Source of the DNA: Alphaproteobacteria bacterium
GTDB taxonomy: Bacteria; Pseudomonadota; Alphaproteobacteria; JANQMY01
Direction of reading: 5' to 3'
DNA length: 64,000 nucleotides
Assembly: GCA_028289425.1 (NCBI GenBank)
Contig: JANQPL010000011.1
Span: 124,001 to 188,000 of the forward strand
Of the stretch, positions 1 to 64,000 are shown in pieces. How positions within the stretch are numbered: the first letter of the stretch is position 1; each line of letters opens with the position of its first letter. The notes under the pieces are model-generated. The model saw nothing but the letters and a program-made list of their open reading frames with translations. It had not been told where the DNA came from and did not search any database. A program made the translations under genes and the position numbers.

Positions 1-321
1 GAGGCCGTTCACCTTTTCCATCAGCGCCGCTTTATCGACACTGCCAACCGCCGCCAGCGTTTCGATGTCGGCGCAATCACCCTTCTGGCGATGGCCATAG
101 GCCATCAGGCCCAGTTGGATGCTGCTGTCCCAATCGGTCAGCAGCCCGTCAATGACGCCGCGCGCGATTTCGATTTTTGCGGTGCCGTCGATCTGCCCCC
201 ACATGCTGCCGGATGCATCGAGCACCATCATGACCTTTTGCGAGTCTTCTTCCGCCTGGACCGACGACACCGCAAAAGATGCGAACAAAAGACAAATGGT
301 GGCACAGATAACGCGGCGCAT
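1..321 (-). CDS. VWA-domain exported protein, 5' part only
   Basis: Only the N-terminal 107 codons lie in the window; the gene runs off the left edge. The ATG at 321 opens a signal peptide of about 23 residues (hydrophobic ICATICLLFASFAV, likely cut after SVQA), so the protein is exported. It is followed by VMMVLDASGSMWGQIDG, a textbook MIDAS motif (DxSxS) of a von Willebrand factor type A domain, and the following GLLTDWDSSIQLGLMAYGHR fits the rest of the fold. VWA proteins of this kind bind a divalent metal and mediate protein contacts; the actual partner cannot be told. An AG-rich stretch (GGGGAGATCATC in gene sense) precedes the start. Confidence 0.85.
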   Translation of the reverse strand, partial: MRRVICATICLLFASFAVSSVQAEEDSQKVMMVLDASGSMWGQIDGTAKIEIARGVIDGLLTDWDSSIQLGLMAYGHRQKGDCADIETLAAVGSVDKAALMEKVNGL

Positions 322-517
322 GATGATCTCCCCTTCCCTCATAAATCGGCGCGCAAAGGGTAGGAGCCGCCTTTCCGGGGGTCAAGAAATGGAAATCCTT
401 GCCGATTCTGAAAAACGACGCCTGATTCCGAAATCACGCAGAACGCTATTTGCGCGCCGTGCAGGGTAGCCGCCGTTGGCACAGACAGTGCTATAAGACG
501 ACAACGGGGATAATGAC

Positions 518-2524
518 ATGAGAAATCCGTTACTTCGCTGGTCGCTCATCGGGATCGCCCTTTTTCTCGCGGTGAGTTTTCTGGGCGGCTCGCTGTTCTG
601 GTATCTCCTGGGCTTCGGTGACGATCTGCGTATCGAGGGCAGCGCCCCGGTGGTGCGGGATGATGTGTCCGGCTTCGGCAACGGTTGGCCCGCCTATGGC
701 GGCGACCAAGGGGGCATGCGCTATTCCTCGGCGGAGGCCATCACCGCTGAGAATGTAGACCGTCTGGACATCGCCTGGACCCACAGCTCCGGCACGTTTG
801 AGGGCCGTGAAGACCTGAAGCGCAGATCCGCCCATGAAGCCACGCCCATTCTTGTGGAAGACAGCTTGGTCTATTGCACGCAATTTAACGAAGTGATCGC
901 GCTGGACCCGGGCACCGGCCGAGAAAAATGGCGCTTCGATCCCAAGCTCAAAACTGAGATGCGGCCAGCCAATCAGTTCACCTGTCGCGGCGTCGCCTAT
1001 TGGAAAGACAGCTTGGCCGATCCGGAGGTGGCATGCGCATCGCGCATTTTCACGGCCACGCTCGATGCGCGGGTTATTGCGATCGACGCCAAGACCGGTC
1101 TGCCCTGCACCGAATTCGATCAGGACGGCCAGGTTCAATTGGGCCCCAGCGCTCCCGTGGGCGATCCCGGTGAATACACCATCACCTCGGCACCGGCTGT
1201 CGTGGGTGATGTGGTGGTGACGGGCTCGTCCATCGGCGACAACGAGCGGGTGGAAGCGCCCCGAGGTGTGGTCTACGCCTTCGATGCTCGCACTGGCGCG
1301 GGCAAGTGGGGCTTCGATCCGGTGCCGCGCAATCCCAGCGATCCGGCGCGCGAGACTTGGGCCGGAAGCTCTGCCGATATTACCGGACACACCAATGTGT
1401 GGTCGTCCATGGCGGTGGATGAGGAGCGCAATCTGATCTTCCTGCCCACCTCCAGCCCCAGTCCAGATTTCTATGGCGGCGAACGTCTAGGCGACAACCG
1501 CTATGCGAATTCGGTGGTGGCGCTGAAGGGTGATACGGGCGAGATGGTTTGGCATTTCCAAACCGTGCATCACGATGTGTGGGATTATGACGTGCCGGCT
1601 CAGCCAGGTCTCTTCCAAGTATGGCGCGACGGCAAAGTCCATGATGTAGTGGCCCAAGTAACCAAGATGGGGTTCGTGTTTGTGCTCGACCGTGAGACGG
1701 GCGAGCCCTTCCTGCCCATCGAGGAACGCCCGGTGCCACCGACGGATGTGCCCGGGGAAGTGGTCTCGCCCACACAGCCTTTCCCGGTCAACACACCGGC
1801 TTTGGTGCCCAGCGAGGTGGACCCGCGCGACGGCTTCGGTCTGACCCTCTGGGACAAGCTCTACTGTCAATCGCGCCTCAGGGGTGCCAAACGAAACGGC
1901 CTGTACACACCCCCAAGTCTTGAAGGCACGCTGGTCTATCCCTTCACGGGCGGGGGCGCCAATTGGGGAAGCGCTGCTTTCGATCCGGCACGCAATCTGC
2001 TGGTGGTCAATGTGAACAACGCGGCCCATGTCATTAAGCTCTATGAGCGGGACGAGCCTCACCAGCCCGGCATCGAAATGGGGCCCATGGAAGGCACGCC
2101 CTATAAGATGACCCGCGAACTTTTGCTGGGACCCACCGGACTGCCCTGCACGCCGCCGCCCTTCGGCATGATCGCCGCCGTGGACCTGAATACGGGCGCG
2201 ATCGTCTGGCGTCAGAAATTCGGCACGACACAAGACCTGGCAGGGGGACTTGCGCTGCCCACCGGCACCCCCAGCTTTGGCGGCCCGATCATCACGGCCG
2301 GCGGGCTTATCTTCATCGGTGCCGCCATGGACAATTATCTGCGGGCATTGGACGTGGAAACCGGCGAAGAGCTGTGGGCGGGGCGCCTGCCGGCAGGCGG
2401 CCAAGCCACACCCCTCTCCTATGAATGGCGGGGCAAGCAATATGTGGTGATCGCGGCCGGCGGCCACGGCCGCTCAACCACCACACTGGGTGATTACGTC
2501 ATCGCGTTTGCACTTGATGAATGA
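518..2524 (+). CDS. PQQ-dependent membrane-anchored dehydrogenase (mGDH-like)
   Basis: A 668-residue quinoprotein. Residues 8-32 form one hydrophobic anchor and the rest is an eight-bladed propeller with blade motifs such as IALDPGTGREKWRFD and VVALKGDTGEMVWHFQ. The stretch HHDVWDYDVPAQP matches the signature of membrane glucose dehydrogenases, which carries the catalytic Asp region. Such enzymes oxidise aldoses or alcohols in the periplasm and pass electrons to ubiquinone. E. coli Gcd is about 800 residues with five membrane helices; this one has a single helix, so it is a short-anchor variant. Substrate is unknown and no PQQ synthesis genes are in view. GGGGAT lies just upstream of the ATG. 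A hairpin repeat follows the stop. Confidence 0.88.
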   Translation: MRNPLLRWSLIGIALFLAVSFLGGSLFWYLLGFGDDLRIEGSAPVVRDDVSGFGNGWPAYGGDQGGMRYSSAEAITAENVDRLDIAWTHSSGTFEGREDLKRRSAHEATPILVEDSLVYCTQFNEVIALDPGTGREKWRFDPKLKTEMRPANQFTCRGVAYWKDSLADPEVACASRIFTATLDARVIAIDAKTGLPCTEFDQDGQVQLGPSAPVGDPGEYTITSAPAVVGDVVVTGSSIGDNERVEAPRGVVYAFDARTGAGKWGFDPVPRNPSDPARETWAGSSADITGHTNVWSSMAVDEERNLIFLPTSSPSPDFYGGERLGDNRYANSVVALKGDTGEMVWHFQTVHHDVWDYDVPAQPGLFQVWRDGKVHDVVAQVTKMGFVFVLDRETGEPFLPIEERPVPPTDVPGEVVSPTQPFPVNTPALVPSEVDPRDGFGLTLWDKLYCQSRLRGAKRNGLYTPPSLEGTLVYPFTGGGANWGSAAFDPARNLLVVNVNNAAHVIKLYERDEPHQPGIEMGPMEGTPYKMTRELLLGPTGLPCTPPPFGMIAAVDLNTGAIVWRQKFGTTQDLAGGLALPTGTPSFGGPIITAGGLIFIGAAMDNYLRALDVETGEELWAGRLPAGGQATPLSYEWRGKQYVVIAAGGHGRSTTTLGDYVIAFALDE

Positions 2525-2531
2525 AACTTGA

Positions 2532-2642
2532 CCATCCCACTCCCCCGTCCCGTGAACCTTGTCCTCGGGCCGCGCACAGCGCGGACCCGGGGGCACCCGA
2601 TAAGGGTCCCCTAGGGGTGGCTGGGACGGGGGAGTGGGATGG
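2532..2642. repeat. Large hairpin repeat, copy A (expanded loop)
   Basis: A 20-bp perfect inverted repeat (arms 2532-2551 and 2623-2642, beginning CCATCCCACTCCCCCGTCCC) encloses about 70 bp. The enclosed part holds a second GC-rich hairpin around 2560-2590 and a segment at 2592-2622 related to the inner part of the three other copies. It lies between two same-strand genes and has no run of T after the stem, so it is not a normal terminator. Same family as 13501-13577, 17002-17074 and 60315-60391. Confidence 0.85.
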
Positions 2643-2783
2643 CTAAGCCAACAAAACAAAGCCGCATTCGTACTTAAGGAATAGGACTTAACTATCCCGC
2701 TTCCCCCTTTTATCCACGCGCGACTTTTGCTAGGCATGTGTCCCATTCCACACCATCCATCCAATCAATAACGGGGGGCACGC

Positions 2784-3368
2784 ATGCGGGCGATCTGGGC
2801 TCTTGTTTTCATCTTTGCACTGACGGCATGTGATACCGACCAGGCCAACTATGAATGGGTCGACTGGACGATCATGGATCACAAGAGTGCGGAGGGGAAA
2901 ACATCGCGCTATTTCGTTGCCTTTGCAGGCAATCCAAACGGCAACACGGTGATGAACGACGCCGGCGCCGACAACTATTTTGCAAAGACCCCCGACACCT
3001 TCCGGTCGCGCGAAGTGGGCGAAGGACCGGCCACGGCGGACATCATCCGCACCTATGGCGGCGAACGAACGGGGCGCCAGGAATTCTCTTTCTCCAAACC
3101 CGTGGACGACCCCATCATCGCCATCTTAAGCCTGGGCAACAGTGACGATGCAGCGCGCTTGATATTCGAGAAAGATGTGGAACTCATCAAAAGCGGCCCG
3201 GGGCATTGGGGCGGTCATGAGGACTCACTGGCCGTCAGCGACGACAACAAAACCGTTATCGGCAAGGAAGGCTACGGGCTTATCAAGATTCCCGGCACCC
3301 ACCGGGCGATCGGCTTCACCACGCCCGATTATGAGGGCGATTACGGCTTCCAGATCGCGATTAGGTGA
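2784..3368 (+). CDS. Predicted lipoprotein of unknown function
   Basis: A 194-residue protein starting MRAIWALVFIFALTACD. The lipobox LTAC puts the lipidated Cys at residue 16, so the mature protein is a membrane-anchored periplasmic or outer-membrane lipoprotein. The body is beta-rich and polar with no domain I recognise; the segment with FSKPVDDPIIAILSLGNSDDAA and the end YEGDYGFQIAIR suggest a jelly-roll or sandwich fold, but that is a guess. It stands alone between hairpin copy A and a cupin gene on the other strand. AACGGGGGGC upstream of the ATG is a good ribosome site. No function is assigned. Confidence 0.75.
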   Translation: MRAIWALVFIFALTACDTDQANYEWVDWTIMDHKSAEGKTSRYFVAFAGNPNGNTVMNDAGADNYFAKTPDTFRSREVGEGPATADIIRTYGGERTGRQEFSFSKPVDDPIIAILSLGNSDDAARLIFEKDVELIKSGPGHWGGHEDSLAVSDDNKTVIGKEGYGLIKIPGTHRAIGFTTPDYEGDYGFQIAIR

Positions 3369-3405
3369 TTGTTCCGCCTAACGGCGGGACGGCTAAATTG
3401 TTCAA

Positions 3406-3774
3406 TCACAATGGCCGGTGTTCACCTCCCGGACCAGGCGTTATGTGGATGAGCTGCGTAGGCTCTTCGATCAGCACCCGGTGCCAGATACCTTTCGGCA
3501 CAACTACCGCTTCGCCGGCAGCAAGGGCTGTTCGCTCTTCGCCGTTCTCCATTTCCATCACCACGGTGACGCGCCCGGAAATCACGTATAGGAGTTCGTC
3601 CCCATCCGGATGCATTTCGCCCCCATGAGGGGGCGTTTGCGTCAACTTCGGCGCACCAACAACAAAGCCGTCCACCCGCCTGGGGCCGTGATTTCTTCCA
3701 TGAAATCTCCCTACGTCCGACGAGCCATCGCGAAACAAGCCGACCGTTGTGTCCGCCAACGCAATCTTTGCCAT
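3406..3774 (-). CDS. Small cupin-domain protein
   Basis: A 122-residue single-domain cupin. Motif 1 is visible as GGEMHPDGDELLYVISGRV (His, Asp and Glu positions of the metal site) and motif 2 as VVPKGIWHRVLIEEP with its His. Proteins of this size bind a metal and act as small dioxygenases, isomerases or ligand sensors; the sequence does not say which. It is divergent from the VOC gene at 3881, with about 105 bp between the two starts, so the two may share a control region. Its 3' end faces the lipoprotein gene. Confidence 0.82.
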   Translation of the reverse strand: MAKIALADTTVGLFRDGSSDVGRFHGRNHGPRRVDGFVVGAPKLTQTPPHGGEMHPDGDELLYVISGRVTVVMEMENGEERTALAAGEAVVVPKGIWHRVLIEEPTQLIHITPGPGGEHRPL

Positions 3775-3880
3775 GTCGCCACCTCAGCTTTGTGTTTGAC
3801 CGCTACTCCAATGTTAGGTCGCGGTTGCCCCATCGTCGATCCGGCTGTTAGCGTAGCCGAAAAATAGAGGAGACAGGGAA

Positions 3881-4639
3881 ATGTGGCTGCGCTTACGGCA
3901 AATCGCGTTGGTGGCGGAGAAGCTCGCCCCGGTCGAACGACAATTATGTGACGTGCTCGGCATTGAGGTTTGCTACCGAGACCCCGGTGTGGGCCATTTC
4001 GGCCTGGAAAACGCACTCATGCCCATCGGCAACCAATTGCTGGAAGTGGTGGCGCCCATTCAAGAGAACACGGCGGGGGGCCGCTATCTGGACCGGCGCG
4101 GCGGCGATGGCGGCTATATGGTGATCACCCAATGCAATGATCACATGCCCCAGCGGGCGCGCGTAGACGAGATGGGCGTGCGGATCGCTTACAAATTCGA
4201 CCGGGATGACTATCGGTGCATGCAGCTCCACCCCAAAGACACAGGCGCGACCTTCTTCGAAATCGACGAGCAGCTTGGCGAGAACGCCCACGCGCCCGAC
4301 GGTCCGTGGGAACCGGCGGGCCCGGACTGGCAGCGCGCGAAAAAGACCGACCGCGTCACCGGCATTGTGGCCGCCGAACTTCAATGCGACGACCCCGCAT
4401 CCGTGGGTGCCAAATGGGCCGAGATCGCCGAGTTGCCAGTGAGCGGCAGCCATACCATCGAGCTTGAAAACGCCACATTGCGCTTTGTTCCGTGTACCGA
4501 TGGGCGCCCGGAAGGCCTGGGCGGCATCGATGTGACCTGCGCCGACAAAGCCGCGGTGCTGGCGGCAGCGGATGCCATCGGCGCAAAGCGCAGCGATACT
4601 CAAGTCTATCTTTGCGGCATGCGCATCAATTTGGTCTGA
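3881..4639 (+). CDS. VOC / glyoxalase-like protein (two-module)
   Basis: A 252-residue protein of the Glyoxalase_3-like VOC type. The N-terminal module starts LRLRQIALVAEKLAPVERQLCDVLG and holds FGLENALMPIGNQLLEVVAPI, the usual beta-alpha-beta-beta-beta pattern; a second, weaker module begins near residue 155 (VTGIVAAELQCDDPASVGAKW). Family members are metal enzymes (dioxygenases, isomerases, glyoxalases) or ligand binders; the reaction here is not inferable. GAGGAGACAGG is a strong ribosome site before the ATG. It is followed four bases later by a methyltransferase, so the two are probably cotranscribed. Confidence 0.8.
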   Translation: MWLRLRQIALVAEKLAPVERQLCDVLGIEVCYRDPGVGHFGLENALMPIGNQLLEVVAPIQENTAGGRYLDRRGGDGGYMVITQCNDHMPQRARVDEMGVRIAYKFDRDDYRCMQLHPKDTGATFFEIDEQLGENAHAPDGPWEPAGPDWQRAKKTDRVTGIVAAELQCDDPASVGAKWAEIAELPVSGSHTIELENATLRFVPCTDGRPEGLGGIDVTCADKAAVLAAADAIGAKRSDTQVYLCGMRINLV

Positions 4640-4643
4640 CCGC

Positions 4644-5261
4644 GTGACGACCCGTTTTCCGGGGACAGAAGGCTATGCCCAAGAAGCGCCCCAGCTTCTG
4701 CAACGTTACGAAGCCTTCCCATTTGAAGAGGCCCACAAGCGGGTCACTAATCTGATACCGCAAGACCCTGGATGCGTCCTTGATATCGGGGCAGGCACCG
4801 GCCGCGACGCCGCGTATCTGGCTGATAACGGCCACCATGTGACGGCGGTCGAACCCACTGATGAATTGCGCGAAGGGGGCCGGAAGCTGCACCCATCGCC
4901 ACTTATCGAATGGGTCGCAGACGGGCTGCCCTGTCTCACATCGATCGCAAACCGAAAGGATAGGTACGAGCTGGTCATGATGACGGCGGTGTGGATGCAC
5001 CTCAATGAAGCGGAACGGGCGCAGGCCATGCCCGTTGTCGCAACACTTCTCAAGCCGGGCTGCCACCTCATTCTATCATTGCGCCATGGACCGGTGCCGG
5101 AGGGCCGGCGCATGTTCGCGGTGACCGCCGATGAAACCATCCAACTGGCCGCCGCCGAAAGACTTCGCCCAATCCTGAATATTCATACGGAGGCATTGCA
5201 GGAGCCAAACCGAAGTGCCGGGGTGACCTGGACGCGGCTGGCATTTCTTAAACCCAACTAA
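4644..5261 (+). CDS. Class I SAM-dependent methyltransferase
   Basis: A Rossmann methyltransferase of 205 residues. Motif I is VLDIGAGTGRDAAYLAD, followed by VTAVEPTDELREGG for the acidic end of strand 2 and ELVMMTAVWMHL for motif IV. The GTG at 4644 is preferred because it lies just after the stop of the upstream VOC gene; an ATG in frame at 4572 would overlap that gene by 68 bp. Substrate unknown. Its coupling to the VOC gene suggests small-molecule modification. It ends 10 bp from the stop of a convergent GNAT gene. Confidence 0.82.
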   Translation: MTTRFPGTEGYAQEAPQLLQRYEAFPFEEAHKRVTNLIPQDPGCVLDIGAGTGRDAAYLADNGHHVTAVEPTDELREGGRKLHPSPLIEWVADGLPCLTSIANRKDRYELVMMTAVWMHLNEAERAQAMPVVATLLKPGCHLILSLRHGPVPEGRRMFAVTADETIQLAAAERLRPILNIHTEALQEPNRSAGVTWTRLAFLKPN

Positions 5262-5270
5262 ACGCGTTTC

Positions 5271-6104
5271 CTACAGATGCACCTCGCCTGCGCGGGAGAA
5301 GATGCGGAATGGTGCCACATGACGGAAGCCGAGTTTCTCGTAAAGCGTGACCGCCATGGGTGTTGAGTGCAGCACCAGCAAATCGATCCCGGTACCGCAA
5401 GATTCCCGCAGGGCGTGTTCGCAAATGGCTCGCCCGACACCGCGGCCCCGCGCTTCTTCCCGCGTCGCCACACCGTAAAGACCGACCACATTGTCCTTGC
5501 GATAGGTAAACGCCTTGCCCACCGCCTTGCCGTCCAGCAACGCAAGCCAGCCGCGCAAGGGCACCCCCGCACGGCCGATGCGATTTTCCCGGAAGAAACG
5601 CGTAATCAAGGCCCGGTCCTGCGGCGGCACCGCCCAGCGATGGGTGACGAATTCGGTGGTCGGTCCTTCTTCGTCGGGCCCGATGGGCACGAAGGAGATG
5701 TCCGGCGGCGGTGGCGAGTTCGCGATTAGCCCGGCGGGTGTGGTTACCATGCCGGGACACACTTCCACCTCTTCAAAGCCGCGGTCCCGAAGGCGACGAT
5801 CCAGATCGGCCGGCCGGGCGGTCGGGTGGACCACCCAAAAATGATCCACTTGGCGCGCGTCATAGGCCGCGATAATGGCATCGATTTTAGCGTCCACATC
5901 CCCCGCCTCGATGAAACGGAAGACCCCGTTATAGGGAAATGTGGCGATCGGTGTTTGAAGCCGGTATACGCCGCCGTCGCGCAAAAAATTGCAGCCCTCG
6001 GGCACACCGAATTGGGACCATTGGGCCCACAAATTCTCCTCTAAAGCCGAAATCTCATAGGGCACTTGGGTCACGCGCGCCTCGCCTGCCAACGCTGTTT
6101 TCAT
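5271..6104 (-). CDS. GNAT-family N-acetyltransferase
   Basis: A 277-residue protein with a C-terminal GNAT domain (about residues 140-277). The acetyl-CoA loop is seen in GVATREEARGRGVGRAICEHAL and the C-terminal ALTLYEKLGF-type motif as MAVTLYEKLGFRHV. The N-terminal half (DARQVDHFWVVHPTARPADLDRRL) resembles the partial GNAT-like half of two-domain acetyltransferases. The start at 6104 (MKTALAG) is chosen; a longer frame to 6137 has no clear ribosome site. Acceptor unknown. It is divergent from the lipoprotein gene at 6161. Confidence 0.82.
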   Translation of the reverse strand: MKTALAGEARVTQVPYEISALEENLWAQWSQFGVPEGCNFLRDGGVYRLQTPIATFPYNGVFRFIEAGDVDAKIDAIIAAYDARQVDHFWVVHPTARPADLDRRLRDRGFEEVEVCPGMVTTPAGLIANSPPPPDISFVPIGPDEEGPTTEFVTHRWAVPPQDRALITRFFRENRIGRAGVPLRGWLALLDGKAVGKAFTYRKDNVVGLYGVATREEARGRGVGRAICEHALRESCGTGIDLLVLHSTPMAVTLYEKLGFRHVAPFRIFSRAGEVHL

Positions 6105-6160
6105 CTTTTTGTGGGATATGGCATGTGTAAGACACAATCACAATGGAAGGGGCCCCGGAA

Positions 6161-6877
6161 ATGCGGACCATCGCGCGGATCATCGCCGCAATGATTGTCA
6201 TCGGCCCGGTCGTTGCGGGCTGCGATCAAGAGCCGGAGCCAACGGCGTCCACCCCGGCGGCGGAGCCCACCGCCCCTTCCCAAGCACCGGACGCGGCACC
6301 GGCACCCTCTGACGAAACGCTCAAAGCCCGCGCCTTCACGGCGCTCCTGCGCGAAAAAGTGGTGGCGCTCAATGAAGCCCTCATCCGCGAGCGCACGACG
6401 GACATGGACCAGCCGGCCATCGAAAAATTTGTGAATGCCACCGTCAACGAGTTGAGCCAATGCAGCGGCCTGCGGGCCGCCCAAGCTGTGACCTACAGGG
6501 CGGCGGGGCGTGAGGACGCCAAGGCCTATGAGACCAGATCAAGTGAGCTGGAGGCGCATCTCTATCTTTTCGTTCGGGCAACAGGCCGCCTGTTCGAAAA
6601 GCCCGATCTGGAAGCCGGGCTGCGCGAGGACTTGAAGTCCAAAGCGCAAACCATCGTGCAACAGCACCGGTTAAGTCTGGGCACGGACAGAAGCGATGAA
6701 CAAGCGGCCGAGCTGGCCGCATGGGAAGAACGCTGCAGCAACACGGAATCCGTTTTGAAGACGGATGTGGAGCGGCGCGCGAAGGAGCAGATCACGCCGG
6801 AAGAGGTCGCACAGCGGGTGCAGACTTTACAGGCCGCCGCAACCGAAAGCACCGGCGACACGCCTTCGTCAAACTAG
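6161..6877 (+). CDS. Helical lipoprotein, paralogue of the protein at 7457
   Basis: A 238-residue lipoprotein: a hydrophobic leader ends in VAGC, giving a lipidated Cys at residue 21, then a Pro/Ala-rich linker of about 35 residues and a helical body. The body shares ordered positions with the product of 7457-8077: LIR.RT, L.QC, R.AQA, A.AY, LE.HL, RA.GR, PDLEA and WEERC. Two cysteines (in SQC and ERC) are conserved between the two and could form a disulfide. The ATG at 6161 is preferred to the one at 6143 because GAAGGGG precedes it. No known domain is recognised. Confidence 0.72.
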   Translation: MRTIARIIAAMIVIGPVVAGCDQEPEPTASTPAAEPTAPSQAPDAAPAPSDETLKARAFTALLREKVVALNEALIRERTTDMDQPAIEKFVNATVNELSQCSGLRAAQAVTYRAAGREDAKAYETRSSELEAHLYLFVRATGRLFEKPDLEAGLREDLKSKAQTIVQQHRLSLGTDRSDEQAAELAAWEERCSNTESVLKTDVERRAKEQITPEEVAQRVQTLQAAATESTGDTPSSN

Positions 6878-6906
6878 GGCGTTTCATGGTCATATTGAAA
6901 CGCTCT
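6876..6906. repeat. Short hairpin, possible terminator-like palindrome
   Basis: AGGGCGTTTCA and TGAAACGCTCT form an 11-bp stem with one G-T wobble around a 9-base loop. It overlaps the stop of the lipoprotein gene and lies between convergent genes, a usual place for a terminator, but no T-run follows. A close relative lies at 26057-26087, where a T-A pair of the stem is replaced by C-G, so the structure looks conserved. Confidence 0.55.
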
Positions 6907-7360
6907 AAGATCGAAGGCCGATCACTTCGTTCAACATGACCAAGTAACCATCGGGATCTTGCACGAATATCTCGCGCTGACCCTTCTCCACATTGCCTGT
7001 CTGCCGCCATACCTCGCGCGGGCCGTCATAAAGCGGCCATTGGACGGCCTCTAGCCGCGCTTCGACCGCGGATAGCTTGTCCACTTGAAGCTGAAACATG
7101 ATGCCCCGGCCGAACGGGCGGGTAAGCGGTGCGGTTTCCCAGTTGCCGCTGCGTTGACACAGCATGATCTGCGCCCCGTCCAATTCCAGATAGGCAAACG
7201 CCTGTTCCGGCCGCCGATAGGCGATGGAAAAACCGATCACATCGCACCAGAACGCAAGGCTTTGGCTTAGATCTTCCACCAGCAATTCGCAGACGAGTCT
7301 CGACCAGCCCCCTTCCGGCGGCTGCCCTTGGCCTGACGAGTTTGCGTCATCGGTCGCCAT
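6905..7360 (-). CDS. VOC-family (bleomycin-resistance-like) protein
   Basis: A 151-residue single VOC module: RLVCELLVEDLSQSLAFWCDVIGFSIAYRRPEQAFAYLELDGAQIML, then GRGIMFQLQVDKLSAVEARL and EIFVQDPDGYLVMLNEV. It resembles the bleomycin-resistance branch, small dimeric binders or glyoxalase-like enzymes. The start at 7360 (MATDDAN) is used; the frame stays open to 7555 but that extension would run into the next gene and is low-complexity. It lies between the two paralogous secreted helical proteins on the opposite strand, which suggests it was caught up in, or predates, that duplication. Confidence 0.8.
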   Translation of the reverse strand: MATDDANSSGQGQPPEGGWSRLVCELLVEDLSQSLAFWCDVIGFSIAYRRPEQAFAYLELDGAQIMLCQRSGNWETAPLTRPFGRGIMFQLQVDKLSAVEARLEAVQWPLYDGPREVWRQTGNVEKGQREIFVQDPDGYLVMLNEVIGLRS

Positions 7361-7456
7361 CGCTATAGTGTCTTTCCAGGGCCGGTACGTGGGTGAGCAT
7401 CGACAAAAGAATCGATGCCATGGGACACAGTATGGGCCTGAAAGGGACGACACTCT

Positions 7457-8077
7457 ATGAAAAATCTCGTGGGCGTATTGGCCGGCATGGTGCTGAGCGC
7501 GGCTGCCTATGCGCAGGAGTACACGGAAAACCAGCGGCTGGAGGCGGAAGAACAAGCCAAACGTGAATTGTTGCGCGCCGAGATTGTTGAAATCAACAAA
7601 GATTTAATTCGTGTACGCACGATTACGCTCGACGAAGAGGGCACCAAACAATTTATCAGCACGTCCATGTCGGACCTGACCCAATGCGGTGCGTTTCGCG
7701 TGGCTCAGGCCAGGGCGCTGGAGGAAGCGCAATCGCCCGACGCGGATGCCTACAGGGATCAAGGGGCCTATTTGGAGATGCACCTTCTTCTGCTCGCCCG
7801 CGCGGCGGGCCGAGTTTTGGGCGAGCCCGATCTTGAAGCTCAAATCAAAAAAGAGCTGGCGGACAAAGGAACCGATTGGATCAAGCGGCACTATCAAGCG
7901 ATCGCCTATGAAACCGATGCCCAAAAAGAGCATGTGGACTATTGGGAAGAGCGTTGCACCCAAATGGAAGAAAACCTAAGCCGCCAGTTGGATACGCGTG
8001 CCCAAAACCAAGTGACGGCCGACGCCATCAACGAGCGCACGGCAGCGTTACTCGAAGAAACAAGCGCGAACCGCTGA
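7457..8077 (+). CDS. Secreted helical protein, paralogue of the lipoprotein at 6161
   Basis: A 206-residue protein with a normal signal peptide (MKNLVGVLAGMVLSAAAYAQ, cut after AYA) rather than a lipobox. The mature part is helical and charged, with the same ordered motifs as the lipoprotein at 6161: LIRVRT, LTQCGAFRVAQA, DADAY, LEMHLLLLARAAGR, PDLEAQI and WEERC. The two conserved cysteines may pair. So one copy is free in the periplasm and one membrane-bound. Function unknown. Its start lies about 100 bp from the start of the divergent VOC gene. Confidence 0.75.
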   Translation: MKNLVGVLAGMVLSAAAYAQEYTENQRLEAEEQAKRELLRAEIVEINKDLIRVRTITLDEEGTKQFISTSMSDLTQCGAFRVAQARALEEAQSPDADAYRDQGAYLEMHLLLLARAAGRVLGEPDLEAQIKKELADKGTDWIKRHYQAIAYETDAQKEHVDYWEERCTQMEENLSRQLDTRAQNQVTADAINERTAALLEETSANR

Positions 8078-8304
8078 CCCGGCGCCTTGCATGGCGCGCG
8101 CCCGTTCTGTTATGACCTAAGGGCAATTGGGGCCACCGCGGGACCGCCGTCCGCCAACCTCTTCGGCGGCACCTTCCGCAGTTACCACCGAAACGGCACG
8201 ACAAACGGGTCGACCTGACACGCTGCCCTAACCGTCATTGGCGCCCGCAACTGAGCGGGCCACGCAGCGTGTGCGTCAAGCCGACCGCACGGAAACGCGA
8301 CACC

Positions 8305-10077
8305 ATGAGCGCAGAAACGGAACAGGCTCAAGCCGAGCTGTCCGAACAACACCGCTTTCTCCGGGGAAACTACCTGGCGATGCTGGCCCATGGGCTGTTG
8401 GGGCAGACCGGCTTTCGGCTGATCATGGCGCCCACTTTCGTGCCCGCCTATATCTTCGTTCTGTCGGGTTCGGAATTGGTGGTGGGGGTGGCGCTCGCCG
8501 CCCAGCATGTGGGATCGGCGTTGTCGTCCTTGCCCGGCGGCACGTTCCTCGAAAGCCGCAGGCGGGTTTTGCCCATGTTGTTCCTGGCGGGCGGCCTGAT
8601 GCGTTCTCAAATTCTCGTGATTGCGCTGGCCGGCTTGTTCCTGACCGGCAGCGCGGCCTTGGCCGTCACCCTGCTTGCCCTTTTTCTGTTCGGCCTGTTC
8701 ATCGGCATGCAGGGCGTCACCTTCCAAACCCTGCTGGGCAAGATCATCCCGGTGGAAGTGCGCGGCGGCCTGACGGGCTTCCGCAATTCCACGGCGGGCC
8801 TTGTTTCCGCCGGCGTGGCGTTTACAGGCGGCACCTATTTCATCGAAGCAAATACCTGGGGCAATGGCTATGCGGTGACTTTCTTGGTCGCCTTCTCCCT
8901 CACCATGCTGGGCATGGCGACCTTGATATTCGTCCGTGAACCGACGGATGTGCCGGTACGCGCGTCTTCCGGCTTTCGCGACCGCATGCGCGAAATGCCG
9001 GCCCTGCTGCGCGGGGACCGGGCCTATACAGCCTTTGTCTTGGCCCGTTCCGTCGCTGCCATCGGCGTGATGGCGGTGCCCTTTTACGTGCTCTATGCGG
9101 GCGACCGCATCGGCTTGACCGGCGAGACGGTCGGCGTTTTGTCGGTGGCCTTCTTGCTCGCGGCCACCGTCAGCGACCTCATGTGGGGATTGATGGCCGA
9201 CCGCACGGGCAACCGGCTGGTGTTCCTGGTGTCGGTGGGCCTGTGGGCCGCAGCCACATTGGCGCTCATGATGGTGCCGCCGACCGTTTTCTGGATGATG
9301 CTGGTTTTTGCCGTCATTGGCATCGGCATGGGGGGGTATCAGATCGGCTCCATCAATCTGATCCTGGAATTCGGCGACCAAGAAGACCGGCCCATGCGCA
9401 TCGCCATTGCCAACACAGCCAATTCCTTGATGTTTGCCAGCGCACCACTGGTGGGTGGCTTGCTGACCCTCGCGGTGTCCTATCCGGTGATCTTCATTTT
9501 GGCGAGCACAGCGCAATTGGCGGCGCTGTTCGTCATGGCGACACTGGTGGACGAGCCGCGCCATCGGGAAAGCTATCGCAGCATCGAAGATGCCGAAGGC
9601 GACCCCTTCCGCGATGTGATGGCCGCTTTGCGGCTTGCATCGCTAAAGCCTGATGTGGACGCCATTGAAGCCTTGCGCAAAGTGGCGGTGAAGGAGGGCT
9701 ATACCTTCTTGGACCGGCTGGTGAACCATTGGAAAAGCGGCCGCCATGGCTTCGGACATCCGGGCGAACGGCTGATTGGCGCTTATGACGGCACCACACT
9801 GATCGGCCTCGGTTGCCTCACCCAAGATCCGCGTACGGAGGATCAGCGCGTTGGACTCATTCGACACTTTTATGTGCTACCCAATTACCGCCGCCATGGC
9901 GTCGGCCGCGAGCTGGTGGAAGCGATGACGGCAAATGCCGGCGAGAATTTCGACCAGATCCGCACCACACCCGATAGCGCCGGCGCTGCAAAGTTTCTAA
10001 ACCGAATGGGCTTTGAGCGCATCGATGCCGATGACGCGAGCCATGTGTTGAGACTTTCAAACACCCCTCAGCAGTGA
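8305..10077 (+). CDS. MFS transporter fused to a C-terminal GNAT domain
   Basis: A 590-residue fusion. Residues about 20-425 form an MFS carrier with roughly 12 hydrophobic spans and a loop of LMADRTGNRLVF type between halves. After VDEPRHRESYRSIEDAEGD a soluble domain begins; RLIGAYDGTTLIGLGCL, LIRHFYVLPNYRRHGVG and AAKFLNRMGFERI are the beta4, acetyl-CoA loop and C-terminal motifs of a GNAT. The reading frame is continuous with no sign of a frameshift. A transporter that acetylates its cargo or is regulated by acetylation is an inference. The ATG at 8305 is preferred to the GTG-like start at 8269 because the extra 12 residues are basic and unconserved in look. The next gene follows after 35 bp. 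Confidence 0.82.
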   Translation: MSAETEQAQAELSEQHRFLRGNYLAMLAHGLLGQTGFRLIMAPTFVPAYIFVLSGSELVVGVALAAQHVGSALSSLPGGTFLESRRRVLPMLFLAGGLMRSQILVIALAGLFLTGSAALAVTLLALFLFGLFIGMQGVTFQTLLGKIIPVEVRGGLTGFRNSTAGLVSAGVAFTGGTYFIEANTWGNGYAVTFLVAFSLTMLGMATLIFVREPTDVPVRASSGFRDRMREMPALLRGDRAYTAFVLARSVAAIGVMAVPFYVLYAGDRIGLTGETVGVLSVAFLLAATVSDLMWGLMADRTGNRLVFLVSVGLWAAATLALMMVPPTVFWMMLVFAVIGIGMGGYQIGSINLILEFGDQEDRPMRIAIANTANSLMFASAPLVGGLLTLAVSYPVIFILASTAQLAALFVMATLVDEPRHRESYRSIEDAEGDPFRDVMAALRLASLKPDVDAIEALRKVAVKEGYTFLDRLVNHWKSGRHGFGHPGERLIGAYDGTTLIGLGCLTQDPRTEDQRVGLIRHFYVLPNYRRHGVGRELVEAMTANAGENFDQIRTTPDSAGAAKFLNRMGFERIDADDASHVLRLSNTPQQ

Positions 10078-10112
10078 TAGCCAAGGACCAGACCGTCACT
10101 GAGGAGAGCGTT

Positions 10113-10598
10113 ATGGAAGCGGAGACGGAACTAATCCTTGAAGGCGGCTGCACGTGCGGTGCCGTACGCTATCGCGTCCGGGCACCGGCGATGTTCGTGC
10201 ATTGCTGTCACTGCACGTGGTGCCAGCGCGAGACCGGGTCGGCTTTTGCCGTCAACGCGCTTATCGAAGCGGAACGGGTTGAGGTCACCAAGGGTACGCC
10301 CGTTCAGGTCACCTTACCGTCGGCCAGCGGCCAAGGGCAGGTCTTCACGCGCTGCGCCGACTGCGGCGTTACTTTGTGGAGCAATTATGCCGCCGCCAAA
10401 GACAAAGTGCATTTCCTGCGGGTGGGGACCTTGGACGACCCGGCCCGAATGCCGCCGGACATCCACATTTTCACCTCCACCAAGCAGCCCTGGGTGGCGT
10501 TGCCGGACGGCGTGCCCGCCGTCGAAGAATATTACCGGCGCTCGGCCCATTGGCCGGCGGCGAGCGTTGCGCGCTACAAAGCAGCCTTAGGGCAATAG
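10113..10598 (+). CDS. GFA-family zinc protein
   Basis: A 161-residue protein of the Gfa/CENP-V fold. Zinc ligands appear as GGCTCGAVRYR, then VHCCHCTWCQRETGSAF, and CADCGVTLW, the normal spacing for two zinc sites. Family members were first described as glutathione-dependent formaldehyde-activating enzymes, but most are of unknown role. The start at 10113 has GAGGAG eight bases upstream; a GTG at 10074 overlapping the stop of the MFS-GNAT gene is in frame but has no such site. It is probably cotranscribed with that gene. Confidence 0.87.
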   Translation: MEAETELILEGGCTCGAVRYRVRAPAMFVHCCHCTWCQRETGSAFAVNALIEAERVEVTKGTPVQVTLPSASGQGQVFTRCADCGVTLWSNYAAAKDKVHFLRVGTLDDPARMPPDIHIFTSTKQPWVALPDGVPAVEEYYRRSAHWPAASVARYKAALGQ

Positions 10599-10814
10599 CG
10601 CCGTCCTGGCGTGCGTGGGCTATTGTGTCCCCTTTATTCACCCATAGGAATGACAGCACGACCAACGTCACCCAATCGTGCGGCACCATCGTTTGTTGGA
10701 CGCCCGGTTCCATTGCCGCCTCCGATCCGAGTCGGCGGACTATAGGACGGAACTGGAGCAATATTTTTCCGTTTCTTGCGGCGGAATTGCCTATTCAAAG
10801 CATAGGTTGTCTAC

Positions 10815-10930
10815 GTAGGGTGCGTTAGCCTGCCTGCGCGAAGCCGAAGCTTCGCTTCGGCAAAGGCAGGCGCAGCGTAACGCACCTCAACGGAAAAGGC
10901 GCATTACGCCATCCGGCTAATGCGGCCTAC
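10815..10930. repeat. REP-like composite palindrome (BIME-like)
   Basis: Two palindromic modules side by side. The first (10815-10887) runs GTAGGGTGCGTTAG to TAACGCACCT with an inner GAAGC/GCTTC stem; the second (10899-10930) pairs GGCGCATTA and TAATGCGGCC around CCATCCGGC. The outer ends, GTAGGGTGCGTTAG and (reverse strand) GTAGGCCGCATTAG, are near-copies in inverted orientation, the layout of two REP units in a BIME. REP units of this GTAG type are known to be moved by RAYT transposases; none is in this window. The right end lies inside a parE-like frame. Confidence 0.7.
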
Positions 10931-10999
10931 ATACTTGGCGATGTACTCGCGAATTTGGTGAAGATCATCTAAGGCCTGCGGCGAGAACCTAGCGTGCAT
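10904..10999 (-). pseudogene. Truncated ParE/RelE-family toxin, cut by the REP-like repeat
   Basis: From the ATG at 10999 the frame reads MHARFSPQALDDLHQIREY, a good match to the N-terminus of ParE-type toxins (basic strand, then a helix with DL..I..YI). It then enters the REP-like repeat and stops after 31 codons, where a full ParE has about 95. The start overlaps the stop of the antitoxin gene, as is usual for these pairs. The remaining C-terminal two thirds with the toxin active surface are absent from the following DNA, so no working toxin is expected. Confidence 0.65.
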
Positions 11000-11177
11000 C
11001 GTATCCGAATTGGGCAGCTACTTGTCGGAAATCGGTATAGCGGGCGCCGTCAGCCTTGTCCTTCAGCGCAAGCCGAACTTGCTGCCGAAACCATGCATCA
11101 TAGCCGGGCGATTTTTCCATGTGGAAGTTTTCGGTCAATTCCTCAAAACTTGGAATGGGATGTGTGGTTTCGCTCAT
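10989..11177 (-). CDS. Orphan antitoxin-like 'stability determinant' protein
   Basis: A 62-residue acidic-basic protein (MSETTHPIPSFEELTENFHM...) whose start and KSPGYDAWFRQQVRLAL core resemble the small partner found in front of ParE-type toxins in alphaproteobacteria, often labelled a stability determinant. It overlaps the start of the toxin remnant by 11 bases, the normal order for such a pair. With the toxin cut short it is a relic or a free antitoxin. The identification rests on recalled resemblance and on the neighbouring ParE remnant. Confidence 0.6.
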   Translation of the reverse strand: MSETTHPIPSFEELTENFHMEKSPGYDAWFRQQVRLALKDKADGARYTDFRQVAAQFGYDAR

Positions 11178-11274
11178 AAGTGGAAGAGTGCTGCAAATCG
11201 ATGATCAAATCCATAATCGTCAGGCAATGTCGGGCGCACTTATTTAGAACTGTAAAGCTGTAGGTCGTTGGAAC

Positions 11275-11655
11275 GTGACCGACCCAGGCTGGAAAGGTTT
11301 CTTTTTTGTCGCCGCTTTGTTCAATTTCGGCGCTGCGGGGGCGTTTCTGCTGGTGCCGGATCTGCTGTACCAACTCCTCGGCATCACGGGCACGGCGCCA
11401 GCCACTGGATTGTACTCAGACGCCTTTGCCGTGATGGCGGGAATTTTCGGCCTGGGCTATTGGTGGGTGGCAGCGGACCCAGCCGCCAACCGCAACCTCA
11501 TCTGGCTGGGTGTGATCGGCAAGACCGCCATTGTGCTGGTGTTTTGGGTGCATGCGCTGGCCTATGGCGCGCCGCTGGCGCTGGCGCTGCTCATCTCGCT
11601 CGATATCGTGTTCGCTGTTATGTTCTGGATCTATCTGACCCACGCGACCCAATAA
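11275..11655 (+). CDS. Small four-helix membrane protein
   Basis: A 126-residue integral membrane protein with about four hydrophobic spans (residues 9-30, 46-65, 75-95, 100-122) and short polar loops. The tight GAAGAFLLVPDLLYQLLG pattern and size are typical of small uncharacterised membrane proteins. The start is a GTG at 11275 (MTDPGWKG); no upstream ATG is in frame. Thirteen bases after its stop begins the PNPOx-like gene, so the two are probably one transcript. No function can be given. Confidence 0.68.
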   Translation: MTDPGWKGFFFVAALFNFGAAGAFLLVPDLLYQLLGITGTAPATGLYSDAFAVMAGIFGLGYWWVAADPAANRNLIWLGVIGKTAIVLVFWVHALAYGAPLALALLISLDIVFAVMFWIYLTHATQ

Positions 11656-11668
11656 TACCAACTGTGAT

Positions 11669-12127
11669 ATGCCCATCCTTACACCAGATATGAAAAGCGT
11701 CGTCGCCCAGCAGAGATTGGGTTTTATGGCGACCGTGGGCGCGGACGGCACGCCGAACCTATCGCCCAAGGGTCAAACATTCGTGCTTGATGACGATCAT
11801 ATTGTCGTCGGCGATGTGCGCTCGCCGCAAACGCGGAAGAACTTAAGCCACCAGCCTGTCGCAGAAATCAATGTGGTGGACCCGATGGCCCGCAAAGGGT
11901 TCCGGTTCAAAGGTCCGTGTACAGTGGTTTCCGACGGGGAGCAGTACGAAGAACTGGTAGCGTTTCTCAAAGCACAAGGCGCGATAGCGACACCCAACGC
12001 CGTGATGGTCATGAAGGTGGAACGCGTACTGCCGCTGATCTCGCCGGGCTATGACACGGGTATTTCGGAAGAAGACATGCGCCTCCGGTGGAAAGGGCAT
12101 TACGACGATTTGAATTCGGATCTTTAG
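11669..12127 (+). CDS. Pyridoxamine 5'-phosphate oxidase-like flavin-binding protein
   Basis: A 152-residue split-barrel protein: LGFMATVGADGTPNLSPKGQTFVLDDDHIVVGDVRSPQTRKNL is the typical start of PNPOx-family proteins, and FRFKGPCTVVSDG fits the central barrel. Family members bind FMN or F420 and reduce small molecules; those as small as this are usually not real PdxH enzymes. The C-terminal RLRWKGHYDDL is variable. It follows the small membrane protein by 13 bp and converges on the GNAT gene downstream. Confidence 0.8.
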   Translation: MPILTPDMKSVVAQQRLGFMATVGADGTPNLSPKGQTFVLDDDHIVVGDVRSPQTRKNLSHQPVAEINVVDPMARKGFRFKGPCTVVSDGEQYEELVAFLKAQGAIATPNAVMVMKVERVLPLISPGYDTGISEEDMRLRWKGHYDDLNSDL

Positions 12128-12137
12128 CGCGGAGCGG

Positions 12138-12614
12138 TCAAGACAGCGGTTTGGTCGCCCAAGTACACACATTGTCGAGGCCTTTGCGCGCCAAAATCTC
12201 GTGCTTGTCCGCATCGTGGAGGACCGCAACGCACACCACTTGAGCTGCGCCGGCCGCCAGAGCCGCTTCCTCGACGGCCTCAAACAGCGCTTCCAAAATA
12301 GCCAGCCGGTCCGGGCGGGGGAGCACCACCCAATCGTCCACCAGATAGCTGGGACCGCCCGGTGCGAAGACCGGCGGGGCCGTGTCCGTTGCGATCACGA
12401 ACCCTAGGAGCTGATCGCCCTCCGTCGCGACAAACGCGCGGGTTGAGGCTTGGCCCAACAAATGATCGAAGAATGCATTCGTCATTTCCTGCGCAGTGTC
12501 CGACGGGCGCCAATAGACCGGCCTGCGTGCGGCCAAGTCCTTCCGCTCTTCGGTAATCAGCGCCACCATTTCGGGAAGGTCGCCGGTGTCGGCGGGCCGC
12601 ACATCTATCGGCAT
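12138..12614 (-). CDS. GNAT-family N-acetyltransferase
   Basis: A 158-residue single-domain GNAT. IDVRPADTGDLPEMVALITEE is the first strand-helix of the fold, DQLLGFVIATDTAPP is strand 4, and YLVDDWVVLPRPDRLAILEALF replaces the usual R/Q-x-x-G-x-G/A loop with a less canonical sequence. The C-terminus HEILARKGLDNVCTWATKPL fits the final strand pair. The start at 12614 has GGAAAC upstream; a longer frame runs to 12659 but would overlap the gene before it. It follows that gene by 19 bp on the same strand. Acceptor unknown. Confidence 0.76.
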   Translation of the reverse strand: MPIDVRPADTGDLPEMVALITEERKDLAARRPVYWRPSDTAQEMTNAFFDHLLGQASTRAFVATEGDQLLGFVIATDTAPPVFAPGGPSYLVDDWVVLPRPDRLAILEALFEAVEEAALAAGAAQVVCVAVLHDADKHEILARKGLDNVCTWATKPLS

Positions 12615-12633
12615 TGTGTTTCCTTTCAAGCGG

Positions 12634-13242
12634 TTATGTGCGGTGGAGCCAGGCGGCAAGTGCCGTCACCCGCTCCTCCTTGCTCCATTTGCCCGAGGCA
12701 GGTTTAAGCGATTTCACATGAGTGTCGAGCGCCTCAACCGTTTGCTTGCGGCGCTTTGCGGCTTCTTCCCAAGTGGACTTTTCGTCTTGGCCAACCTGAT
12801 CGATCTTCAGACTACGGAGGGCTACGCGCGTTGCTTCACGAATGGCTCCCCCTTCGGCCACGTGAATGTGCGCGTGCGAGCCCAAAATGTCTTCCAGATC
12901 ATCATGCACGATCCCGCGGGTGGTGAGCACCACCGCCCGGGTCCAGCAGAACCCGTCCGCCGTGAGTTGATCGCGAAAGGTTCTGAGCACTTTGGTGGCG
13001 GATTTTTCCTGCGCCTTACGGCCGCGTGCGATGACCGCTTGCGGGTCCTTCGGCCGCGGCACTTGGGTCAAGTCCCGCCAGCCGCCGGCCACGTGATAGG
13101 GTTCGCGCACTTCGCGGTCGTCCGTATCGATGAGATCGACGCGCCGGGCGGGCAGCGGCGACAAGTCTTTGCCGTTCACCAACACCGGCACCGCATTGAC
13201 CCAACCCATATGCGCTTTGAAGGCAACGCAGACATTCTTCAT
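12634..13242 (-). CDS. Conserved-looking protein of unknown function
   Basis: A 202-residue soluble protein that I do not recognise. It starts MKNVCVAFKAHMGWVNAV and has a striking HAHIHVAEGGAIREATRVAL segment near residue 125 with three His and a Glu, which could bind metal, then a highly charged C-terminus rich in Lys and Glu. The frame is open to 13305, but that extension is low-complexity and the ATG at 13242 follows a plausible ribosome site (CCCCGTGAAAGACGCCCC in gene sense is weak). Probably cotranscribed with the GNAT gene 19 bp downstream. Confidence 0.65.
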   Translation of the reverse strand: MKNVCVAFKAHMGWVNAVPVLVNGKDLSPLPARRVDLIDTDDREVREPYHVAGGWRDLTQVPRPKDPQAVIARGRKAQEKSATKVLRTFRDQLTADGFCWTRAVVLTTRGIVHDDLEDILGSHAHIHVAEGGAIREATRVALRSLKIDQVGQDEKSTWEEAAKRRKQTVEALDTHVKSLKPASGKWSKEERVTALAAWLHRT

Positions 13243-13339
13243 GGGGCGTCTTTCACGGGGCACCTCCTCCGCCCGCAGTTTAGGCGTGGCGGCGGGCGCT
13301 CTCAATCGATCTTGCGCGCGGATCGTGATAGACTGGCGC

Positions 13340-13430
13340 CCAAGGGGAGGCCTGACAAAAGGGTCTCACATGGAAGACCGAGCACATTACAATTCATTAA
13401 CCAAAAGACCCCAGCGGGGTCTTTTTGTTT
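13340..13430 (+). ncRNA. Candidate small RNA ending at an orphan terminator
   Basis: There is no plus-strand protein gene upstream, yet a strong intrinsic terminator stands at 13403-13430. A weak promoter-like pair could start a transcript near 13335-13345. A reading frame MEDRAHYNSLTKRPQRGL crosses the terminator itself and looks accidental. A short RNA of roughly 90 bases is the simplest reading, but the start is a guess and no RNA family is recognised. Confidence 0.3.
13403..13430 (+). terminator. Intrinsic terminator with no evident gene
   Basis: AAAAGACCCC and GGGGTCTTTT form a 10-bp perfect stem around the loop AGC, followed by TTTGTTT (positions 13403-13412 and 13416-13425). This is the clearest rho-independent terminator in the window. 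Since the stem has A and T runs on both sides it could also act on the minus strand, but no minus-strand gene starts to its right. Confidence 0.8.
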
Positions 13431-13500
13431 TGGAGCGCAAGGAGGGGGTCTATCCTCAAAATTGGGATGAACCCCATGCACCCATCGTTGTTGATGGGCC

Positions 13501-13577
13501 CGGCCGGCCACTCCCCCTCCCAACCACCCGCCAGGGTACCGTATCCGGGTGGTTGGGAGGGGGAGTGGGCCGGCCAG
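13501..13577. repeat. Large hairpin repeat, copy B
   Basis: Arms 13503-13530 and 13548-13576 pair over about 28 bp with one base missing from the left arm; the core is ACTCCCCCTCCCAACCACCC against GGGTGGTTGGGAGGGGGAGT. The 17-base loop contains GGTACC. It is flanked by an imperfect direct repeat of about 30 bp whose best part, ACCCCATGCACCCATC, occurs at 13472-13487 and 13598-13613. No T-run follows. Located between divergently oriented genes, upstream of coaBC. Confidence 0.88.
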
Positions 13578-13751
13578 GTGTTCAAACAATGGATCTACCC
13601 CATGCACCCATCATTTTCAGGGCTCCAGCCGTGCCGCTTCGCTTAATCCCTTGTTTTTTCGGGCATCGCGCCTTATTTACAGCGTCAACTCGTAAAACCT
13701 GCTATTTTGCGGGGCGGTGGGGCGGCAAAGGCCCCGCGTCGGAAGGTGTTT

Positions 13752-14969
13752 ATGGCTGAAACGCTAAAAAACAACAGAATTCTGCTGATTATCGGCGGCG
13801 GTATCGCCGCTTACAAATGTCTGGACCTGATCCGGCGCCTACGAGAACGCGGCGCGGCCGTACGCGCCATCCTGACCCAAAGCGGCGAGCAATTCGTAAC
13901 ACCCCTGTCCGTGGCGAGCCTCACCGGCGACAAGGTCTATACGGACCTGTTTGACCTGACCGATGAAGCGGAAATGGGCCATATCCAGCTTTCCCGCGAC
14001 GCGGATTTGCTGGTGGTGGCGCCGGCCACGGCCGACATGATGGCGCGGATGGCGCAAGGGCTTGCCAATAATCTGGCGACCACGGCGCTGCTTGCCACCG
14101 ACAAGCCGGTGATGATCGCGCCCGCCATGAATGTGCGCATGTGGACGCACGCCGCCACCCAACGGAACCTGGCCACCCTATCCGCCGATGGGGTGACCAT
14201 TGTGGGCCCCAATGATGGGGATATGGCCTGTGGCGAGTTTGGGCCGGGCCGCATGGCGGAGCCGTTGGAAATCATCGCCGCCATCGAAAAGCACTTCGAA
14301 GGCGACGATGCGAAGCCGCTTTCCGGCAAGCGGGCGCTGGTCACCTCCGGCCCGACTCATGAGCCCTTGGATCCGGTGCGCTACATCGCCAACCGGTCAT
14401 CCGGCAAACAAGGTTACGCCGTCGCCGCTGCGCTTGCGGAAGCGGGCGCGCAGACCACGCTGGTCTCCGGCCCCACGAATTTAGCCGACCCCTTGGGCGT
14501 AACAACCGTCCGTGTGGAAACGGCCCAGGAAATGCTAGCGGCGTGCGAAAACGCTTTGCCCGCGGATGTGGCCATCTTCGCCGCGGCCGTTGCCGATTGG
14601 CGCGCCGACCGGCAAGCCAACAACAAGATCAAGAAGAACGGCGGCGGGGCCCCCAGCCTGTCGCTGGTGGAAAACCCGGACATTCTAGCAACCATCAGTC
14701 AACGGAAGAAAGGGCGTCCGTCGCTTGTGGTGGGATTCGCCGCCGAGACTGACAATGTGATCGATTACGCCACGAAGAAGCGCGCCAAAAAGAAATGCGA
14801 TTGGATCGTGGCGAACGACGTTTCCCCCGGCACCGGCATTATGGGTGGCGATGACAATACGGTGCACCTCATCACCGACAGCGGCCTTGAAAGCTGGGAC
14901 AAAATGACAAAAACACAAGTGGGTGCGGCGCTGGTTGCCCGCATTTCCCAACACTTTGATGGCGTCTGA
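13752..14969 (+). CDS. coaBC: CoaBC: phosphopantothenoylcysteine synthetase/decarboxylase
   Basis: A 405-residue bifunctional enzyme of coenzyme A synthesis. The N-terminal CoaC flavoprotein half (about 1-190) shows [20 protein letters not shown], the PXMNXXMW motif as PAMNVRMW, and the substrate-binding loop Cys in [13 protein letters not shown]. The C-terminal CoaB half starts at [20 protein letters not shown] and holds [15 protein letters not shown] and the later [12 protein letters not shown], the CTP/4-phosphopantothenate site. It makes 4-phosphopantetheine from phosphopantothenate, Cys and CTP. The start at 13752 has GGAAGGTG upstream. It heads the run coaBC-dut-rrf2-cysK-moeB; coaBC next to dut is a common bacterial order. 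Confidence 0.96.
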
Positions 14970-14992
14970 CGACAGGAATTCACAGGAAATAT

Positions 14993-15484
14993 ATGACCAC
15001 CCCCCAACCCTTCTCTATTCCCGTTCAAGTGCTGCCCCATGGCCAAGGCCTGCCGCTGCCGGCCTATGAAACCGACCAGGCAGCAGGCATGGACCTTGCC
15101 GCCGCCGTTCCGGCCGGCGACCCGATTGTTCTCGCGCCGGGCAAACGGGCTTTGGTGCCCACAGGGCTGACCCTGGAATTGCCGGAAGGTTTTGAAGCTC
15201 AAATCCGGCCGCGATCCGGCTTGGCCTTCAAAAGAGGGGTCACGGTGCTCAATTCCCCCGGCACGATCGATGCCGATTACCGCGGCGAGGTGGGCGTCTT
15301 GCTGATTAATCTGGGTGAGGAAGATTTCGTCATCAACCGGGGCGACCGGATTGCGCAGATGATTATCGCGCCGGTGACCCAAGGGCGACTGGAGGCTGTT
15401 TTGGAAGTCAACAACACCGCGCGCGGTGCCGGCGGCTTTGGCTCCACCGGCGTCGCCGCCCAAAGCTCCCTGAAGGAGGCGTAA
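14993..15484 (+). CDS. dut: dUTP diphosphatase
   Basis: A 163-residue trimeric dUTPase that converts dUTP to dUMP and keeps uracil out of DNA. All five motifs are visible: AGMDLAA (1), the PTGLTLELP region (2), [11 protein letters not shown] (3 with the Ser-Gly turn), [17 protein letters not shown] with the catalytic Asp and RIAQMII (4), and the C-terminal phosphate-binding arm [10 protein letters not shown] (5). Length is normal. It begins 23 bp after coaBC and is followed within four bases by the Rrf2 gene, so the three share a transcript. Confidence 0.96.
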
Positions 15485-15487
15485 GTC

Positions 15488-15940
15488 ATGCTGCGCATGT
15501 CCAAAAAGACATTGCTGGCCTTGGAAGCGGTGGTGGACATTGCCTATCATGCACGGCCAGAGCCCGTGCAGTCCAAGGAAATCACCAAGCGACAGGGCAT
15601 TCCCCAGCGCTACCTGGAGCAGGTGATGCAGCAGCTTGTCCATGCGGGCGTGCTGAAAGGCGTGCGGGGCCCACGCGGCGGCTATCGTCTGGCCCGCGAG
15701 CGGCGGCGCATTACGGTGGGCGAAATTGTGCGCATCGTTTCCGCCATGGAAGTGAGCGAAGAAAACACCAACGGCAATGGGTCGTCCATCGGCGACAAGG
15801 TGGTACGGCCCCTGCTGACGCGCGTTCAGGAAAACATGATGCGCGACCTGGATGAGGTGACCATCGAAGATCTGTGCCGCGGCGTCGATGAAAAAGGCGC
15901 AAGCGAGAGCATGGCGCCGACCGCCGACTTCAACATTTAA
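15488..15940 (+). CDS. Rrf2-family regulator without Fe-S cysteines (CymR-like)
   Basis: A 150-residue winged-helix regulator: LLALEAVVDIAYHA, then the wing and recognition helix region ITKRQGIPQRYLEQVMQQLVHAGVLKGVRGPRGGYRLAR, which is the Rrf2 signature. IscR and NsrR carry three Cys in the next segment; here that segment is VSAMEVSEENTNGNGSSIGDK and the only Cys is in EDLCRG, so no Fe-S cluster is expected. The cluster-free branch includes CymR, the Bacillus cysteine regulator that uses CysK as partner. The gene lies 45 bp before cysK here, which supports a role in cysteine or sulfur control (inference). Confidence 0.85.
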   Translation: MLRMSKKTLLALEAVVDIAYHARPEPVQSKEITKRQGIPQRYLEQVMQQLVHAGVLKGVRGPRGGYRLARERRRITVGEIVRIVSAMEVSEENTNGNGSSIGDKVVRPLLTRVQENMMRDLDEVTIEDLCRGVDEKGASESMAPTADFNI

Positions 15941-15985
15941 GACGTCTACGGACGACTGAACAAATCATAAGAAGAGGATCCGTTC

Positions 15986-16981
15986 ATGAGCCAGAGTTCA
16001 GCCTTCGACGCCCAAGGAATTCCTAATGTGCAGCCGGGGCGAGGACGGATTTACGACTCGATCACCGAAACCATGGGCAACACGCCGCTGGTGCGCTTGA
16101 ACCGCATGGCAAAGGAAGCGGGCGCCAAGGCGGACATTCTTTTGAAACTCGAATTCTTCAATCCGATTGCGTCGGTGAAGGACAGGATCGGGGTTGCCAT
16201 GATCGAAACGCTGGAAGCGCAAGGCAAGCTGCGGCCGGGCGCCACGGTGGTGGAGCCCACATCCGGAAACACCGGGATTGCGCTTGCCTTTGTTTGCGCG
16301 GCGAAGGGGTATCGCCTGATCCTGTGCATGCCGGAGACGTTTTCGATCGAGCGGCGGAAAATGCTGTTGCTCTTGGGCGCTGAATTGGAGCTGACACCGG
16401 CGGCGGAAGGCATGCGCGGGGCGCTGGCCCGCGCGGAAGAATTGCGCCAGACCATCCCCAATGCGGTGACACCCGCCCAGTTCGACAATCCGGCAAACCC
16501 GGCAATCCACGAAGCCACCACTGCCGAGGAAATTTGGAACGATACGGACGGCCAAGTGGACGCGGTGATTTCAGGTGTCGGCACGGGCGGCACCTCCACG
16601 GGTGTTGCCCGCGCGCTCAAAGCGAAAAAGCCGAGCTTCCGCATGATTGCCGTGGAGCCGGAAGACAGCGCCGTCTTGTCCGGCGGCCAGCCGGGGCCCC
16701 ACGCCATTCAAGGGATCGGGCCGGGCTTTGTCCCTTCAATCTTGGACCGTGAACTGATCGACGAGGTCATCACCATCGGTAATGAGACCGCTTTCCAAAC
16801 AGCCCGTAAGGTCGCCAAGGAAGAGGGCATTCCCGTCGGTATTTCGTCGGGCGCCGCCATCGCCGCCGCTTTGGAATTGGGCAGCCGCGCCGACATGGCG
16901 GGCAAGATGATCGTGGCGATCATCCCGTCGTTCGCGGAAAGGTACCTTTCGACCGCACTGTTCGATGGGCTGGGGGGATGA
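15986..16981 (+). CDS. cysK: Cysteine synthase A (O-acetylserine sulfhydrylase)
   Basis: A 331-residue PLP enzyme that makes cysteine from O-acetylserine and sulfide. The PLP lysine is in [16 protein letters not shown], the substrate loop is [12 protein letters not shown], the phosphate-binding loop is [15 protein letters not shown], and the PLP N1 Ser is in [12 protein letters not shown]. The N-terminus has about 20 extra residues before the usual [28 protein letters not shown] is the ribosome site. It directly follows the CymR-like regulator. Hairpin repeat copy C lies between its stop and moeB. Confidence 0.95.
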
Positions 16982-17001
16982 GTCTTTGTTGACGAGCATC
17001 A

Positions 17002-17074
17002 CCGGCCCACTCCCCCTGCCCAACCACCCCAAGGGTACCCTCCTACGGGTGGTTGGGCAGGGGGAGTGGGCCGG
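17002..17074. repeat. Large hairpin repeat, copy C
   Basis: A 28-bp perfect inverted repeat: arms 17002-17029 (starting CCGGCCCACTCCCCCTGCCC) and 17047-17074, with a 17-base loop holding GGGTACCC, itself a small palindrome. It fills the gap between cysK and moeB. The only ribosome-like site for moeB, AGGT at 17077-17080, lies two bases beyond the right arm, so a formed hairpin would sit right against the moeB start. No T-run. Confidence 0.9.
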
Positions 17075-17086
17075 CCAGGTATTCCC

Positions 17087-17884
17087 ATGGAGATGAATGA
17101 ACAACAAATTGAGCGCTACGCCCGCCACATCATTTTGAAAGACATTGGCGGGCCGGGCCAAGCCAAGCTGCTGCAGGCCCGGGTACTGGTGATCGGCGCC
17201 GGCGGGTTGGGCGCCCCGGTGCTCATGTATCTCGCAGCCGCCGGCGTGGGCACATTGGGGGTCATCGATTTTGATGAGGTGGATCTCTCCAACCTGCAGC
17301 GGCAGATTATTCATGATACGGACAATGTGGGCCAACCGAAAACCGAAAGTGCCGCCGCGTCGATCAAGCGCCTCAATCCGGACGTTACCGTCATCCAACA
17401 CAGCGAAAGACTGACGGCGCAAAACGCCCTTGCTCTCTTTTCCGAATACGATCTGATCGCCGATGGCAGCGACACCTTCGAAACCCGCTTCCTTGTCAAC
17501 GATGCCGCCTTCTTCGCCGGGAAACCTATGGTCTCGGCGGCGGTCGGCCAGTTCGACGGACAGCTTGCCGCCTACAAACCCCATGAAGCCGACGGCGACG
17601 GTAACGCCTTTCCTTGTTATCGCTGCGTCTTCCCGGAAGCGCCGCCGCCGGGCACCGTGCCCACCTGTGCGGAAGCAGGCGTGATCGGTGCCCTTACCGG
17701 GGTCATGGGCACCTTGCAGGCCTTGGAAGTGATTAAGGAAATCACCGGGGCGGGCGACACCATGGCGGGGCGGTTGCTGATTTATGATGGATTGGCCACG
17801 AACTTCCGAACCATCCGTGTACGAAAAGACCCTGCCTGCGCGCTGTGCGGCCCGCAGCCTTCAATCAAGGACTTGAGCGGATGA
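17087..17884 (+). CDS. moeB: Molybdopterin-synthase adenylyltransferase (MoeB/ThiF family)
   Basis: A 265-residue E1-like enzyme that adenylates the C-terminus of a ubiquitin-like sulfur carrier (MoaD, or ThiS for ThiF). The nucleotide loop is VLVIGAGGLGAPVLMYLAAAGVG, followed by VIDFDEVDLSNLQRQIIH with its key Asp and Arg, and SDTFETRFLVNDAAF. Two Cys pairs, CYRC and CALC, make the structural zinc site. The family's catalytic-loop region is PTCAEAGVIGALTGVMG. MoeB versus ThiF cannot be settled from sequence alone; no moa or thi genes are adjacent. The ATG at 17087 is used, with 17093 as an alternative. Confidence 0.9.
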   Translation: MEMNEQQIERYARHIILKDIGGPGQAKLLQARVLVIGAGGLGAPVLMYLAAAGVGTLGVIDFDEVDLSNLQRQIIHDTDNVGQPKTESAAASIKRLNPDVTVIQHSERLTAQNALALFSEYDLIADGSDTFETRFLVNDAAFFAGKPMVSAAVGQFDGQLAAYKPHEADGDGNAFPCYRCVFPEAPPPGTVPTCAEAGVIGALTGVMGTLQALEVIKEITGAGDTMAGRLLIYDGLATNFRTIRVRKDPACALCGPQPSIKDLSG

Positions 17885-17900
17885 AATGACCCCCGCGCCC

Positions 17901-18887
17901 TTACATCATCGAGGGGATAACGCGATCGGGAGGACGGTGACCATCCACATAGGTGCGGATGTTGATGATGACTTTTTCGCCCATGCCCACCCGGCCTTCA
18001 ATGGTGGCCGACCCCATATGGGGCAGCAGCACCACATTCTTGAGTTTAAAGAGTTTCGGGTTGACCACGGGCTCGTGTTCGAACACGTCCAGCCCCGCGC
18101 CGGCAACCGCCCCTTCCAACAACAGATCGGCCAGCGCATCTTCGTCGATGACCTCGCCGCGCGATGTATTCACGATATAGGCGTGATCCTGCAGCAGCTT
18201 CAGCCGGCGCGCCGACAGCAAATGGTAGGTGGCCGGCGTGTGTGGGCAATTGACCGAGATGATGTCCATGCGCGCGAGCATTTGGTCCAGGCTGTCCCAA
18301 TAGGTCGCTTCCAGCTCTTCCTCGATCACCGCATTGACGCGATTGCGGTTGTGGTAGTGGATCTGCAGGCCGAAGGCGCGGGCCCGCTTCGCGACCGCCT
18401 GACCGATCCGTCCCATGCCGATAATGCCAAGCCGCTTGCCGTGAATACGGTGGCCAAGCATGCCGGTTGGCGACCAACCATGCCAATTGCCTTCGGTGAG
18501 GCGCTGGGAACCTTCCACCAGACGGCGCGGCACGGCCAGGATCAGCGCCATGGTGAGATCCGCGGTGTCTTCCGTCAGCACGCCAGGCGTGTTGGTCACG
18601 ATGATGCCTTTGTCGCGGGCCGCGGCCACATCCACATTGTCGATGCCTGCGCCGAATTGCGCGATCAATTTCAATTGCGGCCCAGCCGCCTCGATAATCG
18701 CCGCGTCGATCCGGTCCGTGACGGTGGGCACCAGCACTTCCGCTTCGGCGACCGCCTCGCGCAGCGCTTCTGCCGACAAAGGCGCATCCTCCAGATTGAG
18801 GCGCGCATCGAACAATTCACGCATGCGGGTTTCAATCGGGTCAGGCAGTTTTCGCGTCACAATGACGAGGGGCTTCCGGGTCGTCAT
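17901..18887 (-). CDS. D-2-hydroxyacid dehydrogenase (glyoxylate reductase-like)
   Basis: A 328-residue NAD(P)-dependent dehydrogenase. The coenzyme loop is LGIIGMGRIGQAVAKRARAFG; the catalytic Arg is in NTSRGEVIDEDAL, the Glu in GLDVFEHEP, and the His in LLPHMGSAT. LIAQFGAGIDNVDVAAARDKGI is the substrate-binding strand. It resembles glyoxylate/hydroxypyruvate reductases, but formate or other 2-hydroxyacids are possible. The start at 18887 (MTTRKPL) is chosen because AAAAGAAACGC precedes it and the family usually begins near this point; the frame is open to 18920. It converges on moeB, leaving 16 bp between. Confidence 0.9.
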   Translation of the reverse strand: MTTRKPLVIVTRKLPDPIETRMRELFDARLNLEDAPLSAEALREAVAEAEVLVPTVTDRIDAAIIEAAGPQLKLIAQFGAGIDNVDVAAARDKGIIVTNTPGVLTEDTADLTMALILAVPRRLVEGSQRLTEGNWHGWSPTGMLGHRIHGKRLGIIGMGRIGQAVAKRARAFGLQIHYHNRNRVNAVIEEELEATYWDSLDQMLARMDIISVNCPHTPATYHLLSARRLKLLQDHAYIVNTSRGEVIDEDALADLLLEGAVAGAGLDVFEHEPVVNPKLFKLKNVVLLPHMGSATIEGRVGMGEKVIINIRTYVDGHRPPDRVIPSMM

Positions 18888-19251
18888 AGAAAAGAAACGC
18901 TCCTTAAAAGAATGGCCCAAACGCGGCGCTGGAACGGCCGGCCTTGGGGGCGGAGGCGCAACCTCCGAGAGAATGACATTCTACGCCCGAGGTCCTATGC
19001 CTTTCTAGAGCATGATCCCCAAAAGTGGAAATTCGATTTCCCGCACGATCCCGGGAACCTTTCCATATCGCGGGCAGGCCTGTTGGTAGCGCCATCTGAC
19101 CTCACCCGGCACGCTGGCGAGATCGCATCCTGTGCAGTCAAGATAGGAAGTTTTGCGCCAATTTCGAGCCATAATGGGACCAGCCCTTATCCCTTGACCG
19201 GCGCCCGCCGAACGCGCCATATACGGGGCAAAATACCGCTTGGGGATCTTG
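18888..19251. other. Intergenic stretch with a Hyphomicrobiales-like motif
   Basis: No gene is supported in this stretch between divergent genes. At 19006-19028 it holds TAGAGCATGATCCCCAAAAG followed by TGG, close to a sequence I recall as frequent between genes in Hyphomicrobiales genomes (a core of AGCATGATCCCGAAAAGTGG). CCCGCACGATCCCGGGAACC follows. The rest is unremarkable. Confidence 0.5.
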
Positions 19252-19785
19252 ATGGACGTCGTCAAAAGATCACGAATTTGGATGGTGGCTGCCGCCATTT
19301 TGGGCATTGGCTGTTTCGCGCCGGCCGATGCCCAGCAAACGGACACGCCGTCCGGCCTGGAAGTGCCGCGCTTTGTCAGCCTGAAATTCGACCATATCAA
19401 TGTGCGCCGTGGCCCCGGCATGGACCACGAAATCGACTGGGTGTTCCGACGCAAGGGCATGCCCGTGCAAATCATCGCCGAATCGGACCATTGGCGGCGC
19501 ATTCGCGATGTGGACGGGAGCAGCGGCTGGATCCACCGCACCATGCTGGATTCTCAACGTACCATTTTGGTGTTGGAAGAGATGAGGCCCATTCGCGCGG
19601 AACCGAGCCGCGAGGCGGATCCGGTCGCTTTTGCCGAACCCGGAGTGGTCGCGGAATTGGTAACCTGCCGCGCCACCTGGTGCAAAGTGCGCGCGGATCG
19701 CATCCAGGGTTGGATCCGGAGCGAGTTCGTCTTCGGCCTGACGGAGGAAGATCTGACGGCCCCGCCCGCCGGCGCCCAGGGCTAG
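19252..19785 (+). CDS. Exported bacterial SH3-like domain protein
   Basis: A 177-residue protein with an N-terminal signal or anchor (IWMVAAAILGIGCFAPADA, cut after ADA). The mature part has two SH3-like repeats: SLKFDHINVRRGPGMDHEIDWVFRRKGMPVQIIAESDHWRRIRD ending in GSSGWIHRTML, and then RAEPSREADPVAFAEPGVVAELVTCRATWCKVRA ending in QGWIRSEF. Such domains bind peptidoglycan or related ligands in the periplasm. The ATG at 19252 is preferred to a TTG at 19240. It stands alone, tail to tail with the DUF3501 gene. Confidence 0.84.
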   Translation: MDVVKRSRIWMVAAAILGIGCFAPADAQQTDTPSGLEVPRFVSLKFDHINVRRGPGMDHEIDWVFRRKGMPVQIIAESDHWRRIRDVDGSSGWIHRTMLDSQRTILVLEEMRPIRAEPSREADPVAFAEPGVVAELVTCRATWCKVRADRIQGWIRSEFVFGLTEEDLTAPPAGAQG

Positions 19786-19804
19786 CGGCCAAAGCCCACA
19801 CGGC

Positions 19805-20401
19805 TTACGCAAAATCTTTTGACAGTTCCGTCTTGGTCGCGTCCGAAAGGATCGCCAGATGGGCATAGTTTTCATGTTCGATGCCCAGAAGGATCTGGGT
19901 CGACGGATTGGCAAACGCGCCAATCTGTTCCGGCGTGAAATGGAAGTGCAGGAAATGCACCGAGGACGTTTTGCCGTCCTCCGTCACCCGTTCCACATCA
20001 TGCTCGGGCGACGCAAACACTTTTTGGTCGCCAATCTGGAAAAACGCCTTCTCTTCCACATACGCAAGGCGCCCCAATACGTTGGCGCGCCGAATGGGAT
20101 CATCGATCTCGAACATCAATGTGGCGGACAAATCCTTTCCCTGCGGGATGAGCGGATTATAGGCGGCGAGCTCATCTTCGATTTGCTCTTCTCCCCCCTT
20201 CTCGATGTGCAACATTTCGTGGATCTGCAGCCACATGGTGTCGTAATTCTCAAAATAGAACGTGGCGTGTGGGCCCACCTCGATGCGCCGAAGCTTTTTG
20301 ACCGGCAGCATCGCCGACCGCCTTTCCCGGCGCTCATTTGCATAGGCCTGCGGATCCATAATGTCCGCGCGGGTGATTTGTCGGGTTTCGGCACTCATCA
20401 T
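19805..20401 (-). CDS. DUF3501 family protein
   Basis: A 198-residue protein matching the DUF3501 family as I know it (start ITRADIMDPQAYANERRERR, then PHATFYFENYDTMWLQIHEMLHIEKGGEEQIEDELAAYNPLIP, and FLHFHFTPEQ). The segment has many His and Glu and could bind metal, but its role is unknown. It is the last gene of the module rubrerythrin - Fe-S oxidoreductase - DUF3501 and starts 9 bp after the stop of the Fe-S gene. The family is commonly found next to this kind of Fe-S protein, so a shared role in peroxide or iron handling is inferred. Confidence 0.85.
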   Translation of the reverse strand: MMSAETRQITRADIMDPQAYANERRERRSAMLPVKKLRRIEVGPHATFYFENYDTMWLQIHEMLHIEKGGEEQIEDELAAYNPLIPQGKDLSATLMFEIDDPIRRANVLGRLAYVEEKAFFQIGDQKVFASPEHDVERVTEDGKTSSVHFLHFHFTPEQIGAFANPSTQILLGIEHENYAHLAILSDATKTELSKDFA

Positions 20402-20410
20402 GTGTTCACG

Positions 20411-21757
20411 CTACTTTTCTTTCAGTCCGTAGGCTTCGGCAATAAGTTCGATGGGGTGGGCGGCGCGGGCATCGACGGGCTCGCCGTCGCTCAGCGCTTC
20501 AACACCCTGCAGTATGTGTTTGGCCGCCAAGGGACAATCGGAGGCGATCGTCTTTTTGGCGTTTTTCTTCGCAGTGCGCGCAACCGGCTTGCCCACTTTC
20601 ATCGCCACGTCATGGGTCGGTTTCAGCACGCCGAACGTGCCGCCGTGACCGGAACAGCGTTCGATCACGTCGATCTCCGTATCGGGAACGAGTCGCAACA
20701 TATCTGCCGCCTTGGGCCCCATGTTTTGCGCGCGCGCATGGCACGCCAAATGAACCGACACGCCCCCCTCTATGGGCTTGAGCCCGTCAGCAAGGCCTTC
20801 CTTCTTAGAAATGTCCACCACATATTCGTCGATATCGAAGGTGGCGTCGGACAAGGCCTTCACATCTTTATTGTCCGGCAATATGAGCGGCCACTCGAAT
20901 TTGAACATCAACCCACAGCTCGCGGTCGGCGTAACGATGTCATACCCCTGATCGATATAGGGGCGCAGCGCTTCGGACACTTTCTCAGCCTGTTGGGCCA
21001 CACGATCGATCTGTCCCTGCTCCAAAAACGGCATGCCGCAACAGGCCGGATAGACCACCTCGACCTCCACCCCATTGCGGGCAAGTACCGCATGGGCCGC
21101 TTCGCCGGTTTTCGGCGTGTTGTAGTTGACGAAACAGGTGGCGTAGATCACGGCCTTGCGCGCGGCAGCGGGGGCATCTTCATCCCGCTTCGGCGGCGTC
21201 TGCTTAGCCGACATCACGAAGGTCCGGGAGTGGTATTTAGGCAAATCCGCATCCCGGTCGATGCGCATTACCCGTTCCATCAGGGGGCGCGTCAATCCAT
21301 TTCCCTTGGACGACGCAAAATTTGCAAGTCCAGCCACGGGCTGCGCCAGACGTCCGTTCCGGTCGGTCTGCGCAAGCTGACGCGCTGCTTTATCCACTTT
21401 GCCTTTCTTGGCTTCCGCGGCCCGCACCCTCAACATCAAATGGGGAAAATCCAGATTGAATTCGTGCGGCGGCACGTAGGGGCACTTGGTCATGAAGCAC
21501 ATGTCGCACAGGGTGCATGCCTCCACCACCGGGCCGAAATCTTTCGAGTCCACGCTGTCCAGCTCGCCCGTATCGGACTCATCGATCAAATCGAACAGGC
21601 GCGGGAACGAGTCGCAAAGATTGAAGCAGCGCCGGCAGCCGTGACAAATGTCGAACACGCGGCGCAACTCTTCATCGATTTTGTCCAGATCGTAAAAATC
21701 CTGGTCTTGCCACGCCAAGGGGTGGCGCACGGGAGCTTCTGTGCTGCCTTCTTTCAT
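20411..21757 (-). CDS. Fe-S oxidoreductase with two CCG domains (GlpC/HdrD-like)
   Basis: A 448-residue electron carrier. Two ferredoxin-type motifs are visible: C38/C41/C44/C48 in ICHGCRRCFNLC and C81/C84/C87/C92 in CTLCDMCFMTKCP. Two CCG domains follow: CFVNYNTPKTGE with YPACCGMPF, and HLACHARAQNMG with RCSGHGGTFG. Such subunits pass electrons between quinones or flavins and partner enzymes. Lying between rubrerythrin and DUF3501, it is a candidate electron donor for the rubrerythrin, which here lacks its own rubredoxin domain (inference). Membrane segments are not seen. The 141-bp gap to rubrerythrin contains no clear terminator. Confidence 0.9.
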   Translation of the reverse strand: MKEGSTEAPVRHPLAWQDQDFYDLDKIDEELRRVFDICHGCRRCFNLCDSFPRLFDLIDESDTGELDSVDSKDFGPVVEACTLCDMCFMTKCPYVPPHEFNLDFPHLMLRVRAAEAKKGKVDKAARQLAQTDRNGRLAQPVAGLANFASSKGNGLTRPLMERVMRIDRDADLPKYHSRTFVMSAKQTPPKRDEDAPAAARKAVIYATCFVNYNTPKTGEAAHAVLARNGVEVEVVYPACCGMPFLEQGQIDRVAQQAEKVSEALRPYIDQGYDIVTPTASCGLMFKFEWPLILPDNKDVKALSDATFDIDEYVVDISKKEGLADGLKPIEGGVSVHLACHARAQNMGPKAADMLRLVPDTEIDVIERCSGHGGTFGVLKPTHDVAMKVGKPVARTAKKNAKKTIASDCPLAAKHILQGVEALSDGEPVDARAAHPIELIAEAYGLKEK

Positions 21758-21898
21758 GCTTTTTCTTTTCCAGGCGACGGCGGCACCGCACGCCTCTTCA
21801 TTTTTGTTTTTGCCCGAGGGGTACTCAACGAGAAAGGGGCATTGATCGCTGCCGCCGCAGAACCAACACCCCTATTGAATGCGATCAGCCAAGCGCGA

Positions 21899-22321
21899 CT
21901 AGTCGTCGAGCGTGTCCAGTGCTTTGGTGAAGCGGCCGGCGTGAGACTTTTCAGCCTTCGCGAGCGTTTCGAACCAATCGGCGATTTCGTCGAAGCCTTC
22001 TTCCCGAGCCGTGCGTGCCATGCCCGGATACATGTCAGTGTATTCGTGGGTTTCGCCCGCAATGGCCGCTTTCAAGTTGGCGGACGTGGAACCGATGGGT
22101 TCGCCGGTGGCCGGGTCGCCCACTTCTTCCAAATATTCCAGATGGCCATGCGCATGACCGGTTTCGCCTTCGGCGGTCGACCGGAAAACGGCAGCCACGT
22201 CATTGTAGCCTTCCACATCGGCTTTCTGCGCGAAATACAAATAGCGGCGATTGGCCTGGCTTTCGCCGGCAAACGCCGCCTTCAAATTCTCAACTGTCTT
22301 GGAGCCACTAAGGGATGCCAT
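21899..22321 (-). CDS. Rubrerythrin lacking the rubredoxin domain
   Basis: A 140-residue ferritin-like di-iron protein. Ligands appear as E20 in AAFAGESQANRRY, E53/H56 in EGETGHAHGH, E90 in AIAGETHEYTDMY and E124/H127 in KAEKSHAGRF, the full rubrerythrin set including the extra Glu. A typical rubrerythrin is about 190 residues with a C-terminal CxxC rubredoxin; here the protein stops and no CxxC pair follows in any frame. Rubrerythrins reduce hydrogen peroxide. An ICE-like Irr box lies about 110 bp upstream of its start and the Fe-S oxidoreductase follows. Confidence 0.9.
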   Translation of the reverse strand: MASLSGSKTVENLKAAFAGESQANRRYLYFAQKADVEGYNDVAAVFRSTAEGETGHAHGHLEYLEEVGDPATGEPIGSTSANLKAAIAGETHEYTDMYPGMARTAREEGFDEIADWFETLAKAEKSHAGRFTKALDTLDD

Positions 22322-22432
22322 CGTGAAACCTCCTCACCGCATCGTTTGGGCCCAGCGTCGCGGGAATTCACGGACGTCGGGGGTGTTAATCATGTTCAAA
22401 CTTTATAGGCCGCGTGGCCGGAAAGTCAATTA

Positions 22433-22449
22433 TTTAGAACGGTTCTAAG
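22433..22449. promoter_or_regulatory. ICE-like Irr box upstream of rubrerythrin
   Basis: TTTAGAA-CGG-TTCTAAG is a 7-3-7 inverted repeat with one mismatch, matching the iron control element TTTAGAA-N3-TTCTAAA bound by Irr in rhizobia. It lies between the irr stop and the rubrerythrin start (112 bp from the latter). The regulator gene itself is next door. Confidence 0.72.
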
Positions 22450-22487
22450 GTGAAATAATGACGAAACGCAGCGCCCCGCAAGACGCA

Positions 22488-22895
22488 TTAAGAGCGGCGG
22501 CGGCCTTTGACCCGCACGACCACTTCCACACGCGACTGCGTGGTGCCGGCCGGCACATTCGGGAGACCGCTTACGACAATGGAGTCGCCCGGAATGTCGA
22601 CCAGATCGCCTTCATCCTCAAAATAGAAATGATGATGGTCGTCTATATTCGTATCGAAGTAGGTGCGCGCGCCATCCACGACCACCTGGCGCAACAGACC
22701 AACTTCCGTGAACTGATGAAGCGTGTTGTAGATGGTCGCCAAAGAAACGCGAATGCCGGCCGCTTGCGCTTCGGCGTGCAACGCCTCAGCAGTTACGTGC
22801 CGGTCGACGCCGTCGAACAGAAGTTTGGCAAGGGAAATGCGCTGGCGCGTCGGCCGCAAACCGGCTTCCCTCAGAGTCTCGACCGAAAACGACAT
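22488..22895 (-). CDS. irr: Iron response regulator Irr (Fur family)
   Basis: A 135-residue Fur-family protein. LREAGLRPTRQRISLAKLLFDGVDRHVTAEALHAEA and VSLATIYNTLHQFTEVGLLRQVVVDGARTYFDTN match alphaproteobacterial Irr closely, and the metal/haem region reads DDHHHFYFEDEGDLVDI with the His triplet typical of Irr. It would sense haem or iron state and bind ICE boxes. The N-terminus is short: no GCPW haem motif of the Bradyrhizobium type is present, also not in the open extension up to 22994. The ATG at 22895 is chosen. It sits divergently from fabA, a conserved alphaproteobacterial order. Confidence 0.9.
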   Translation of the reverse strand: MSFSVETLREAGLRPTRQRISLAKLLFDGVDRHVTAEALHAEAQAAGIRVSLATIYNTLHQFTEVGLLRQVVVDGARTYFDTNIDDHHHFYFEDEGDLVDIPGDSIVVSGLPNVPAGTTQSRVEVVVRVKGRRRS

Positions 22896-23317
22896 AGGCC
22901 CTTCAAGCGCCGAGATTTTGGCCACCAACACACCTATCCATTGTTGCCCTTCACGAAACGCAGCCCAGCCCAACCGGCTTGTGGGCAGGCGCACCGCATG
23001 CTAGGGACGCGACGTGGCAACCGGCAGCATACCGACAAAGGGGATACCACCCGCGCTTCACACCAAATGGGTCCGACCGCACGCGATCTCAAGCCTGAGC
23101 TTCGGATTTTTGGACGTTTTGTCAAGATTAGGGGCGTCAAATTGAGACAAATTGGAGATTTTCGGCGGCCTGGCGGGACCCTCGACTCACCTCAAACAAT
23201 CCTCTATGGGATTAGGGTCAAAACCGGATCAAGGTGCCTGTTTCAGCGCCTTCGGCCGTTATTTGAAACGGAGCGGTCTGCCGCGTAACTTGTCCAACCA
23301 GTTTTACGAGCGCAAAT
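22896..23317. other. irr-fabA divergent control region
   Basis: About 420 bp between the starts of irr and fabA. No gene, tRNA or terminator is seen. It has repeated TTTTGTCAA and TGAGACAAA stretches near 23114-23155 but no clean operator. Promoters for both genes must lie here; none could be named with confidence. Confidence 0.5.
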
Positions 23318-23836
23318 ATGTCGAAAAAACAATCTAGTTATACATACGACGAGCTCATTGCGTGTGGCCACGGCGACTTGTTCGGTCCGGGAAATGCCCA
23401 GCTTCCCCTGCCGCCTATGCTGATGTTTGATCGAATCACCCACATCAGCGATGAAGGCGGTTTGCACGGCAAAGGCGAGATTTGCGCAGAAATGGATGTG
23501 AAGCCGAGCCTGTGGTTCTTCGAATGCCATTTTGAAGGCGACCCCGTGATGCCCGGCTGCCTGGGCTTGGACGCCTTGTGGCAGATGGCCGGCTTCTTTT
23601 TGGGTTGGCTTGGGGCCCAAGGGCGCGGCCGGGCCCTTGGCGTGGGCGAAGTGAAGTTCGCTGGTATGATCTTGCCGACCGTGAAAAAGATTACGTATCA
23701 AATCGATTTCCGGCGTGTGATCAACCGGCGCTTGGTGCTGGGCATCGGCGACGGCGTGGCGAAGGCAGACGGTGAAACCGTCTTTACCGCGAACAATCTG
23801 CGCGTCGGCCTGTTTGGCGCAGACTCTGGATCCTAA
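23318..23836 (+). CDS. fabA: 3-hydroxydecanoyl-ACP dehydratase/isomerase
   Basis: A 172-residue hot-dog enzyme that makes trans-2-decenoyl-ACP and isomerises it to cis-3, the branch point to unsaturated fatty acids. The active-site His is in [16 protein letters not shown] and the Asp in [16 protein letters not shown], both in the FabA (not FabZ) form. Length is normal. It forms an operon with fabB (16 bp gap) and fabI. Unsaturated fatty acid synthesis is therefore anaerobic-type in this organism. Confidence 0.96.
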
Positions 23837-23851
23837 CGAGGGAGACCCTCC

Positions 23852-25072
23852 ATGAAACGAGTCGTCGTGACCGGCATGGGTATCGTGTCGTCCATCGGCA
23901 ACAATACGGATGAAGTGACCGACTCTCTGCGCCAGGGACGATCGGGCATCGTCCGTGCAGAAACTTACGCGGAAATGGGCTTTCGCTCTCATGTGCACGG
24001 CGCGTTGAACATCGATCTTGATGAAGCGATCGACAGGCGGGTCAAACGCTTCATGGGCGATGGCGCCGCGTACAATTACGTGGCCATGGACCAGGCCATC
24101 AAAGATGCCGGGCTTGAGCCTGATGAAATCTCGAACGAGCGCACCGGGCTGGTGTGCGGCTCGGGCGGCCCGTCCACGTCCAATCAAGTGGAAGCGGCCG
24201 ACACGGCACGGAACAAAAGTGTCAAGCGCATCGGGCCCTATATGGTGCCGCGCTGCATGTCGAGCACCAACTCCGCCAATTTGGCAACCGCCTTCAAAAT
24301 CAAGGGCCCCAGCTATTCGATCAGTTCGGCCTGTTCCACCAGTGCCCACTGTATTGGCAATGCAGCCGAAATGATCCAACTCGGCAAGCAGGACATTATG
24401 TTTGCGGGCGGCGGAGAAGAGCTGCATTGGTCACTGACCATGCTGTTCGACGCCATGGGTGCCCTGTCGAGCAAATATAACGACACGCCTGAGACAGCAT
24501 CGCGCCCCTATGACGCCAATCGCGACGGGTTTGTGATTTCCGGCGGTGGCGGCGTTCTGGTTCTTGAAGAGCTTGAACATGCCAAAGCGCGCGGCGCCAA
24601 AATCTATGGTGAGTTCGCCGCCTATGCCGCCACATCGGATGGGGCGGACATGGTGGCGCCGTCCGGCGAGGGCGCCTTGCGCTGCATGAATCTGGTCAAG
24701 CAGGGGCTCGGCAACATTCGGGTCGACTATGTGAACACCCACGGTACGTCAACGCCCGCCGGTGATTGCGTGGAACTCGATGCGATCCGCGAAGCGTTTC
24801 CCGATCACATGCCCAAGATCAGCTCGACAAAATCCCTGACCGGCCATTCGCAAGGAGCCACCGGGGTGCACGAGGCGATCTATTCGCTGCTGATGATGGA
24901 AAACGATTTTGTTGCCGCGTCGGCAAACATCGAAGAGCTCGATCCGGAAGCCGGCGATGCGCCGATCGTCCGAGAACGGATCGATAATGCGGATTTGAAT
25001 TGCGTCTTGTCTAACAGTTTTGGGTTTGGCGGCACGAATGCCTCCTTGGCGTTCAAGCGCTATCACGCCTGA
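23852..25072 (+). CDS. fabB: Beta-ketoacyl-ACP synthase I
   Basis: A 406-residue condensing enzyme that extends cis-3-decenoyl-ACP made by FabA. The catalytic Cys is in [12 protein letters not shown], the two His in [11 protein letters not shown] and [14 protein letters not shown], and the start [18 protein letters not shown] is typical of FabB. Length is normal. GAGGGAGA precedes the ATG, 16 bp after fabA, so the two are translated together. Confidence 0.96.
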
Positions 25073-25157
25073 CAAGACAAGGGCCAAACTGGAGTGCGTG
25101 TAACAACAATGGGTAACTTGCGCCCACACAAAACAAAAAAAGGGCGAGGGTAGTAAG

Positions 25158-26054
25158 ATGGCTGACAACGGACTTATGGCCGGCAAAAAGGGGTTGATCA
25201 TGGGGGTTGCCAATGATCACTCCATTGCGTGGGGCATTGCTAAAACTGTTTCAGAACATGGCGCCGATCTGGCCTTTACCTATCAAGGGGAAGCAATTGG
25301 CAAACGGGTCCAGCCCTTGGCCGACAGTGTGGGCGCCGATTTGGTGCTGCCGTGCGATGTTTCCGACGAAGCAAGCCTTGACCAGGTTTTCGACAAAATC
25401 AAAAGCGAGTGGGGCACACTGGATTTTGTGGTTCATGCCATCGCCTTTTCCGACAAGTCGGAGCTGAAAGGGCGGTACCTGAATACCAGCCGCAAGAATT
25501 TCCATCTGACCATGGATATTTCTTGCTATTCGTTCACGGATATTTGCCGGCGGGCCGCCGACCTCATGCCCAATGGCGGTTCCATTATCACGCTGAGCTA
25601 TTCCGGCGCGGAGCGGGTGACGCCAAACTACAACGTCATGGGGGTCGCCAAAGCAGCCTTGGAAGCAAGTGTGCGCTATTTGGCGGTGGATTTGGGCCGT
25701 GACGGCATTCGCGTGAATGCGATTTCGGCAGGCCCCATGCGCACCCTTGCTGGGTCCGCCATTGCCGATGCGCGGTTTATGTACAAATGGAATCGTCAGC
25801 ATGCGGCGCTTCAAAAGAACATAGAGCTTGAAGATGTGGGCGGCGCCGGACTTTACCTGTTGAGTGATTTGTCGGGCTGCGTTACGGGCGAAGTGCACCA
25901 CGTGGATTGCGGTTACAATGTGGTGGGCATGCCGGCAGCGGCCAACCTCAAAGAGGCAGAGGCCAACAACGGCAACGGGAAGGCAGACGCCAACGGGTCC
26001 ACAAAGACGGCGCAAAAAGGCGCCGGTGAGAAAGCTCCCACCAGCGCACAGTAG
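25158..26054 (+). CDS. fabI: Enoyl-ACP reductase (NADH) with a low-complexity tail
   Basis: A 298-residue enoyl reductase, the last step of fatty acid elongation. LIMGVANDHSIAWGIAK is the nucleotide loop, and the catalytic Tyr and Lys are in YNVMGVAKAALEASV. The enzyme should end near HHVDCGYNVVGMP at about residue 258; a tail of about 40 residues rich in Gly, Asn, Lys and Ala follows and is unusual. It has 85 bp between it and fabB. A short hairpin lies just after the stop. Confidence 0.94.
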   Translation: MADNGLMAGKKGLIMGVANDHSIAWGIAKTVSEHGADLAFTYQGEAIGKRVQPLADSVGADLVLPCDVSDEASLDQVFDKIKSEWGTLDFVVHAIAFSDKSELKGRYLNTSRKNFHLTMDISCYSFTDICRRAADLMPNGGSIITLSYSGAERVTPNYNVMGVAKAALEASVRYLAVDLGRDGIRVNAISAGPMRTLAGSAIADARFMYKWNRQHAALQKNIELEDVGGAGLYLLSDLSGCVTGEVHHVDCGYNVVGMPAAANLKEAEANNGNGKADANGSTKTAQKGAGEKAPTSAQ

Positions 26055-26056
26055 TG

Positions 26057-26087
26057 AGAGCGCTTCGTAGTCACACAGAAGCACTCT
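26057..26087. repeat. Short hairpin between convergent genes
   Basis: AGAGCGCTTC and GAAGCACTCT form a 10-bp stem with one mismatch around an 11-base loop, starting three bases after the fabI stop and before the TonB receptor stop. It aligns base for base with the hairpin at 6876-6906, and one stem pair (T-A there) is C-G here. No T-run; it may still act as a bidirectional stop. Confidence 0.55.
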
Positions 26088-26103
26088 AGGTCGAGGACAG
26101 ACC

Positions 26104-28377
26104 CTAAAAGCGGTACCCCACTTGCAGGAACCCGCCGATTCCTGATCCCGGAATGCGTCCATTGGGGTCCAATGCGGCGAACGGATTGGGCCGAAACAGC
26201 GCCACATCGCTGCCCGCGATGCGGTTGTAGCCTGCCAAATGCTGCTGATAGAACGCGTTGGTGACGTTCTCGATCCCGGCCGCGATGCGTACACCTTCCA
26301 CCGGCCGCCATTCCCCATAGAGATTCAGGAGCTGATGACCGTCGGTGGGAAGTTCGCCATTTGTGAGCGACACTTTCGATTGCGCGGCCACAAGAACGCC
26401 TTCGGCCGCCACTTTCCAAGTGCTGCGCTCATAAGCCAAAGTTAGCACCGAGCGGGCGGGCGTGATGCGGTAAAGATCGTCTTCGATATCGCGCCGCTTG
26501 CCGCGCACATAGGTGACGATGCTGTCCAGCAGAAGCTGACCGCCGGTGCCCATGAAATCGTCACTGATCACTGTTCCGAACGCGAGATCCATACCGAACA
26601 GCACAGCATCCACATTGGCGAATTGAAGCGGCGTGGCGTCACCGTTCACTAGACTGACGATTTCCACCGGGCTGTTGGGCGCAACGCCACCCGGTCCATC
26701 GAACTGAGCGAAAAAGGCTGCCGCCCCCGCCGGTGTCAGCGGACTGAGAATGGCCGTGTTCGGATCAATGCCCGCTTCCAAGGTGGTGGGCGTGTCGTCG
26801 AATGGCGTGCTTTGTATGTAGTCGTCAATGCGATTGTAGAAACCGCGCAAGGTGAAATAGGTCTTTTCGCCGTTCCAGTCGATCCCCGCATCGGCGATGT
26901 AGGCGGTCTCGGGTTCGAGCGACACGTCGCCAATGGTGTTGTTGCCATCGGCCAAGCCGGCCGTTACTTCGATGGGCAGAAACGCATAGCGCTCGATATA
27001 GGATGGGCTGCGCTGTTTGCGTGCCCCACCGAGACTGAACGCAAGCTTTTTGCTGACCTTGTGTTCATATTTGAGCACCGCGTCCACATTGTTGTCCTGG
27101 CGCGAGCGGTCAGACGCATTGAAGGCGCCCACCAGACCGACCACCGGCGGCGGTACGGGCGGGGACGTACCGATGAACGCATCATCTGCGTTGGTGCTGA
27201 CGTGGTCATAGCGCACGCCCAGCTCAAGCTTATCCTGAGACGTCAGATTCCCTTCCCATTCGGCGAACACACCCGTTCGGTTGTTTGCCGCATTGTTGAA
27301 GGTGCCGATCACGAATCCCGGATTGTCCGGCTGCGTGACCGTGGCGCTGTTTTCGGTACGATAGCCGTCGACACCAAAACGGAATGTGCCGCCATGGGCG
27401 GGATATTCAACTTTCGCCAGAAAGCCGAGCGTGTCGTTTTCCGCCGGCGTTTCGATGCGGGCAGCGCCGGCCGGTAACGGCCGCGTCGAGAAATTGTCCA
27501 TCTGGTGCTGGATGTCCGCATAGGTCACCCGCAGCGTGATTTCGGCGGCGCTGATCGCGGTCGTAATCTCGCCCTTCAGAAAGTCGCTGTTGAAGAACGC
27601 GATGTCCAAGGGAAACGGCGCGTTGCCCGTGGGGCCGGTCTCGTGATGACGGTAGGAAAGCGAAATCTCGCTGTCGCCGATTTTCAATCCGTACCCACCG
27701 CCCGCAGCCCAGCGTTCATATTCGCTGGCCCGCACCGTGCCGCCATTGAAATCAAAATCATCGCCCTGCTCATAGGTGCCGAGCACATGCAGGCGATGCA
27801 TGTTGTTCGCGACACTCAAGATGCCGCCACCGCCGCCGCCTTCGTCAACCGTGTGGCCATCGGCCACCACATTTCCCGAAAACTGAAACGCTTCCGTTTC
27901 CGCAAAGGCGCTGGTTTTGAGTTTCGCATGCACCGTGCCGCCAATACCGGGCCCTAAGCTGACAGAGCTGATGCCCCGCTGAACTTCCAGCGTGTCCAGC
28001 AGCGCTTTGGGCGCATAGTGCAGCGGCGGGTCCATCCAGTTAGGCCCGCCGGGCGCGATGACTTGGCCATCCACGCTGGTCGACAGGCGCGCGCCGAATA
28101 GGCCGCGATACTGCGCCTGTCCGGACAGACCGCCATTGTTCAGCACATTGCCGCCGGGAATGCGCCCCAACAGCGCTGCGGCATCAGGTGCGAAACTGCC
28201 GGGGATCCGCGGGTCGACGGCGATGTATTCGCCGCGCTCCAGCGGGCTGCCAAGAATAAGAATGGAATCGATTTTTTCTTCAGACTGTGCAATCGCCGTG
28301 CTGCTCATCAGCGCCACAGCGGACGTCATCATGATCGAGCGCGCGATGCCCGCACGCATTTTGTTCGGGAAGCTCAC
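26104..28377 (-). CDS. TonB-dependent receptor, probably for copper
   Basis: A 757-residue outer-membrane receptor with a signal peptide (SIMMTSAVALMSSTAIAQ). The plug domain holds AALLGRIPGGNVLNNGGLSG and YRGLFGARLSTSVDGQ; the barrel ends in SGIGGFLQVGYRF with the usual C-terminal Phe. WMDPPLHYAPKALLDTLEV resembles the Met-rich segment of OprC/NosA-type copper receptors, and the gene is preceded by a DUF2946 gene, a usual neighbour of those receptors. Iron chelates remain possible. It lies 42 bp after the DUF2946 gene on the same strand. Confidence 0.82.
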   Translation of the reverse strand: MSFPNKMRAGIARSIMMTSAVALMSSTAIAQSEEKIDSILILGSPLERGEYIAVDPRIPGSFAPDAAALLGRIPGGNVLNNGGLSGQAQYRGLFGARLSTSVDGQVIAPGGPNWMDPPLHYAPKALLDTLEVQRGISSVSLGPGIGGTVHAKLKTSAFAETEAFQFSGNVVADGHTVDEGGGGGGILSVANNMHRLHVLGTYEQGDDFDFNGGTVRASEYERWAAGGGYGLKIGDSEISLSYRHHETGPTGNAPFPLDIAFFNSDFLKGEITTAISAAEITLRVTYADIQHQMDNFSTRPLPAGAARIETPAENDTLGFLAKVEYPAHGGTFRFGVDGYRTENSATVTQPDNPGFVIGTFNNAANNRTGVFAEWEGNLTSQDKLELGVRYDHVSTNADDAFIGTSPPVPPPVVGLVGAFNASDRSRQDNNVDAVLKYEHKVSKKLAFSLGGARKQRSPSYIERYAFLPIEVTAGLADGNNTIGDVSLEPETAYIADAGIDWNGEKTYFTLRGFYNRIDDYIQSTPFDDTPTTLEAGIDPNTAILSPLTPAGAAAFFAQFDGPGGVAPNSPVEIVSLVNGDATPLQFANVDAVLFGMDLAFGTVISDDFMGTGGQLLLDSIVTYVRGKRRDIEDDLYRITPARSVLTLAYERSTWKVAAEGVLVAAQSKVSLTNGELPTDGHQLLNLYGEWRPVEGVRIAAGIENVTNAFYQQHLAGYNRIAGSDVALFRPNPFAALDPNGRIPGSGIGGFLQVGYRF

Positions 28378-28419
28378 AAGCCCCTCCCCTCAATGAAATC
28401 AAAACGGATGTGTCAGATG

Positions 28420-28836
28420 TCAGATGAGGTAAGGCGGTGCGCGGGGTGGTGCATCGCTTTTGACAAGTTGGAAATCGAGACCTGTGGGCCGGTCATCGAG
28501 AACGGGTTCCGTTTCTTCCCGGGTCGGCGCCCACACAATGGTTCCGTGCGGCGCAAGCTCCGAAACGCCATTGGCGCAGATCAGCAGGCAAACGGGACAT
28601 TCTTGCTGGCTTGGTACATTCGATTGAGTTTCGCCGCCCAAATCCTGCAGTCCCAACTCGGCAAGCGGGACTTTTTTGAAGCCGTCTGCCGTGCAGATCA
28701 CCACGTAATCGGAGGAACCGGCTGCAAAGGCCATCGCAGAGGGCAGCAACTGCGCCACAACAAAGCACACTGCCAGCATCGCGGTCGACAACCGAGATCT
28801 ACGTAGATGCTTTCGAAATGTGCGGGTCAAAGCCAC
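28420..28836 (-). CDS. DUF2946-type small exported protein
   Basis: A 138-residue protein with an N-terminal membrane or signal segment (STAMLAVCFVVAQLLPSAMAFAA) and a short motif QQECPVCLLICANG, which matches the CPxC-containing DUF2946 family linked to copper import. The long open frame continues to 29376 but that part is a shadow of the acyl-CoA dehydrogenase; GTG at 28836 with GAGGGGGC upstream is the best start. The pairing with a TonB receptor supports metal handling. The Cys and His could bind copper. Confidence 0.66.
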   Translation of the reverse strand: MALTRTFRKHLRRSRLSTAMLAVCFVVAQLLPSAMAFAAGSSDYVVICTADGFKKVPLAELGLQDLGGETQSNVPSQQECPVCLLICANGVSELAPHGTIVWAPTREETEPVLDDRPTGLDFQLVKSDAPPRAPPYLI

Positions 28837-28907
28837 CAATACGCCCCCTCTTGCGCACGCACTGTGCCTTTTGCCGTGACGGCCTGCAAGGTCAGTATTG
28901 ACGCAGC

Positions 28908-30089
28908 CTATGCAGGCAAGCCCAATCGGTTTGCAATATTGTTCCGTTGCATGTTCGAAGAACCACCGACAATCGGCATGCCCACAATGTCGCGCACATG
29001 GCGTTGCATGTCGTGTCCTTCGGACAAGCCATAGGCGCCCATCACCTTTTGACAGGTGAGCACCACATCCACCGCCGTTTCCGCCACAAAAAGCTTGGCC
29101 ATGCTGGTTTCCACCGAACACGGCCGCCCCTCTTGGGCAAGCCAAGCGCCGTGATAGAGCATATGGCGGCAGGCCTGAAGTTTGGTGCGGGCATCGACCA
29201 ACGCATGGCGCACGGTTTGATGGGCGCAAATAGGCTTGCCGAATTGTTCCCGCTCTTGGGAATAGACCCAGGCTTCCTCCACCGCTGCCTGCGCAATGCC
29301 GAAAGTGACCGCCGTGATTTCGATTTTCTCCACATCGAGCGCCGGGCCGGCGAGCATCTTCCAGCCGCGGTTCCAATTGTCGGTGCCGCCAACAATGTTT
29401 TCCGCGGGCACGCGCACATCATCGAAAAACACATCGCTCGAAAGCGTGTAGCGCAGGTTCATGTGATCGATCGGATGCATGGTGAGGCCGGCTGCATCCG
29501 TGGGGATTAAAACGAAGCTCAAATTTTTGTAGCGGGCGTCGGGCTCACCGGAGCGCACCAGGCAATAGATAAAATCCGCGAAATCGGCGCCCGTGCACCA
29601 GCGCTTCGACCCTTTGATGACGACTGTCTTGCCGTCATCTTCCATACGCGCCGTCGTACGCACGCTTGCCAGATCACCCCCCACATCGGGCTCGGACAGT
29701 CCGTACGCGAAGGTGATTTCCCCTTTGGCTAGCTTGGGCAGCAAAGCCGCTTTTTGTTCGGGCGAGCCGTTTTCCGAAATGTTGACCCCGCCATAAAAAG
29801 CGGTGTGGATAAACGGGCCGGCCATGAACGGACCGCCCCGGCATAGTTCCTCGATCACGGCCACGGCGCCCACAATGTCCGGTCCCTGGCCGCCAAACTC
29901 GTCTGAAATCGTCAGCCCACAGACGCCTGTTGCTGCAAGCTTGGCGAAAATGTCCCGGGGAAACGTGTGGTTGCGGTCCCATTCTTCCCGCTTCTCGCGC
30001 GGCATTTCCTTTTCGACAAATCGCCGCATGGTCTCGCGCAGCAATCCGATATGTTCGGGTTCATCCGCAAAAGTGTGGTGGGAGCTCAT
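28908..30089 (-). CDS. Acyl-CoA dehydrogenase family protein
   Basis: A 393-residue flavoenzyme. EEFGGQGPDIVGAVAVIEEL-like N-terminal helices, FAYGLSEPDVGGDLASVRTTA (FAD/substrate loop), WCTGADFADFIYCLVR and the C-terminal REQFGKPICAHQTVRHALVD and GGSSNMQRNNIA helices give the fold. In most family members a Glu sits in a YEGT motif near the end; here the matching segment is PIVGGSSNMQ, without it. A base may come from elsewhere, as in isovaleryl-CoA dehydrogenases, so the reaction may differ. It is upstream of DUF2946 on the same strand, 71 bp apart. Confidence 0.88.
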   Translation of the reverse strand: MSSHHTFADEPEHIGLLRETMRRFVEKEMPREKREEWDRNHTFPRDIFAKLAATGVCGLTISDEFGGQGPDIVGAVAVIEELCRGGPFMAGPFIHTAFYGGVNISENGSPEQKAALLPKLAKGEITFAYGLSEPDVGGDLASVRTTARMEDDGKTVVIKGSKRWCTGADFADFIYCLVRSGEPDARYKNLSFVLIPTDAAGLTMHPIDHMNLRYTLSSDVFFDDVRVPAENIVGGTDNWNRGWKMLAGPALDVEKIEITAVTFGIAQAAVEEAWVYSQEREQFGKPICAHQTVRHALVDARTKLQACRHMLYHGAWLAQEGRPCSVETSMAKLFVAETAVDVVLTCQKVMGAYGLSEGHDMQRHVRDIVGMPIVGGSSNMQRNNIANRLGLPA

Positions 30090-30155
30090 GGGTTACTCCT
30101 TGTGTTTTTTTGGGCAGACCGTACACAATGAGCCTTCTGCACGGAAGGACCGATC

Positions 30156-31211
30156 ATGAATGTACCCATCGCCACGCCGATTCCTCCATTGCCGGCACAG
30201 CCAGACGGCGTGCCCTGGCCGACCGAGGAATGGCCGGAGGCACAGTTGGGGAGCAAGGTCAATGCTGAGCGGCTCGATGCGCTCATGGACCACGCCTTTT
30301 CAGATCCGGCGCCGGACGATATGGGCGAAACCCACGCCTTTCTTGCGGTTCAGAGCGGGCAAATTGTCCTAGAACGGTATTGGCGCACCTTCACAAAAGC
30401 AGACACCTATCCGTCTTGGTCCATGGCAAAGAGTATTACCCAGGCGCTGGTGGGCATCTTGGTCCGCGAGGGTAAGATCGACGTTCATGCGCCGGCCGCC
30501 GTACCTGAATGGACCGAAAATGGCGGCGTACGCAGCCACATCACCCTCGATCAGCTCTTGCGCATGTCGAGCGGATTGAAGTTTCGGGAAGACTATGTAG
30601 ACGGCGACGCATCCGACGTGATCGAAATGCTGTTCGGTCAGGGCAAGCATGACGTCGCGGCATTTGCAGCAGCTTTCCCGTTGGAAGCAGCGCCCGACAG
30701 CCATTGGTCTTATTCAAGCGGCACCAGCAATTTGGTGGCACGCGCGGCGGCAATCGCGCTGGGCGGCAAGGGCGATGTGTTCGAAGCCTTCATGCGTAAA
30801 GAACTGTTCGACCCCATCGGCATGAGAAGTCCTCTTCCCAAATTCGACGACGCCGGAACATTCATCGGTTCGTCTTTCTGTTTTTGTACGGCGCGCGACT
30901 TTGCCCGTTTTGGACTTCTTTACATGCGCGATGGGGTTTGGGACGGCCGGCGTATATTGCCCGAGGGGTGGGTCGATTATGCGCGCACGCCAACGGCCGT
31001 ACCACCAGACGAGCCGCTTGGGTATGGCGCCCATTGGTGGCTGGGCCTATGCGGTCCCGGCAGCTTCTCTGCCAATGGCTATCAAGGTCAGTACACGATC
31101 CTCATTCCCGACCTTGATCTGATCTTGGTCCGGCATGGAGATTCACTGGACGAGAAGGGCGAGAAAACAAAGGCTTGGCTTGCCCAAGTGGCCGATTGTT
31201 TTCGCGAATAG
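30156..31211 (+). CDS. Serine hydrolase of the beta-lactamase/PBP-like family
   Basis: A 351-residue soluble protein of the class C beta-lactamase fold. The nucleophile is S89 in PSWSMAKSITQALVG (SxxK), the second motif is Y186 in HWSYSSGTSNLV, and the C-terminal strand has LVRHGDSLDEKG in the place of the KTG box. Members act as esterases, peptidases or amidases rather than drug resistance enzymes. No signal peptide is seen. It is divergent from the acyl-CoA dehydrogenase and tail to tail with the small subunit gene at 31213 (1 bp apart). Confidence 0.85.
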   Translation: MNVPIATPIPPLPAQPDGVPWPTEEWPEAQLGSKVNAERLDALMDHAFSDPAPDDMGETHAFLAVQSGQIVLERYWRTFTKADTYPSWSMAKSITQALVGILVREGKIDVHAPAAVPEWTENGGVRSHITLDQLLRMSSGLKFREDYVDGDASDVIEMLFGQGKHDVAAFAAAFPLEAAPDSHWSYSSGTSNLVARAAAIALGGKGDVFEAFMRKELFDPIGMRSPLPKFDDAGTFIGSSFCFCTARDFARFGLLYMRDGVWDGRRILPEGWVDYARTPTAVPPDEPLGYGAHWWLGLCGPGSFSANGYQGQYTILIPDLDLILVRHGDSLDEKGEKTKAWLAQVADCFRE

Positions 31212-31212
31212 C

Positions 31213-31725
31213 TTAGGATTTCTTGACCATTTCCGTTTCGTCGGAAAAACGCGGCAAGGGATCTGCGCAAGGTGCTTCGTACACAGAATAGAGACCGGCA
31301 TAGGTCACTTTAGGATTGCCTTGGGCGTAAGTATCGAAAAAGTCCGACCCCATCATGAATTCATTCATCACCCTGCGTTCGTAGTTTTTGAGACGCCGGC
31401 TTATAAATCCGGGCGCCATCCAACGGAAGGGTGGCGAATTGGCGTAGGGCCCCAAGAGCCGAAGGGCAATCCACTCTGTACCGCTGGTGTCCGTATCGGC
31501 TGCAATGACGTCGGCAACGAAGCGCGCCATGTCCTCTTCAGTAATGTCAAGACCGGGTAAATGAGTTCTGACAATTCGCTCCACCAGACGGGCCGGCGAG
31601 TAAAAAAGAAAAGATCCGCCGATGCCTAGGGCGCCCAATCCGGCCACCCCAGCTCCGCCGATTAGCACATTCCTGCGGTTAAAGCCGGCGCCTTCGCCGG
31701 TCGGTTTTGTTGGCCGCTTGTTCAT
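31213..31725 (-). CDS. Small Tat-like subunit of GMC dehydrogenase, copy 1
   Basis: A 170-residue protein with an N-terminal twin-arginine-like segment (FNRRNVLIGGAGVAGLGALGIGG) and a helical body (ARLVERIVRTHLPGLDITEEDMARFV). It begins with ATGA overlapping the stop of the GMC gene (31722-31725), so the two are translationally coupled. The layout, FAD subunit plus small Tat-bearing subunit, is that of gluconate and glucose dehydrogenase complexes, where the small subunit carries the large one across the membrane. The second copy is at 33299-33802; NEFMMGSDFFDTYAQGNPKVTY is almost the same in both. Confidence 0.75.
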   Translation of the reverse strand: MNKRPTKPTGEGAGFNRRNVLIGGAGVAGLGALGIGGSFLFYSPARLVERIVRTHLPGLDITEEDMARFVADVIAADTDTSGTEWIALRLLGPYANSPPFRWMAPGFISRRLKNYERRVMNEFMMGSDFFDTYAQGNPKVTYAGLYSVYEAPCADPLPRFSDETEMVKKS

Positions 31726-33179
31726 GCCGGCGCTCCTATCTTGTCGGCCGCCTTCATGGCCACCGCACAGATCGTCAATGTAGGATTTGATTGGGACCCC
31801 GCCGGAAAACTGCCGCTGCCCACCACGACCAGATTGCGCACTTGGTGGTGGATTTGATTGGCATCCAGAATGCTTGTTGCCGGATCTGTCCCCATCATCG
31901 TCGTGCCGTAAATGTGCGGCCCGCCAATCGTATCGGGCGACGGTAGCCACCTTAGTCCCTCAACAGGCAAGGGTGACAAGATCTCTTCGGCGAATTGCAA
32001 TGCGCGGTTGACCGCTTTTGCCGTATACGGACTAAGCTCATCATATAGGACTTCCGGCAGATCATCGTCGGGATGAGCCAGCCTCACATGACTGCGGTCT
32101 TGTGGGAGATCTTCAAGCTTGAGTGTAAACGGCACGACCTGGCGCCATTTGCCATGTTCTGCGCGCAACGCGCCTCTGTTCCAGGTTTCAAGCAACACGG
32201 ACGGATGCTCTCGCCGGAAATCGCCATCATACTTTGCGTAATTCATGCCGCAGATGATGCTGCTGCCTTGGAAATTGTCGACACCATCCAGTAAAGCTTC
32301 GCCGTATTCGCTATAGCTTCCGTGAAGCCGCCGGCCGAGCAGGGGATGATCGAGACCTGATCTTTGCATAATGACCGGATTGAACAAGGCGTTGGCGCCA
32401 AGCACCACAAGGTCGGCCGATACTTCATACTCCTGCCCATTTCGGCGGAACATAACGCCACGCGCTTGTCCACCCTGCACGTCGATGGCGCGCGCTTCCG
32501 CTGTAAGCAGGATCTCCACACGGGCGTCCTCATAGGGCTCCATGAAACTGTTCAAGATCGAAAACTTCGAATCGATGGGACACAGATGACACACGCCGTT
32601 CGAGCAGCATTTGGGGCGCGTCGCCGTGTCGCGGGAGGGCCGCGCGGTCGCCGCTGCAAAATGATGTTCCGGGTAGGCCTCTTTCAGTAGTCGGTCGGCT
32701 AGAGGCAGCGTATGCGGCGGTTGCGGGAATGGCCTGGACCGGGGCCACAACATGCGTTCCCGAGGCCCCGAGAGCTGCATCACCTCTTCCGCCTCGCAGT
32801 AATAGGGTTCGATATCATCGTAGTCGATCGGCCAGTCGAGCCCGACGCCGTATTTGGTTTTGAGTTTGAAATCACTAGGGTGCAGGCGGACCGCATTCCC
32901 CCACCAACAATTCGACCCACCGCCAAAGCCGATGGTGAACTTCCATCGAAGGTTTTGCTTCGGCCCTTTGTCCACCCAAGTCGTGCTTTCATGAATCTCC
33001 GACGGGTGACCCATCTCGATTTGGTCGGCATGGGTGTGCCATTTGCCGCGCTCCAAAACCAACACCCGCGCATTGGGCGGCGCATGCTTCAAGTACCGAT
33101 AGAGAAAAAAAGTGGACGCAAATCCGCTGCCGATGATGGCCGCGTCATAGGAACGAGCCGCCTTTTCAACCACGCGCAT
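31722..33179 (-). CDS. GMC oxidoreductase with a cysteine cluster, copy 1
   Basis: A 485-residue flavoprotein. The FAD loop is AAIIGSGFASTFFLYRYLK, GFGGGSNCWWGNAVRLHP is the GMC signature region, and HIYGTTMMGTD plus SQSNPTLTICAVAMKAADKI give the C-terminal active site. KCCSNGVCHLCPIDSKF (C191, C192, C197, C200 from the used start) resembles the three-iron cluster motif of bacterial FAD glucose dehydrogenases. The ATG at 33179 is used because copy 2 starts at the same point. No signal peptide, so transport by the Tat subunit is likely. Substrate unknown; no cytochrome subunit is near. Confidence 0.85.
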   Translation of the reverse strand: MRVVEKAARSYDAAIIGSGFASTFFLYRYLKHAPPNARVLVLERGKWHTHADQIEMGHPSEIHESTTWVDKGPKQNLRWKFTIGFGGGSNCWWGNAVRLHPSDFKLKTKYGVGLDWPIDYDDIEPYYCEAEEVMQLSGPRERMLWPRSRPFPQPPHTLPLADRLLKEAYPEHHFAAATARPSRDTATRPKCCSNGVCHLCPIDSKFSILNSFMEPYEDARVEILLTAEARAIDVQGGQARGVMFRRNGQEYEVSADLVVLGANALFNPVIMQRSGLDHPLLGRRLHGSYSEYGEALLDGVDNFQGSSIICGMNYAKYDGDFRREHPSVLLETWNRGALRAEHGKWRQVVPFTLKLEDLPQDRSHVRLAHPDDDLPEVLYDELSPYTAKAVNRALQFAEEILSPLPVEGLRWLPSPDTIGGPHIYGTTMMGTDPATSILDANQIHHQVRNLVVVGSGSFPAGSQSNPTLTICAVAMKAADKIGAPA

Positions 33180-33298
33180 AAACGCCACCCACAGATGCGA
33201 TCCAGAACGATAGGAAGGTAGGGGAAGACGTTTAACGTAAGGTTGTGACCCGGCCTCGGGTGGTTTGGCGCGGCGATTTGCCGGGCAAGTTTGTCCGC

Positions 33299-33802
33299 CT
33301 AAGCCGTATCGGGCTCTTGCGGAAAGCGCGGCAGGGGGCTGGCGCAGGGCGCTTCATAAACGGTATAGAGCCCCGTATAGGTCACCTTCGGATTGCCCAT
33401 CGCGTAGGTGTCGAAGAAGTCCGACCCCATCATGAATTCGCTCATCACGCGCCGTTCGAAATTTTCAACGCCTCGGCTGACAAAGGCGGGCAACATCCAT
33501 CGGAACGGCGGCAGATTGACAAACGGCGCCAACAGTCTGAGGCCCAGCCGCTCCTTCCGGCTCGTATGAATATCCGCCGCCAAAAAGTCAGAGACAAACT
33601 GGCGCATGTCGTTGCCGTCAATGTCGAGGCCTGGCAGATGGGCCCTCACAATATGTTCGACCAGACGGGCAGGCGAGTTGTAAAGGAATGAGCCACCAAG
33701 TCCCGCAGCCCCCAATCCGGCGAGACCGGCGCCGCCAATGAGGATGTTGCGGCGGTCAAATTCGGTGCCGGTTTGCAAAGGCCTTGACTTCGGATCGCTC
33801 AC
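33299..33802 (-). CDS. Small Tat-like subunit of GMC dehydrogenase, copy 2
   Basis: A 167-residue paralogue of the protein at 31213-31725. The Tat-like segment is EFDRRNILIGGAGLAGLGAAGLGG, the body ARLVEHIVRAHLPGLDIDGNDMRQFV, and the end EFMMGSDFFDTYAMGNPKVTY. The start is a GTG at 33802 that overlaps the stop of GMC copy 2 as GTGA, the same coupling as copy 1 with its ATGA. The end PLPRFPQEPDTA differs from copy 1. It precedes GMC copy 1 by 119 bp, so all four genes may form one transcript. Confidence 0.74.
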   Translation of the reverse strand: MSDPKSRPLQTGTEFDRRNILIGGAGLAGLGAAGLGGSFLYNSPARLVEHIVRAHLPGLDIDGNDMRQFVSDFLAADIHTSRKERLGLRLLAPFVNLPPFRWMLPAFVSRGVENFERRVMSEFMMGSDFFDTYAMGNPKVTYTGLYTVYEAPCASPLPRFPQEPDTA

Positions 33803-35250
33803 ACGGACGCCCCCAGCTTGTCGGCCGCTTTCATGGCGACTGCGCAGATCGTCAGTGTGGGGTTGGATTGACAACCAGATGGAAATCCCCCGCTGCCCAC
33901 AACCACAAGATTGCGCACCTGGTGGTGAATTTGATCCGGGTCGAGAATGCTCGTGTCGGGATCCTTTCCCATGAGTGTTGTGCCGTGAATGTGCGAGCCG
34001 GCGCTTCCTTGGGGAAAACGGGTGATAGATTCCACAGGCAGGGGCGCTAGAATTTCAGCGATCAATTGTTCTGCCTGCTGCACACCTTTCAACGCATACG
34101 AACTATAAGCATTGTACCGTATCTCGGGTAAATCATCGTCCAAGTTCGCCAGCACGACGCGGTTTTGTTCCTGAGGTAGATCTTCAATCTTCATCAGGAA
34201 GGGCAATACCTGACGCCACTTGCCGAATTCCTTGCGTAACGGACCCGCATTCCAGGTCTCGAACAAAACAGATGGAAACTCGCTGCGAAATGCACCGTCA
34301 TATTTGGAATAGTTCATCCCGCAAACGATAGTACTTCCCTGAAAATGGTCGACGCCATCCAGGTAGGCCTCGCCGAATACCGCAAAATTGTCGTAGAGGT
34401 TGCGCCCCAACATAGGGTGATCGAGGCCCGACCGTTGCAAGATTGTCGGGTTGAAGATGGCGTTGGCCCCCAGCACCACCAAATCAGCCGATACGGATAG
34501 GTCCTTCCCGCCGCGGCGGTAGGCCACCCCCGTCGCCGTTCCCGCCTCCACATCGATCGCGCGCGCTTCCGCCGTGAGCAGCACCTCCACGCGCGGGTCC
34601 TCATACGGCGCCATGAAACTGTTGAGGATCGTGAATTTGGAGTCGATGGGACACAGATGGCACACGCCATTGGCACAGCATTTTGGCCGAGTGGTCGTAT
34701 CGCGGGAAGGGCGGGCCGTGGTGGCTGCGAAGTGGTGATCGGGATAGGCTTCTTTTAACAGGCGGTCAGGCAACGGTAAGGTGTGCGGCGGCAGCGGAAA
34801 TGGCGTTGACCGGTGCCACAACATGGGTTCCCGCGGACCCGACACTTGCATGACTTCTTCGGCGATGCCGTAATAGGATTCGATATCGTCGTAGTCGATT
34901 GGCCAATCCGTGCCCACGCCATAAGTCGACTTCAGTTTGAAATCGCTGGGGTGTTGGCGCACGGAATTGCCCCACCAGCAATTCGATCCGCCGCCGAAGC
35001 CAATCGTAAAATTCCAGGTTTTGTTCTTTTCGCGGCCCTTATCGATCCATGCATCGTTCGGGTGAATCTCGGAGGTGCGCCCCATTTCCACTTGGTCGGC
35101 ATGGGTGTGCAATTTGCCGCGCTCGAGCACCAGAAACCTCGCATTCGGTGCCGCGTGGTCTAGATAGCGGTGAAGAAAGAAAGTAGACCCAAAGCCACTG
35201 CCGATGAAAACCACATCGTACGAGCCGGCGGCTTCTTCAACCACACGCAT
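33799..35250 (-). CDS. GMC oxidoreductase with a cysteine cluster, copy 2
   Basis: A 483-residue paralogue of the copy 1 flavoprotein, alignable over its whole length. It has the same FAD loop (VVFIGSGFGSTFFLHRYLD), GFGGGSNCWWGNSVRQHP, KCCANGVCHLCPIDSKF and the GTTLMGKDPDTS end. The two copies are clearly diverged in the middle third (residues about 210-400), so they may have different substrates. GAGGG lies seven bases before the ATG. It is the first gene of the four-gene run on the minus strand. Electron acceptor unknown. Confidence 0.85.
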   Translation of the reverse strand: MRVVEEAAGSYDVVFIGSGFGSTFFLHRYLDHAAPNARFLVLERGKLHTHADQVEMGRTSEIHPNDAWIDKGREKNKTWNFTIGFGGGSNCWWGNSVRQHPSDFKLKSTYGVGTDWPIDYDDIESYYGIAEEVMQVSGPREPMLWHRSTPFPLPPHTLPLPDRLLKEAYPDHHFAATTARPSRDTTTRPKCCANGVCHLCPIDSKFTILNSFMAPYEDPRVEVLLTAEARAIDVEAGTATGVAYRRGGKDLSVSADLVVLGANAIFNPTILQRSGLDHPMLGRNLYDNFAVFGEAYLDGVDHFQGSTIVCGMNYSKYDGAFRSEFPSVLFETWNAGPLRKEFGKWRQVLPFLMKIEDLPQEQNRVVLANLDDDLPEIRYNAYSSYALKGVQQAEQLIAEILAPLPVESITRFPQGSAGSHIHGTTLMGKDPDTSILDPDQIHHQVRNLVVVGSGGFPSGCQSNPTLTICAVAMKAADKLGASV

Positions 35251-35468
35251 AAATACCCTCTAAGCAAGCGCTTTGCCACGTCGTGAACGCACCTTAGCGC
35301 AGCCGCGTTAATGCCGCCCTGCCGCATATCGGTTTGTCACATACCAGAAAGGATTTGGTAACGGCTTCCGTCGCCGCAGCAAAGACCCATCGGAAACATT
35401 GGAAACCATTAATGTCTCGGGCTTATAGTAAATGGAAGATATCGCTTCGAAGCAGACGGATACCGCTC

Positions 35469-35924
35469 ATGCGCCCCGTGCTGACGCACATTGCCTTCCA
35501 CTGTCGCAATTTGAAAGCTTCCGCGCGTTTCTACGAGGAGATGTGCGGCATGAGTGTCGTTCACACGCGATGCGAACATGGCATTCGGGTTTCCTGGCTT
35601 GCCGAGCCCGGAAAAGAGAGGGACTTTGTAATCGTGTTGATCGACGGTGGAACGCGGCCACCACAACAGGAAGGCGATTTTTCCCATGTGGGATTCGCCG
35701 TCGAATCAAAAGCGGACGTGGATGCGGCTTGCGACCGGGCGAGGCAGAACGATTGGAAGGTTGCTTGGGAACCTATTCAGGCACCCTTCCCGGTCGGTTA
35801 TTTCTGCGGAATCGAAGATCCTGACGGCCATGTGGTGGAGTTCAGCTACGGCCAACCATTGGGCCCAGGCGCCCCGGAACATCCATTCGAGACGCAGAGC
35901 AAGTCTGACCTCGCGTCAACTTGA
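35469..35924 (+). CDS. VOC-family protein (lactoylglutathione lyase-like)
   Basis: A 151-residue single VOC module: LTHIAFHCRNLKASARFYEEMCGMSVVHTR, DFSHVGFAVESKADVDAA and GYFCGIEDPDGHVVEFSYG carry the His and Glu metal ligands of glyoxalase I-like or dioxygenase-like proteins. The frame is open from 35334 but the ATG at 35469 (MRPVLTHIA) is used, with a stretch before it that lacks conserved features. It overlaps the 3' end of the convergent CDF gene by 9 bp. Function not assignable. Confidence 0.8.
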   Translation: MRPVLTHIAFHCRNLKASARFYEEMCGMSVVHTRCEHGIRVSWLAEPGKERDFVIVLIDGGTRPPQQEGDFSHVGFAVESKADVDAACDRARQNDWKVAWEPIQAPFPVGYFCGIEDPDGHVVEFSYGQPLGPGAPEHPFETQSKSDLAST

Positions 35925-36857
35925 TTGCCGGCGTGCGGCCACCCTGTGCGCATGCCAGCTTTGGGCTTCGATAAACAGGCGGCTAACTTCAGGGTGAAGC
36001 GATTTAATCCGGTTTTCCATGTCGCTGACCGCCCGCTCAATGTCGGTTGAACTGAGCTTGTCGTGAAAGTCGACGCTCACATTCACCAACACGTCGCTGG
36101 GCCCCAGATGCATGGTCAACACTTCGTTGGTGCGCATAACCTCTTTTTGAGCGTCGACAATGCGGCGCACGCCCTTGATCAAATGGGGGGCCGCTGCTTC
36201 ACCGATCAGAAGGCTCTTGGTTTCGTAAGCAAGCAATGTGGCGGCCGACGCCAAGACGCAACCGATGGCAATGGAGGCTAAGCCATCGAAAACGGGCATC
36301 TGTAGCACCTGCGCAAGCGCGATGCCGGTCATCGCGAAGGTCAGACCGATCATTGCCGCCGTGTCTTCCATCAAGACCGTGACCAAGCTGGGGTCTTTGC
36401 TTTCCCTGATGGCGCGCATGACGGGCTTCGATCCGCGGCGCTCATTGAACTCGAGAATCGCAATCCAAAGGGCAATAGACTCAAACACCATGGCAATGCC
36501 CAGCACGATGTAATTGATGTGCGGGCTTCTCATTTCCTCCGGATGCAGAACTTTTTCTATGCCTTCGTAAATCGACACCCCAGCGCCCACGGAAAAAAGC
36601 AAAATGGCCACTACGAACGACCAAAAATAGATCTCTTTGGCGTAGCCGAAAGGATGGGTTTCGTCCGCGGGCTTGGCGGCGCGCCGCAGCCCATAGAGCA
36701 GAAGCGCCTGGTTGCCTGTGTCGACCACCGAATGAACGGCTTCGCTGAACATGGCCGACGACCCGGTATAGGCCGAGGCCGCAAATTTCGTGACAGCAAT
36801 CAACGAGTTGCCGACCAAGGCCGCCAACACCACCTTTGTTGAGCCGCCTGCGGCCAT
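35916..36857 (-). CDS. Cation diffusion facilitator (ZnT9-like)
   Basis: A 313-residue CDF transporter with about six membrane spans in the N-terminal 210 residues and a cytosolic metal-binding end. The metal site of TM2 is SEAVHSVVDTGNQ (H and D) and of TM5 is VLMEDTAAMIGLTFAM. The C-terminal domain reads EVLTMHLGPSDVLVNVSVDF. It exports zinc, iron or manganese using the proton gradient; which metal is not certain. The ATG at 36857 is used. It lies just downstream of the FAD oxidase gene on the same strand (26 bp). Confidence 0.88.
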   Translation of the reverse strand: MAAGGSTKVVLAALVGNSLIAVTKFAASAYTGSSAMFSEAVHSVVDTGNQALLLYGLRRAAKPADETHPFGYAKEIYFWSFVVAILLFSVGAGVSIYEGIEKVLHPEEMRSPHINYIVLGIAMVFESIALWIAILEFNERRGSKPVMRAIRESKDPSLVTVLMEDTAAMIGLTFAMTGIALAQVLQMPVFDGLASIAIGCVLASAATLLAYETKSLLIGEAAAPHLIKGVRRIVDAQKEVMRTNEVLTMHLGPSDVLVNVSVDFHDKLSSTDIERAVSDMENRIKSLHPEVSRLFIEAQSWHAHRVAARRQSS

Positions 36858-36883
36858 GTGAAAACTCTCTTAGGGCTTTGTTT

Positions 36884-38275
36884 CTAGAGCTGCAGGACCT
36901 TGCCGGGATTGAGGATCCCCTTTGGATCGAGCGCCGATTTAAGTGTGCGCATCAGACTTATCTCGGCATCGCTTCGCGTCCAATCCAGATAGGGTTGTTT
37001 CTCAAGGCCGATGCCGTGCTCCGCCGAAACGGAACCCTGCCGCTCGCGCAACGGAGAATAGACGATGTTCTCGACCGCGCGCCGGGCATCTTTGCTCTCG
37101 TCGCCCACGCCGACGATCACATGGAGGTTGCCGTCCCCTAAATGGCCGAAGATGACGCATCGGTGACCCGGCCAATCTTTATCAAGCGACTGCTTCACTT
37201 CGCTCACATAGGTCTCCATATCGGGGATGCCCATGCTCACATCGAAGGCGAAGAACGGCCAGAACTGCAGGCATTGACCCACATCGTCCCGCATGGCCCA
37301 CATGGCGTTGCGCTCGTTCTGACTTTTGGCGATGACCGCGTCGACCAACAGTTCTTCCTCGAGTGTTTCGGCAAGTGCCGCTTCGAAGCGCTCTGCATCG
37401 GCTTCCTGGTCAGCGCCCAAAGATTCCACCAAGATGTAATAGGGGTAGTCATAAGGAATGGGCGGCCGGTTTTCCGCGGGTGCCTTGGTCACAAGCTCGT
37501 AGAAGTCGCGCCACATGACCTCGAAGGCACTAAGCGTTCCGCCCAACTTTCCATCGATGGAAGACAAGAACGCCGTGACTTTGTCGAAACTCTCCACTGC
37601 AACAAAGGCCGTGTTCTGACTTTTCGGAAGCTGGCGCAAACGCAAGACGATGCGGGTGACGATCCCGAGCGTTCCTTCCGAGCCGATGAACAACTGCTTG
37701 ATGTCGTAGCCCGCATTGTTCTTGATCATCTTACCGAGTGACGAGACGACGGTGCCGTCCGCCATCACCGCTTCAAGCCCCAGAACCATTTCGCGCATCA
37801 TGCCGTAGCGGATGACCCTGTTGCCACCCGCATTGGTGGACACATTGCCGCCGACCGTGGCCGAGCCCCGAGCCCCCAAATCAAGCGGTAGCATAAGGCC
37901 ATGTTCTTCCGCTGCTTCTTGAGCGGCCTGCAACGGCACGCCGGCCTGAACTGTCATTGTGCGCGTGACCGGGTCAATCTCCTCGATGTCTGTCATGCGT
38001 TCGAGCGTCAAGGCAAGCTCGTTAGAGGAAGCAACCGTCCCCTCCACAAGGCCCGTCATGCCACCTTGCGGCACAATCGCCTGCTCGTGCCGGTGACAGA
38101 GCTTCAAGACCGCCGCCACATCTTCGGTCGTCCGCGGACGGATCACAGCGCTGGGCAGGCCTGCATGAGATTGCGACAGCCCAGCCAGCGGGTTGCGCTC
38201 GGCCACAGCCTCTCCCGTCAGCACGCCCTTATCACCCAACAATCTGGTCAGTTCTTCAATAAGTTGGCTCACCAC
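36884..38275 (-). CDS. FAD-linked D-2-hydroxyacid dehydrogenase (GlcD/Dld2-like)
   Basis: A 463-residue VAO-type flavoenzyme. The FAD-binding PP loop is VPQGGMTGLVEG and GARGSATVGGNVSTNAGG; the C-terminal part has HLGDGNLHVIV (metal/substrate His) and SAEHGIGLEKQPYLDW. It resembles D-2-hydroxyglutarate dehydrogenase and glycolate or D-lactate dehydrogenases. Substrate not fixed. No Fe-S domain is fused and no glcE/glcF follow; the next gene on this strand is the CDF transporter. Confidence 0.88.
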   Translation of the reverse strand: MVSQLIEELTRLLGDKGVLTGEAVAERNPLAGLSQSHAGLPSAVIRPRTTEDVAAVLKLCHRHEQAIVPQGGMTGLVEGTVASSNELALTLERMTDIEEIDPVTRTMTVQAGVPLQAAQEAAEEHGLMLPLDLGARGSATVGGNVSTNAGGNRVIRYGMMREMVLGLEAVMADGTVVSSLGKMIKNNAGYDIKQLFIGSEGTLGIVTRIVLRLRQLPKSQNTAFVAVESFDKVTAFLSSIDGKLGGTLSAFEVMWRDFYELVTKAPAENRPPIPYDYPYYILVESLGADQEADAERFEAALAETLEEELLVDAVIAKSQNERNAMWAMRDDVGQCLQFWPFFAFDVSMGIPDMETYVSEVKQSLDKDWPGHRCVIFGHLGDGNLHVIVGVGDESKDARRAVENIVYSPLRERQGSVSAEHGIGLEKQPYLDWTRSDAEISLMRTLKSALDPKGILNPGKVLQL

Positions 38276-38426
38276 AAACCTCCCGGGTTCGGTCGCATTC
38301 GGCTCACTTCCACGACGGTTTTAACGATTGTGGCCACATCGGCCCGGCTGGGCAAGCCATGTTTGCCGCCAATTTCCGTAGGGGTCTTAACGGAAAGTTG
38401 ACAGGAACTGATGCAGGTTAGACCCT

Positions 38427-38714
38427 ATGCTCATGACGGCGACATCTATTCTCTGTTATCTGACGCTCCTTGTGGGAGCCGCGGGGGTCGTCGTGCCGTT
38501 CAAACCCTTTGGCAGCCGCGGTGCCGCTGCTTTGGTGGCGCTGACGGCATTCTTGACACTGGGCATTATTACCCCGCTGAAAGAGCCGCCCAAAAACCTC
38601 TCTTACTTCGAATGGAAGGTGGCCAAGCAGAACTGCGTTGAGGCCAACACGCAGACAGGCCCGTGCCGCATTACGAAGCCCATGGTGGCATCCTCCAGGC
38701 TCCAATCGCCCTAG
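38427..38714 (+). CDS. Small two-helix membrane protein
   Basis: A 95-residue protein with two hydrophobic spans (residues 3-25 and 33-51) and a short soluble end holding two Cys (KQNCVEANTQTGPCRITKP). No domain is recognised. The start at 38427 or the next Met at 38433 is equally good; GACCCT gives a poor ribosome site. It stands alone between the FAD oxidase and the Nudix gene. The codon pattern and hydrophobic profile make it likely to be real, but that is all that can be said. Confidence 0.55.
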   Translation: MLMTATSILCYLTLLVGAAGVVVPFKPFGSRGAAALVALTAFLTLGIITPLKEPPKNLSYFEWKVAKQNCVEANTQTGPCRITKPMVASSRLQSP

Positions 38715-38837
38715 CCTCGCAAATTTGCCCTAAACAAGCTCTGCCTTGCCCCGTGAGGGGCGAACACGTTAGAGCTATGGCCGACGAAAAGGGTTGGCCT
38801 GCAGTACGAATGTCAGGCTGCAAGACAGGGGAACCGG

Positions 38838-39461
38838 ATGTCTTTCGAATGGGGCGCGCCGCTCAAAAACGCGATTACGGACAACATCCACCGGTTTGAG
38901 CGGCGCCCCATCCCCCTTGCGGACAAGCGCCACGCCGCCGTGGTGATGTGCATCGTCAAAGATGAGGACGGCGCCCCTACATTCCTTTTGACGCGGCGGG
39001 CAGCACGCATGCGTGCTCATGCCCGCCAATGGGCCTTGCCTGGCGGACGGATCGACAAGGGCGAAACGCTGGAGGAAGCCGCGCTGCGCGAATTGCGCGA
39101 AGAGGTGGATCTGCACCTTGAGCCGGACCACATTCTCGGCGTGTTGGATGACTATGAAACACGATCCGGCTATGTGATGACGCCGGTGGTCACTTGGGTC
39201 GATGAAGACATCTCCCTTGCCGCGCAGGATTCGGAAGTTGCTGCGATCTATAAAATTCCGTTTACGGAGTTTTACCGCGACGGCTCGCCCGAATTCGTCA
39301 CGATCCCCGAAAGCGACCGTCCCGTTATTCGCCTTTATTTGAACGACCACAGGGTGCACGCACCGACGGCGGCCGTGATCTATCAGTTTGCCGAAGTCTG
39401 CTTGTTTGGGCGACCGACCCGCGTGTCCCACTATGAACAACCGGTCTTTGCCTGGAAATAG
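38838..39461 (+). CDS. Nudix hydrolase (CoA pyrophosphatase-like)
   Basis: A 207-residue Nudix enzyme. The Nudix box reads GGRIDKGETLEEAALRELREEV, matching GX5EX7REUXEE with all catalytic Glu present; the final Gly is Asp. ALVVMCIV...TFLLTRRAARMRAHARQWALPGG before it is like the CoA diphosphatases (NudL/YeaB type). It would hydrolyse a nucleoside diphosphate-linked compound, possibly CoA or its acyl forms. It starts with an ATG at 38838 and is separated from the esterase gene by 45 bp. Confidence 0.86.
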   Translation: MSFEWGAPLKNAITDNIHRFERRPIPLADKRHAAVVMCIVKDEDGAPTFLLTRRAARMRAHARQWALPGGRIDKGETLEEAALRELREEVDLHLEPDHILGVLDDYETRSGYVMTPVVTWVDEDISLAAQDSEVAAIYKIPFTEFYRDGSPEFVTIPESDRPVIRLYLNDHRVHAPTAAVIYQFAEVCLFGRPTRVSHYEQPVFAWK

Positions 39462-39506
39462 GCACGGCCGCACCAAACAGGATTACGAACAAAGGACCTG
39501 CACATC

Positions 39507-40547
39507 ATGTCGAAAATTTCGCAAGATCTCAGGCTGGACCCGCGAATTCGAAAGTTTTTCGGCGTCATGCCGACGCCGCCCAAGCAATCAGATGCCGCAA
39601 ACCGGGAAGAATTGCTGGCGGGAGCGAACAGTCTGGCCGGCAAGGCGGTCACATTGGGCATCAAGAAGTTCATGGACATGTGCGACAGGGAAGACCTGGC
39701 GCCGTCCACGGGGCTTTCCATAACCAAGCACGAATTTCCATCACAGCCCGACGGCAATACCATCAATATTCAGTTCATTCGGCGGGACGCCCACGAAACA
39801 CTGCCCTGCATCTATTACATCCATGGCGGCGGCATGCAGGTCATGTCGTGCTGGGACGGCATGTATCGCGCGTGGGGCCGTCTGCTCGCGGCTCAGGGTG
39901 TGGCAGTGGCCATGGTGGATTTCCGCAATGCGCTTCAGCCCTCTTCCGTGCCGGAGGTGGCGCCCTTTCCGGCAGGGCTCAACGATTGTGTTTCCGGCGT
40001 GAAGTGGGTGATCGATAATGCCAGCGATTTAGGCGTCGATCCCGACAACGTCATTGTGGCGGGCGAAAGCGGTGGCGGAAATCTCACCCTTGCGACCGGC
40101 ATGAGCTTGTTGAAATCGGGTGACATCCATTTGATTAAGGGACTGTATGCTCTGTGCCCCTTCATCTTAGGCAAATGGCCATCCCCCGATTGCCCCTCCT
40201 CGGTCGATAACAACGGCATCATGCTCGAGCTGCACAATAATCGCGCGGCTATGGCCTATGGCATCGATGCCTTCGAACGACGAGACCCGCTCGCCTGGCC
40301 GAGTTTTGCAACCGTGGAAGACGTGAAAGGGTTGCCCCCCACTATGATCAACGTGAATGAGGGCGACCCGCTTCGGGATGAGGGCATCAATTTTTACCGG
40401 CTGCTTATGGAGGCCGGCGTGCAGGCCACCTGCCGCCAGGTCATGGGCTCGATCCATGGCTCGGATATCTTCATTGCCGGCTGCCCGGACGTCAGCCGCG
40501 AAACCGCCCGCAGCGTTGCGGACTTCTGCAAAGGCATCACACGGTAG
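39507..40547 (+). CDS. Alpha/beta hydrolase of the HSL-like family
   Basis: A 346-residue esterase. The oxyanion motif is YYIHGGGMQVMS (HGGG at 106-109), the nucleophile is S188 in VIVAGESGGGNLTLA, and a late His is in MGSIHGSDIFI; the Asp is probably in VNEGDPLRDEG. The family hydrolyses esters of small acids. The N-terminal 70 residues make the usual cap. It is followed after 8 bp by the racemase gene and both may be one transcript with the Nudix gene. Confidence 0.87.
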   Translation: MSKISQDLRLDPRIRKFFGVMPTPPKQSDAANREELLAGANSLAGKAVTLGIKKFMDMCDREDLAPSTGLSITKHEFPSQPDGNTINIQFIRRDAHETLPCIYYIHGGGMQVMSCWDGMYRAWGRLLAAQGVAVAMVDFRNALQPSSVPEVAPFPAGLNDCVSGVKWVIDNASDLGVDPDNVIVAGESGGGNLTLATGMSLLKSGDIHLIKGLYALCPFILGKWPSPDCPSSVDNNGIMLELHNNRAAMAYGIDAFERRDPLAWPSFATVEDVKGLPPTMINVNEGDPLRDEGINFYRLLMEAGVQATCRQVMGSIHGSDIFIAGCPDVSRETARSVADFCKGITR

Positions 40548-40555
40548 CAGGCGCA

Positions 40556-41245
40556 ATGGCAAAGCATATCGGCATCGTCGCCTGTTCAGCGGAAGGGGCC
40601 GCCCTGTGCTACAGGACCATTTGTTCCGAGGGCGCCGCATTGTTCGGCGCGCATGGGCACCCGGAAGTGACCATGCATACGCCGCCCTTCGGCCGGTATG
40701 TGGAGGTGTTGGACAAGGAAGATTGGCCGTCTGTCGGCGAGCTGATGCTGACATCCGCAAGAATATTGGAACGCGCCGGCGCGGATTTTCTGATCTGCCC
40801 TGACAACACAGTTCACCAAGCTTTGCCTTTGATCGAAGCGGCATCGCCCCTGCCTTGGCTCAATATCGCCGAAGCGGTTTCGGCAAACGCATCGGAACGC
40901 GGAGTCCGGCGGATAGGTCTGACCGGCACCAAGTGGCTGGTGGAAAGCGATGTTTATCCGGGCCCTCTCAAGCGCCGCGGCATTGACCACGTGCTGCCGG
41001 CACCTGACGAGCGGCAGGAAATGAACCGCATCATCATGGATGAGCTGGTGAATGCCCAGTTCAATCCCAGCGCCGTCAGCTTTTTTCAGGACGTAGTCGC
41101 CCGCATGAAGTCGGAGGGCTGCGATGCGGTGGTTCTGGGATGCACGGAAATTCCCCTCATCATCAACGACGAGAATGCGGCTTTGCCGACTCTCGATTCA
41201 ACCCGTCTTCTGGCCCGCGCCGCGTTGAGCAAAGCTGCATCCTGA
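40556..41245 (+). CDS. Aspartate/glutamate racemase family protein
   Basis: A 229-residue PLP-independent racemase-fold protein. The two catalytic cysteines are C81 in ICPDNTVHQAL and C196 in VVLGCTEIPLI. The start HIGIVACSAEGAALCYRTI is typical of the aspartate racemase branch. Both Cys are present, so a racemase or related two-base reaction is likely. Substrate is not fixed: aspartate, glutamate, hydantoin or maleate relatives share the fold. It follows the esterase by 8 bp. Confidence 0.87.
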   Translation: MAKHIGIVACSAEGAALCYRTICSEGAALFGAHGHPEVTMHTPPFGRYVEVLDKEDWPSVGELMLTSARILERAGADFLICPDNTVHQALPLIEAASPLPWLNIAEAVSANASERGVRRIGLTGTKWLVESDVYPGPLKRRGIDHVLPAPDERQEMNRIIMDELVNAQFNPSAVSFFQDVVARMKSEGCDAVVLGCTEIPLIINDENAALPTLDSTRLLARAALSKAAS

Positions 41246-41358
41246 TACTGATCTTGTGCACCTCTCCAAGCGTGACAAAGCCTGAAATAAGGCGCTAGCA
41301 TGGTTCCAATCAGAACAACGACGTCCGTTGATCCACCATCAAATCAGAGAGGAAACAC

Positions 41359-42033
41359 ATGGCACACGAACAGTTGGGGCTTTCAGCCGACCAGCTTTTG
41401 AGCACGACCCGCGCGGTTCGCAAACGTCTCGACTTCGACCGGCCGGTCCCGCGAGAAGTGATCAAGGAATGTCTGGAAATGGCCGTGCAAGCACCGTCCG
41501 GGTCCAACGCGCAAGGCTGGCAGTTTGTCTTCGTCACTGATCCGGACAAGAAGGCAAAGATTGGCGATTACTACAACCAGGCCTTCACGCCCTATCGCGA
41601 CATGCCGATTGCCATTCACAAGCTGCACAAAGACAGCGACGACAAGAACCTGACCGACAGCCAAACCCGATCGGCGTCGTCTGCCGACTACTTGGCGGAG
41701 AATATGGGGCGCGCGCCGGTGCTGATGATCCCCTGCATCGCCGGACGGACGGACGCGCCGGAAACCAATTCGGCACCCATTCATGCGGGCATAATGGGGT
41801 CCATCATCCCCGCCGCTTGGTCGTTCATGCTGGCGGCCCGCGCCCGGGGCATCGGCACGGCGTGGACCACGCTGCATCTCAACTTCGAAAAGGAGATCGC
41901 CGAGCTGATCGGCATTCCCTATGACCAGTTCCAACAGGTCGCCCTGATTCCCATTGCCTACACCAAAGGAACGGACTTCAAGCCCGCCTATCGGCCGCCG
42001 GTGGAAAACATCATGCGCTTTGATAACTGGTGA
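41359..42033 (+). CDS. Nitroreductase-family flavoprotein
   Basis: A 224-residue NAD(P)H-dependent FMN enzyme. STTRAVRKRLDFDRPVPREVIKECLEMAVQAPSGSNAQGWQFVFV is the typical start and FMN loop, and FMLAARARGIGTAWTTLHLNFEKEI is the later FMN-binding stretch. It reduces nitro compounds, quinones or similar substrates. AGAGAGGAAACAC precedes the ATG. It is followed after 6 bp by an SDR gene, so they are cotranscribed and may act on the same compound. Confidence 0.9.
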   Translation: MAHEQLGLSADQLLSTTRAVRKRLDFDRPVPREVIKECLEMAVQAPSGSNAQGWQFVFVTDPDKKAKIGDYYNQAFTPYRDMPIAIHKLHKDSDDKNLTDSQTRSASSADYLAENMGRAPVLMIPCIAGRTDAPETNSAPIHAGIMGSIIPAAWSFMLAARARGIGTAWTTLHLNFEKEIAELIGIPYDQFQQVALIPIAYTKGTDFKPAYRPPVENIMRFDNW

Positions 42034-42039
42034 GACATC

Positions 42040-42828
42040 ATGGACCTGCAAAACAAAGTCACCGTCATAACGGGCGCGGGCAGCGGGATTGGCGCCGCCT
42101 GCGCCAAAGCGTTCGCAGCCAAGGGCGCGCGGGTCGCTGTGGTCGATCTCAACCAAGCGAACGCCGAACAAGTGGCCGCCGACATCGGCAGCAAAGCCTA
42201 TGCTTGCGATGTGGGAAACGAAGCCGCCGTCAATGACATGATTGCTGCCGTCGAAAACGATTTCGGCGATGTGGACATTCTGTTCAACAATGCGGGCATT
42301 GCCACGGGCACGGATCTCATGCGCACGGACATCGACGTCTGGCAGCGCCAATGGGACGTAAACGTGATGGCCCATGTGTACAGCACGCGCGCGGTGTTCC
42401 CGAAAATGCTGGCGCGGGGCGACGGCTACCTCATCCAAACGGCCTCCATGGCCGGCTACCTGACCAGCCAAGGCATGCTGACTTATGCGGTCACCAAACA
42501 TGCGGTGGTGGGGTTTGCCGAGTGGATGTCCATCACCTATCACGACAAGGGCGTGCGCACGTCTTTGCTCGCGCCGCTCGGCGTGGCCACGCCCATGCTA
42601 GACAAGATCGGCGGCGATTTTGCCAAAGATACGGCGGGCCCCATCAAAACGCCCGAGCAAGTGGCGGACATGGTGGTCGACGCGGTGGAAGCAGAAAAGT
42701 TCCTTATCCTGACGGATGAGATTGCGGAAACCTGGATGGGCTACAAGCAAAACGACATCGAACGCTGGCTCACCGGCATGCGCAGACAGCAAGCAAAGAT
42801 GGACGCAGCGCGGAGTGCATCTGCGTAA
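42040..42828 (+). CDS. Short-chain dehydrogenase/reductase
   Basis: A 262-residue classical SDR. The coenzyme loop is VITGAGSGIGAACAKAF, NNAG is present (LFNNAGIATG), and the catalytic Ser-Tyr-Lys are in QTASMAGYLTSQGMLTYAVTKHAVVGF. A Gly-rich NAD motif and typical length support a normal active enzyme. Substrate unknown. It follows the nitroreductase by 6 bp. About 190 bp of its 3' end are duplicated as a decayed copy at 43516-43705. Confidence 0.92.
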   Translation: MDLQNKVTVITGAGSGIGAACAKAFAAKGARVAVVDLNQANAEQVAADIGSKAYACDVGNEAAVNDMIAAVENDFGDVDILFNNAGIATGTDLMRTDIDVWQRQWDVNVMAHVYSTRAVFPKMLARGDGYLIQTASMAGYLTSQGMLTYAVTKHAVVGFAEWMSITYHDKGVRTSLLAPLGVATPMLDKIGGDFAKDTAGPIKTPEQVADMVVDAVEAEKFLILTDEIAETWMGYKQNDIERWLTGMRRQQAKMDAARSASA

Positions 42829-42897
42829 TCTGTCGTAGGGAAAATAGTGTTGCCTGCATAACGTTCGTTTCTCACCAATGTCAGACATGGAGCCGAC

Positions 42898-43344
42898 ATG
42901 GACAACGATACGATTACGCGCCAAATCCACATTGAGGCTGATCAGCAGCGCGTATGGGACGCCCTTTCCGACGCGACCGAGTTCGGCAAATGGTTCCATG
43001 TGAAGTTGGATGGGCCTTTTGTCGTGGGAGAGACGACCACCGGAAAAATAACGTATCCCGGGCATGAAGGAATACCTTGGATAACCGTCACAGAAGTGAT
43101 GGCGCCGCCCAAACGGTTTGCCTTTCGGTGGCCGGATTGCGCCCCGGATGAGAGTATCGGCCCCAGCACAATCTGGCTAACGGTCGACTTTGCACTTGAG
43201 TCGCAAAATGGCGGCACATTGGTGACGGTCACAGAGACAGGTTTCGCGGCGTTGCCCGAAGACCGACGTGCTTCAATGCTGCGTGACAATGCCGAAGGCT
43301 GGAACATCCAGACCGTCAATTTAAAGCACTATGTCGAAGGCTGA
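42898..43344 (+). CDS. SRPBCC / AHSA1-like small protein
   Basis: A 148-residue START/Bet v1-fold protein: ITRQIHIEADQQRVWDALSDATEFGKWFHVKLDGPF, FRWPDCAPDESIGPSTIWLTVDFAL and TLVTVTETGFAALPEDRRASMLRDNAEGWNIQTVNL are typical of the AHSA1/SRPBCC set. They bind hydrophobic ligands. It stands between the SDR gene and the duplicated fragment. AGCCGACATGG gives a modest ribosome site. No clear partner is present in the neighbourhood. Confidence 0.82.
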   Translation: MDNDTITRQIHIEADQQRVWDALSDATEFGKWFHVKLDGPFVVGETTTGKITYPGHEGIPWITVTEVMAPPKRFAFRWPDCAPDESIGPSTIWLTVDFALESQNGGTLVTVTETGFAALPEDRRASMLRDNAEGWNIQTVNLKHYVEG

Positions 43345-43515
43345 TCGCGCATCGGTGTTCGCCGCTTGGGGAGTAAAGGGGACACCACACATAGTTCCGA
43401 AATACAAGTCGAACGGTGAAACCGAACCGCCCCCAATTTAGATGGCGGATAGATGGGGCGCTCCGAACGGATCAGGTGCTTAGAGATTTTGATTTTAGTA
43501 TCCCGTCTATTCTCC

Positions 43516-43705
43516 AAAACGCCGGAGCGAGTACCAGACATGGTGATTGACGCGGTGGAAGCGGAAAAATTCCTTATTCTGACAGATGAGATTGTCTAAA
43601 CCTGGATGGGGTACAAGCAAAATGACATCGAACGCCGGCTCACCGGCATGCGCAGACAGCAAGCGAAGATGGACGCGGCGCGGGCGGCGGGTGCACGGCG
43701 TAAAC
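43516..43705 (+). pseudogene. Decayed duplicate of the 3' end of the SDR gene at 42040
   Basis: This stretch aligns with 42646-42828 at about nine in ten bases. It reads MVIDAVEAEKFLILTDEIV, then a stop codon (GTC TAA where the parent has GCG GAA), then TWMGYKQNDIERRLTGMRRQ. It has no start or N-terminal two thirds. No ribosome site or Rossmann part is nearby. It is a partial, non-functional copy of the upstream SDR. Confidence 0.85.
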
Positions 43706-43844
43706 TCACTCAAAGAAATCTGTGTCGATTAGCAAACATCTACATTCGGCCCAATGCGGACACTGTCTCTCTAGCGAAAGTTTGAGTTGCTTTGGATCGC
43801 GCACGTGTGATTGTGAGTGACGAGACAGATCCAATAGGTGACAC

Positions 43845-44717
43845 ATGCAGACCACCGACTCATCCGAAAGTCGGACAGATACAGCGCTGGGAGACCTCAA
43901 GCAGCAATCCGTCCCGATTGCTTTTACCTATTTCCTGAGCTTCCTCGAAAACCTGTTCGAGCTTGCCTATCCATGGGCCATTGGTGTTGCGGTCAACGGT
44001 TTAGTTGCCGGGCAAACGGCCCTGATATGGCCACTCATCGCGATCTGGGTCGGTCACATTGCTGTTGGTGCCTTTCGCCAACTCTACGACACGCGCCTGT
44101 TCTCCCGGCTTAACGCCCGCATGGCTCGAAAGACGGTGCGCGACCAACGTGAGGACGAGGCTACCGTCAGCGAAATTTCGGCACGGGTCGAGATGATCGA
44201 GGAACTGATAGAGTTTCTTGAAGAAGAGATGCCGGTGTTTCTCGCAATGATCGTTGGGCTGGTTGGCAGTTTGGTGTTTCTCGCGTTCTACGATCTTGGC
44301 TCAGGTTTGGTCATGCTGGGGTTGATGATCCCGATTATTGTCATCAACACGATCGCGGGAAGGCGCGCGTACCGGAACAATGTGGCGTTGAACACACAAT
44401 GGGAAAAACAAGTTCAAGTCATTAGCGATCCGCGGCCAAGGCGCTGGAAGGTTCACTTCGGACGGATGGCAAAGTGGCGCGTGCGCCTGTCCGACTTAGA
44501 CGCCATGAGCTGGTCGCTCGCACAAGTCTGCGCCTTGGTCGCAGTCGTCATTGTTCTTTATCGCGCGGCCACAGCCCAGGATCCGATGGTGGGGGACATT
44601 TTCGCGATTCTTGCCTACGCCTTGCGCATCGAAGAAAGGATCGACGACGTCCCGACCATCGTTCAACAAATTGGACGGCTCATTGATATTCGCCGGCGCA
44701 TTCAAAGTGAACAATAA
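43845..44717 (+). CDS. ABC-type six-helix membrane domain without ATPase
   Basis: A 290-residue integral membrane protein with about five or six hydrophobic spans, of the ABC transporter six-transmembrane type: FTYFLSFLENLFELAYPWAIGVAVNGL, MPVFLAMIVGLVGSLVFLAFYDLG and MSWSLAQVCALVAVVIVLYRA. The long loop with RLNARMARKTVRDQREDEATVSEISARV is like the intracellular coupling region. There is no Walker motif here and no ATPase gene in the surroundings, so its partner must be elsewhere or it acts by itself. Confidence 0.77.
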   Translation: MQTTDSSESRTDTALGDLKQQSVPIAFTYFLSFLENLFELAYPWAIGVAVNGLVAGQTALIWPLIAIWVGHIAVGAFRQLYDTRLFSRLNARMARKTVRDQREDEATVSEISARVEMIEELIEFLEEEMPVFLAMIVGLVGSLVFLAFYDLGSGLVMLGLMIPIIVINTIAGRRAYRNNVALNTQWEKQVQVISDPRPRRWKVHFGRMAKWRVRLSDLDAMSWSLAQVCALVAVVIVLYRAATAQDPMVGDIFAILAYALRIEERIDDVPTIVQQIGRLIDIRRRIQSEQ

Positions 44718-44819
44718 AGGCGCGGCGACGGCCACATGCCTGAAAACTCCCAATGTCCGCCTTTGGCGAAGAACCAAATTTCAGCCGTCACAAACGTTTC
44801 CGACAAAAATCGGATGCGC

Positions 44820-45575
44820 TTACAACGCCAACCCTCCGTCGACGGAGAATGTGGCGCCGGTGGCGAATTTGGAGTCGTCGGACGCCAGATAAAGCACAAT
44901 GTTGGCAATATCTTCGGGCTCGCCCAAATGGCCGATCGGGTGGGACGCGACAAAGCCCGCCAACATCTCATCCGGATTCGGCACCTGGGCCATCACCTTA
45001 TCGAGGATCGCGGTTTTGATCGTGCCCGGCGCCACCACATTGCAGCGAATGCCGTTTTGCTGTTGGCCGCAATGAAGCGCGATCGATTGGGTGAACAAGA
45101 TCACGGCCGCCTTGGCCGCGTTATAGGCGGCAAGGCCGGCATTCGCCCGAATGCCCGCGGCGGATGCAATGTTGACGATGGAGCCGCCGCCCGTCTGTTT
45201 CATATTGGCAATGGCGGTTTTGCAGCCCCAGAATACACTGTCCACATCCACATCGAAGGTCTTGCGCCAGCTTGCATAGTCCAGATCTTCGATGGAGCCC
45301 ATGAGGGTGATGCCCGCATTATTGACCAGCGTGTCCACCGGCTGGTCCCTTGACGCTGCTTCCCACACGGCGGCCCACCGGTCCCCGTCGGACACGTCCT
45401 GCTCGACGAACTGGGCTGCACCGCCGATTTCGGCGGCGACTTTATTGCCGCCGTCCACATCGATATCGGTGAGCGTGACCCGCGCGCCTTCGGCCGCCAA
45501 TTTTTCAGCGATCGCGCGCCCCAAGCCCGATGCAGCGCCTGTGACCAGCGCGCATTTTCCACTAATCCGTGCCAT
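44820..45575 (-). CDS. Short-chain dehydrogenase/reductase
   Basis: A 251-residue classical SDR. ALVTGAASGLGRAIAEKLAAEG is the coenzyme loop, LVNNAGITLMG the NNAG, and Ser/Tyr/Lys are in IVNIASAAGIRANAGLAAYNAAKAAV. The C-terminal SVDGGLAL is typical of FabG-like enzymes. The coenzyme preference looks like NAD(H) because Asp follows strand 2 (TLTDIDVDG). Substrate unknown. It ends tail to tail with the ABC membrane gene and starts 32 bp after the PhoD stop, on the same strand as PhoD. Confidence 0.92.
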   Translation of the reverse strand: MARISGKCALVTGAASGLGRAIAEKLAAEGARVTLTDIDVDGGNKVAAEIGGAAQFVEQDVSDGDRWAAVWEAASRDQPVDTLVNNAGITLMGSIEDLDYASWRKTFDVDVDSVFWGCKTAIANMKQTGGGSIVNIASAAGIRANAGLAAYNAAKAAVILFTQSIALHCGQQQNGIRCNVVAPGTIKTAILDKVMAQVPNPDEMLAGFVASHPIGHLGEPEDIANIVLYLASDDSKFATGATFSVDGGLAL

Positions 45576-45607
45576 GACGTTTCCTTTTGTTGCAAAATTC
45601 GGGATAC

Positions 45608-47485
45608 TTAAACGCGACGCAGCGGTCCGACAGCCCCATCTTCGTTCGGCGATACAACAAAACTGCGCAGTGTTTTAGTTTTAAACTCGCGCGATTCAAC
45701 CGTATCGACGACGATATAATCCGCACGCGCTTGGGTCGGAGTCAAGGTAAGCACGATGGCACCTTGGGGGTTCAAATTCGCATATTTGATCTCTTCATTT
45801 GAAGCCGCAATCGCACCGCCCAAATCCACATCGGTCATTTTGAGGATTTGCCCAAGTGTGGACGAAGACACGGCCGTGGTGGCGAACTCGACGCCGACGC
45901 GCTTGCGTTCTTCCGAGTCGATCAACTCATTGGCCCAAAAGGTGTGCGTGTCGCCCGTGAGCACAATCAAATTGGCTTCGCTTGCTTTGGCCAATTGATA
46001 AACCCGGTCGCGGGCCGCGGGATAACCGTCCCAGCCGTCCAGATTGGCCGGCAGGCCAAGTCTGGCAAAAGTCGTGAAGCGGCGCGCAAGCGGGTTCTCC
46101 TCAAGCAATGCGTCCATGCGTGCTTTGGGCAGAACGTTGCTCAGATCCGGGAACACAAAACGCGCCATCATCACCGGATTGCCGAGCACCTGCCACACGG
46201 CGCCCGATGCTTTGGAGGCGGCAAGCTCCTGCCCTAGCCACTGTTCTTGATCCTGGCCAAGAAGTTCGCGGGCTTCCGTCCCCAGAATTTCGTTCATGAA
46301 TTTATCCGCATTCGGAAGAAACTGAACGCCATCCGGCAGGTTCTCCGGATCCATGGCCGAGATTTCCGCATAATTGAGGATCGGTTGCGGCACGTCGCCG
46401 GTCATGTTGAAAGGTGTTTTGATGGTGCGCACATCGGCGGGATCAAGCGCATTCAGCACCGCTTCCTCGGTGATCGCCACCGGCGCGTCCGGGTCCGTGA
46501 AATCGAACGGCGTTTCCACAAACGGCAGATCGGCGGCGTAGTCGAACTGCTTGTCGCGGCCGATAAGTCGTGCCTCCACCATGACGATCGACGCCAGCGA
46601 TCCCGCCTGGAAAGAACGCTGGATCGCCGCCAAATCGTCAGACGGCGTGCGGATCGGCAGCCATTCATGATAGGCGCGGGTGAAAGCGGCTTTGCGCTCG
46701 TCCCAACTGCCTTCGCTGCCATCTTCCGCGTGGTTTTGCGCGCCCTTCATCCAACTGTTGTTGGCGGTTTCATGATCGTCCCAAATGGCAATCATGGGCA
46801 CATGGGCGTGCAAGGCTTGCAGATCCGGATCGGTTCGGTAGAGCGCGTAACGCTGCCGGTAATCGCTCAGTGTAAGGAGTTCATGGGGCGGCACATTGAA
46901 ACGGCCGATGCGATTGCCCACATCCGTGCCATAGCCGTCCGCGCCGTATTCATAGATGTAGTCCCCCAAATGAACCGCAAGATCGAGATCCTCGATATCG
47001 GCCATGGCGCGATAGGCGTTGAAAAACCCCGCCGGATAATTGGAGCAGGACAGCACGGCCAGTTTGAGTGACTCTGCGTCCCCCGTCGGCAGGGTTTTTG
47101 TACGGCCTGTAGGGGAAAGCTGGTCGCCGACACGGAATCCATAATAATAGGTTGTGCCCGGCGCCAGCCGGTCCACATCAATCTTGGCAATGTAGTCGCC
47201 TTCTGCATCGACCACCACATCGCCGGAACGTGCTTCCCATTGCAGATCTTCGTCCCAGGCGACCACCCAGGTCACCGGGACGGACGTAGTGCCTTCATCG
47301 TCAGGCGTCACCCGGGTCCAGATCATCACGCGGTCATTGAGGGGATCGCCGCTGGCAACGCCATGGTCGAAAGAAACGCTTGGGGTATCTTCATTGCCGT
47401 CGGAACAGCCCCCCAGCGCCAAAACGCTGGCGCCCGCCAAAAAGCTCGCCAGCGTTTGCCGCCGTGTCCAAACCAAATAGGCCAT
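45608..47485 (-). CDS. phoD: PhoD-family phosphodiesterase/phosphatase, Tat lipoprotein
   Basis: A 625-residue enzyme that hydrolyses phosphate esters in the periplasm. WTRRQTLASFLAGASVLALGGC combines a Tat motif (TRRQTLASF) and a lipobox (LGGC, Cys 27). The N-terminal PhoD domain has DHGVASGDPLNDRVMIWTR and the metal site is seen in AVHLGDYIYEYG, IWDDHETANN and LTGDTHTFWANEL. Metal is Ca and Fe in known PhoD proteins. Length is within family range. No pho box was recognised. It may share a transcript with the SDR gene downstream. Confidence 0.92.
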   Translation of the reverse strand: MAYLVWTRRQTLASFLAGASVLALGGCSDGNEDTPSVSFDHGVASGDPLNDRVMIWTRVTPDDEGTTSVPVTWVVAWDEDLQWEARSGDVVVDAEGDYIAKIDVDRLAPGTTYYYGFRVGDQLSPTGRTKTLPTGDAESLKLAVLSCSNYPAGFFNAYRAMADIEDLDLAVHLGDYIYEYGADGYGTDVGNRIGRFNVPPHELLTLSDYRQRYALYRTDPDLQALHAHVPMIAIWDDHETANNSWMKGAQNHAEDGSEGSWDERKAAFTRAYHEWLPIRTPSDDLAAIQRSFQAGSLASIVMVEARLIGRDKQFDYAADLPFVETPFDFTDPDAPVAITEEAVLNALDPADVRTIKTPFNMTGDVPQPILNYAEISAMDPENLPDGVQFLPNADKFMNEILGTEARELLGQDQEQWLGQELAASKASGAVWQVLGNPVMMARFVFPDLSNVLPKARMDALLEENPLARRFTTFARLGLPANLDGWDGYPAARDRVYQLAKASEANLIVLTGDTHTFWANELIDSEERKRVGVEFATTAVSSSTLGQILKMTDVDLGGAIAASNEEIKYANLNPQGAIVLTLTPTQARADYIVVDTVESREFKTKTLRSFVVSPNEDGAVGPLRRV

Positions 47486-47579
47486 TGCCGCGCCCCCATG
47501 TGTCGAACCAAATTGGAGGCAAGTCTATAGAGAGCGCGTGTGTCCTTTCAATGACCCAAATGCCGCGTAACGTGATCGG

Positions 47580-48032
47580 TTAGTTGATGGGCGCCGACAT
47601 GATGCGGGCGCTGGCCACGTCCCTCAAAACGCGGTTCTCCAGTTCCGCATTCTCCAGCCGCGACTTGACCACGTCGCCCATACTCACAATACCTTTGAGA
47701 ATGCCGTCTTCCATGAGCACCACGTGGCGCAGCCGGCGCTGAGTCATCAGCCGCACCGTGTCTTGAACGGACGTGTCAGGGTCCGACACCACAAGCGGCG
47801 CCTTCGCCAGCTCTTTGGCACGCAAAGTGAGCGCTTCCGTTCCGTGATCAGACAAGGCATGAATGATGTCGGTTTCGGTCACGATGCCTGAAACCTGACC
47901 CATCCCATCCAACACGACCACCGAGCCGATACGGTGCGCCTTCATGGTGCTCACAATCGCCCCCACCATCACTTCGCCCCCAATGGTGACGACGTGGGAT
48001 CCCTTATCCGTCAAAATCTCTTTGAACTGCAT
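47580..48032 (-). CDS. Two-CBS-domain protein
   Basis: A 150-residue protein made of two CBS domains: VMVGAIVSTMKAHRIGSVVVLDGMGQVSGIVTETDIIHAL and DTSVQDTVRLMTQRRLRHVVLMEDGILKGIVSMGDVV. CBS pairs bind adenosine nucleotides and act as energy sensors. No enzyme domain is attached, so a partner is needed. The ATG at 48032 (MQFKEIL) is the best start, with AAGGGAAACACG upstream in gene sense. The frame stays open to 48152, but that part is basic and unlike the family. It is not in an evident operon. Confidence 0.88.
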   Translation of the reverse strand: MQFKEILTDKGSHVVTIGGEVMVGAIVSTMKAHRIGSVVVLDGMGQVSGIVTETDIIHALSDHGTEALTLRAKELAKAPLVVSDPDTSVQDTVRLMTQRRLRHVVLMEDGILKGIVSMGDVVKSRLENAELENRVLRDVASARIMSAPIN

Positions 48033-48344
48033 CGTGTTTCCCTTCTTGTGCCGCGCACGCGCGGACGGTTGTGTTGCTTCGCTGGGAAACCGCTGATCAC
48101 TTGCGCGTAACACCGACCACCTGCATGACGCTGAACCGGCGCGCTCCCGCAAGGCTTAAGGGTTTCTTGAAAAAAGTGAACACCGAGAACGTAGGGGAAA
48201 CAAGAGTTTTCTGCGCCAAATCGCTCGATATTGGGTTCAAATGGGCGTCCTATTGGTTAATGGCTCGATTCGGTTCCAAAAAAAGACTATGCCTTCTGAA
48301 AAGCCGACCAGGCAGGAAAGCTACAAAACAGGGAGACAGGACCC
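48033..48344. other. Divergent control region of the CBS and GST genes
   Basis: About 310 bp between the start of the CBS gene and the start of the GST gene. No gene, repeat or terminator is seen. The part near 48230-48300 is AT-richer and probably holds the GST promoter (TTGGTTAATGG and a TATGCC box are weak candidates). Confidence 0.45.
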
Positions 48345-48968
48345 ATGAAACTCTATGACGACCAGGGCGCGCCAAATCCAAGACGCGTGCGCATTTTTCT
48401 GGCGGAGAAAGGGGTGGAGGTGGAAACCGTGCCCGTCAGCATTATGAAAGGCGAGCACAAGCAGGATGCCTACCGGAAAATCTCGCCCATGTCGCGGGTT
48501 CCCGCCTTGCAGCTAGACGACGGCACCGTGATTTTGGAGTCCGTTTCCATCTGCCGCTATATCGAATGTTTGCATCCGGAGCCCAATTTGTTGGGAACGA
48601 CCCCACAAGAAATCGCCCAGATCGATATGTGGTCCCGGCGCATGGAAAGCGAATTGATGGCGCCCATGGCGGCCACTTTTCGGCACACAAACCCGAATAT
48701 GGCCGCGCTTGAAAAACAGGTTCCTGAATTCGGCGAAAACCAGCGGGCCATCGCCAATCGGCGGCTGGCCATGTTGAACGACGATTTGGCGGATCGCGAA
48801 TTCATCGCCGGCGACCGGTATACCCTCGCCGACATCACCGCCCAATGCACGCTGGAATTCTTTCCACGACTCGCCGAGTTCGACTTGAAGGATGAGTACG
48901 TTCATCTCAACCGGTGGCGGGAAGCGGTCAAAAATCGCCCGGCTGCCCGTGCGTCGATTGGCAAATAG
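48345..48968 (+). CDS. Glutathione S-transferase
   Basis: A 207-residue GST. The N-terminal thioredoxin-like half is MKLYDDQGAPNPRRVRIFLAEKGVEVETVPV with SRVPALQLDDGTVILESVSICRYIE as the glutathione site (the VPAL cis-Pro and ES pair). The all-helical half has DREFIAGDRYTLADITAQCTLEFFP with the N-capping motif. It conjugates glutathione to electrophiles. GGGAGACAGGACCC precedes the ATG. No neighbour suggests a substrate. Confidence 0.92.
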   Translation: MKLYDDQGAPNPRRVRIFLAEKGVEVETVPVSIMKGEHKQDAYRKISPMSRVPALQLDDGTVILESVSICRYIECLHPEPNLLGTTPQEIAQIDMWSRRMESELMAPMAATFRHTNPNMAALEKQVPEFGENQRAIANRRLAMLNDDLADREFIAGDRYTLADITAQCTLEFFPRLAEFDLKDEYVHLNRWREAVKNRPAARASIGK

Positions 48969-49076
48969 CTGCCTGGTCCGAGGCCTATCGAATCCTGCTC
49001 CTCATGGGCCGCTTTGACAGGCAGCCAGATTTCCGGCAAAGAGCGCCTTTCAACCCTTAATCGATAGGCCTATGCC

Positions 49077-49868
49077 GTGACAGATATCCTGACGCTCGAG
49101 CATCACGGGCCCGACACGTATGTCGGCGAAAGCCCGGACTATGAGTGGGGACGCATCTATGGCGGATTGGTGGTGGCGCAGGCTTTGAAGGCCGCTGCCC
49201 TGTCCGTGACCGAGCCGCACACGGTTCATTCCTTGCACGCCTACTTCATTCTTGGCGGCAATCCGGCTGAACCCGTGCGGTATGAGGTGGACCGCCTGCG
49301 CAACGGTAAATCCTTCACGACACGGCAAGTGGTGGCACGGCAAAGCGGCGGGGCCATCCTCAACCTGTCGGCCTCTTTCCAGAAACATGAAGAAGGGCCG
49401 GATATCCAAACCCCACAGCTCAACGATATTCCGAAGCCGGATGAATTGGAGACGGACCGGCAAATCCCGGCTCGGGAATCCCGCACCGTGAGCTATGACC
49501 GGGAACCGCCCCTGTCCAGGCAATGGGTGCGCTATACGGACCCCATATCCGACAACCCGTTGGATCATGCTTGTGCTCTTGCTTATTTGACGGACTCAAA
49601 CGCCATGTCGGCCATTCGCGCGGGTCACCCCAAGGAGGAACATGATCGGCGCCGGCAACACCGCGACCGGTTTATGGGCGCAAGTCTGGACCATGCCGTC
49701 TGGTTCCACCGGCCGGTGAAAGCCGACGATTGGCTCCTGCTGGATATGCGGTCGCTGGGCATGATCGGTTCGCGTGGGCTTGCCCTTGGTTGGGTCATCG
49801 ACACCCATGGCTCCCATGTGGCAACGATCGCCCAAGAAGGTTTGTTGCGGGAAAAAAAACCCAAGTAA
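49077..49868 (+). CDS. tesB: Acyl-CoA thioesterase II
   Basis: A 263-residue double hot-dog thioesterase. SLHAYFILGGNPAEPVRYEV, VDRLRNGKSFTTRQVVARQ and SLDHAVWFHRPVKADDWLLLDM with the conserved D/Q/T patterns match TesB. It frees fatty acids from acyl-CoA. The start is GTG at 49077 (MTDILTLEHHG), since no ATG is in frame. E. coli TesB is 286 residues, so it is slightly short. It is followed after 56 bp by glpD. Confidence 0.9.
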   Translation: MTDILTLEHHGPDTYVGESPDYEWGRIYGGLVVAQALKAAALSVTEPHTVHSLHAYFILGGNPAEPVRYEVDRLRNGKSFTTRQVVARQSGGAILNLSASFQKHEEGPDIQTPQLNDIPKPDELETDRQIPARESRTVSYDREPPLSRQWVRYTDPISDNPLDHACALAYLTDSNAMSAIRAGHPKEEHDRRRQHRDRFMGASLDHAVWFHRPVKADDWLLLDMRSLGMIGSRGLALGWVIDTHGSHVATIAQEGLLREKKPK

Positions 49869-49924
49869 GATTGAAAGTAAGATCGCCGGATCATGGTTGC
49901 TTTCCCCTATCGGCTTGACCGCTT

Positions 49925-51514
49925 ATGACCTCGGACCATTTGGACCTTCGCAATCGCACCAAGCTGTTCGACGCGCTGGAAGAACGCCCATTTGACCTGA
50001 TCGTGATCGGCGCGGGCGCGACCGGAGCGGGCGTTGCGCGCGACGCGGCGTTGCGGGGGCTTTCCGTCGCTCTGGTGGAAGCACGGGATTTTGCCTCCGG
50101 CACCAGCAGCCGCAGCTCCAAACTGATCCATGGGGGCTTGCGCTATCTGGCCCAAGGCGAGTTGGGCTTGGTTCAAGAAGCCGCATCCGAGCGGCAAATC
50201 TTGCGCAATGTGGCGCCCCATTTGGCGCGCATAACGCCGTTTATCGTGCCTGCCCATTCCAAATTGGCGGCCACCCGCTTGCGTGCCGGCCTTTGGACCT
50301 TCGAAAAACTGGGGTCCGTGCCTCCCGAAGAACGTCATGAATATTGGTCCGCCCAAGAACTTGCCCGGAAAGAACCGGCACTGATCACAAAGGATATTAC
50401 GGGGGCGATCGTCTATTCGGAATTCCTGACCGACGATGCGCGCCTGACCCTCGCCAATGTGCGGTCCGCCGCCGCGGCGGGCGCGGTGGTTGCCAACTAT
50501 ACGCAGGTGACAAAAGTTATCCGCGAAGGCGACAAGGCCGTGGGTGTCATCGTCAAAGCCAATCTCGAGAATGAACACCGGGAGATCCCCGTACGTGGGC
50601 GGGTCATCGTCAACGCCGCGGGACCATGGGTCGACGCGATCCGCGCCCTAGAGGATGAAGGCGCGCAAAGCCGCCTTACCCTTACCAAGGGCATTCACAT
50701 TGTTTTCGAGCGCGAGCGCGTGCCCGTGTCGCGCACGGCCATCATTACAGCCCCCGACAAGCGCACCCTCTTTGTGGTGCCGCGCGGGGAGTTCACCTAT
50801 ATCGGCACCACCGACACTTTTTATCCGGAAGCGGATTATTGGCCGAAAGTGGAAACATCCGACATCTCATATTTGTTCGACACAATGAACAGGGCGTTCG
50901 ACATCAGCCCGATTTCGTCGACCGACGTGGTATCGATCTGGTCGGGCGTGCGCCCGCTGGTCAGCCAGCCGGGCAAGAAGCCTTCCGAAATATCGCGCAA
51001 AGATGAAGACTGGCTAGGCCCTTCCGGCATCATCACGATTGCGGGCGGCAAGCTCACCGCTTTCCGCAAAATGGCGGAGCGCATCGTGGATAAGGTGGCG
51101 GACCGTCTGGGCGATACGGTCGACCCCTGCACGACCAACGATCAGTTGCTGCCGGGCGGCGATTGCGACATGGCGGCCTTGCGCACATCGGATGTGTTCG
51201 CCAACCGGTCCGCCGCCTTTATCGACCGGCTGGCCCATCTTTACGGTGGAGAAGCGCCGGACGTGGTGCAAGCGGGCGGAAATGTCACCGCGGAGGCGGC
51301 GCACGCGGTCTTACGCGAAGGTGCCGTCACACTTGAAGATTATTGGGTGCGCCGCAGCGCACGGGCTTGGTTCGATCATGAAGGCGGCATGAAGACGCTT
51401 GCCCCGGCTGCCGACAAAATGGCCGACCTGCTGGACTGGTCACCGGATGAAAAGAAGCGGCAGATCGATGGGTGCCGCTACCTGCACGAAGAAAGCCTGT
51501 CGGCCCTGCCATAA
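49925..51514 (+). CDS. glpD: Glycerol-3-phosphate dehydrogenase (aerobic, FAD)
   Basis: A 529-residue enzyme that oxidises sn-glycerol 3-phosphate to dihydroxyacetone phosphate and reduces ubiquinone at the inner membrane. The FAD loop is DLIVIGAGATGAGVARDAAL, followed by SSRSSKLIHGGLRYLAQGE and TLTKGIHIVFER. GGKLTAFRKMAERIVDKV and the C-terminal cap are typical of GlpD. Length is normal. No glpF or glpK is in the window. The next gene, an AGPS-like FAD enzyme, begins 21 bp on, so both are in one transcript and may share dihydroxyacetone phosphate chemistry. Confidence 0.95.
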   Translation: MTSDHLDLRNRTKLFDALEERPFDLIVIGAGATGAGVARDAALRGLSVALVEARDFASGTSSRSSKLIHGGLRYLAQGELGLVQEAASERQILRNVAPHLARITPFIVPAHSKLAATRLRAGLWTFEKLGSVPPEERHEYWSAQELARKEPALITKDITGAIVYSEFLTDDARLTLANVRSAAAAGAVVANYTQVTKVIREGDKAVGVIVKANLENEHREIPVRGRVIVNAAGPWVDAIRALEDEGAQSRLTLTKGIHIVFERERVPVSRTAIITAPDKRTLFVVPRGEFTYIGTTDTFYPEADYWPKVETSDISYLFDTMNRAFDISPISSTDVVSIWSGVRPLVSQPGKKPSEISRKDEDWLGPSGIITIAGGKLTAFRKMAERIVDKVADRLGDTVDPCTTNDQLLPGGDCDMAALRTSDVFANRSAAFIDRLAHLYGGEAPDVVQAGGNVTAEAAHAVLREGAVTLEDYWVRRSARAWFDHEGGMKTLAPAADKMADLLDWSPDEKKRQIDGCRYLHEESLSALP

Positions 51515-51535
51515 TCCACCAGGGAAGAGGGTGTC

Positions 51536-52939
51536 ATGGACACAAAGCTTATTGCCGGTTTGCAAGACCGGATCGGTTCCCCAAAGGTCCTCACCGACGA
51601 GGAAACCCTCCGTACACGGGCACATGATTATTGGGTCGTTGCCAACTTGCGTGCCTGGCGGGGCGATGCCTTGTCCTTGCCCGGCTGCGTGGTGCGGCCC
51701 GGCAGCGTCGAAGATGTTCAGAAGACCGTACAGTTCGCCAACGAACACAAAGTGCCCCTCATTCCCTTTGGACTCGGCAGCGGCGTGTGCGCCGGCATCG
51801 CGCCGGATGCGAACGTCATCTTGCTGGACATGAGCGCCCTTAACAAAACGCGCTTCATCGATGAAACCAATCTGCTTGCGGGCTTCGATGCGGGCATGAA
51901 CGGCTTGGAAGCCGAAGAGGCCGTGGCAGTCCAGAACCTCACAATTGGCCATTGGCCCCAATCGATTGCGCTCAGCAGCGTGGGCGGCTGGGTGTCCACC
52001 CGCGCATCCGGCCAGTTTTCGACCGCTTACGGCAATATCGAAGATATTGTTTATGACATCGAAGCGGTGCTGCCCAATGGCGACCTGGTCACGCTTGGCA
52101 AAGCGCCGCGCGCAGCGGCCGGTCCCGATCTGCGCCACCTGCTCATGGGGGCCGAGGGCACGATGGGAGTTATCACCGGCGTTACCCTGTCGCTGCGGCA
52201 GGCGCCGGAAAAGCGCTCCTTCAGTGCGTTTTATGCCTCCTCCATGCAGGCGGGTTTCGACATGCAACGGCAGCTCGTGCAATCGGACTGGCGGCCCCCG
52301 GTCATGCGCCAATACGATCACCCGGAAGTCGACCGTCTGTTCAAAGAACATGTGCGCGGCACCGATGCCCTCTTGCTGATCGTTCATGAAGGCCCGGCCA
52401 ACCGCCTTGATCTGGAGCGGGACGCAACGGAACGCATCGCCGCCAAATGCGGCCTGGCGAAAGCCAACACCATGGTGTGCGGCCAATGGCTGGAACGGCG
52501 CAATCATGTGCCGAACTGGCAGGAACTGTTCGAGCAAACCATCATCGCTGATACCGTCGAAGTGTCCGCCAAGTGGACGGATATCGGTGCCGTCTACGAC
52601 GCAACGGTCGCGTCGCTCAAGGAAGTGCCCAGCGTGGTGAATGCTTCTGCCCACTCAAGCCATGTCTACCAGACGGGCATCAATCTCTATTTCACCTTTG
52701 CGGCTCTGAACGACGACCCACAGGAAATGGAGAAGATCTATTTCGAATGTTGGGACCGGGTGATGAAAGCAACGGCCAAACATGGCGGTGGCATTGCGCA
52801 CCATCATGGCGCCGGCCGCTTGCGCAAGCCCTATTTGCCGTTAGACCTTGGCGATAGCGGCGTTCAGTTATTGCGGACTGTGAAAAACGCCGTCGATCCC
52901 GCCGGCATTATGAATCCGGGCAACCTAGTACCCGATTGA
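51536..52939 (+). CDS. FAD-binding oxidase resembling alkylglycerone-phosphate synthase
   Basis: A 467-residue VAO-type flavoenzyme. The PP loop is VPLIPFGLGSGVCAGIAPDA; SVGGWVSTRASGQFSTAYGN binds FAD, and LLMGAEGTMGVITGVTL is standard. The C-terminus GGGIAHHHGAGRLRKPYLP has the His-rich motif of alkyl-dihydroxyacetone-phosphate synthase (AGPS) better than that of GlcD. Being next to glpD, which supplies dihydroxyacetone phosphate, ether-lipid-type chemistry is possible but not shown; hydroxyacid oxidase is the alternative. It overlaps the convergent MFS gene by 15 bp. Confidence 0.82.
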   Translation: MDTKLIAGLQDRIGSPKVLTDEETLRTRAHDYWVVANLRAWRGDALSLPGCVVRPGSVEDVQKTVQFANEHKVPLIPFGLGSGVCAGIAPDANVILLDMSALNKTRFIDETNLLAGFDAGMNGLEAEEAVAVQNLTIGHWPQSIALSSVGGWVSTRASGQFSTAYGNIEDIVYDIEAVLPNGDLVTLGKAPRAAAGPDLRHLLMGAEGTMGVITGVTLSLRQAPEKRSFSAFYASSMQAGFDMQRQLVQSDWRPPVMRQYDHPEVDRLFKEHVRGTDALLLIVHEGPANRLDLERDATERIAAKCGLAKANTMVCGQWLERRNHVPNWQELFEQTIIADTVEVSAKWTDIGAVYDATVASLKEVPSVVNASAHSSHVYQTGINLYFTFAALNDDPQEMEKIYFECWDRVMKATAKHGGGIAHHHGAGRLRKPYLPLDLGDSGVQLLRTVKNAVDPAGIMNPGNLVPD

Positions 52940-54355
52940 GTTTCGGCGCCCCATGGTTCGCTTGAGGGCACGCCAGCGCCGCGCTTTCGGGTCGTTTTGC
53001 CGAATAATAATGGCGGCTGCGAACAGGCAGGCCAGCATACTGGCGCACGCATATATGGCGGCGGTATAGCTGCCGCTGAAGTCCCGCAGTACACTGAACA
53101 AAACCGGGCCGATCGCGCTGGCAAACACCATAATGGAGGCATTTAACCCGGTTATGGCCCCCAAATGGGCGCGCCCAAAGAAGCGGATGAAAGCAAGCGT
53201 CGAGATGGTCACCCACAAACCGCTGCCGGCGCCGAAGCCGATCGTCAGCACCCAATAGCCCGCATCGGTGCCCAAGGACAGCAACCCCAACGTTCCCATC
53301 AGGAATAATCCCAGCATGGCCATCAGGTGCGGTTTCAACGGTGTGTAATCGGCAATGGCGCTCGCCACCAGATTGACGGACACCGACACGATGGCGAGGG
53401 GCAGAAAGTATCCGAACGCTTCGCTCGCCGGCCGGCCATGTTCCGCGAAGATCGATACAATATGAAACGTAATTGCCGTACCGAACAGGGCATGGGCCGC
53501 CAGCGCCAGGGCATAAATCCAAAAGACCGGATCGTGCCGCGCGGCCGCCAAAGTTAGGCCACCATTCGCACCACCATTGCCCTTGATCACCGGCGGGTGC
53601 GACGCCCCGTCAGCGAAGAGGCCGCATTCTTCCGGTCCATCCCGCGCCAGAAGGAGCGCCAAAGCCACGAATCCCAATCCGACAATTGCGGCCAGCAACA
53701 GCAGCGAGCCGCGCCATCCATAGGCCGCAATCAGACCTGCGAGGATAAGGGGCGCGAGCGAAAAACCCAGCGACACAAAGATGCCCCGAATGCCGGTGAC
53801 CAGACCGCGGCGCTTTTCGAACCACACCAGCAACATGTTATTGGCCGCGCTGTAGAGAACACCCTGACCGGCGAAGCGCACACCAAAATATCCAATGAGG
53901 ATCAGTGGAAAGCTGATCCAACCGACTTCAATGCCCAAGACCCCGCCAAGACCTTGGCTCATCACATCGATGCCGCTGATGAACACCAGCACCAGCGCCA
54001 GCAGAGCGCTTGCACTCACGATCATGATCCGCGCGCCGTACCGGTCATAGAGTTTGCCCGCATGGGTCAAGATCAGTGCGCTGCCAACCGTTCCGAAGAA
54101 ATAGGCAATGGCCAGTTGTGTCCTGGTCAATTGGAACGCGTCGATAAACCAGTCCGTGAACACGGCCATACCCATGGTCTGCCCGGGGACCGACATGAGG
54201 AGGCCAAGCGTCGACACACCCCAGACAACCCAGCCGTAAAAGACCGGGCTGTGCCCGACCGGAAACGGCCATGAGGGCGCAATTAATCGGTTTTGAAAAG
54301 TGTGTGTGGTCACATCGTCAACTCTTCGCCAGAACTGCGGCAAGCCGGCCAGCAT
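52925..54355 (-). CDS. MFS transporter (monocarboxylate/oxalate-like)
   Basis: A 476-residue carrier with about 12 spans. YGWVVWGVSTLGLLMSVPGQTMGMAVFTDWFIDAF at the start of TM1 and KLYDRYGARIMIV in the loop after TM2 are typical of the monocarboxylate/oxalate-formate branch. It would move organic acids. Start unclear: ATG at 54355, or a GTG at 54313 giving VTTHTFQNRL, which also fits the family. It ends overlapping the FAD oxidase gene; the latter's possible substrates fit an acid importer. Confidence 0.86.
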   Translation of the reverse strand: MLAGLPQFWRRVDDVTTHTFQNRLIAPSWPFPVGHSPVFYGWVVWGVSTLGLLMSVPGQTMGMAVFTDWFIDAFQLTRTQLAIAYFFGTVGSALILTHAGKLYDRYGARIMIVSASALLALVLVFISGIDVMSQGLGGVLGIEVGWISFPLILIGYFGVRFAGQGVLYSAANNMLLVWFEKRRGLVTGIRGIFVSLGFSLAPLILAGLIAAYGWRGSLLLLAAIVGLGFVALALLLARDGPEECGLFADGASHPPVIKGNGGANGGLTLAAARHDPVFWIYALALAAHALFGTAITFHIVSIFAEHGRPASEAFGYFLPLAIVSVSVNLVASAIADYTPLKPHLMAMLGLFLMGTLGLLSLGTDAGYWVLTIGFGAGSGLWVTISTLAFIRFFGRAHLGAITGLNASIMVFASAIGPVLFSVLRDFSGSYTAAIYACASMLACLFAAAIIIRQNDPKARRWRALKRTMGRRNSIGY

Positions 54356-54417
54356 ACAGAGCGGAGGCACCGCCGTCGCGCATTATTTGAAGGATCGGGA
54401 GATTTTATCGGGCAAGG

Positions 54418-55023
54418 TTAGGCGCGGCACCAAACCAGCAGCTGGTTGTTGGCGGGCATGGGGTGATCCTGCACGAGCGCTAGACCTTGCGCAAGGGCAA
54501 GATCATTCACCGCCTCAAAATCTTTGATGCCGCTTCGGGGATCGCGGTCTTTCAGCCACTCATCGAAATTGGCATTGCTTTGGGTCGTGTACTGACCACC
54601 GTATTTGTAGGGCCCGTAAAGACACAACACGCCCTTCGTGTTCAAGACCTGGCCAACACCGCGAAACAAATCGACCACATGGTCCCAACCGACAATGTGC
54701 ACCACATTCGCGCTGTAAACCGCATCGAACGTGCCCAGCGGCCAGGGATTGTCGGCGACATCCAAAGCGATCGGCACAGCCACATTCGGAAGATCCGCTT
54801 GTGCGATACGGGCTGCAATGCCGGGGAGCGGGGCCGGCAAATCGCTCGCCTGCCAATGCAGATGCGGCAGATGTTCTCCCAAATAAACGGCATGTTGTCC
54901 GGTGCCGCTTCCGATCTCAAGAACGGTCGACGCGCCCGCCAAAACGGTTTGCAGAATGTCTAGGATCGGCTGTTTATTGTTTTCGGCCGCGGGCGAAAAC
55001 GGCAGCGCGCTGGAAGATGTCAA
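54418..55023 (-). CDS. DUF938 SAM-dependent methyltransferase-like protein
   Basis: A 201-residue Rossmann methyltransferase-like protein of the DUF938 set: PFSPAAENNKQPILDILQTVL, VLEIGSGTGQHAVYLGEHLPHLHWQASD (motif I) and VYSANVVHIVGW, GVLCLYGPYKYGGQYT. Its target is unknown. It starts with ATGA overlapping the stop of the TetR gene, so it is translated with the regulator. It therefore may be part of the pump's response locus, although its role is not known. Confidence 0.9.
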   Translation of the reverse strand: MTSSSALPFSPAAENNKQPILDILQTVLAGASTVLEIGSGTGQHAVYLGEHLPHLHWQASDLPAPLPGIAARIAQADLPNVAVPIALDVADNPWPLGTFDAVYSANVVHIVGWDHVVDLFRGVGQVLNTKGVLCLYGPYKYGGQYTTQSNANFDEWLKDRDPRSGIKDFEAVNDLALAQGLALVQDHPMPANNQLLVWCRA

Positions 55024-55676
55024 CCCTGCGCCTCATTCGACGGCACCTTAAGGCCGTTCAAAAGTATGTCGATGTGAAGATCGAGCGCGCGATCTAAATC
55101 CATTGGAGAATAGGACTCGAATGTGGATTTCCACATGGTCGCCATGATGGCTGGCGAAATCAAAAGCTGTGGGTACGCCTCCAGCCCCACATCGCGAAAC
55201 TCGCCACGATCCACACCCCGCGCCAATATCTCACGCATACGGGCCATGCCCCGGGAAATGACTTCCTTGAAGTAGAACTCTGATAGGTCGGGGAATTGCT
55301 GACCTTCGGCGTGAATCAAACGAATGATGTGGTGGATATCCGTTTCAACGAAATCGTGGGCTATGCGCTTCAGGAACATGCGCAATAAATCTTCGGTGGG
55401 GCCTTCGAAATCCGCCAGCAGGTTGCCGACCTGTTCGAACTGGGGGATGACCGTTTCCCGAACCACGGCCTTAAATAGGTCAACCTTGCTGTCGAAATAG
55501 AGGTAGATGGTGCCCTTGGCGACGCCTGCTCGAGAGGCCACGTCGTCCAGACGTGTTGCCGCAAATCCTCGCTGGGCAAATTCTTTGAGGGCTGCCGCCG
55601 TAATCTCTTGCGGGCGCTCGTCCTTGCGGCGTTGAGCACGCGCTTTTTCGGCTGTTTTTCCTATTGTTTCAGCCAA
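55020..55676 (-). CDS. TetR/AcrR-family repressor of the efflux pump
   Basis: A 218-residue regulator. The helix-turn-helix is ITAAALKEFAQRGFAATRLDDVASRAGVAKGTIYLYFDSKVDL, and the rest is a helical ligand domain. It is divergent from the RND pump, with a promoter and a perfect palindrome in the 109-bp gap. By analogy with AcrR it would repress the pump and probably itself until a ligand binds. The N-terminal 20 residues are highly basic. Confidence 0.92.
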   Translation of the reverse strand: MAETIGKTAEKARAQRRKDERPQEITAAALKEFAQRGFAATRLDDVASRAGVAKGTIYLYFDSKVDLFKAVVRETVIPQFEQVGNLLADFEGPTEDLLRMFLKRIAHDFVETDIHHIIRLIHAEGQQFPDLSEFYFKEVISRGMARMREILARGVDRGEFRDVGLEAYPQLLISPAIMATMWKSTFESYSPMDLDRALDLHIDILLNGLKVPSNEAQG

Positions 55677-55709
55677 TTTTCGCCGTTACTCCCCGTTACA
55701 AAGTTGAGA

Positions 55710-55737
55710 TTGCTTTTTCATACAAAAGACCTATATC
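55710..55737 (+). promoter_or_regulatory. Promoter of the efflux operon
   Basis: TTGCTT (55710-55715) and TATATC (55732-55737) are spaced by 16 bases, near sigma-70 consensus. The operator begins four bases after the -10 box, so a bound repressor would cover the start point. The first codon of the adaptor gene is 49 bases from the -10 box. Confidence 0.55.
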
Positions 55738-55741
55738 ATAC

Positions 55742-55763
55742 AATGACTGACTGGGCAGTCATT
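55742..55763. promoter_or_regulatory. TetR-type operator
   Basis: AATGACTG-ACTGGG-CAGTCATT is a perfect 8-bp inverted repeat with a 6-base spacer, the form of AcrR/TetR-type operators (TGACTGACNNGTCAGTCA-like). It lies between the divergent TetR gene and the pump genes. Confidence 0.82.
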
Positions 55764-55785
55764 AATTTTATGTAAGCCGGGTATC

Positions 55786-57117
55786 ATGTTCGGATTTGGG
55801 CGTAGAGCAGACAGAGACCAAGAGGCAGCAAACGCTGATTCTGGCAAAAATCCTAGAAGAAAAGGAATTTTGCACCGCTTGGGCTGGTACGCGGATGCGG
55901 GCCTCATCCTGGCATTAGGTTTCGGCGGATACCTGCTGCTCCAACTGCTGGCGCCACAACCTCAAATCAGCGACGCCCCGGACCGCACCCCCTTCGTCGA
56001 AGTGATAACCGCCAAAATCGAAAGCGGCCCCGTCCGCGTGAAGGGCTTTGGCGTGGTGCGATCGCGTGCGGAAATAGGCCTTGCCGCGCAGGTGTCGGGC
56101 CAAGTGGTTTATGTGAGCCCCGACTTCAAAAGCGGCGGCCAATTCAAAAAGGGCGATGTGCTTGTCCAGATCGACCCCCGTGTTTACGAGGCCAACCTGA
56201 TTCAGGCGGAAGCCAACAAAGAGGCCGGCAAGGCCACACTGGCCTTTGCGGAATCCCAGGTGAACCGGAACCGCGATTTGGCAAAACAAGGGTTCACGGC
56301 ACGGCAGCGTTTCGATGAGCTTGTATCGCGGCGCGACGAAGCAAAGGCAAACATGGCCCGGCTTGAAGCCTTAGTAGATCAAGCCAAACTGGATCTGGAA
56401 CATGCCACGATCACAGCGCCTTTCGAGGGACGTGTCGAAAGCGAAAACGTAGACGAAGGCACGTTTCTGAGTGTGGGAACCGAGATCGGACAGATCTTCG
56501 CCACCGACGCGGTCGAGGTATCCGTGCCGCTCAGCGATGACGAGGCCGCGCTTCTTCCGGATCTTTGGAATGGGGCACACGAGACATCGCGCAAACTGAA
56601 AGCCACCCTGACCGCGAGTTACGGTGGCGAGCTTTACCAATGGAACGGCTATGTGGACCGCGCGGCCGCCAATATCGACACCGGCACCCGTACCCTCAGC
56701 GTTGTTGTCCGAGTTGATAATCCGTTCACGCCGGGAACACCCGTGACACGCCCATCAAACACAGGGATATCGGTTGCAACGCCACCGCCGTTGTTGGTGG
56801 GCATGTACGCGACGGTGGAGATGGAAGGCAAGCAGCTCCAGCGATTTGCCGTCATTCCGCGGGAGGCGCTGCGCGACGAAGACACGGTGTGGAAGGTTGA
56901 CCAGACCAACACGCTGAAGATTCAAAGCGTCGACGTCATCCAGAAACGCGGCAATGAAGTGACCATCGTTTCGGAACATATCGCGGAAGACACGCGCATT
57001 GTCACCAGCGCGCTTGCCGTGGTGGTCGACGGCATGAAGGTACGGATTTTGGATCGGACCGCCGATCCGCAAGCGGTGAGCCACGCGGATCTTCCGGCCC
57101 GGAGCCTCACCAGATGA
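55786..57117 (+). CDS. RND efflux periplasmic adaptor (HlyD family)
   Basis: A 443-residue membrane fusion protein. Residues 1-33 are cytosolic, an anchor spans 37-53, and the lipoyl/barrel parts include VSGQVVYVSPDFKSGGQFKKGDVLVQIDP, the coiled hairpin (EANKEAGKATLAFAESQVNRNRDLAKQG), and LDLEHATITAPFEGRVE. It connects the RND pump to an outer-membrane channel; none is encoded here. The stop overlaps the start of the pump gene as ATGA. It is under the TetR operator at 55742. Confidence 0.93.
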   Translation: MFGFGRRADRDQEAANADSGKNPRRKGILHRLGWYADAGLILALGFGGYLLLQLLAPQPQISDAPDRTPFVEVITAKIESGPVRVKGFGVVRSRAEIGLAAQVSGQVVYVSPDFKSGGQFKKGDVLVQIDPRVYEANLIQAEANKEAGKATLAFAESQVNRNRDLAKQGFTARQRFDELVSRRDEAKANMARLEALVDQAKLDLEHATITAPFEGRVESENVDEGTFLSVGTEIGQIFATDAVEVSVPLSDDEAALLPDLWNGAHETSRKLKATLTASYGGELYQWNGYVDRAAANIDTGTRTLSVVVRVDNPFTPGTPVTRPSNTGISVATPPPLLVGMYATVEMEGKQLQRFAVIPREALRDEDTVWKVDQTNTLKIQSVDVIQKRGNEVTIVSEHIAEDTRIVTSALAVVVDGMKVRILDRTADPQAVSHADLPARSLTR

Positions 57118-60100
57118 ACCCGATCATCGCTTGGTTTGTACGCAACGGGGTTGCCGCGAACCTGCTGATGATCTTCATCATCTTCGCCGGCATTTCGTCG
57201 GCGTTCACCCTTCCCTCAAAAGTATTTCCCGAATTCGGCCTCGATCTGGTCGAGGTTAGCGTCGAGTATCAGGGCGCCACGCCCAAAGAGATCGAAGAAT
57301 CGATCATTCAACGCGTCGAAGAGCAGGTCGAAGGCATAGAGGGGATCCAGGAAATTACGGCGACCGCCACCGAGAACCGCGGCACCGTGCGGATCGAGCT
57401 TGCCCGAGGGGAGAACATTCAACAGCGTCTCGACGAAGTTAAGTCAGAAATCGATCGCATCACCACATTTCCCGATGAGGCGGAAGAACCGGAAGTTCGT
57501 GAGCTGACGAACTTGGCGCGTGTGGTGCAGATCATCGTCTATGGCGATGCGCCGGAAAGAAGCCTCAAGGAACTGGCCTACGACATCAAAGATGGTCTGA
57601 CGGAGCAGCCCTCCATCTCGCTTGTGGAGGTAAGCGGCGTTCGGGATTATGAGATCTCCATCGAAGTGTCCAACGATACGTTGCGCGCCCGCGGCCTGAC
57701 ATTGTTGGACGTTGCTGCGGCTGTGCGTCAAGGCAGCTTGGACCTGCCGGGAGGCGATATTCAAACCCGCTCGGAAGAAGTTCTGTTGCGCACCAAAGGC
57801 CGCAATTACAACCAGCAGGACTTCGAAGACATTGTGGTCATCGGCGAGGCTGATGGCACTCAGGTTCTTCTCAAGGACATCGCCGTCATCAAAGACGGCT
57901 TCCGCGACACGGATCTGGAAAACCGGTTTAACGGCCAACCGGCCGCCTTCGTTGAGGTCTATCGCGTCGGCGAAGAAAAAACACTGGAGATCATTCAGGA
58001 CGTCGAAAAATTCCTCGAGGAAGAAGTGACGCCGACACTTCCGCCCGGTTTGGGCGTTTATTTGTGGGACAATGATGCAGAGGCGCTGAACGATCGCCTC
58101 AGCCTGCTGCTCAAAAACGGCGGCATCGGTTTGGGCTTGGTCATCATAGCGCTCGCTTTATTCCTGGACATCCGACTGGCCTTCTGGACGACGATAGGCA
58201 TCACCATCGCCTTCGTAGGAACGCTGGGTCTGATGAGCGTCCTCGGCCTGTCGATCAATATGATGACTTTGTTCGGTTTCATCCTGGCGATCGGCATCGT
58301 GGTCGACGACGCGATCGTGGCGGGCGAGAACATATTTGCGGAGAACGAGCGCGGTACGCCACCGATGGAAGCCGCGATCTTAGGCGCTCAGCGTGTGTCC
58401 ACGCCGATAATCTTTGCGGTGGCCACCACCATTGCCACATTCACGCCGCTTCTGTTCATCCCCAGCACCATTGGGAAGTTTCTGGCGTCGGTGCCGGCCA
58501 TCGTGATCACCGTCCTCTTCCTGTCGCTGGTCGAGTCGCTTCTCATCCTGCCACGCCATCTGTCGCACCTTGGTCCGCAAAAGACGACCTGGCGCAATCC
58601 GGCGATGCTGATGCTTCTGCAAGCGCAACGGGGCGTGTCATGGGGCCTAAGCCGTTTCACCGATGGGCCGATGCGACGGGCCCTGCATTTCGCGACCGAT
58701 CATTGGGGCGTGGTCATTTCGACCGGCATCGCCATGATCATGCTGACCTACGGATTTCTGGCCGGCGGCTATTTGTACTTCAACTTCTTCCCCGAAGTGG
58801 AAGGCGACATCGTGACGTCCGCCGTGGAGCTGCCGCAAGGCTCTCCGGTTTCGGAAACGAGAAAGATCGCTCAGCTGCTGCAAGATAAGGCCGTCGAAGC
58901 CGGCAAGGCCATGGAGGCCGACTTCGACAACCTTCCCGACTCGGTTATTCAGAATATGTATGTAATTGTTGGAGGGTCGCCGCAAAGCGCATCACCCTTC
59001 GGCAACCAAGGCGGTGATGGGCAATCCAATCAAGCTTACGTCCTGATTGAAATTCTCGGCTCTGAGGTCAGGCCTTTCGAGGCGATTGAGTTTGAGAAGT
59101 ATTGGCGCAAGGCCGTGGGCGTCGTGCCCGGCACAAAGAAACTCACCTTTTCCTCGTCGCTGGTGAGCGTCGGCGACCCGGTTCAAGTGGAAATCACCGC
59201 GGAAGACGAGGTCTCGCTGGCCCGCGCCACAGAGTTCGTTCAAACAGAGCTGTCGCGGGTCGACGGCATTTTCGATTTGTTCAACGATCTGGAGGGCAGC
59301 AAGCGCGAGATCGAATTGGAGCTCAAACCCGAAGCCCGCACCTATGGCATTACGGTGGAACAATTGGCACAACAGGTGCGGGCGGCCTTCTTCGGCAGCG
59401 AGGCGTTGCGCGTGCAGCGCGGCCGCGAAGAGGTGCGGGTCTATGTGCGCCTGCCGGAAGAGGAGCGGGACACACTCACCGATTTGGATGATTACCGCAT
59501 CCGCACGCCGGGCGGCGATTTCATTCCGTTGAGCGCGGTGGCCGACGTGTCCTTCACCTACGGCCCGTCCACCATCAATCGGCGCAACGGCAAGCGTGTG
59601 GTCTCGGTGACCGGTTCCATCGACAATACGCGCATTACCGGGACGGTCGCGGCAAATGTGGTGAGCAATCAGATTGTGCCGCGCCTCAACGAACAGGTTT
59701 CGGGCATCACCATCGGGTTTGGCGGCAGCCAGCGCGAGCAGGCGCGCGCCTTGCCTGGCCTTATCAGCAATTTCATGCTGGCGCTGTTTAGCATCTATGC
59801 GCTGCTGGCCATGGCGTTCCGGTCCTATGTGCAGCCGCTCATCATTATGGCCGCCATTCCCTTCGGCTTTATCGGGGCGATCCTGGGCCATGCCCTCTTG
59901 GACGTAAATCTCACCATGCTGAGTATTTTCGGCATTGTGGGGCTCTCCGGCGTGATCGTGAACGATGCGCTGGTGATGATCGATTTCGTCAATGAGGAAC
60001 TCGAAAAGGGCAAACCCATGCGCGAGGCCATTATCGACGGCGCGCTGGGCCGCTTCCGACCCATTCTGCTCACCTCGATCACCACATTTTTGGGCGTGTT

Positions 60101-60296
60101 CCCGCTCATCCTCGAACGTAGCGTTCAAGCGCAGTTCCTGGTGCCCACGGCGATCAGCATCGCTTTCGGCATTCTGTTCGGCACCTTGGTTTTGATGCTG
60201 CTGGTGCCGGCGCTGGCCATGGCGCAGCATGATCTGGGCAAGTCGATCTTCTTCTGGCGCAACCGCGACGACGAAACGCGCGTTCCCGCAGAATAA
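57114..60296 (+). CDS. RND efflux pump inner-membrane subunit
   Basis: A 1060-residue RND transporter with 12 spans and two large periplasmic loops. The proton relay Asp pair is D398-D399 in AIGIVVDDAIVAGENIF. The first loop has VSVEYQGATPKEIEESI and VEEQVEGIEGIQEI, typical of the hydrophobe/amphiphile exporter family. It drives drug or lipid-like export with the proton gradient; it looks like the broad AcrB-type group rather than a metal pump (no Met triads seen). It is cotranslated with the adaptor. Hairpin repeat D follows 18 bp after the stop. Confidence 0.95.
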   Translation: MNPIIAWFVRNGVAANLLMIFIIFAGISSAFTLPSKVFPEFGLDLVEVSVEYQGATPKEIEESIIQRVEEQVEGIEGIQEITATATENRGTVRIELARGENIQQRLDEVKSEIDRITTFPDEAEEPEVRELTNLARVVQIIVYGDAPERSLKELAYDIKDGLTEQPSISLVEVSGVRDYEISIEVSNDTLRARGLTLLDVAAAVRQGSLDLPGGDIQTRSEEVLLRTKGRNYNQQDFEDIVVIGEADGTQVLLKDIAVIKDGFRDTDLENRFNGQPAAFVEVYRVGEEKTLEIIQDVEKFLEEEVTPTLPPGLGVYLWDNDAEALNDRLSLLLKNGGIGLGLVIIALALFLDIRLAFWTTIGITIAFVGTLGLMSVLGLSINMMTLFGFILAIGIVVDDAIVAGENIFAENERGTPPMEAAILGAQRVSTPIIFAVATTIATFTPLLFIPSTIGKFLASVPAIVITVLFLSLVESLLILPRHLSHLGPQKTTWRNPAMLMLLQAQRGVSWGLSRFTDGPMRRALHFATDHWGVVISTGIAMIMLTYGFLAGGYLYFNFFPEVEGDIVTSAVELPQGSPVSETRKIAQLLQDKAVEAGKAMEADFDNLPDSVIQNMYVIVGGSPQSASPFGNQGGDGQSNQAYVLIEILGSEVRPFEAIEFEKYWRKAVGVVPGTKKLTFSSSLVSVGDPVQVEITAEDEVSLARATEFVQTELSRVDGIFDLFNDLEGSKREIELELKPEARTYGITVEQLAQQVRAAFFGSEALRVQRGREEVRVYVRLPEEERDTLTDLDDYRIRTPGGDFIPLSAVADVSFTYGPSTINRRNGKRVVSVTGSIDNTRITGTVAANVVSNQIVPRLNEQVSGITIGFGGSQREQARALPGLISNFMLALFSIYALLAMAFRSYVQPLIIMAAIPFGFIGAILGHALLDVNLTMLSIFGIVGLSGVIVNDALVMIDFVNEELEKGKPMREAIIDGALGRFRPILLTSITTFLGVFPLILERSVQAQFLVPTAISIAFGILFGTLVLMLLVPALAMAQHDLGKSIFFWRNRDDETRVPAE

Positions 60297-60314
60297 GGCT
60301 TTGTTAAGCTGACT

Positions 60315-60391
60315 TAGCCGGCCCACTCCCCCGTCCCAACCACCCGACAGTGTACCCTTGGGGTGGTTGGGACGGGGGAGTGGGCCGGCTA
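60315..60391. repeat. Large hairpin repeat, copy D
   Basis: A 31-bp perfect inverted repeat: arms 60315-60345 (TAGCCGGCCCACTCCCCCGT...) and 60361-60391, with a 15-base loop holding GTGTACCC. It sits between two convergent genes (the RND pump and an SDR). It is the longest and most regular copy in the window. It shares arms with the other copies except for a few changes matched on both sides. Confidence 0.92.
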
Positions 60392-60399
60392 GGCAATCA

Positions 60400-61179
60400 T
60401 CAAAAAGTGCCGGGATATTGCCCGCCATCCATCAGCAGGTTTTGCCCGGTGATGTAGCCCGCATGTTGCGAGCACAGAAACGCGCAGGCCTTGCCGAACT
60501 CATCCGGTGTGCCGAGCCGTTTGACAGGTATTCCGTCTGCGGACAATTTCTTCGCTTCATCCAGGCTGATTTTCTGGGCATGAGCCGTTGCCTTAAACGC
60601 CGCCTTGAGGCGATCCGTATCGAACGGCCCCGGCAGCAGATTATTGATGGTGACCCCGTCCTTGGCGTAATCGCGGGCAATACCGGCGACAAAACCGGTG
60701 AGCCCCGCCCGTGCCCCGTTGGACAAGCCCAAAATCGAAATGGGCGCCTTCACGGAGGTGCTGGTGACATTCACGATCCGGCCCCAACCCTTGGCCACCA
60801 TGGGATCGATGGTCTTTTGGATAAGGTCGATGGCGCACAACATATTGGCGTCAAGGGCGGCGATCCAATCGTCCCGCGTCCAATCCTTGAAATGGCCAGG
60901 CGGTGGACCGCCCGCATTGTTCACCAGAATGTCCGGCGTCGGGCACGCATGCAGCGCCGCCGCCCGGCCTGCTTCGGTGGTGATGTCGGCTGCCACCGGC
61001 GTGACCTTCACCCCCGTCTTGTCGGCAATCTCGGCGGCCGTTCTTTCGATCGCTTCCGCCGTGCGCGCGACGATCGTGACATCGACCCCTTCTTCCGCCA
61101 ACGCCTCAGCGCAGCCGCGGCCAAGCCCCTTGCTTGCCGCGCACACCAAAGCGGACTTTCCCTTAATCCCTAAATCCAT
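60400..61179 (-). CDS. SDR-family protein with an altered active site
   Basis: A 259-residue SDR fold: ALVCAASKGLGRGCAEALAEEG (the normal TGxxxGxG loop reads CAASKGLG), NNAGGPPPG and NLLMDGGQYPGTF. At the site of the catalytic YxxxK the sequence is ISILGLSNGARAGLTGFV: the Tyr is replaced and the Lys is Gly or Ala. It matches a known FabG-like subgroup with altered tetrad. Activity, if any, is thus different from classical SDRs. It forms a run with the SDR and the WS/DGAT genes upstream, with 13 bp to the first. Confidence 0.86.
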   Translation of the reverse strand: MDLGIKGKSALVCAASKGLGRGCAEALAEEGVDVTIVARTAEAIERTAAEIADKTGVKVTPVAADITTEAGRAAALHACPTPDILVNNAGGPPPGHFKDWTRDDWIAALDANMLCAIDLIQKTIDPMVAKGWGRIVNVTSTSVKAPISILGLSNGARAGLTGFVAGIARDYAKDGVTINNLLPGPFDTDRLKAAFKATAHAQKISLDEAKKLSADGIPVKRLGTPDEFGKACAFLCSQHAGYITGQNLLMDGGQYPGTF

Positions 61180-61192
61180 CTACCCTTACCTG

Positions 61193-62005
61193 CTACTTAG
61201 CCAAATCCGTCTGTCGGCTGAGGAAACCGACCACATTGCGCACCAGCCATTTTGGCTGCATCTGCGACCAGGCAGCCCCCACTTGATTGGCAAAGCCCGG
61301 CACCTCGATCACGCGCCCTGACATGCACGCATTGTAGCCGCGCTTCGCCACGTCCTGCGGATCCGACATGAAGAATTCCGGCATCTGCGACATCATGTGA
61401 CTGTCTTCCTGAACGTTCGCCACCATGTCGGTTTTCGTGACGCCCGGACATAACGCCGTGACCGTGACACCGGTCCCCACCAATTCCTGGCTCATGGCTT
61501 CGGTCAGCGACAACACGAAAGCCTTGGTGGCCGCGTAAAGCCCCAGCATGGGGATCGGCTGGAAGCTTGCCGTCGACGCCACGTTCAGAATACGCCCGCT
61601 ACCGCGCGCGACCATGTCGGGCAGCACCATATTTGTCAGTGTGGTAAGCGCCAGCACATTGAGTTGAATCATGCGCTGGGCTTTTTTCGTTTCAAGTTCC
61701 GCAAAGGGGCCCGCTTCCAACACACCGGCATTATTGACCAGAATGCCGATCTCTTCGTCCATGGCACGGACCTTGGCGATCAATTTCTGTGGACCGTTCG
61801 CCAACGTCAGGTCCTGCGGCATGACCAGCGCGCTCACCTTGTGGACATCTTCCAGCTCGATGCGCAGATCGTCCAGAGCCGCCTCGCTGCGGGCCACCAA
61901 AATCAAGTCATGGCCGTTTCGGGCAAACTGAAACGCAAGCTCGCGGCCGATCCCGGCCGACGCGCCCGTTATGAGAACCCGGCCGTCGTGTTTCTTATCA
62001 GACAT
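61193..62005 (-). CDS. Short-chain dehydrogenase/reductase (DltE-like)
   Basis: A 270-residue SDR with VLITGASAGIGRELAFQFARNG, LVNNAGVLEAGPF and the active Ser/Tyr/Lys in ILNVASTASFQPIPMLGLYAATKAFVLSL. It has a normal tetrad and NADP-type binding (ARSEAALDD). After about residue 235 a membrane-like helix segment is not obvious. The next upstream gene is the wax ester synthase (37 bp), so a role in fatty alcohol or acyl-aldehyde metabolism is a reasonable inference but not shown. Confidence 0.9.
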   Translation of the reverse strand: MSDKKHDGRVLITGASAGIGRELAFQFARNGHDLILVARSEAALDDLRIELEDVHKVSALVMPQDLTLANGPQKLIAKVRAMDEEIGILVNNAGVLEAGPFAELETKKAQRMIQLNVLALTTLTNMVLPDMVARGSGRILNVASTASFQPIPMLGLYAATKAFVLSLTEAMSQELVGTGVTVTALCPGVTKTDMVANVQEDSHMMSQMPEFFMSDPQDVAKRGYNACMSGRVIEVPGFANQVGAAWSQMQPKWLVRNVVGFLSRQTDLAK

Positions 62006-62042
62006 CTGTTCCTTGTCTTACTTCGTCTTCTGTATACTGAGC

Positions 62043-63686
62043 TTAGTCTCCGCTGCGGGTGCTCGGCGGCGCGGCTTGCACGGCCGGCGCTTCGGTGGAC
62101 GGTGCCTCCGAAGGTGTCGGCGACGTGCCGTTGCCGGCGGCCGGCGCCTTTTTGGCCCTTGGCTTTGGCTTTGCCCGTTGCGCGGTACGCTTGCGCACCG
62201 GCCGTTTCACCGCCGCCTTCTTGGCCGACGCGGTCTTCTTCTTCGCCGGCTGTTTCGGGAGCGGCCGTTTGAGCGCGGCGGCCCGTAACTCTTCGAACGA
62301 TTCTTCAATGCAATCGCCGTAGAAGTCCGGATCGGGGATCATGTCCCGGTCCGACGTGAAGGAGACCGTGATCTGCCCGCAATAACTCAAAATCGGGTGG
62401 ATCAGCCCCATGCCATCGACGATTGGGCCCAGACCGAATTGGTTCACCATTTTGGCGCCCGTCGAATAGAGCGGCACTTGAGGCCCCGGCACGTTCGTAA
62501 CCACCGCGTTGTACATGGGGTTGATCGAATTCGCGAGGCCAAGACCGGTGTAGAGCCGGGCCGCCAAGCCCGTCATCGCCGACGGGATGAATTTGGAGTA
62601 GTCCGCCAATTGACGCGCGCCGATGGCGTTGGTGAATTCCTTGGAATTGCGTGCACTTTCATGGGCGAAATGCAGCCGGCCAAGCGGGTCGGCGATGTGG
62701 GTCCCAAGTTCCACAGACATGGCCGACACCTGGTTCCCCATCGTGCCGCTTTCCCCTTGGGTGCGCACGGAGATCGGCGCCATGGCGATCAGCGTATCGC
62801 TGGGCAATTCGTTTTTGGCCTGCAGATATTTGCGCATGGCGCCGCCGACCACCGCCAAGATGGCGTCGTTGATCGTCGCGCCCGATAGCCGGTTCTTGAT
62901 GTCGCGCACCACGTCGAGATCGAAGACCCGCCCTTCGAACACCCGGTGGGCCGACACGGTGTTGTTGAAACGGGTGCGCGGCACCCGCGCGCCGCCCGCC
63001 GGCCGTTTGAAGTCACCCCGGCCGAGGCCCGCCGCCGTTTTCGCCAGCGCCGGCACGGACCGCACCACCACATCCGCGAAACGGAACGGCTGGCGCAAAT
63101 TGTTGCCATAGGCCCGCGCCAGCAGAGACGCGGAGGTGGGCACCGATTCCGGCGCCCAGGGTTTTTCCGGTTCTACGGCGGTGTCGTCGGGGCTCAGCGA
63201 ATTGATCGCCGCCGTCATCTCCATGCCCGACACCCCGTCCACGGCGGCGTGGTGCACTTTGGTGATGAGCGCGTAAGACCCCTTCGGCACGCCCGGTACG
63301 TTGTCGAGCCCTTCCACCACGTTGAATTCCCACAGGGGCTTCGACAGATCGAGCGGGCGCGAGAAAAGACGCGACGCCAATATGCAAAGCTGCCGCCAAT
63401 CCCCCGGCGCCGGCAAGGCCATGTGGCGCACGTGATATTCGATGTTGAATTCGGGATCTTCGATCCAATACGGATGATCCAGATTGAGCGGCACCGACAC
63501 CACACGCTGCCGGAAGCTGCGGGCTAGATGAACGCGCTGCTCGATGAAGGATAGGATTTCCTTGAACCGTACCTTGCCGCCCGGTGCCGTAGACTGGTCG
63601 TAGATGTAAAGCCCGCCCACATGCATCGGCATACGCGGCCGTTCGAAATAGAGGAAAGATGCGTCCAGTCCGGTGAGTTGCTCCAT
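62043..63686 (-). CDS. Wax ester synthase/diacylglycerol acyltransferase with basic tail
   Basis: A 547-residue WS/DGAT of the Acinetobacter WaxD/AtfA type. The active HHxxxDG motif is H145-H146-A-A-V-D150-G in LITKVHHAAVDGVSG. NDAILAVVGGAMRKYL is the later conserved region. It makes wax esters or triacylglycerols for storage. The family normally ends near residue 470; here a tail of 75 residues follows, with a Lys/Ala/Pro-rich stretch (about 473-514) like histone H1 and then a Pro/Ser/Glu-rich part. It starts an operon with two SDRs. Confidence 0.92.
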   Translation of the reverse strand: MEQLTGLDASFLYFERPRMPMHVGGLYIYDQSTAPGGKVRFKEILSFIEQRVHLARSFRQRVVSVPLNLDHPYWIEDPEFNIEYHVRHMALPAPGDWRQLCILASRLFSRPLDLSKPLWEFNVVEGLDNVPGVPKGSYALITKVHHAAVDGVSGMEMTAAINSLSPDDTAVEPEKPWAPESVPTSASLLARAYGNNLRQPFRFADVVVRSVPALAKTAAGLGRGDFKRPAGGARVPRTRFNNTVSAHRVFEGRVFDLDVVRDIKNRLSGATINDAILAVVGGAMRKYLQAKNELPSDTLIAMAPISVRTQGESGTMGNQVSAMSVELGTHIADPLGRLHFAHESARNSKEFTNAIGARQLADYSKFIPSAMTGLAARLYTGLGLANSINPMYNAVVTNVPGPQVPLYSTGAKMVNQFGLGPIVDGMGLIHPILSYCGQITVSFTSDRDMIPDPDFYGDCIEESFEELRAAALKRPLPKQPAKKKTASAKKAAVKRPVRKRTAQRAKPKPRAKKAPAAGNGTSPTPSEAPSTEAPAVQAAPPSTRSGD

Positions 63687-63883
63687 GATTTCCTCCTGCG
63701 CGCGTCGGCGCGCTTGACTGTTGCCGTTTATCGGACCATGCGGTTTTGATCATACGCACAAAAACTGGAAACCTGCGCAACGCGTGGCGGGTCCACTTAC
63801 GACGTGGCTGACGGCTCTCGCGGTCTTTCGCTTTCGATGAGGTTTGCCTGCATACGATTTGCTGACGTTGCCTCAGCCTGCCA

Positions 63884-64000
63884 TCACGTGCCTGACGATG
63901 CCGCCAGTGCCTGGCGCACATCTTCGGCTGTCCCTAGAGTATGCCCAAACTGGCCGATCATTGAAACCGCTTCTTCGGTCAATTGCCGGTTTGTTTTCTC
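63884..64000 (-). CDS. C-terminal end of a probable BKACE-family enzyme
   Basis: Only 38 codons are in the window before the stop at 63884. They read EKTNRQLTEEAVSMIGQFGH and then TLGTAEDVRQAL. This is like the end of 3-keto-5-aminohexanoate cleavage enzymes (beta-keto acid cleavage family), which usually end with NxQLVxxAVxIIxxLGxxxATPxEAR. The rest is outside. The identification is based on a short segment only. The 197 bp between this stop and the WS/DGAT start holds no visible gene. Confidence 0.55.
   Translation of the reverse strand, partial: EKTNRQLTEEAVSMIGQFGHTLGTAEDVRQALAASSGT

Follow-up and report, generated by a model that had tools for sequence, protein, structure and literature searches.

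The 64,000-nucleotide window analysed here, from an alphaproteobacterial genome, carries four copies (A to D) of a large hairpin that recurs at about 80 places in the same genome and in other Alphaproteobacteria. The hairpin is best explained, we think more likely than not, as an interspersed palindromic repeat that is multiplying in particular alphaproteobacterial lineages and whose arms are rewritten by template switching during replication. The copies, the lattice of C and G runs in their arms, the matched changes on the two arms, the two orientations of the loop and the position at the 3′ ends of genes were observed directly; template switching is what we infer from them.

The four hairpins described in a first-pass annotation of this DNA were all found, with arms of 20–31 bp as it had claimed, and all four lie between genes. 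Copy A (2532–2642) is a long variant, in which perfect 20-bp outer arms (2532–2551 and 2623–2642) enclose a 71-nt insert; it starts 7 bp past the stop (2524) of a PQQ-dehydrogenase gene. Nested in it is a second repeat, GTGAACCTTGTCCTCGGGCCGCGC...GGACCCGGGGGCAC (2552–2597), which recurs in further long copies (loci L004, L030 and L179–L181). Copy B (13501–13577), with a single-base middle and the loop CGCCAGGGTACCGTATCCG, lies upstream of a coaBC-like gene; one base is absent from its left arm, as the annotation had also recorded, and 22-bp direct repeats stand on both sides of the hairpin, GGATGAACCCCATGCACCCATC on the left (13465–13486, plus strand) and GGATCTACCCCATGCACCCATC on the right (13591–13612, plus strand), 126 bp from the left one. 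Copy C (17002–17074; middle TG) has perfect 28-bp arms and is located 3′ of a PALP-type gene, immediately before a ThiF-family gene. The first GTG (17066) of the 272-aa open reading frame (ORF) 3′ of copy C would put its start within the hairpin, and the start is therefore likelier to be just past it. Copy D (60315–60391; middle GT) has arms of 31 bp and lies in a gap of 103 bp, most of which it fills, between an RND-transporter gene that ends at 60296 and a short-chain dehydrogenase gene in convergent orientation (3′ end 60400).

Read on the C-rich strand, the middle bases of copies A, B, C and D are GT, T, TG and GT, each with its complement on the opposite arm, so the reported variation between copies, matched within each copy, is present in all four. 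A second dinucleotide, just outside the outer CCC, is also variable and is matched less strictly. Compared with 200 dinucleotide shuffles, the folding z-scores were −8.0, −6.8, −9.0 and −12.0 for A, B, C and D, respectively, and no shuffle folded as well. At the gathering score, Rfam gave no match anywhere in the window.

Across the 5.42-Mb genome, the exact pattern CCCACTCCCCC-N0-4-CCCAACCACCC matched 54 times and a reversed control pattern not once. The whole-genome, structure-aware search that the first-pass annotation had called for was run with a covariance model derived from 34 copies of this genome, which match by construction. At E ≤ 0.001 it gave at least 149 strand-wise matches among the best 150 of 1870 candidates, and these correspond to at least 80 places as counted from the 149 matches, in a list that is without copy A and its long insert. 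The alternative that the genome holds only the four copies can thus be set aside. A census of this genome started from 90 raw rows, among which several long ones are false; the 84 rows of 48–110 bp were used, at least one of which (C14:31962) is false.

The repeat unit is approximately 75–110 bp long, with a stem of about 24 or more pairs (24–31 bp) and a loop mostly of 15–20 nt, often with GGNTANNCT. Its 5′ arm is a lattice of C/G runs, 5′-CCC-N-C-N-CCCCC-N(1-2)-CCC-NN-CC-N-CCC. Both strands have a C-rich 5′ arm, which reads CC-NN-CCC-R-C-T-CCCCC-N(1-2)-CCC-AA-CC-A-CCC with more pairs outside, and a G-rich 3′ arm; the element is inverted over almost its whole length, i.e. terminal inverted repeats are present. 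In an alignment of 60 sequences from many genomes (A3, composed of 59 of the 68 foreign hairpins extracted and the window hairpin), the C/G runs are near-invariant and the bases between them variable, a constancy that is partly built in, as the extraction pattern imposed CC-N-C-N-CCCCC and GGGGG-N-G-N-GG; the middle, the inner block and the outer columns are free of that pattern. Four G3 runs are present on the 3′ arm in 57 of the 60 rows.

The repeat is spread across several orders of Alphaproteobacteria, patchily, and is often of high copy number where it is present. Among GTDB species genomes, most of the genomes studied being draft or metagenome assemblies, the exact pattern was found in 48 stretches, from Minwuiaceae, Hyphomicrobiales, Rhizobiaceae, Tepidamorphaceae, Kordiimonadaceae, Rhodospirillales and several sphingomonad genera; other records are placed as Alphaproteobacteria at class level only, and one just as Pseudomonadota. 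A second model, from 63 sequences, had matches in 23 of 24 genomes that were picked for having pattern matches, from 1 to at least 150 strand-wise in each. In a sample drawn blind to the repeat, the strict pattern occurred in 5 of 385 genomes of the class, and with the model (E ≤ 1e-7, best 32 candidates per genome) a match was obtained in at least 8 of 133 class genomes; both sets include this genome and its congener. A phylum sample gave a match in at least 8 of 249 genomes (best 17 candidates each), this genome included, and all eight are Alphaproteobacteria, in a listing that does not give the share of the 249 from outside that class. Copy number varies even within one family of that sample (f13), whose genomes had 0, 1, 2, 3 and at least 17 matches. 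With copy D as query, two sphingomonad plasmids were found, one from Sphingomonas and one from Novosphingobium, and in pNP2-R2 of Sphingomonas sanguinis the copy lies in a 163-bp convergent gap. A virus or phage origin was considered and rejected: the exact pattern had no match in IMG/VR, and copy D had none in phage records.

The two arms of a copy resemble each other far more than arms of different copies do. Of 73 copies in this genome, 34 are identical in their two 23-nt arms, whereas 20,000 re-pairings gave 2.9 such copies on average and 11 at most, and the outer dinucleotides are matched in 31 of 73 copies versus 10.7 in re-pairings. Since 39 of the 73 copies carry at least one arm difference, and the outer dinucleotides are matched in just those 31, correction is incomplete. 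In the A3 alignment, whose rows are not independent of phylogeny, 94.1% of cells were paired versus 85.9% in shuffles, two-sided changes numbered 181 versus 58.1 (0 of 500 shuffles as high), and covariation was 0.238 versus 0.094 in shuffles and 0.017–0.047 in slid structures, a control that leans towards the consensus-derived structure. For an alignment of this genome alone (A1, 34 of 37 own hairpins), two of five measures were not above shuffles (pairs with two-sided change, 362/500; pair types, 247/500).

The inner pairs at A3 columns 22, 23, 27 and 28 show 31, 9, 15 and 9 two-sided changes, 0, 0, 0 and 1 one-sided changes, and 4, 0, 1 and 1 unpaired cells; summed, this amounts to 64 two-sided changes versus a single one-sided change, and it includes G-C/U-A switches without a wobble intermediate. 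Column 14, which is as variable, has 23 two-sided changes, 5 one-sided and 6 unpaired, and column 31 has 4, 2 and 3, respectively. Length changes are also matched on both arms: in the census of this genome there are one or two middle bases, and AA or AAA in the inner block.

Comparison of orthologous sites relied on G001, the sole genome of the same genus among the relatives drawn. The first-pass annotation had proposed that its reading would fail if the same positions in relatives carried unrelated hairpins. Of the three window sites looked up in G001, that of copy C retains the hairpin and its middle bases, that of copy B holds a decayed hairpin, and that of copy A has none. Of 36 congener hairpins in the loci retrieved, 20 could be placed by both flanks on a single stretch of our genome, and 19 of these (L157 was left out) were aligned. 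A hairpin or remnant is present in both species at 15 of the 19 sites and not at 4, a kept share that is biased upward because our stretches were chosen for holding repeats. At those 4 sites the congener copy is absent from the corresponding place in our genome; intergenic DNA is too diverged between the two species for a duplication to be read at empty sites. Arm blocks were compared at 11 of the 19 sites, leaving out four without a hairpin in our genome, two with an insert in an arm, one long form and one half hairpin. At 5 of these 11 sites the middle bases differ between the species, yet are matched in both (for example, TT/GG, TT/T and GG/T). Over all 11 sites there are 30 differing blocks, of which 10 show matched arms in our genome and in the congener alike; among the remaining 20, one is a parser artefact (the middle of the L166 pair) and seven are outer dinucleotides.

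Loops occur in both orientations. Oriented by the bracketing direct repeats, loops in this genome were divided 10 versus 11 (from 35 copies of the direct-repeat type, of which 2 were symmetric and 12 unparsed). Copies in the single-contig genome G029 have distinct conserved flanks on their two sides, and when oriented by these flanks and read by eye, 11 usable copies were divided 5 versus 6; two further places with other flanks, and one more outside the fetched DNA, were excluded from the count. In the same genome, the first ~320 kb of the contig contain 7 of the 14 distinct places; the replication origin could not be located there from sampled GC skew.

Both of these features have been linked to template switching. 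In the portions of the two reports available to us, template switching between the arms of an inverted repeat leads to arm homogenisation and spacer inversion (PMC8604942), and compensatory changes and inverted loops are its named footprints (PMC8794818). The presence here of both footprints, matched arms and flipped loops, in quantity is our main reason for favouring the mechanism; homogenised arms and inverted spacers are seen as products, and the event itself is deduced from them. During replication, the arms of the hairpin would pair and the polymerase would switch template between arm and counter-arm, such that one arm is rewritten from the other. A switch of this kind would keep the arms alike, place a substitution or indel in both arms at once, and invert the loop. 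Exchange between copies, or re-insertion, may bring new arm types to old sites, and new places would be reached by a route other than template switching in place. Copies without direct repeats would survive chiefly past stop codons, where a stable 3′ hairpin may be tolerated or useful. The earlier suggestion that complementarity within copies combined with change between copies points to copying through a hairpin, in a dispersed structural family, is supported by these data. Weighing against template switching are the one-sided changes at column 14 and the finding that only 10 of the 30 differing orthologous blocks are matched. The accessible text of PMC8794818 likewise describes the combination of compensatory changes with loop inversion as extremely rare and without enrichment in rRNA; there, the role of template switching in stem maintenance is called less clear. 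As far as the same portions describe them, those studies concern yeast genes (PMC8604942) and microRNA and rRNA genes (PMC8794818), whereas the present case is a multi-copy bacterial repeat with long arms.

Selection on structure is a rival explanation that we consider unlikely; the gene context of the repeat counts in its favour. Here the hairpin would work at transcript ends, as a bidirectional stop, an exonuclease block or a supercoil/gyrase site like BIMEs, while unmatched arms are purged and compensatory pairs accumulate. Of the 46 contexts of copies without direct repeats in this genome (27 co-directional, 11 convergent and 8 divergent), 28 have the copy 9–27 bp past a stop codon; copies with direct repeats stand at a greater distance, in 11 co-directional, 6 convergent and 11 divergent contexts. 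In other genomes, 57 contexts comprise 20 convergent, 31 co-directional and 6 divergent gaps, with divergent gaps depleted relative to other gaps (p = 0.006) and convergent enrichment not significant by itself (p = 0.10); the counts of other gaps were obtained by subtraction, and all gene contexts, those of this genome too, come from a simple ORF scorer rather than annotation. The convergent gap on the Sphingomonas plasmid, the many sites kept between congeners, the conservation of the C/G lattice and its four G3 runs while the bases between change, and the one-sided changes at column 14, which fit a stepwise path, are all consistent with selection. Such a path is difficult to reconcile with the near absence of one-sided changes at columns 22, 23, 27 and 28, with matched indels or with two loop orientations. 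The four congener copies absent from the corresponding place in our genome also speak against selection on structure, as do the convergent enrichment that falls short of significance and the missing U-tract described below, and the patchy occurrence of the repeat argues against an essential role. An intrinsic terminator consists of a GC-rich stem followed by a U-tract. We rejected this candidate as the U-tract is missing: no T-run of four or more occurs in the ~20 bases past the 3′ arm of copies A–D on either strand, in agreement with the first-pass remark that the copies lack U-tracts, and flanks tend to be T-rich 5′ and A-rich 3′ of the hairpin, the inverse of such a terminator. A terminator scan of window positions 1–20000, a weak test that allowed loops of 3–8 only, did not list copies A–C. 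Some role for the hairpin at transcript ends is plausible.

Two further explanations concern how the copies spread. If several already matched master copies had transposed, the differences among copies would be inherited with no change in place, a history of subfamily spread alone that we judge quite improbable. A few middle types do recur: in rows whose two arms agree at the middle, GT was counted 14 times, TT 11, GG 10, AT 5 and TG 4. In the 68 copies parsed, one-base middles go with one loop type (p = 5e-6) and, weakly, with direct repeats (p = 0.04), and outer flanks are conserved within G029. The linkage between middle type and loop means that some of the pattern in our genome comes from copying of whole units, and this linkage and the recurrence of middle types across loci together show that copies also spread or exchange as units. 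Subfamily spread alone conflicts with the matched differences at five of 11 orthologous sites with aligned flanks, with like flanks that carry both loop orientations, and with rare matched block variants in the census (CCCT/AGGG and AAACC/GGTTT). Very improbable, in our view, is a non-autonomous transposon (MITE/REP) moved by a Y1/RAYT or other hairpin-recognising transposase, with the 22-bp repeats as its duplicated target. The dispersal of the repeat, its inverted ends, patchy occurrence, presence on two sphingomonad plasmids, and presence or absence between congeners would suit a transposon, as would the 22-bp direct repeat GGATnnACCCCATGCRCCCATC, which is found on both sides of 29 of 84 rows and on at least one side of 37. 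Paired repeats are 123–129 bp apart in 27 of 36 pairs, and exactly 126 bp in 16. The direct repeat also occurs singly, as a repeat family of its own; it may be target sequence that was duplicated, or its two copies may recombine and so remove the hairpin. Inspected by eye, the 46 copies without direct repeats showed no obvious short target duplication, and neither a GTAG nor a CGTC head is conserved. A RAYT or other Y1 gene had been put forward as a possible driver. The search did not bear this out: of 19 carriers tested, many of them incomplete metagenome assemblies, 12 gave no PF01797 (Y1) match (1 in a set of 5 and 11 in a set of 14), though the other 7, this genome included, did, and none of 12 Y1 loci, some cut by contig ends, has a hairpin on both sides. 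A RAYT/Y1 protein is not supported as general driver. Two of the 12 loci have one hairpin on one side within 1.2 kb (~0.4 kb away in this genome and ~1.1 kb in G400), versus ~0.3 expected by a rough estimate, which is a weak lead; the Y1 gene of our genome is adjoined by a different inverted repeat. A search for an autonomous partner gene relied on clustering the ORFs of the 48 pattern-match loci and of our own stretches. Within the 12 largest groups, none of the identified members was a transposase. Groups 1, 2 and 6 were ORFs of our genome, with examples that overlap the repeats, groups 3–5 were short-chain dehydrogenase, acyl-CoA dehydrogenase and enoyl-CoA hydratase, group 7 (our genome only) had no Pfam match, and groups 8–12 were mostly the coaBC region, common to L043, L067, L078 and the window. 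At ~80 copies per genome, a few shared neighbour genes are expected by chance.

Two super-families of repetitive extragenic palindromes (REPs) invite comparison, in each case with the part of the published description that was accessible. CGTC REPs have an unpaired CGTC head, stems of 8–9 bp, loops of 4–5 nt and a CCA-like tail; they occur mainly in Alphaproteobacteria, unevenly distributed, no dedicated transposase is reported for them in that part of the description, and head-to-head dimers may form large hairpins (PMC3733652). Our repeat resembles them as an interspersed palindrome with uneven distribution in Alphaproteobacteria, but differs in its 24–31 bp stem with the C/G-run lattice, its loop mostly of 15–20 nt and the lack of a conserved head tetranucleotide. 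The GTAG REPs and REPINs, characterised by a head tag and RAYT genes, with palindromic features preserved between variants, are likewise high-copy palindromes outside genes (PMC2817692); in contrast to them, our repeat has no GTAG/GTGG head, far longer arms, and no Y1 gene with the repeat on both sides. No GT(A/G)G head was found in the 60 sequences, in which columns 3–6, outside the CC pair, vary freely. REPs of Sinorhizobium meliloti and other species, which are targets of insertion sequences, are frequent between convergent genes; here the comparison is with their description only, as far as it was available (PMC1525189). Since the head tags, the stem size and the RAYT association are all lacking, we place the repeat outside both REP super-families, as an interspersed palindromic repeat like large REP/MITE hairpins, set apart by the descriptions of those families. 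A search of the open literature with arm strings found no published description of the repeat among the matches listed. Together with the lack of an Rfam match in the window, this agrees with the first-pass impression that no named family has this sequence, and the family is apparently unnamed.

In conclusion, a more ambitious reading of the element, which we offer tentatively and hold to be possible rather than probable, is that the spacing lattice of C/G runs is itself the conserved unit of this alphaproteobacterial repeat, the bases between being free but paired. It would be kept by template switching together with selection favouring a structure that can switch between hairpin and G-quadruplex where transcripts end, would move without a dedicated transposase through the instability of its own replication, and would provide, in its many copies, a natural record of template switching. 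To our knowledge, how long stems stay paired while their sequence changes, by two-step compensation or by one-step template switching, is an open question. Because this repeat has dozens of copies per genome, occurs in many lineages and can be compared at orthologous sites between congeners, arm matching, matched indels and loop inversion can be counted together, and these countable footprints make the two processes separable in bacteria. A repeat present in so many copies can also confuse the annotation of gene ends, terminators and small RNAs in Alphaproteobacteria.

The long variant of the hairpin contains a second, GC-rich palindromic repeat (window 2552-2597, within copy A), which also lies within the long variants of the fetched stretches L004, L030, L179, L180 and L181 and is placed on either side of the loop. 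Several hairpins (L077, L135, L086 and contig C17:62151 of the source genome, G000) bear a short insert confined to one arm; these inserts are of an AAAGTC..TTGGCC type and are themselves partly hairpin-like.

A Y1 transposase gene is found at C19:351463 of G000 (L268), with a hairpin ~0.4 kb downstream. The gene is adjoined by its own inverted repeat (ATTTCGGTGACAGTGCACTAAATAG), which differs from the hairpin family. In G029, a single-contig carrier genome, the same hairpins return at a constant offset (C1, 11596/4604932 and 23096/4616432), and the two contig ends thus appear to overlap by ~27.6 kb.

Hairpins are often bracketed by a family of 22-bp direct repeats spaced about 126 bp apart, as at 13465-13486 and 13591-13612 around copy B; single copies also occur (G000 C5:350406 and C9:57905). 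Several of the direct repeats (L218, L221, L229, L233) have a boxA-like motif, GCTCTTTGACA, some 70-110 bases upstream. Palindromes of the GTCRTCCCAGC..GCTGGGA type, close to direct repeats in L218, L223, L228 and L233, resemble the CGTC repeats described in PMC3733652. Exact matches to the direct-repeat core number 81 in G000 versus 50 in its congener, G001; the core reads CATGCG in the 50 G001 matches listed but mostly CATGCA in G000, a difference suggesting that the repeats changed in concert after the two species diverged.

Follow-up and report, generated by a model that had tools for sequence, protein, structure and literature searches.

A tandem duplication of a GMC flavoprotein and its small subunit from a clade with cysteine at the flavin-bonding position, a shortened cluster-type motif, and no three-haem subunit gene nearby

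Introduction

The glucose dehydrogenase (GDH) and fructose dehydrogenase (FDH) complexes serve glucose sensors, because their FAD and 3Fe-4S cluster form a wire together with a three-haem subunit. The locus described here, located within a 64-kb stretch of DNA (the window), encodes two pairs of proteins resembling the catalytic and small subunits of these complexes, which raises the question of what kind of enzyme they represent, and to which acceptor its electrons might pass. A clade that keeps the first part of the wire, but has no haem subunit and an altered flavin-bonding residue, would reveal which of these pieces are needed.

Layout of the Tandem Locus

The tandem occupies positions 31213-35250 of the window, and consists of two pairs of a GMC flavoprotein and a small protein, all on the minus strand and in the same order. 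In the first pair, large1 (33799..35250) encodes a GMC flavoprotein of 483 aa with no signal peptide of its own, and its stop codon overlaps, in the sequence GTGA, the GTG start of small1 (33299..33802; 167 aa), which carries a Tat-like signal with the twin arginine at 33754-33749. In the second pair, large2 (31722..33188), also a GMC flavoprotein, has 488 aa from its listed GTG start, or 485 aa from a downstream methionine at 33179, which matches the start of large1 in the alignment, and is linked by an ATGA overlap to small2 (31213..31725; 170 aa), where the twin arginine of the Tat-like signal lies at 31677-31672. Identity between the two copies is 73% over 483 aa for the large proteins, and 68% over 160 aa for the small proteins. 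The coordinates of the reading frames bear out the tandem pairs, their order, and the two overlaps described in the first-pass annotation of this DNA, and the recurrence of the pair layout and its motifs in about 20 other loci indicates that the arrangement is not due to chance. The neighbouring genes encode a TonB receptor, an acyl-CoA dehydrogenase, a serine hydrolase, a glyoxalase, a cation efflux protein, and an FAD-linked oxidase.

Domains and Invariant Cysteines of the Large Subunit

Both large proteins match the GMC_oxred_N and GMC_oxred_C domains above the Pfam cut-offs, and the predicted catalytic residues, His420 and Asn463, which are present in all 20 family members, align with His476 and Asn519 of the GDH of Burkholderia cepacia (BcGDH; PMC6719666). 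With both domains and the catalytic His/Asn pair present, the deduced proteins are members of the GMC oxidoreductase superfamily. The likeness to the FAD glucose dehydrogenases proposed in the first-pass annotation is supported by the sequence and the predicted fold, both of which point to kinship with the catalytic subunits of the FAD glucose and fructose dehydrogenases. The best fold matches of the predicted large-subunit model are FDH and GDH (Z about 30-32, rmsd 3.3-3.6 over 453-462 residues), led by the FDH catalytic subunit (Z about 32), to which it is about 23% identical when the folds are aligned. The catalytic subunits of FDH and BcGDH are also the nearest proteins of solved structure by sequence. 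The large subunit thus shares the GMC catalytic fold and a Cys cluster motif with the alpha subunit of the BcGDH alpha-beta-gamma complex (PDB 6a2u, 8grj), as well as its catalytic His/Asn pair, although it is about 50 residues shorter, and shares the catalytic-subunit fold and the Cys motif with the FDH of Gluconobacter japonicus (PDB 7w2j, 8jej), from which it differs in the same ways as from BcGDH.

The only invariant Cys columns in the family (20/20) are those of Cys 91, 191, 192, 197, and 200. The last four of these belong to the motif KCC[A/S]NGVCHLCP, the core of which lies at 34651..34680 in large1 (CCANGVCHLC) and at 32580..32609 in large2 (CCSNGVCHLC), both on the minus strand. By analogy with BcGDH (PMC6719666), Cys191, 197, and 200 are the putative three-iron ligands and Cys192 a putative disulfide residue, with the same putative roles in large2. 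The spacing is CCx4Cx2C, in contrast with the CCx4Cx3C of the BcGDH/FDH type, in which the ligands follow C-x5-C-x3-C, and this comparison with the B. cepacia GDH and the Gluconobacter FDH confirms the original observation that one residue fewer separates the last two cysteines. The motif might bind no cluster at all, in which case the protein would be either an oxidase or a flavoprotein stabilised by disulfides, which would be consistent with the lack of any electron-transfer partner gene among those found here and with the presence of bacterial pyranose oxidases among the structural relatives. The motif nevertheless coincides in the alignment with the residues known to bind the 3Fe-4S cluster in GDH, all four of its Cys residues are invariant, and the nearest relatives are dehydrogenases, which rank ahead of the oxidases in both sequence and fold; this reading is considered quite improbable.

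The fifth invariant residue, Cys91, is found in the sequence GGGSNCWW of large1 (34978..34980, minus strand), with its equivalent in large2 placed by alignment at 32907..32909 on the same strand. It aligns with His105 of the WHW motif of BcGDH, which is judged to bond the C8M of the FAD (PMC6719666). No gaps interrupt the alignment across GG-x-[ST]-x-[H/C]-W, and a pairwise alignment with GDH by HMMER gives the same result. This suggests that a thioether to the FAD (8alpha-S-cysteinyl) might replace the 8alpha-histidyl bond, which would complement rather than compete with the assignment of the pair as a dehydrogenase. Cysteine is present at this ungapped position in 20 of 20 family members, where the 22 proteins of the GDH/FDH clade all have His, and 8alpha-S-cysteinyl FAD does exist in other flavoproteins, while not being widespread (PMC4148704). 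However, cysteine is shorter than histidine, and would require a shift of the backbone, and the other GMC enzymes in these genomes have Leu, Ile, Val, or Asn at this position, which makes a non-covalent FAD beside a conserved cysteine equally possible. In addition, the AlphaFold model of the large subunit has pLDDT < 50 at residues 81-96 and 189-199, that is, at both Cys sites, and is thus too unreliable there to sustain any argument based on the distances between cysteines. The structure prediction, suggested initially as a means of viewing the Cys motif, is therefore informative on the overall fold, which is FDH/GDH-like, and not on the motif itself. The thioether is thus proposed only tentatively, although if the cysteine does bond the flavin, this would be a type of linkage for which no report was found in GMC enzymes.

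A Clade Distinct from the GDH/FDH Type

In a tree of 51 GMC proteins, obtained by a quick search and with some long outgroup branches, the 20 family members fall on one side of a single branch (SH-aLRT 100), while 22 GDH/FDH-type proteins form another group (96). Every family member combines Cys at position 91 with CCx4Cx2C, and every member of the GDH/FDH clade combines His at that position with the longer gap (x3), with CR or CA replacing CC in some cases. The shorter gap is a marker of the whole clade in these alignments, yet it is not unique to it, as C-x5-C-x2-C is also the spacing of a GMC oxidoreductase from another genome (L074/L091, in G421). Unlike the family, this protein keeps the His, has no second Cys of the CC pair, falls outside the clade, and has a Tat-type small gene upstream. 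Its gene lies at about 1195-2781 on the minus strand of L091 (G421:C55:10300-16000), with the His at the FAD position.

The domain content, motifs, conservation, gene layout, and missing beta-subunit gene are all established by the sequence. No report of a Cys-for-His GMC enzyme, or of this clade, was found in the open-licence literature. The first-pass annotation was correct in its reading of the kinship, the Cys motif, and the missing cytochrome, but overlooked the exchange of His for Cys, the clade-wide nature of the short gap, and the fact that the small proteins belong to none of the recognised hitchhiker families.

The genome from which the window is derived contains no family members other than large1 and large2, together with remote GMC proteins. 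In the genus-mate (G001), the single large gene (62% identical to large1 and 58% to large2) and the single small gene are on separate contigs, which indicates that strict pairing is not universal. The orphan small gene of the genus-mate (L021, 1644-2183) is flanked by the glyoxalase and serine-hydrolase genes, in the position that corresponds by orthology to the window locus. Outside the genus, relatives with 41-49% identity were found in Novosphingobium, on plasmids of Sinorhizobium and Rhizobium, in Rhodobacter/Cereibacter, Hyphomonas, and Antarcticirhabdus, and in uncultured bacteria; no relatives were found in viral contigs. A class-wide draw of 387 genomes recovered, at an E of 1e-90 or better, the genus of the window alone, while a phylum-wide draw added five more members, and as both draws score few candidates per genome, these family counts are lower bounds. 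The distribution of the family looks patchy.

The Small Subunit

The small gene overlaps the end of the large gene, or starts within about 30 bases downstream of it, in 19 of the 20 members, with the exception of the genus-mate, whereas in BcGDH the small gene precedes the large gene. As in BcGDH, the small protein is Tat-like. The twin arginine and a single C-terminal cysteine (Cys153) are invariant in the 16 small proteins aligned, although the Tat signals score below the Pfam cut-off. Unlike the known small subunits, which belong to PF12318, the small proteins match no Pfam family, PF12318 included, and the gluconate 2-dehydrogenase type of small subunit (PF13618) found no match among them or in the window genome. 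Membership of PF12318 or PF13618 was suggested by a profile comparison, with 89.5% probability, but this match is due to the shared signal region, given that the probability falls to 2.5% once the signals are removed, which is close to the values of the decoys (shuffled, up to 1.4; reversed, 1.7). Foldseek returned nothing below E 3.5 for the model of the small protein, and only common helical arrangements (Z up to 4.4) were recovered among the families listed, a comparison that an unlisted family could escape. A remote homology with the known hitchhiker subunits is possible, and would lie beyond the reach of these methods.

In BcGDH, Cys152 of the gamma subunit bonds Cys213 of the alpha subunit, the second Cys of CC (PMC6719666), although the authors of that study point out that these cysteines are not shared by all the known complexes. 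The counterparts of both residues, Cys192 of the large subunit and Cys153 of the small subunit, are present and invariant in the aligned family members, and in the GDH/FDH clade the small-subunit cysteine is missing from each of the four members with a readable small gene and no Cys192 equivalent. The candidate disulfide partners of Cys192 are the invariant Cys153 of small1 (33344..33346, minus strand), the analogue of gamma Cys152 (PMC6719666), and that of small2 (31267..31269, minus strand).

The Electron Acceptor and a Possible Mechanism

A further difference from BcGDH is the lack of the three-haem beta subunit. The original claim that no cytochrome was in view held for the 64 kb of the window and the next 20 kb on each side, which contain no c-type-cytochrome-like reading frame. 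The search for a shared cytochrome elsewhere, which had been suggested at the same time, was run across the 99.75%-complete genome with the Pantoea beta subunit as the query, and found no three-haem beta homologue, which leaves room for a small general-purpose cytochrome encoded elsewhere. The sole matches in this genome lay in two PQQ-type alcohol dehydrogenases (L042 and L043, in G000:C3 and G000:C19), each with a haem c domain fused at its C-terminus, and these domains were rejected as partners. A three-haem cytochrome reading frame is found directly 3' of the large gene in 13 of 22 GDH/FDH-clade loci, and in no family locus, and the flanks of the family loci contain no convincing cytochrome gene. 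Two CXXCH reading frames with no Pfam match, one of 710 aa near the Novosphingobium plasmid copy and the other of 414 aa beyond the window, both look spurious.

The acceptor might also be a dedicated protein other than a cytochrome, such as a DCC-type thiol protein or a membrane protein of about 490 aa. Six of the relatives' loci (L028, L031, L033, L034, L039, and L040) have a DCC1-like gene (PF04134) close to the pair, and three of these also have the membrane protein, but several relatives have neither gene nearby, and a search of the window genome and the genus-mate, which had no positive control, did not recover the membrane protein. A dedicated acceptor of this kind appears unlikely. The membrane protein itself, which has no Pfam match, is encoded at 4053-5549 in L028, 13867-15354 in L039, and 15242-16729 in L040, and contains the motifs YFYGIFHKINTDFLDPxVSCAV and, at the C-terminus, KxCTH.

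The pair is probably best read as a hitchhiker-exported, periplasmic FAD/3Fe-4S dehydrogenase, which would donate its electrons to a shared carrier encoded elsewhere in the genome. The periplasmic location, hitchhiker export, disulfide, [3Fe-4S] cluster, and transfer from FAD to the cluster are all drawn from analogy with GDH/FDH. The folded large subunit would be carried out by the small subunit with its Tat-like signal, and the Cys192-Cys153 disulfide would lock the two subunits together. The substrate, probably a sugar or a sugar-like alcohol, would reduce the FAD, next to which Cys91, in place of the flavin-bonding His, would be either a thioether or an unbonded thiol. The electrons would then pass to the surface [3Fe-4S] cluster on Cys191, 197, and 200, and, in turn, to a small c-type cytochrome or the quinone pool, with no dedicated three-haem subunit. 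The more specific proposal that the Cys-for-His clade as a whole combines an FAD thioether with a [3Fe-4S] route to some partner that is not a dedicated multihaem cytochrome is rather doubtful.

Duplication and Divergence of the Two Copies

In the tree, large1 and large2 are sisters (SH-aLRT 99), which places the duplication after the split from the genus-mate, and suggests that it arose in the lineage of the window. The near-saturation of the synonymous sites indicates that the duplication is old, and, together with the low dN (0.19 overall), that both copies are under purifying selection. The divergence is uneven, as first perceived, although its peak lies not in the middle of the protein, but at residues ~281-440, in the latter half, ahead of the C-terminal catalytic motif. 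The dN is 0.31 at residues 281-420 and 0.11-0.16 elsewhere, and the identity is 45-55% at residues 361-440. The faster change in this region is compatible with the original suggestion of two substrates, but divergence is not proof, and the deduced enzymes may differ in substrate.

Genomic Context and Possible Substrate

Outside the genus, genes for surface polysaccharides are found within about 10 kb of the pair in 16 of 17 loci with a flank of at least 6 kb. These genes encode, for example, Wzx-type flippases, GT4 glycosyltransferases, sugar transferases, Poly_export and Wzz proteins, acyltransferases, and phosphoribosyltransferase-like proteins. This context points to an oxidation step in the assembly of surface polysaccharides, of which no description was found, and the substrate may be such a polysaccharide or its precursor, oxidised in the periplasm, which would be compatible with the dehydrogenase reading favoured here. 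While this is a plausible option, it falls short of being the expected one. The flippase, glycosyltransferase, sugar-transferase, or export genes recur across the relatives, but the 16 of 17 is a raw count that includes many close kin (four from one genus, and two from a single Novosphingobium species), and the copies of the window and the genus-mate are located outside such clusters, so the link with polysaccharides may not apply there. The same polysaccharide queries found no match in the window, its 20-kb flanks (L022 and L023), or loci L025 and L026.

These queries did match one other site in the window genome, L024, where a remote GMC gene is located (G000:C5:375148-376686). This gene encodes a protein of 558 aa with the sequence GGTSNLWAG and no Cys motif, and its neighbours include Wzz, Poly_export, and sugar-transferase-like genes. 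The genus-mate also has a relative of this remote GMC protein.
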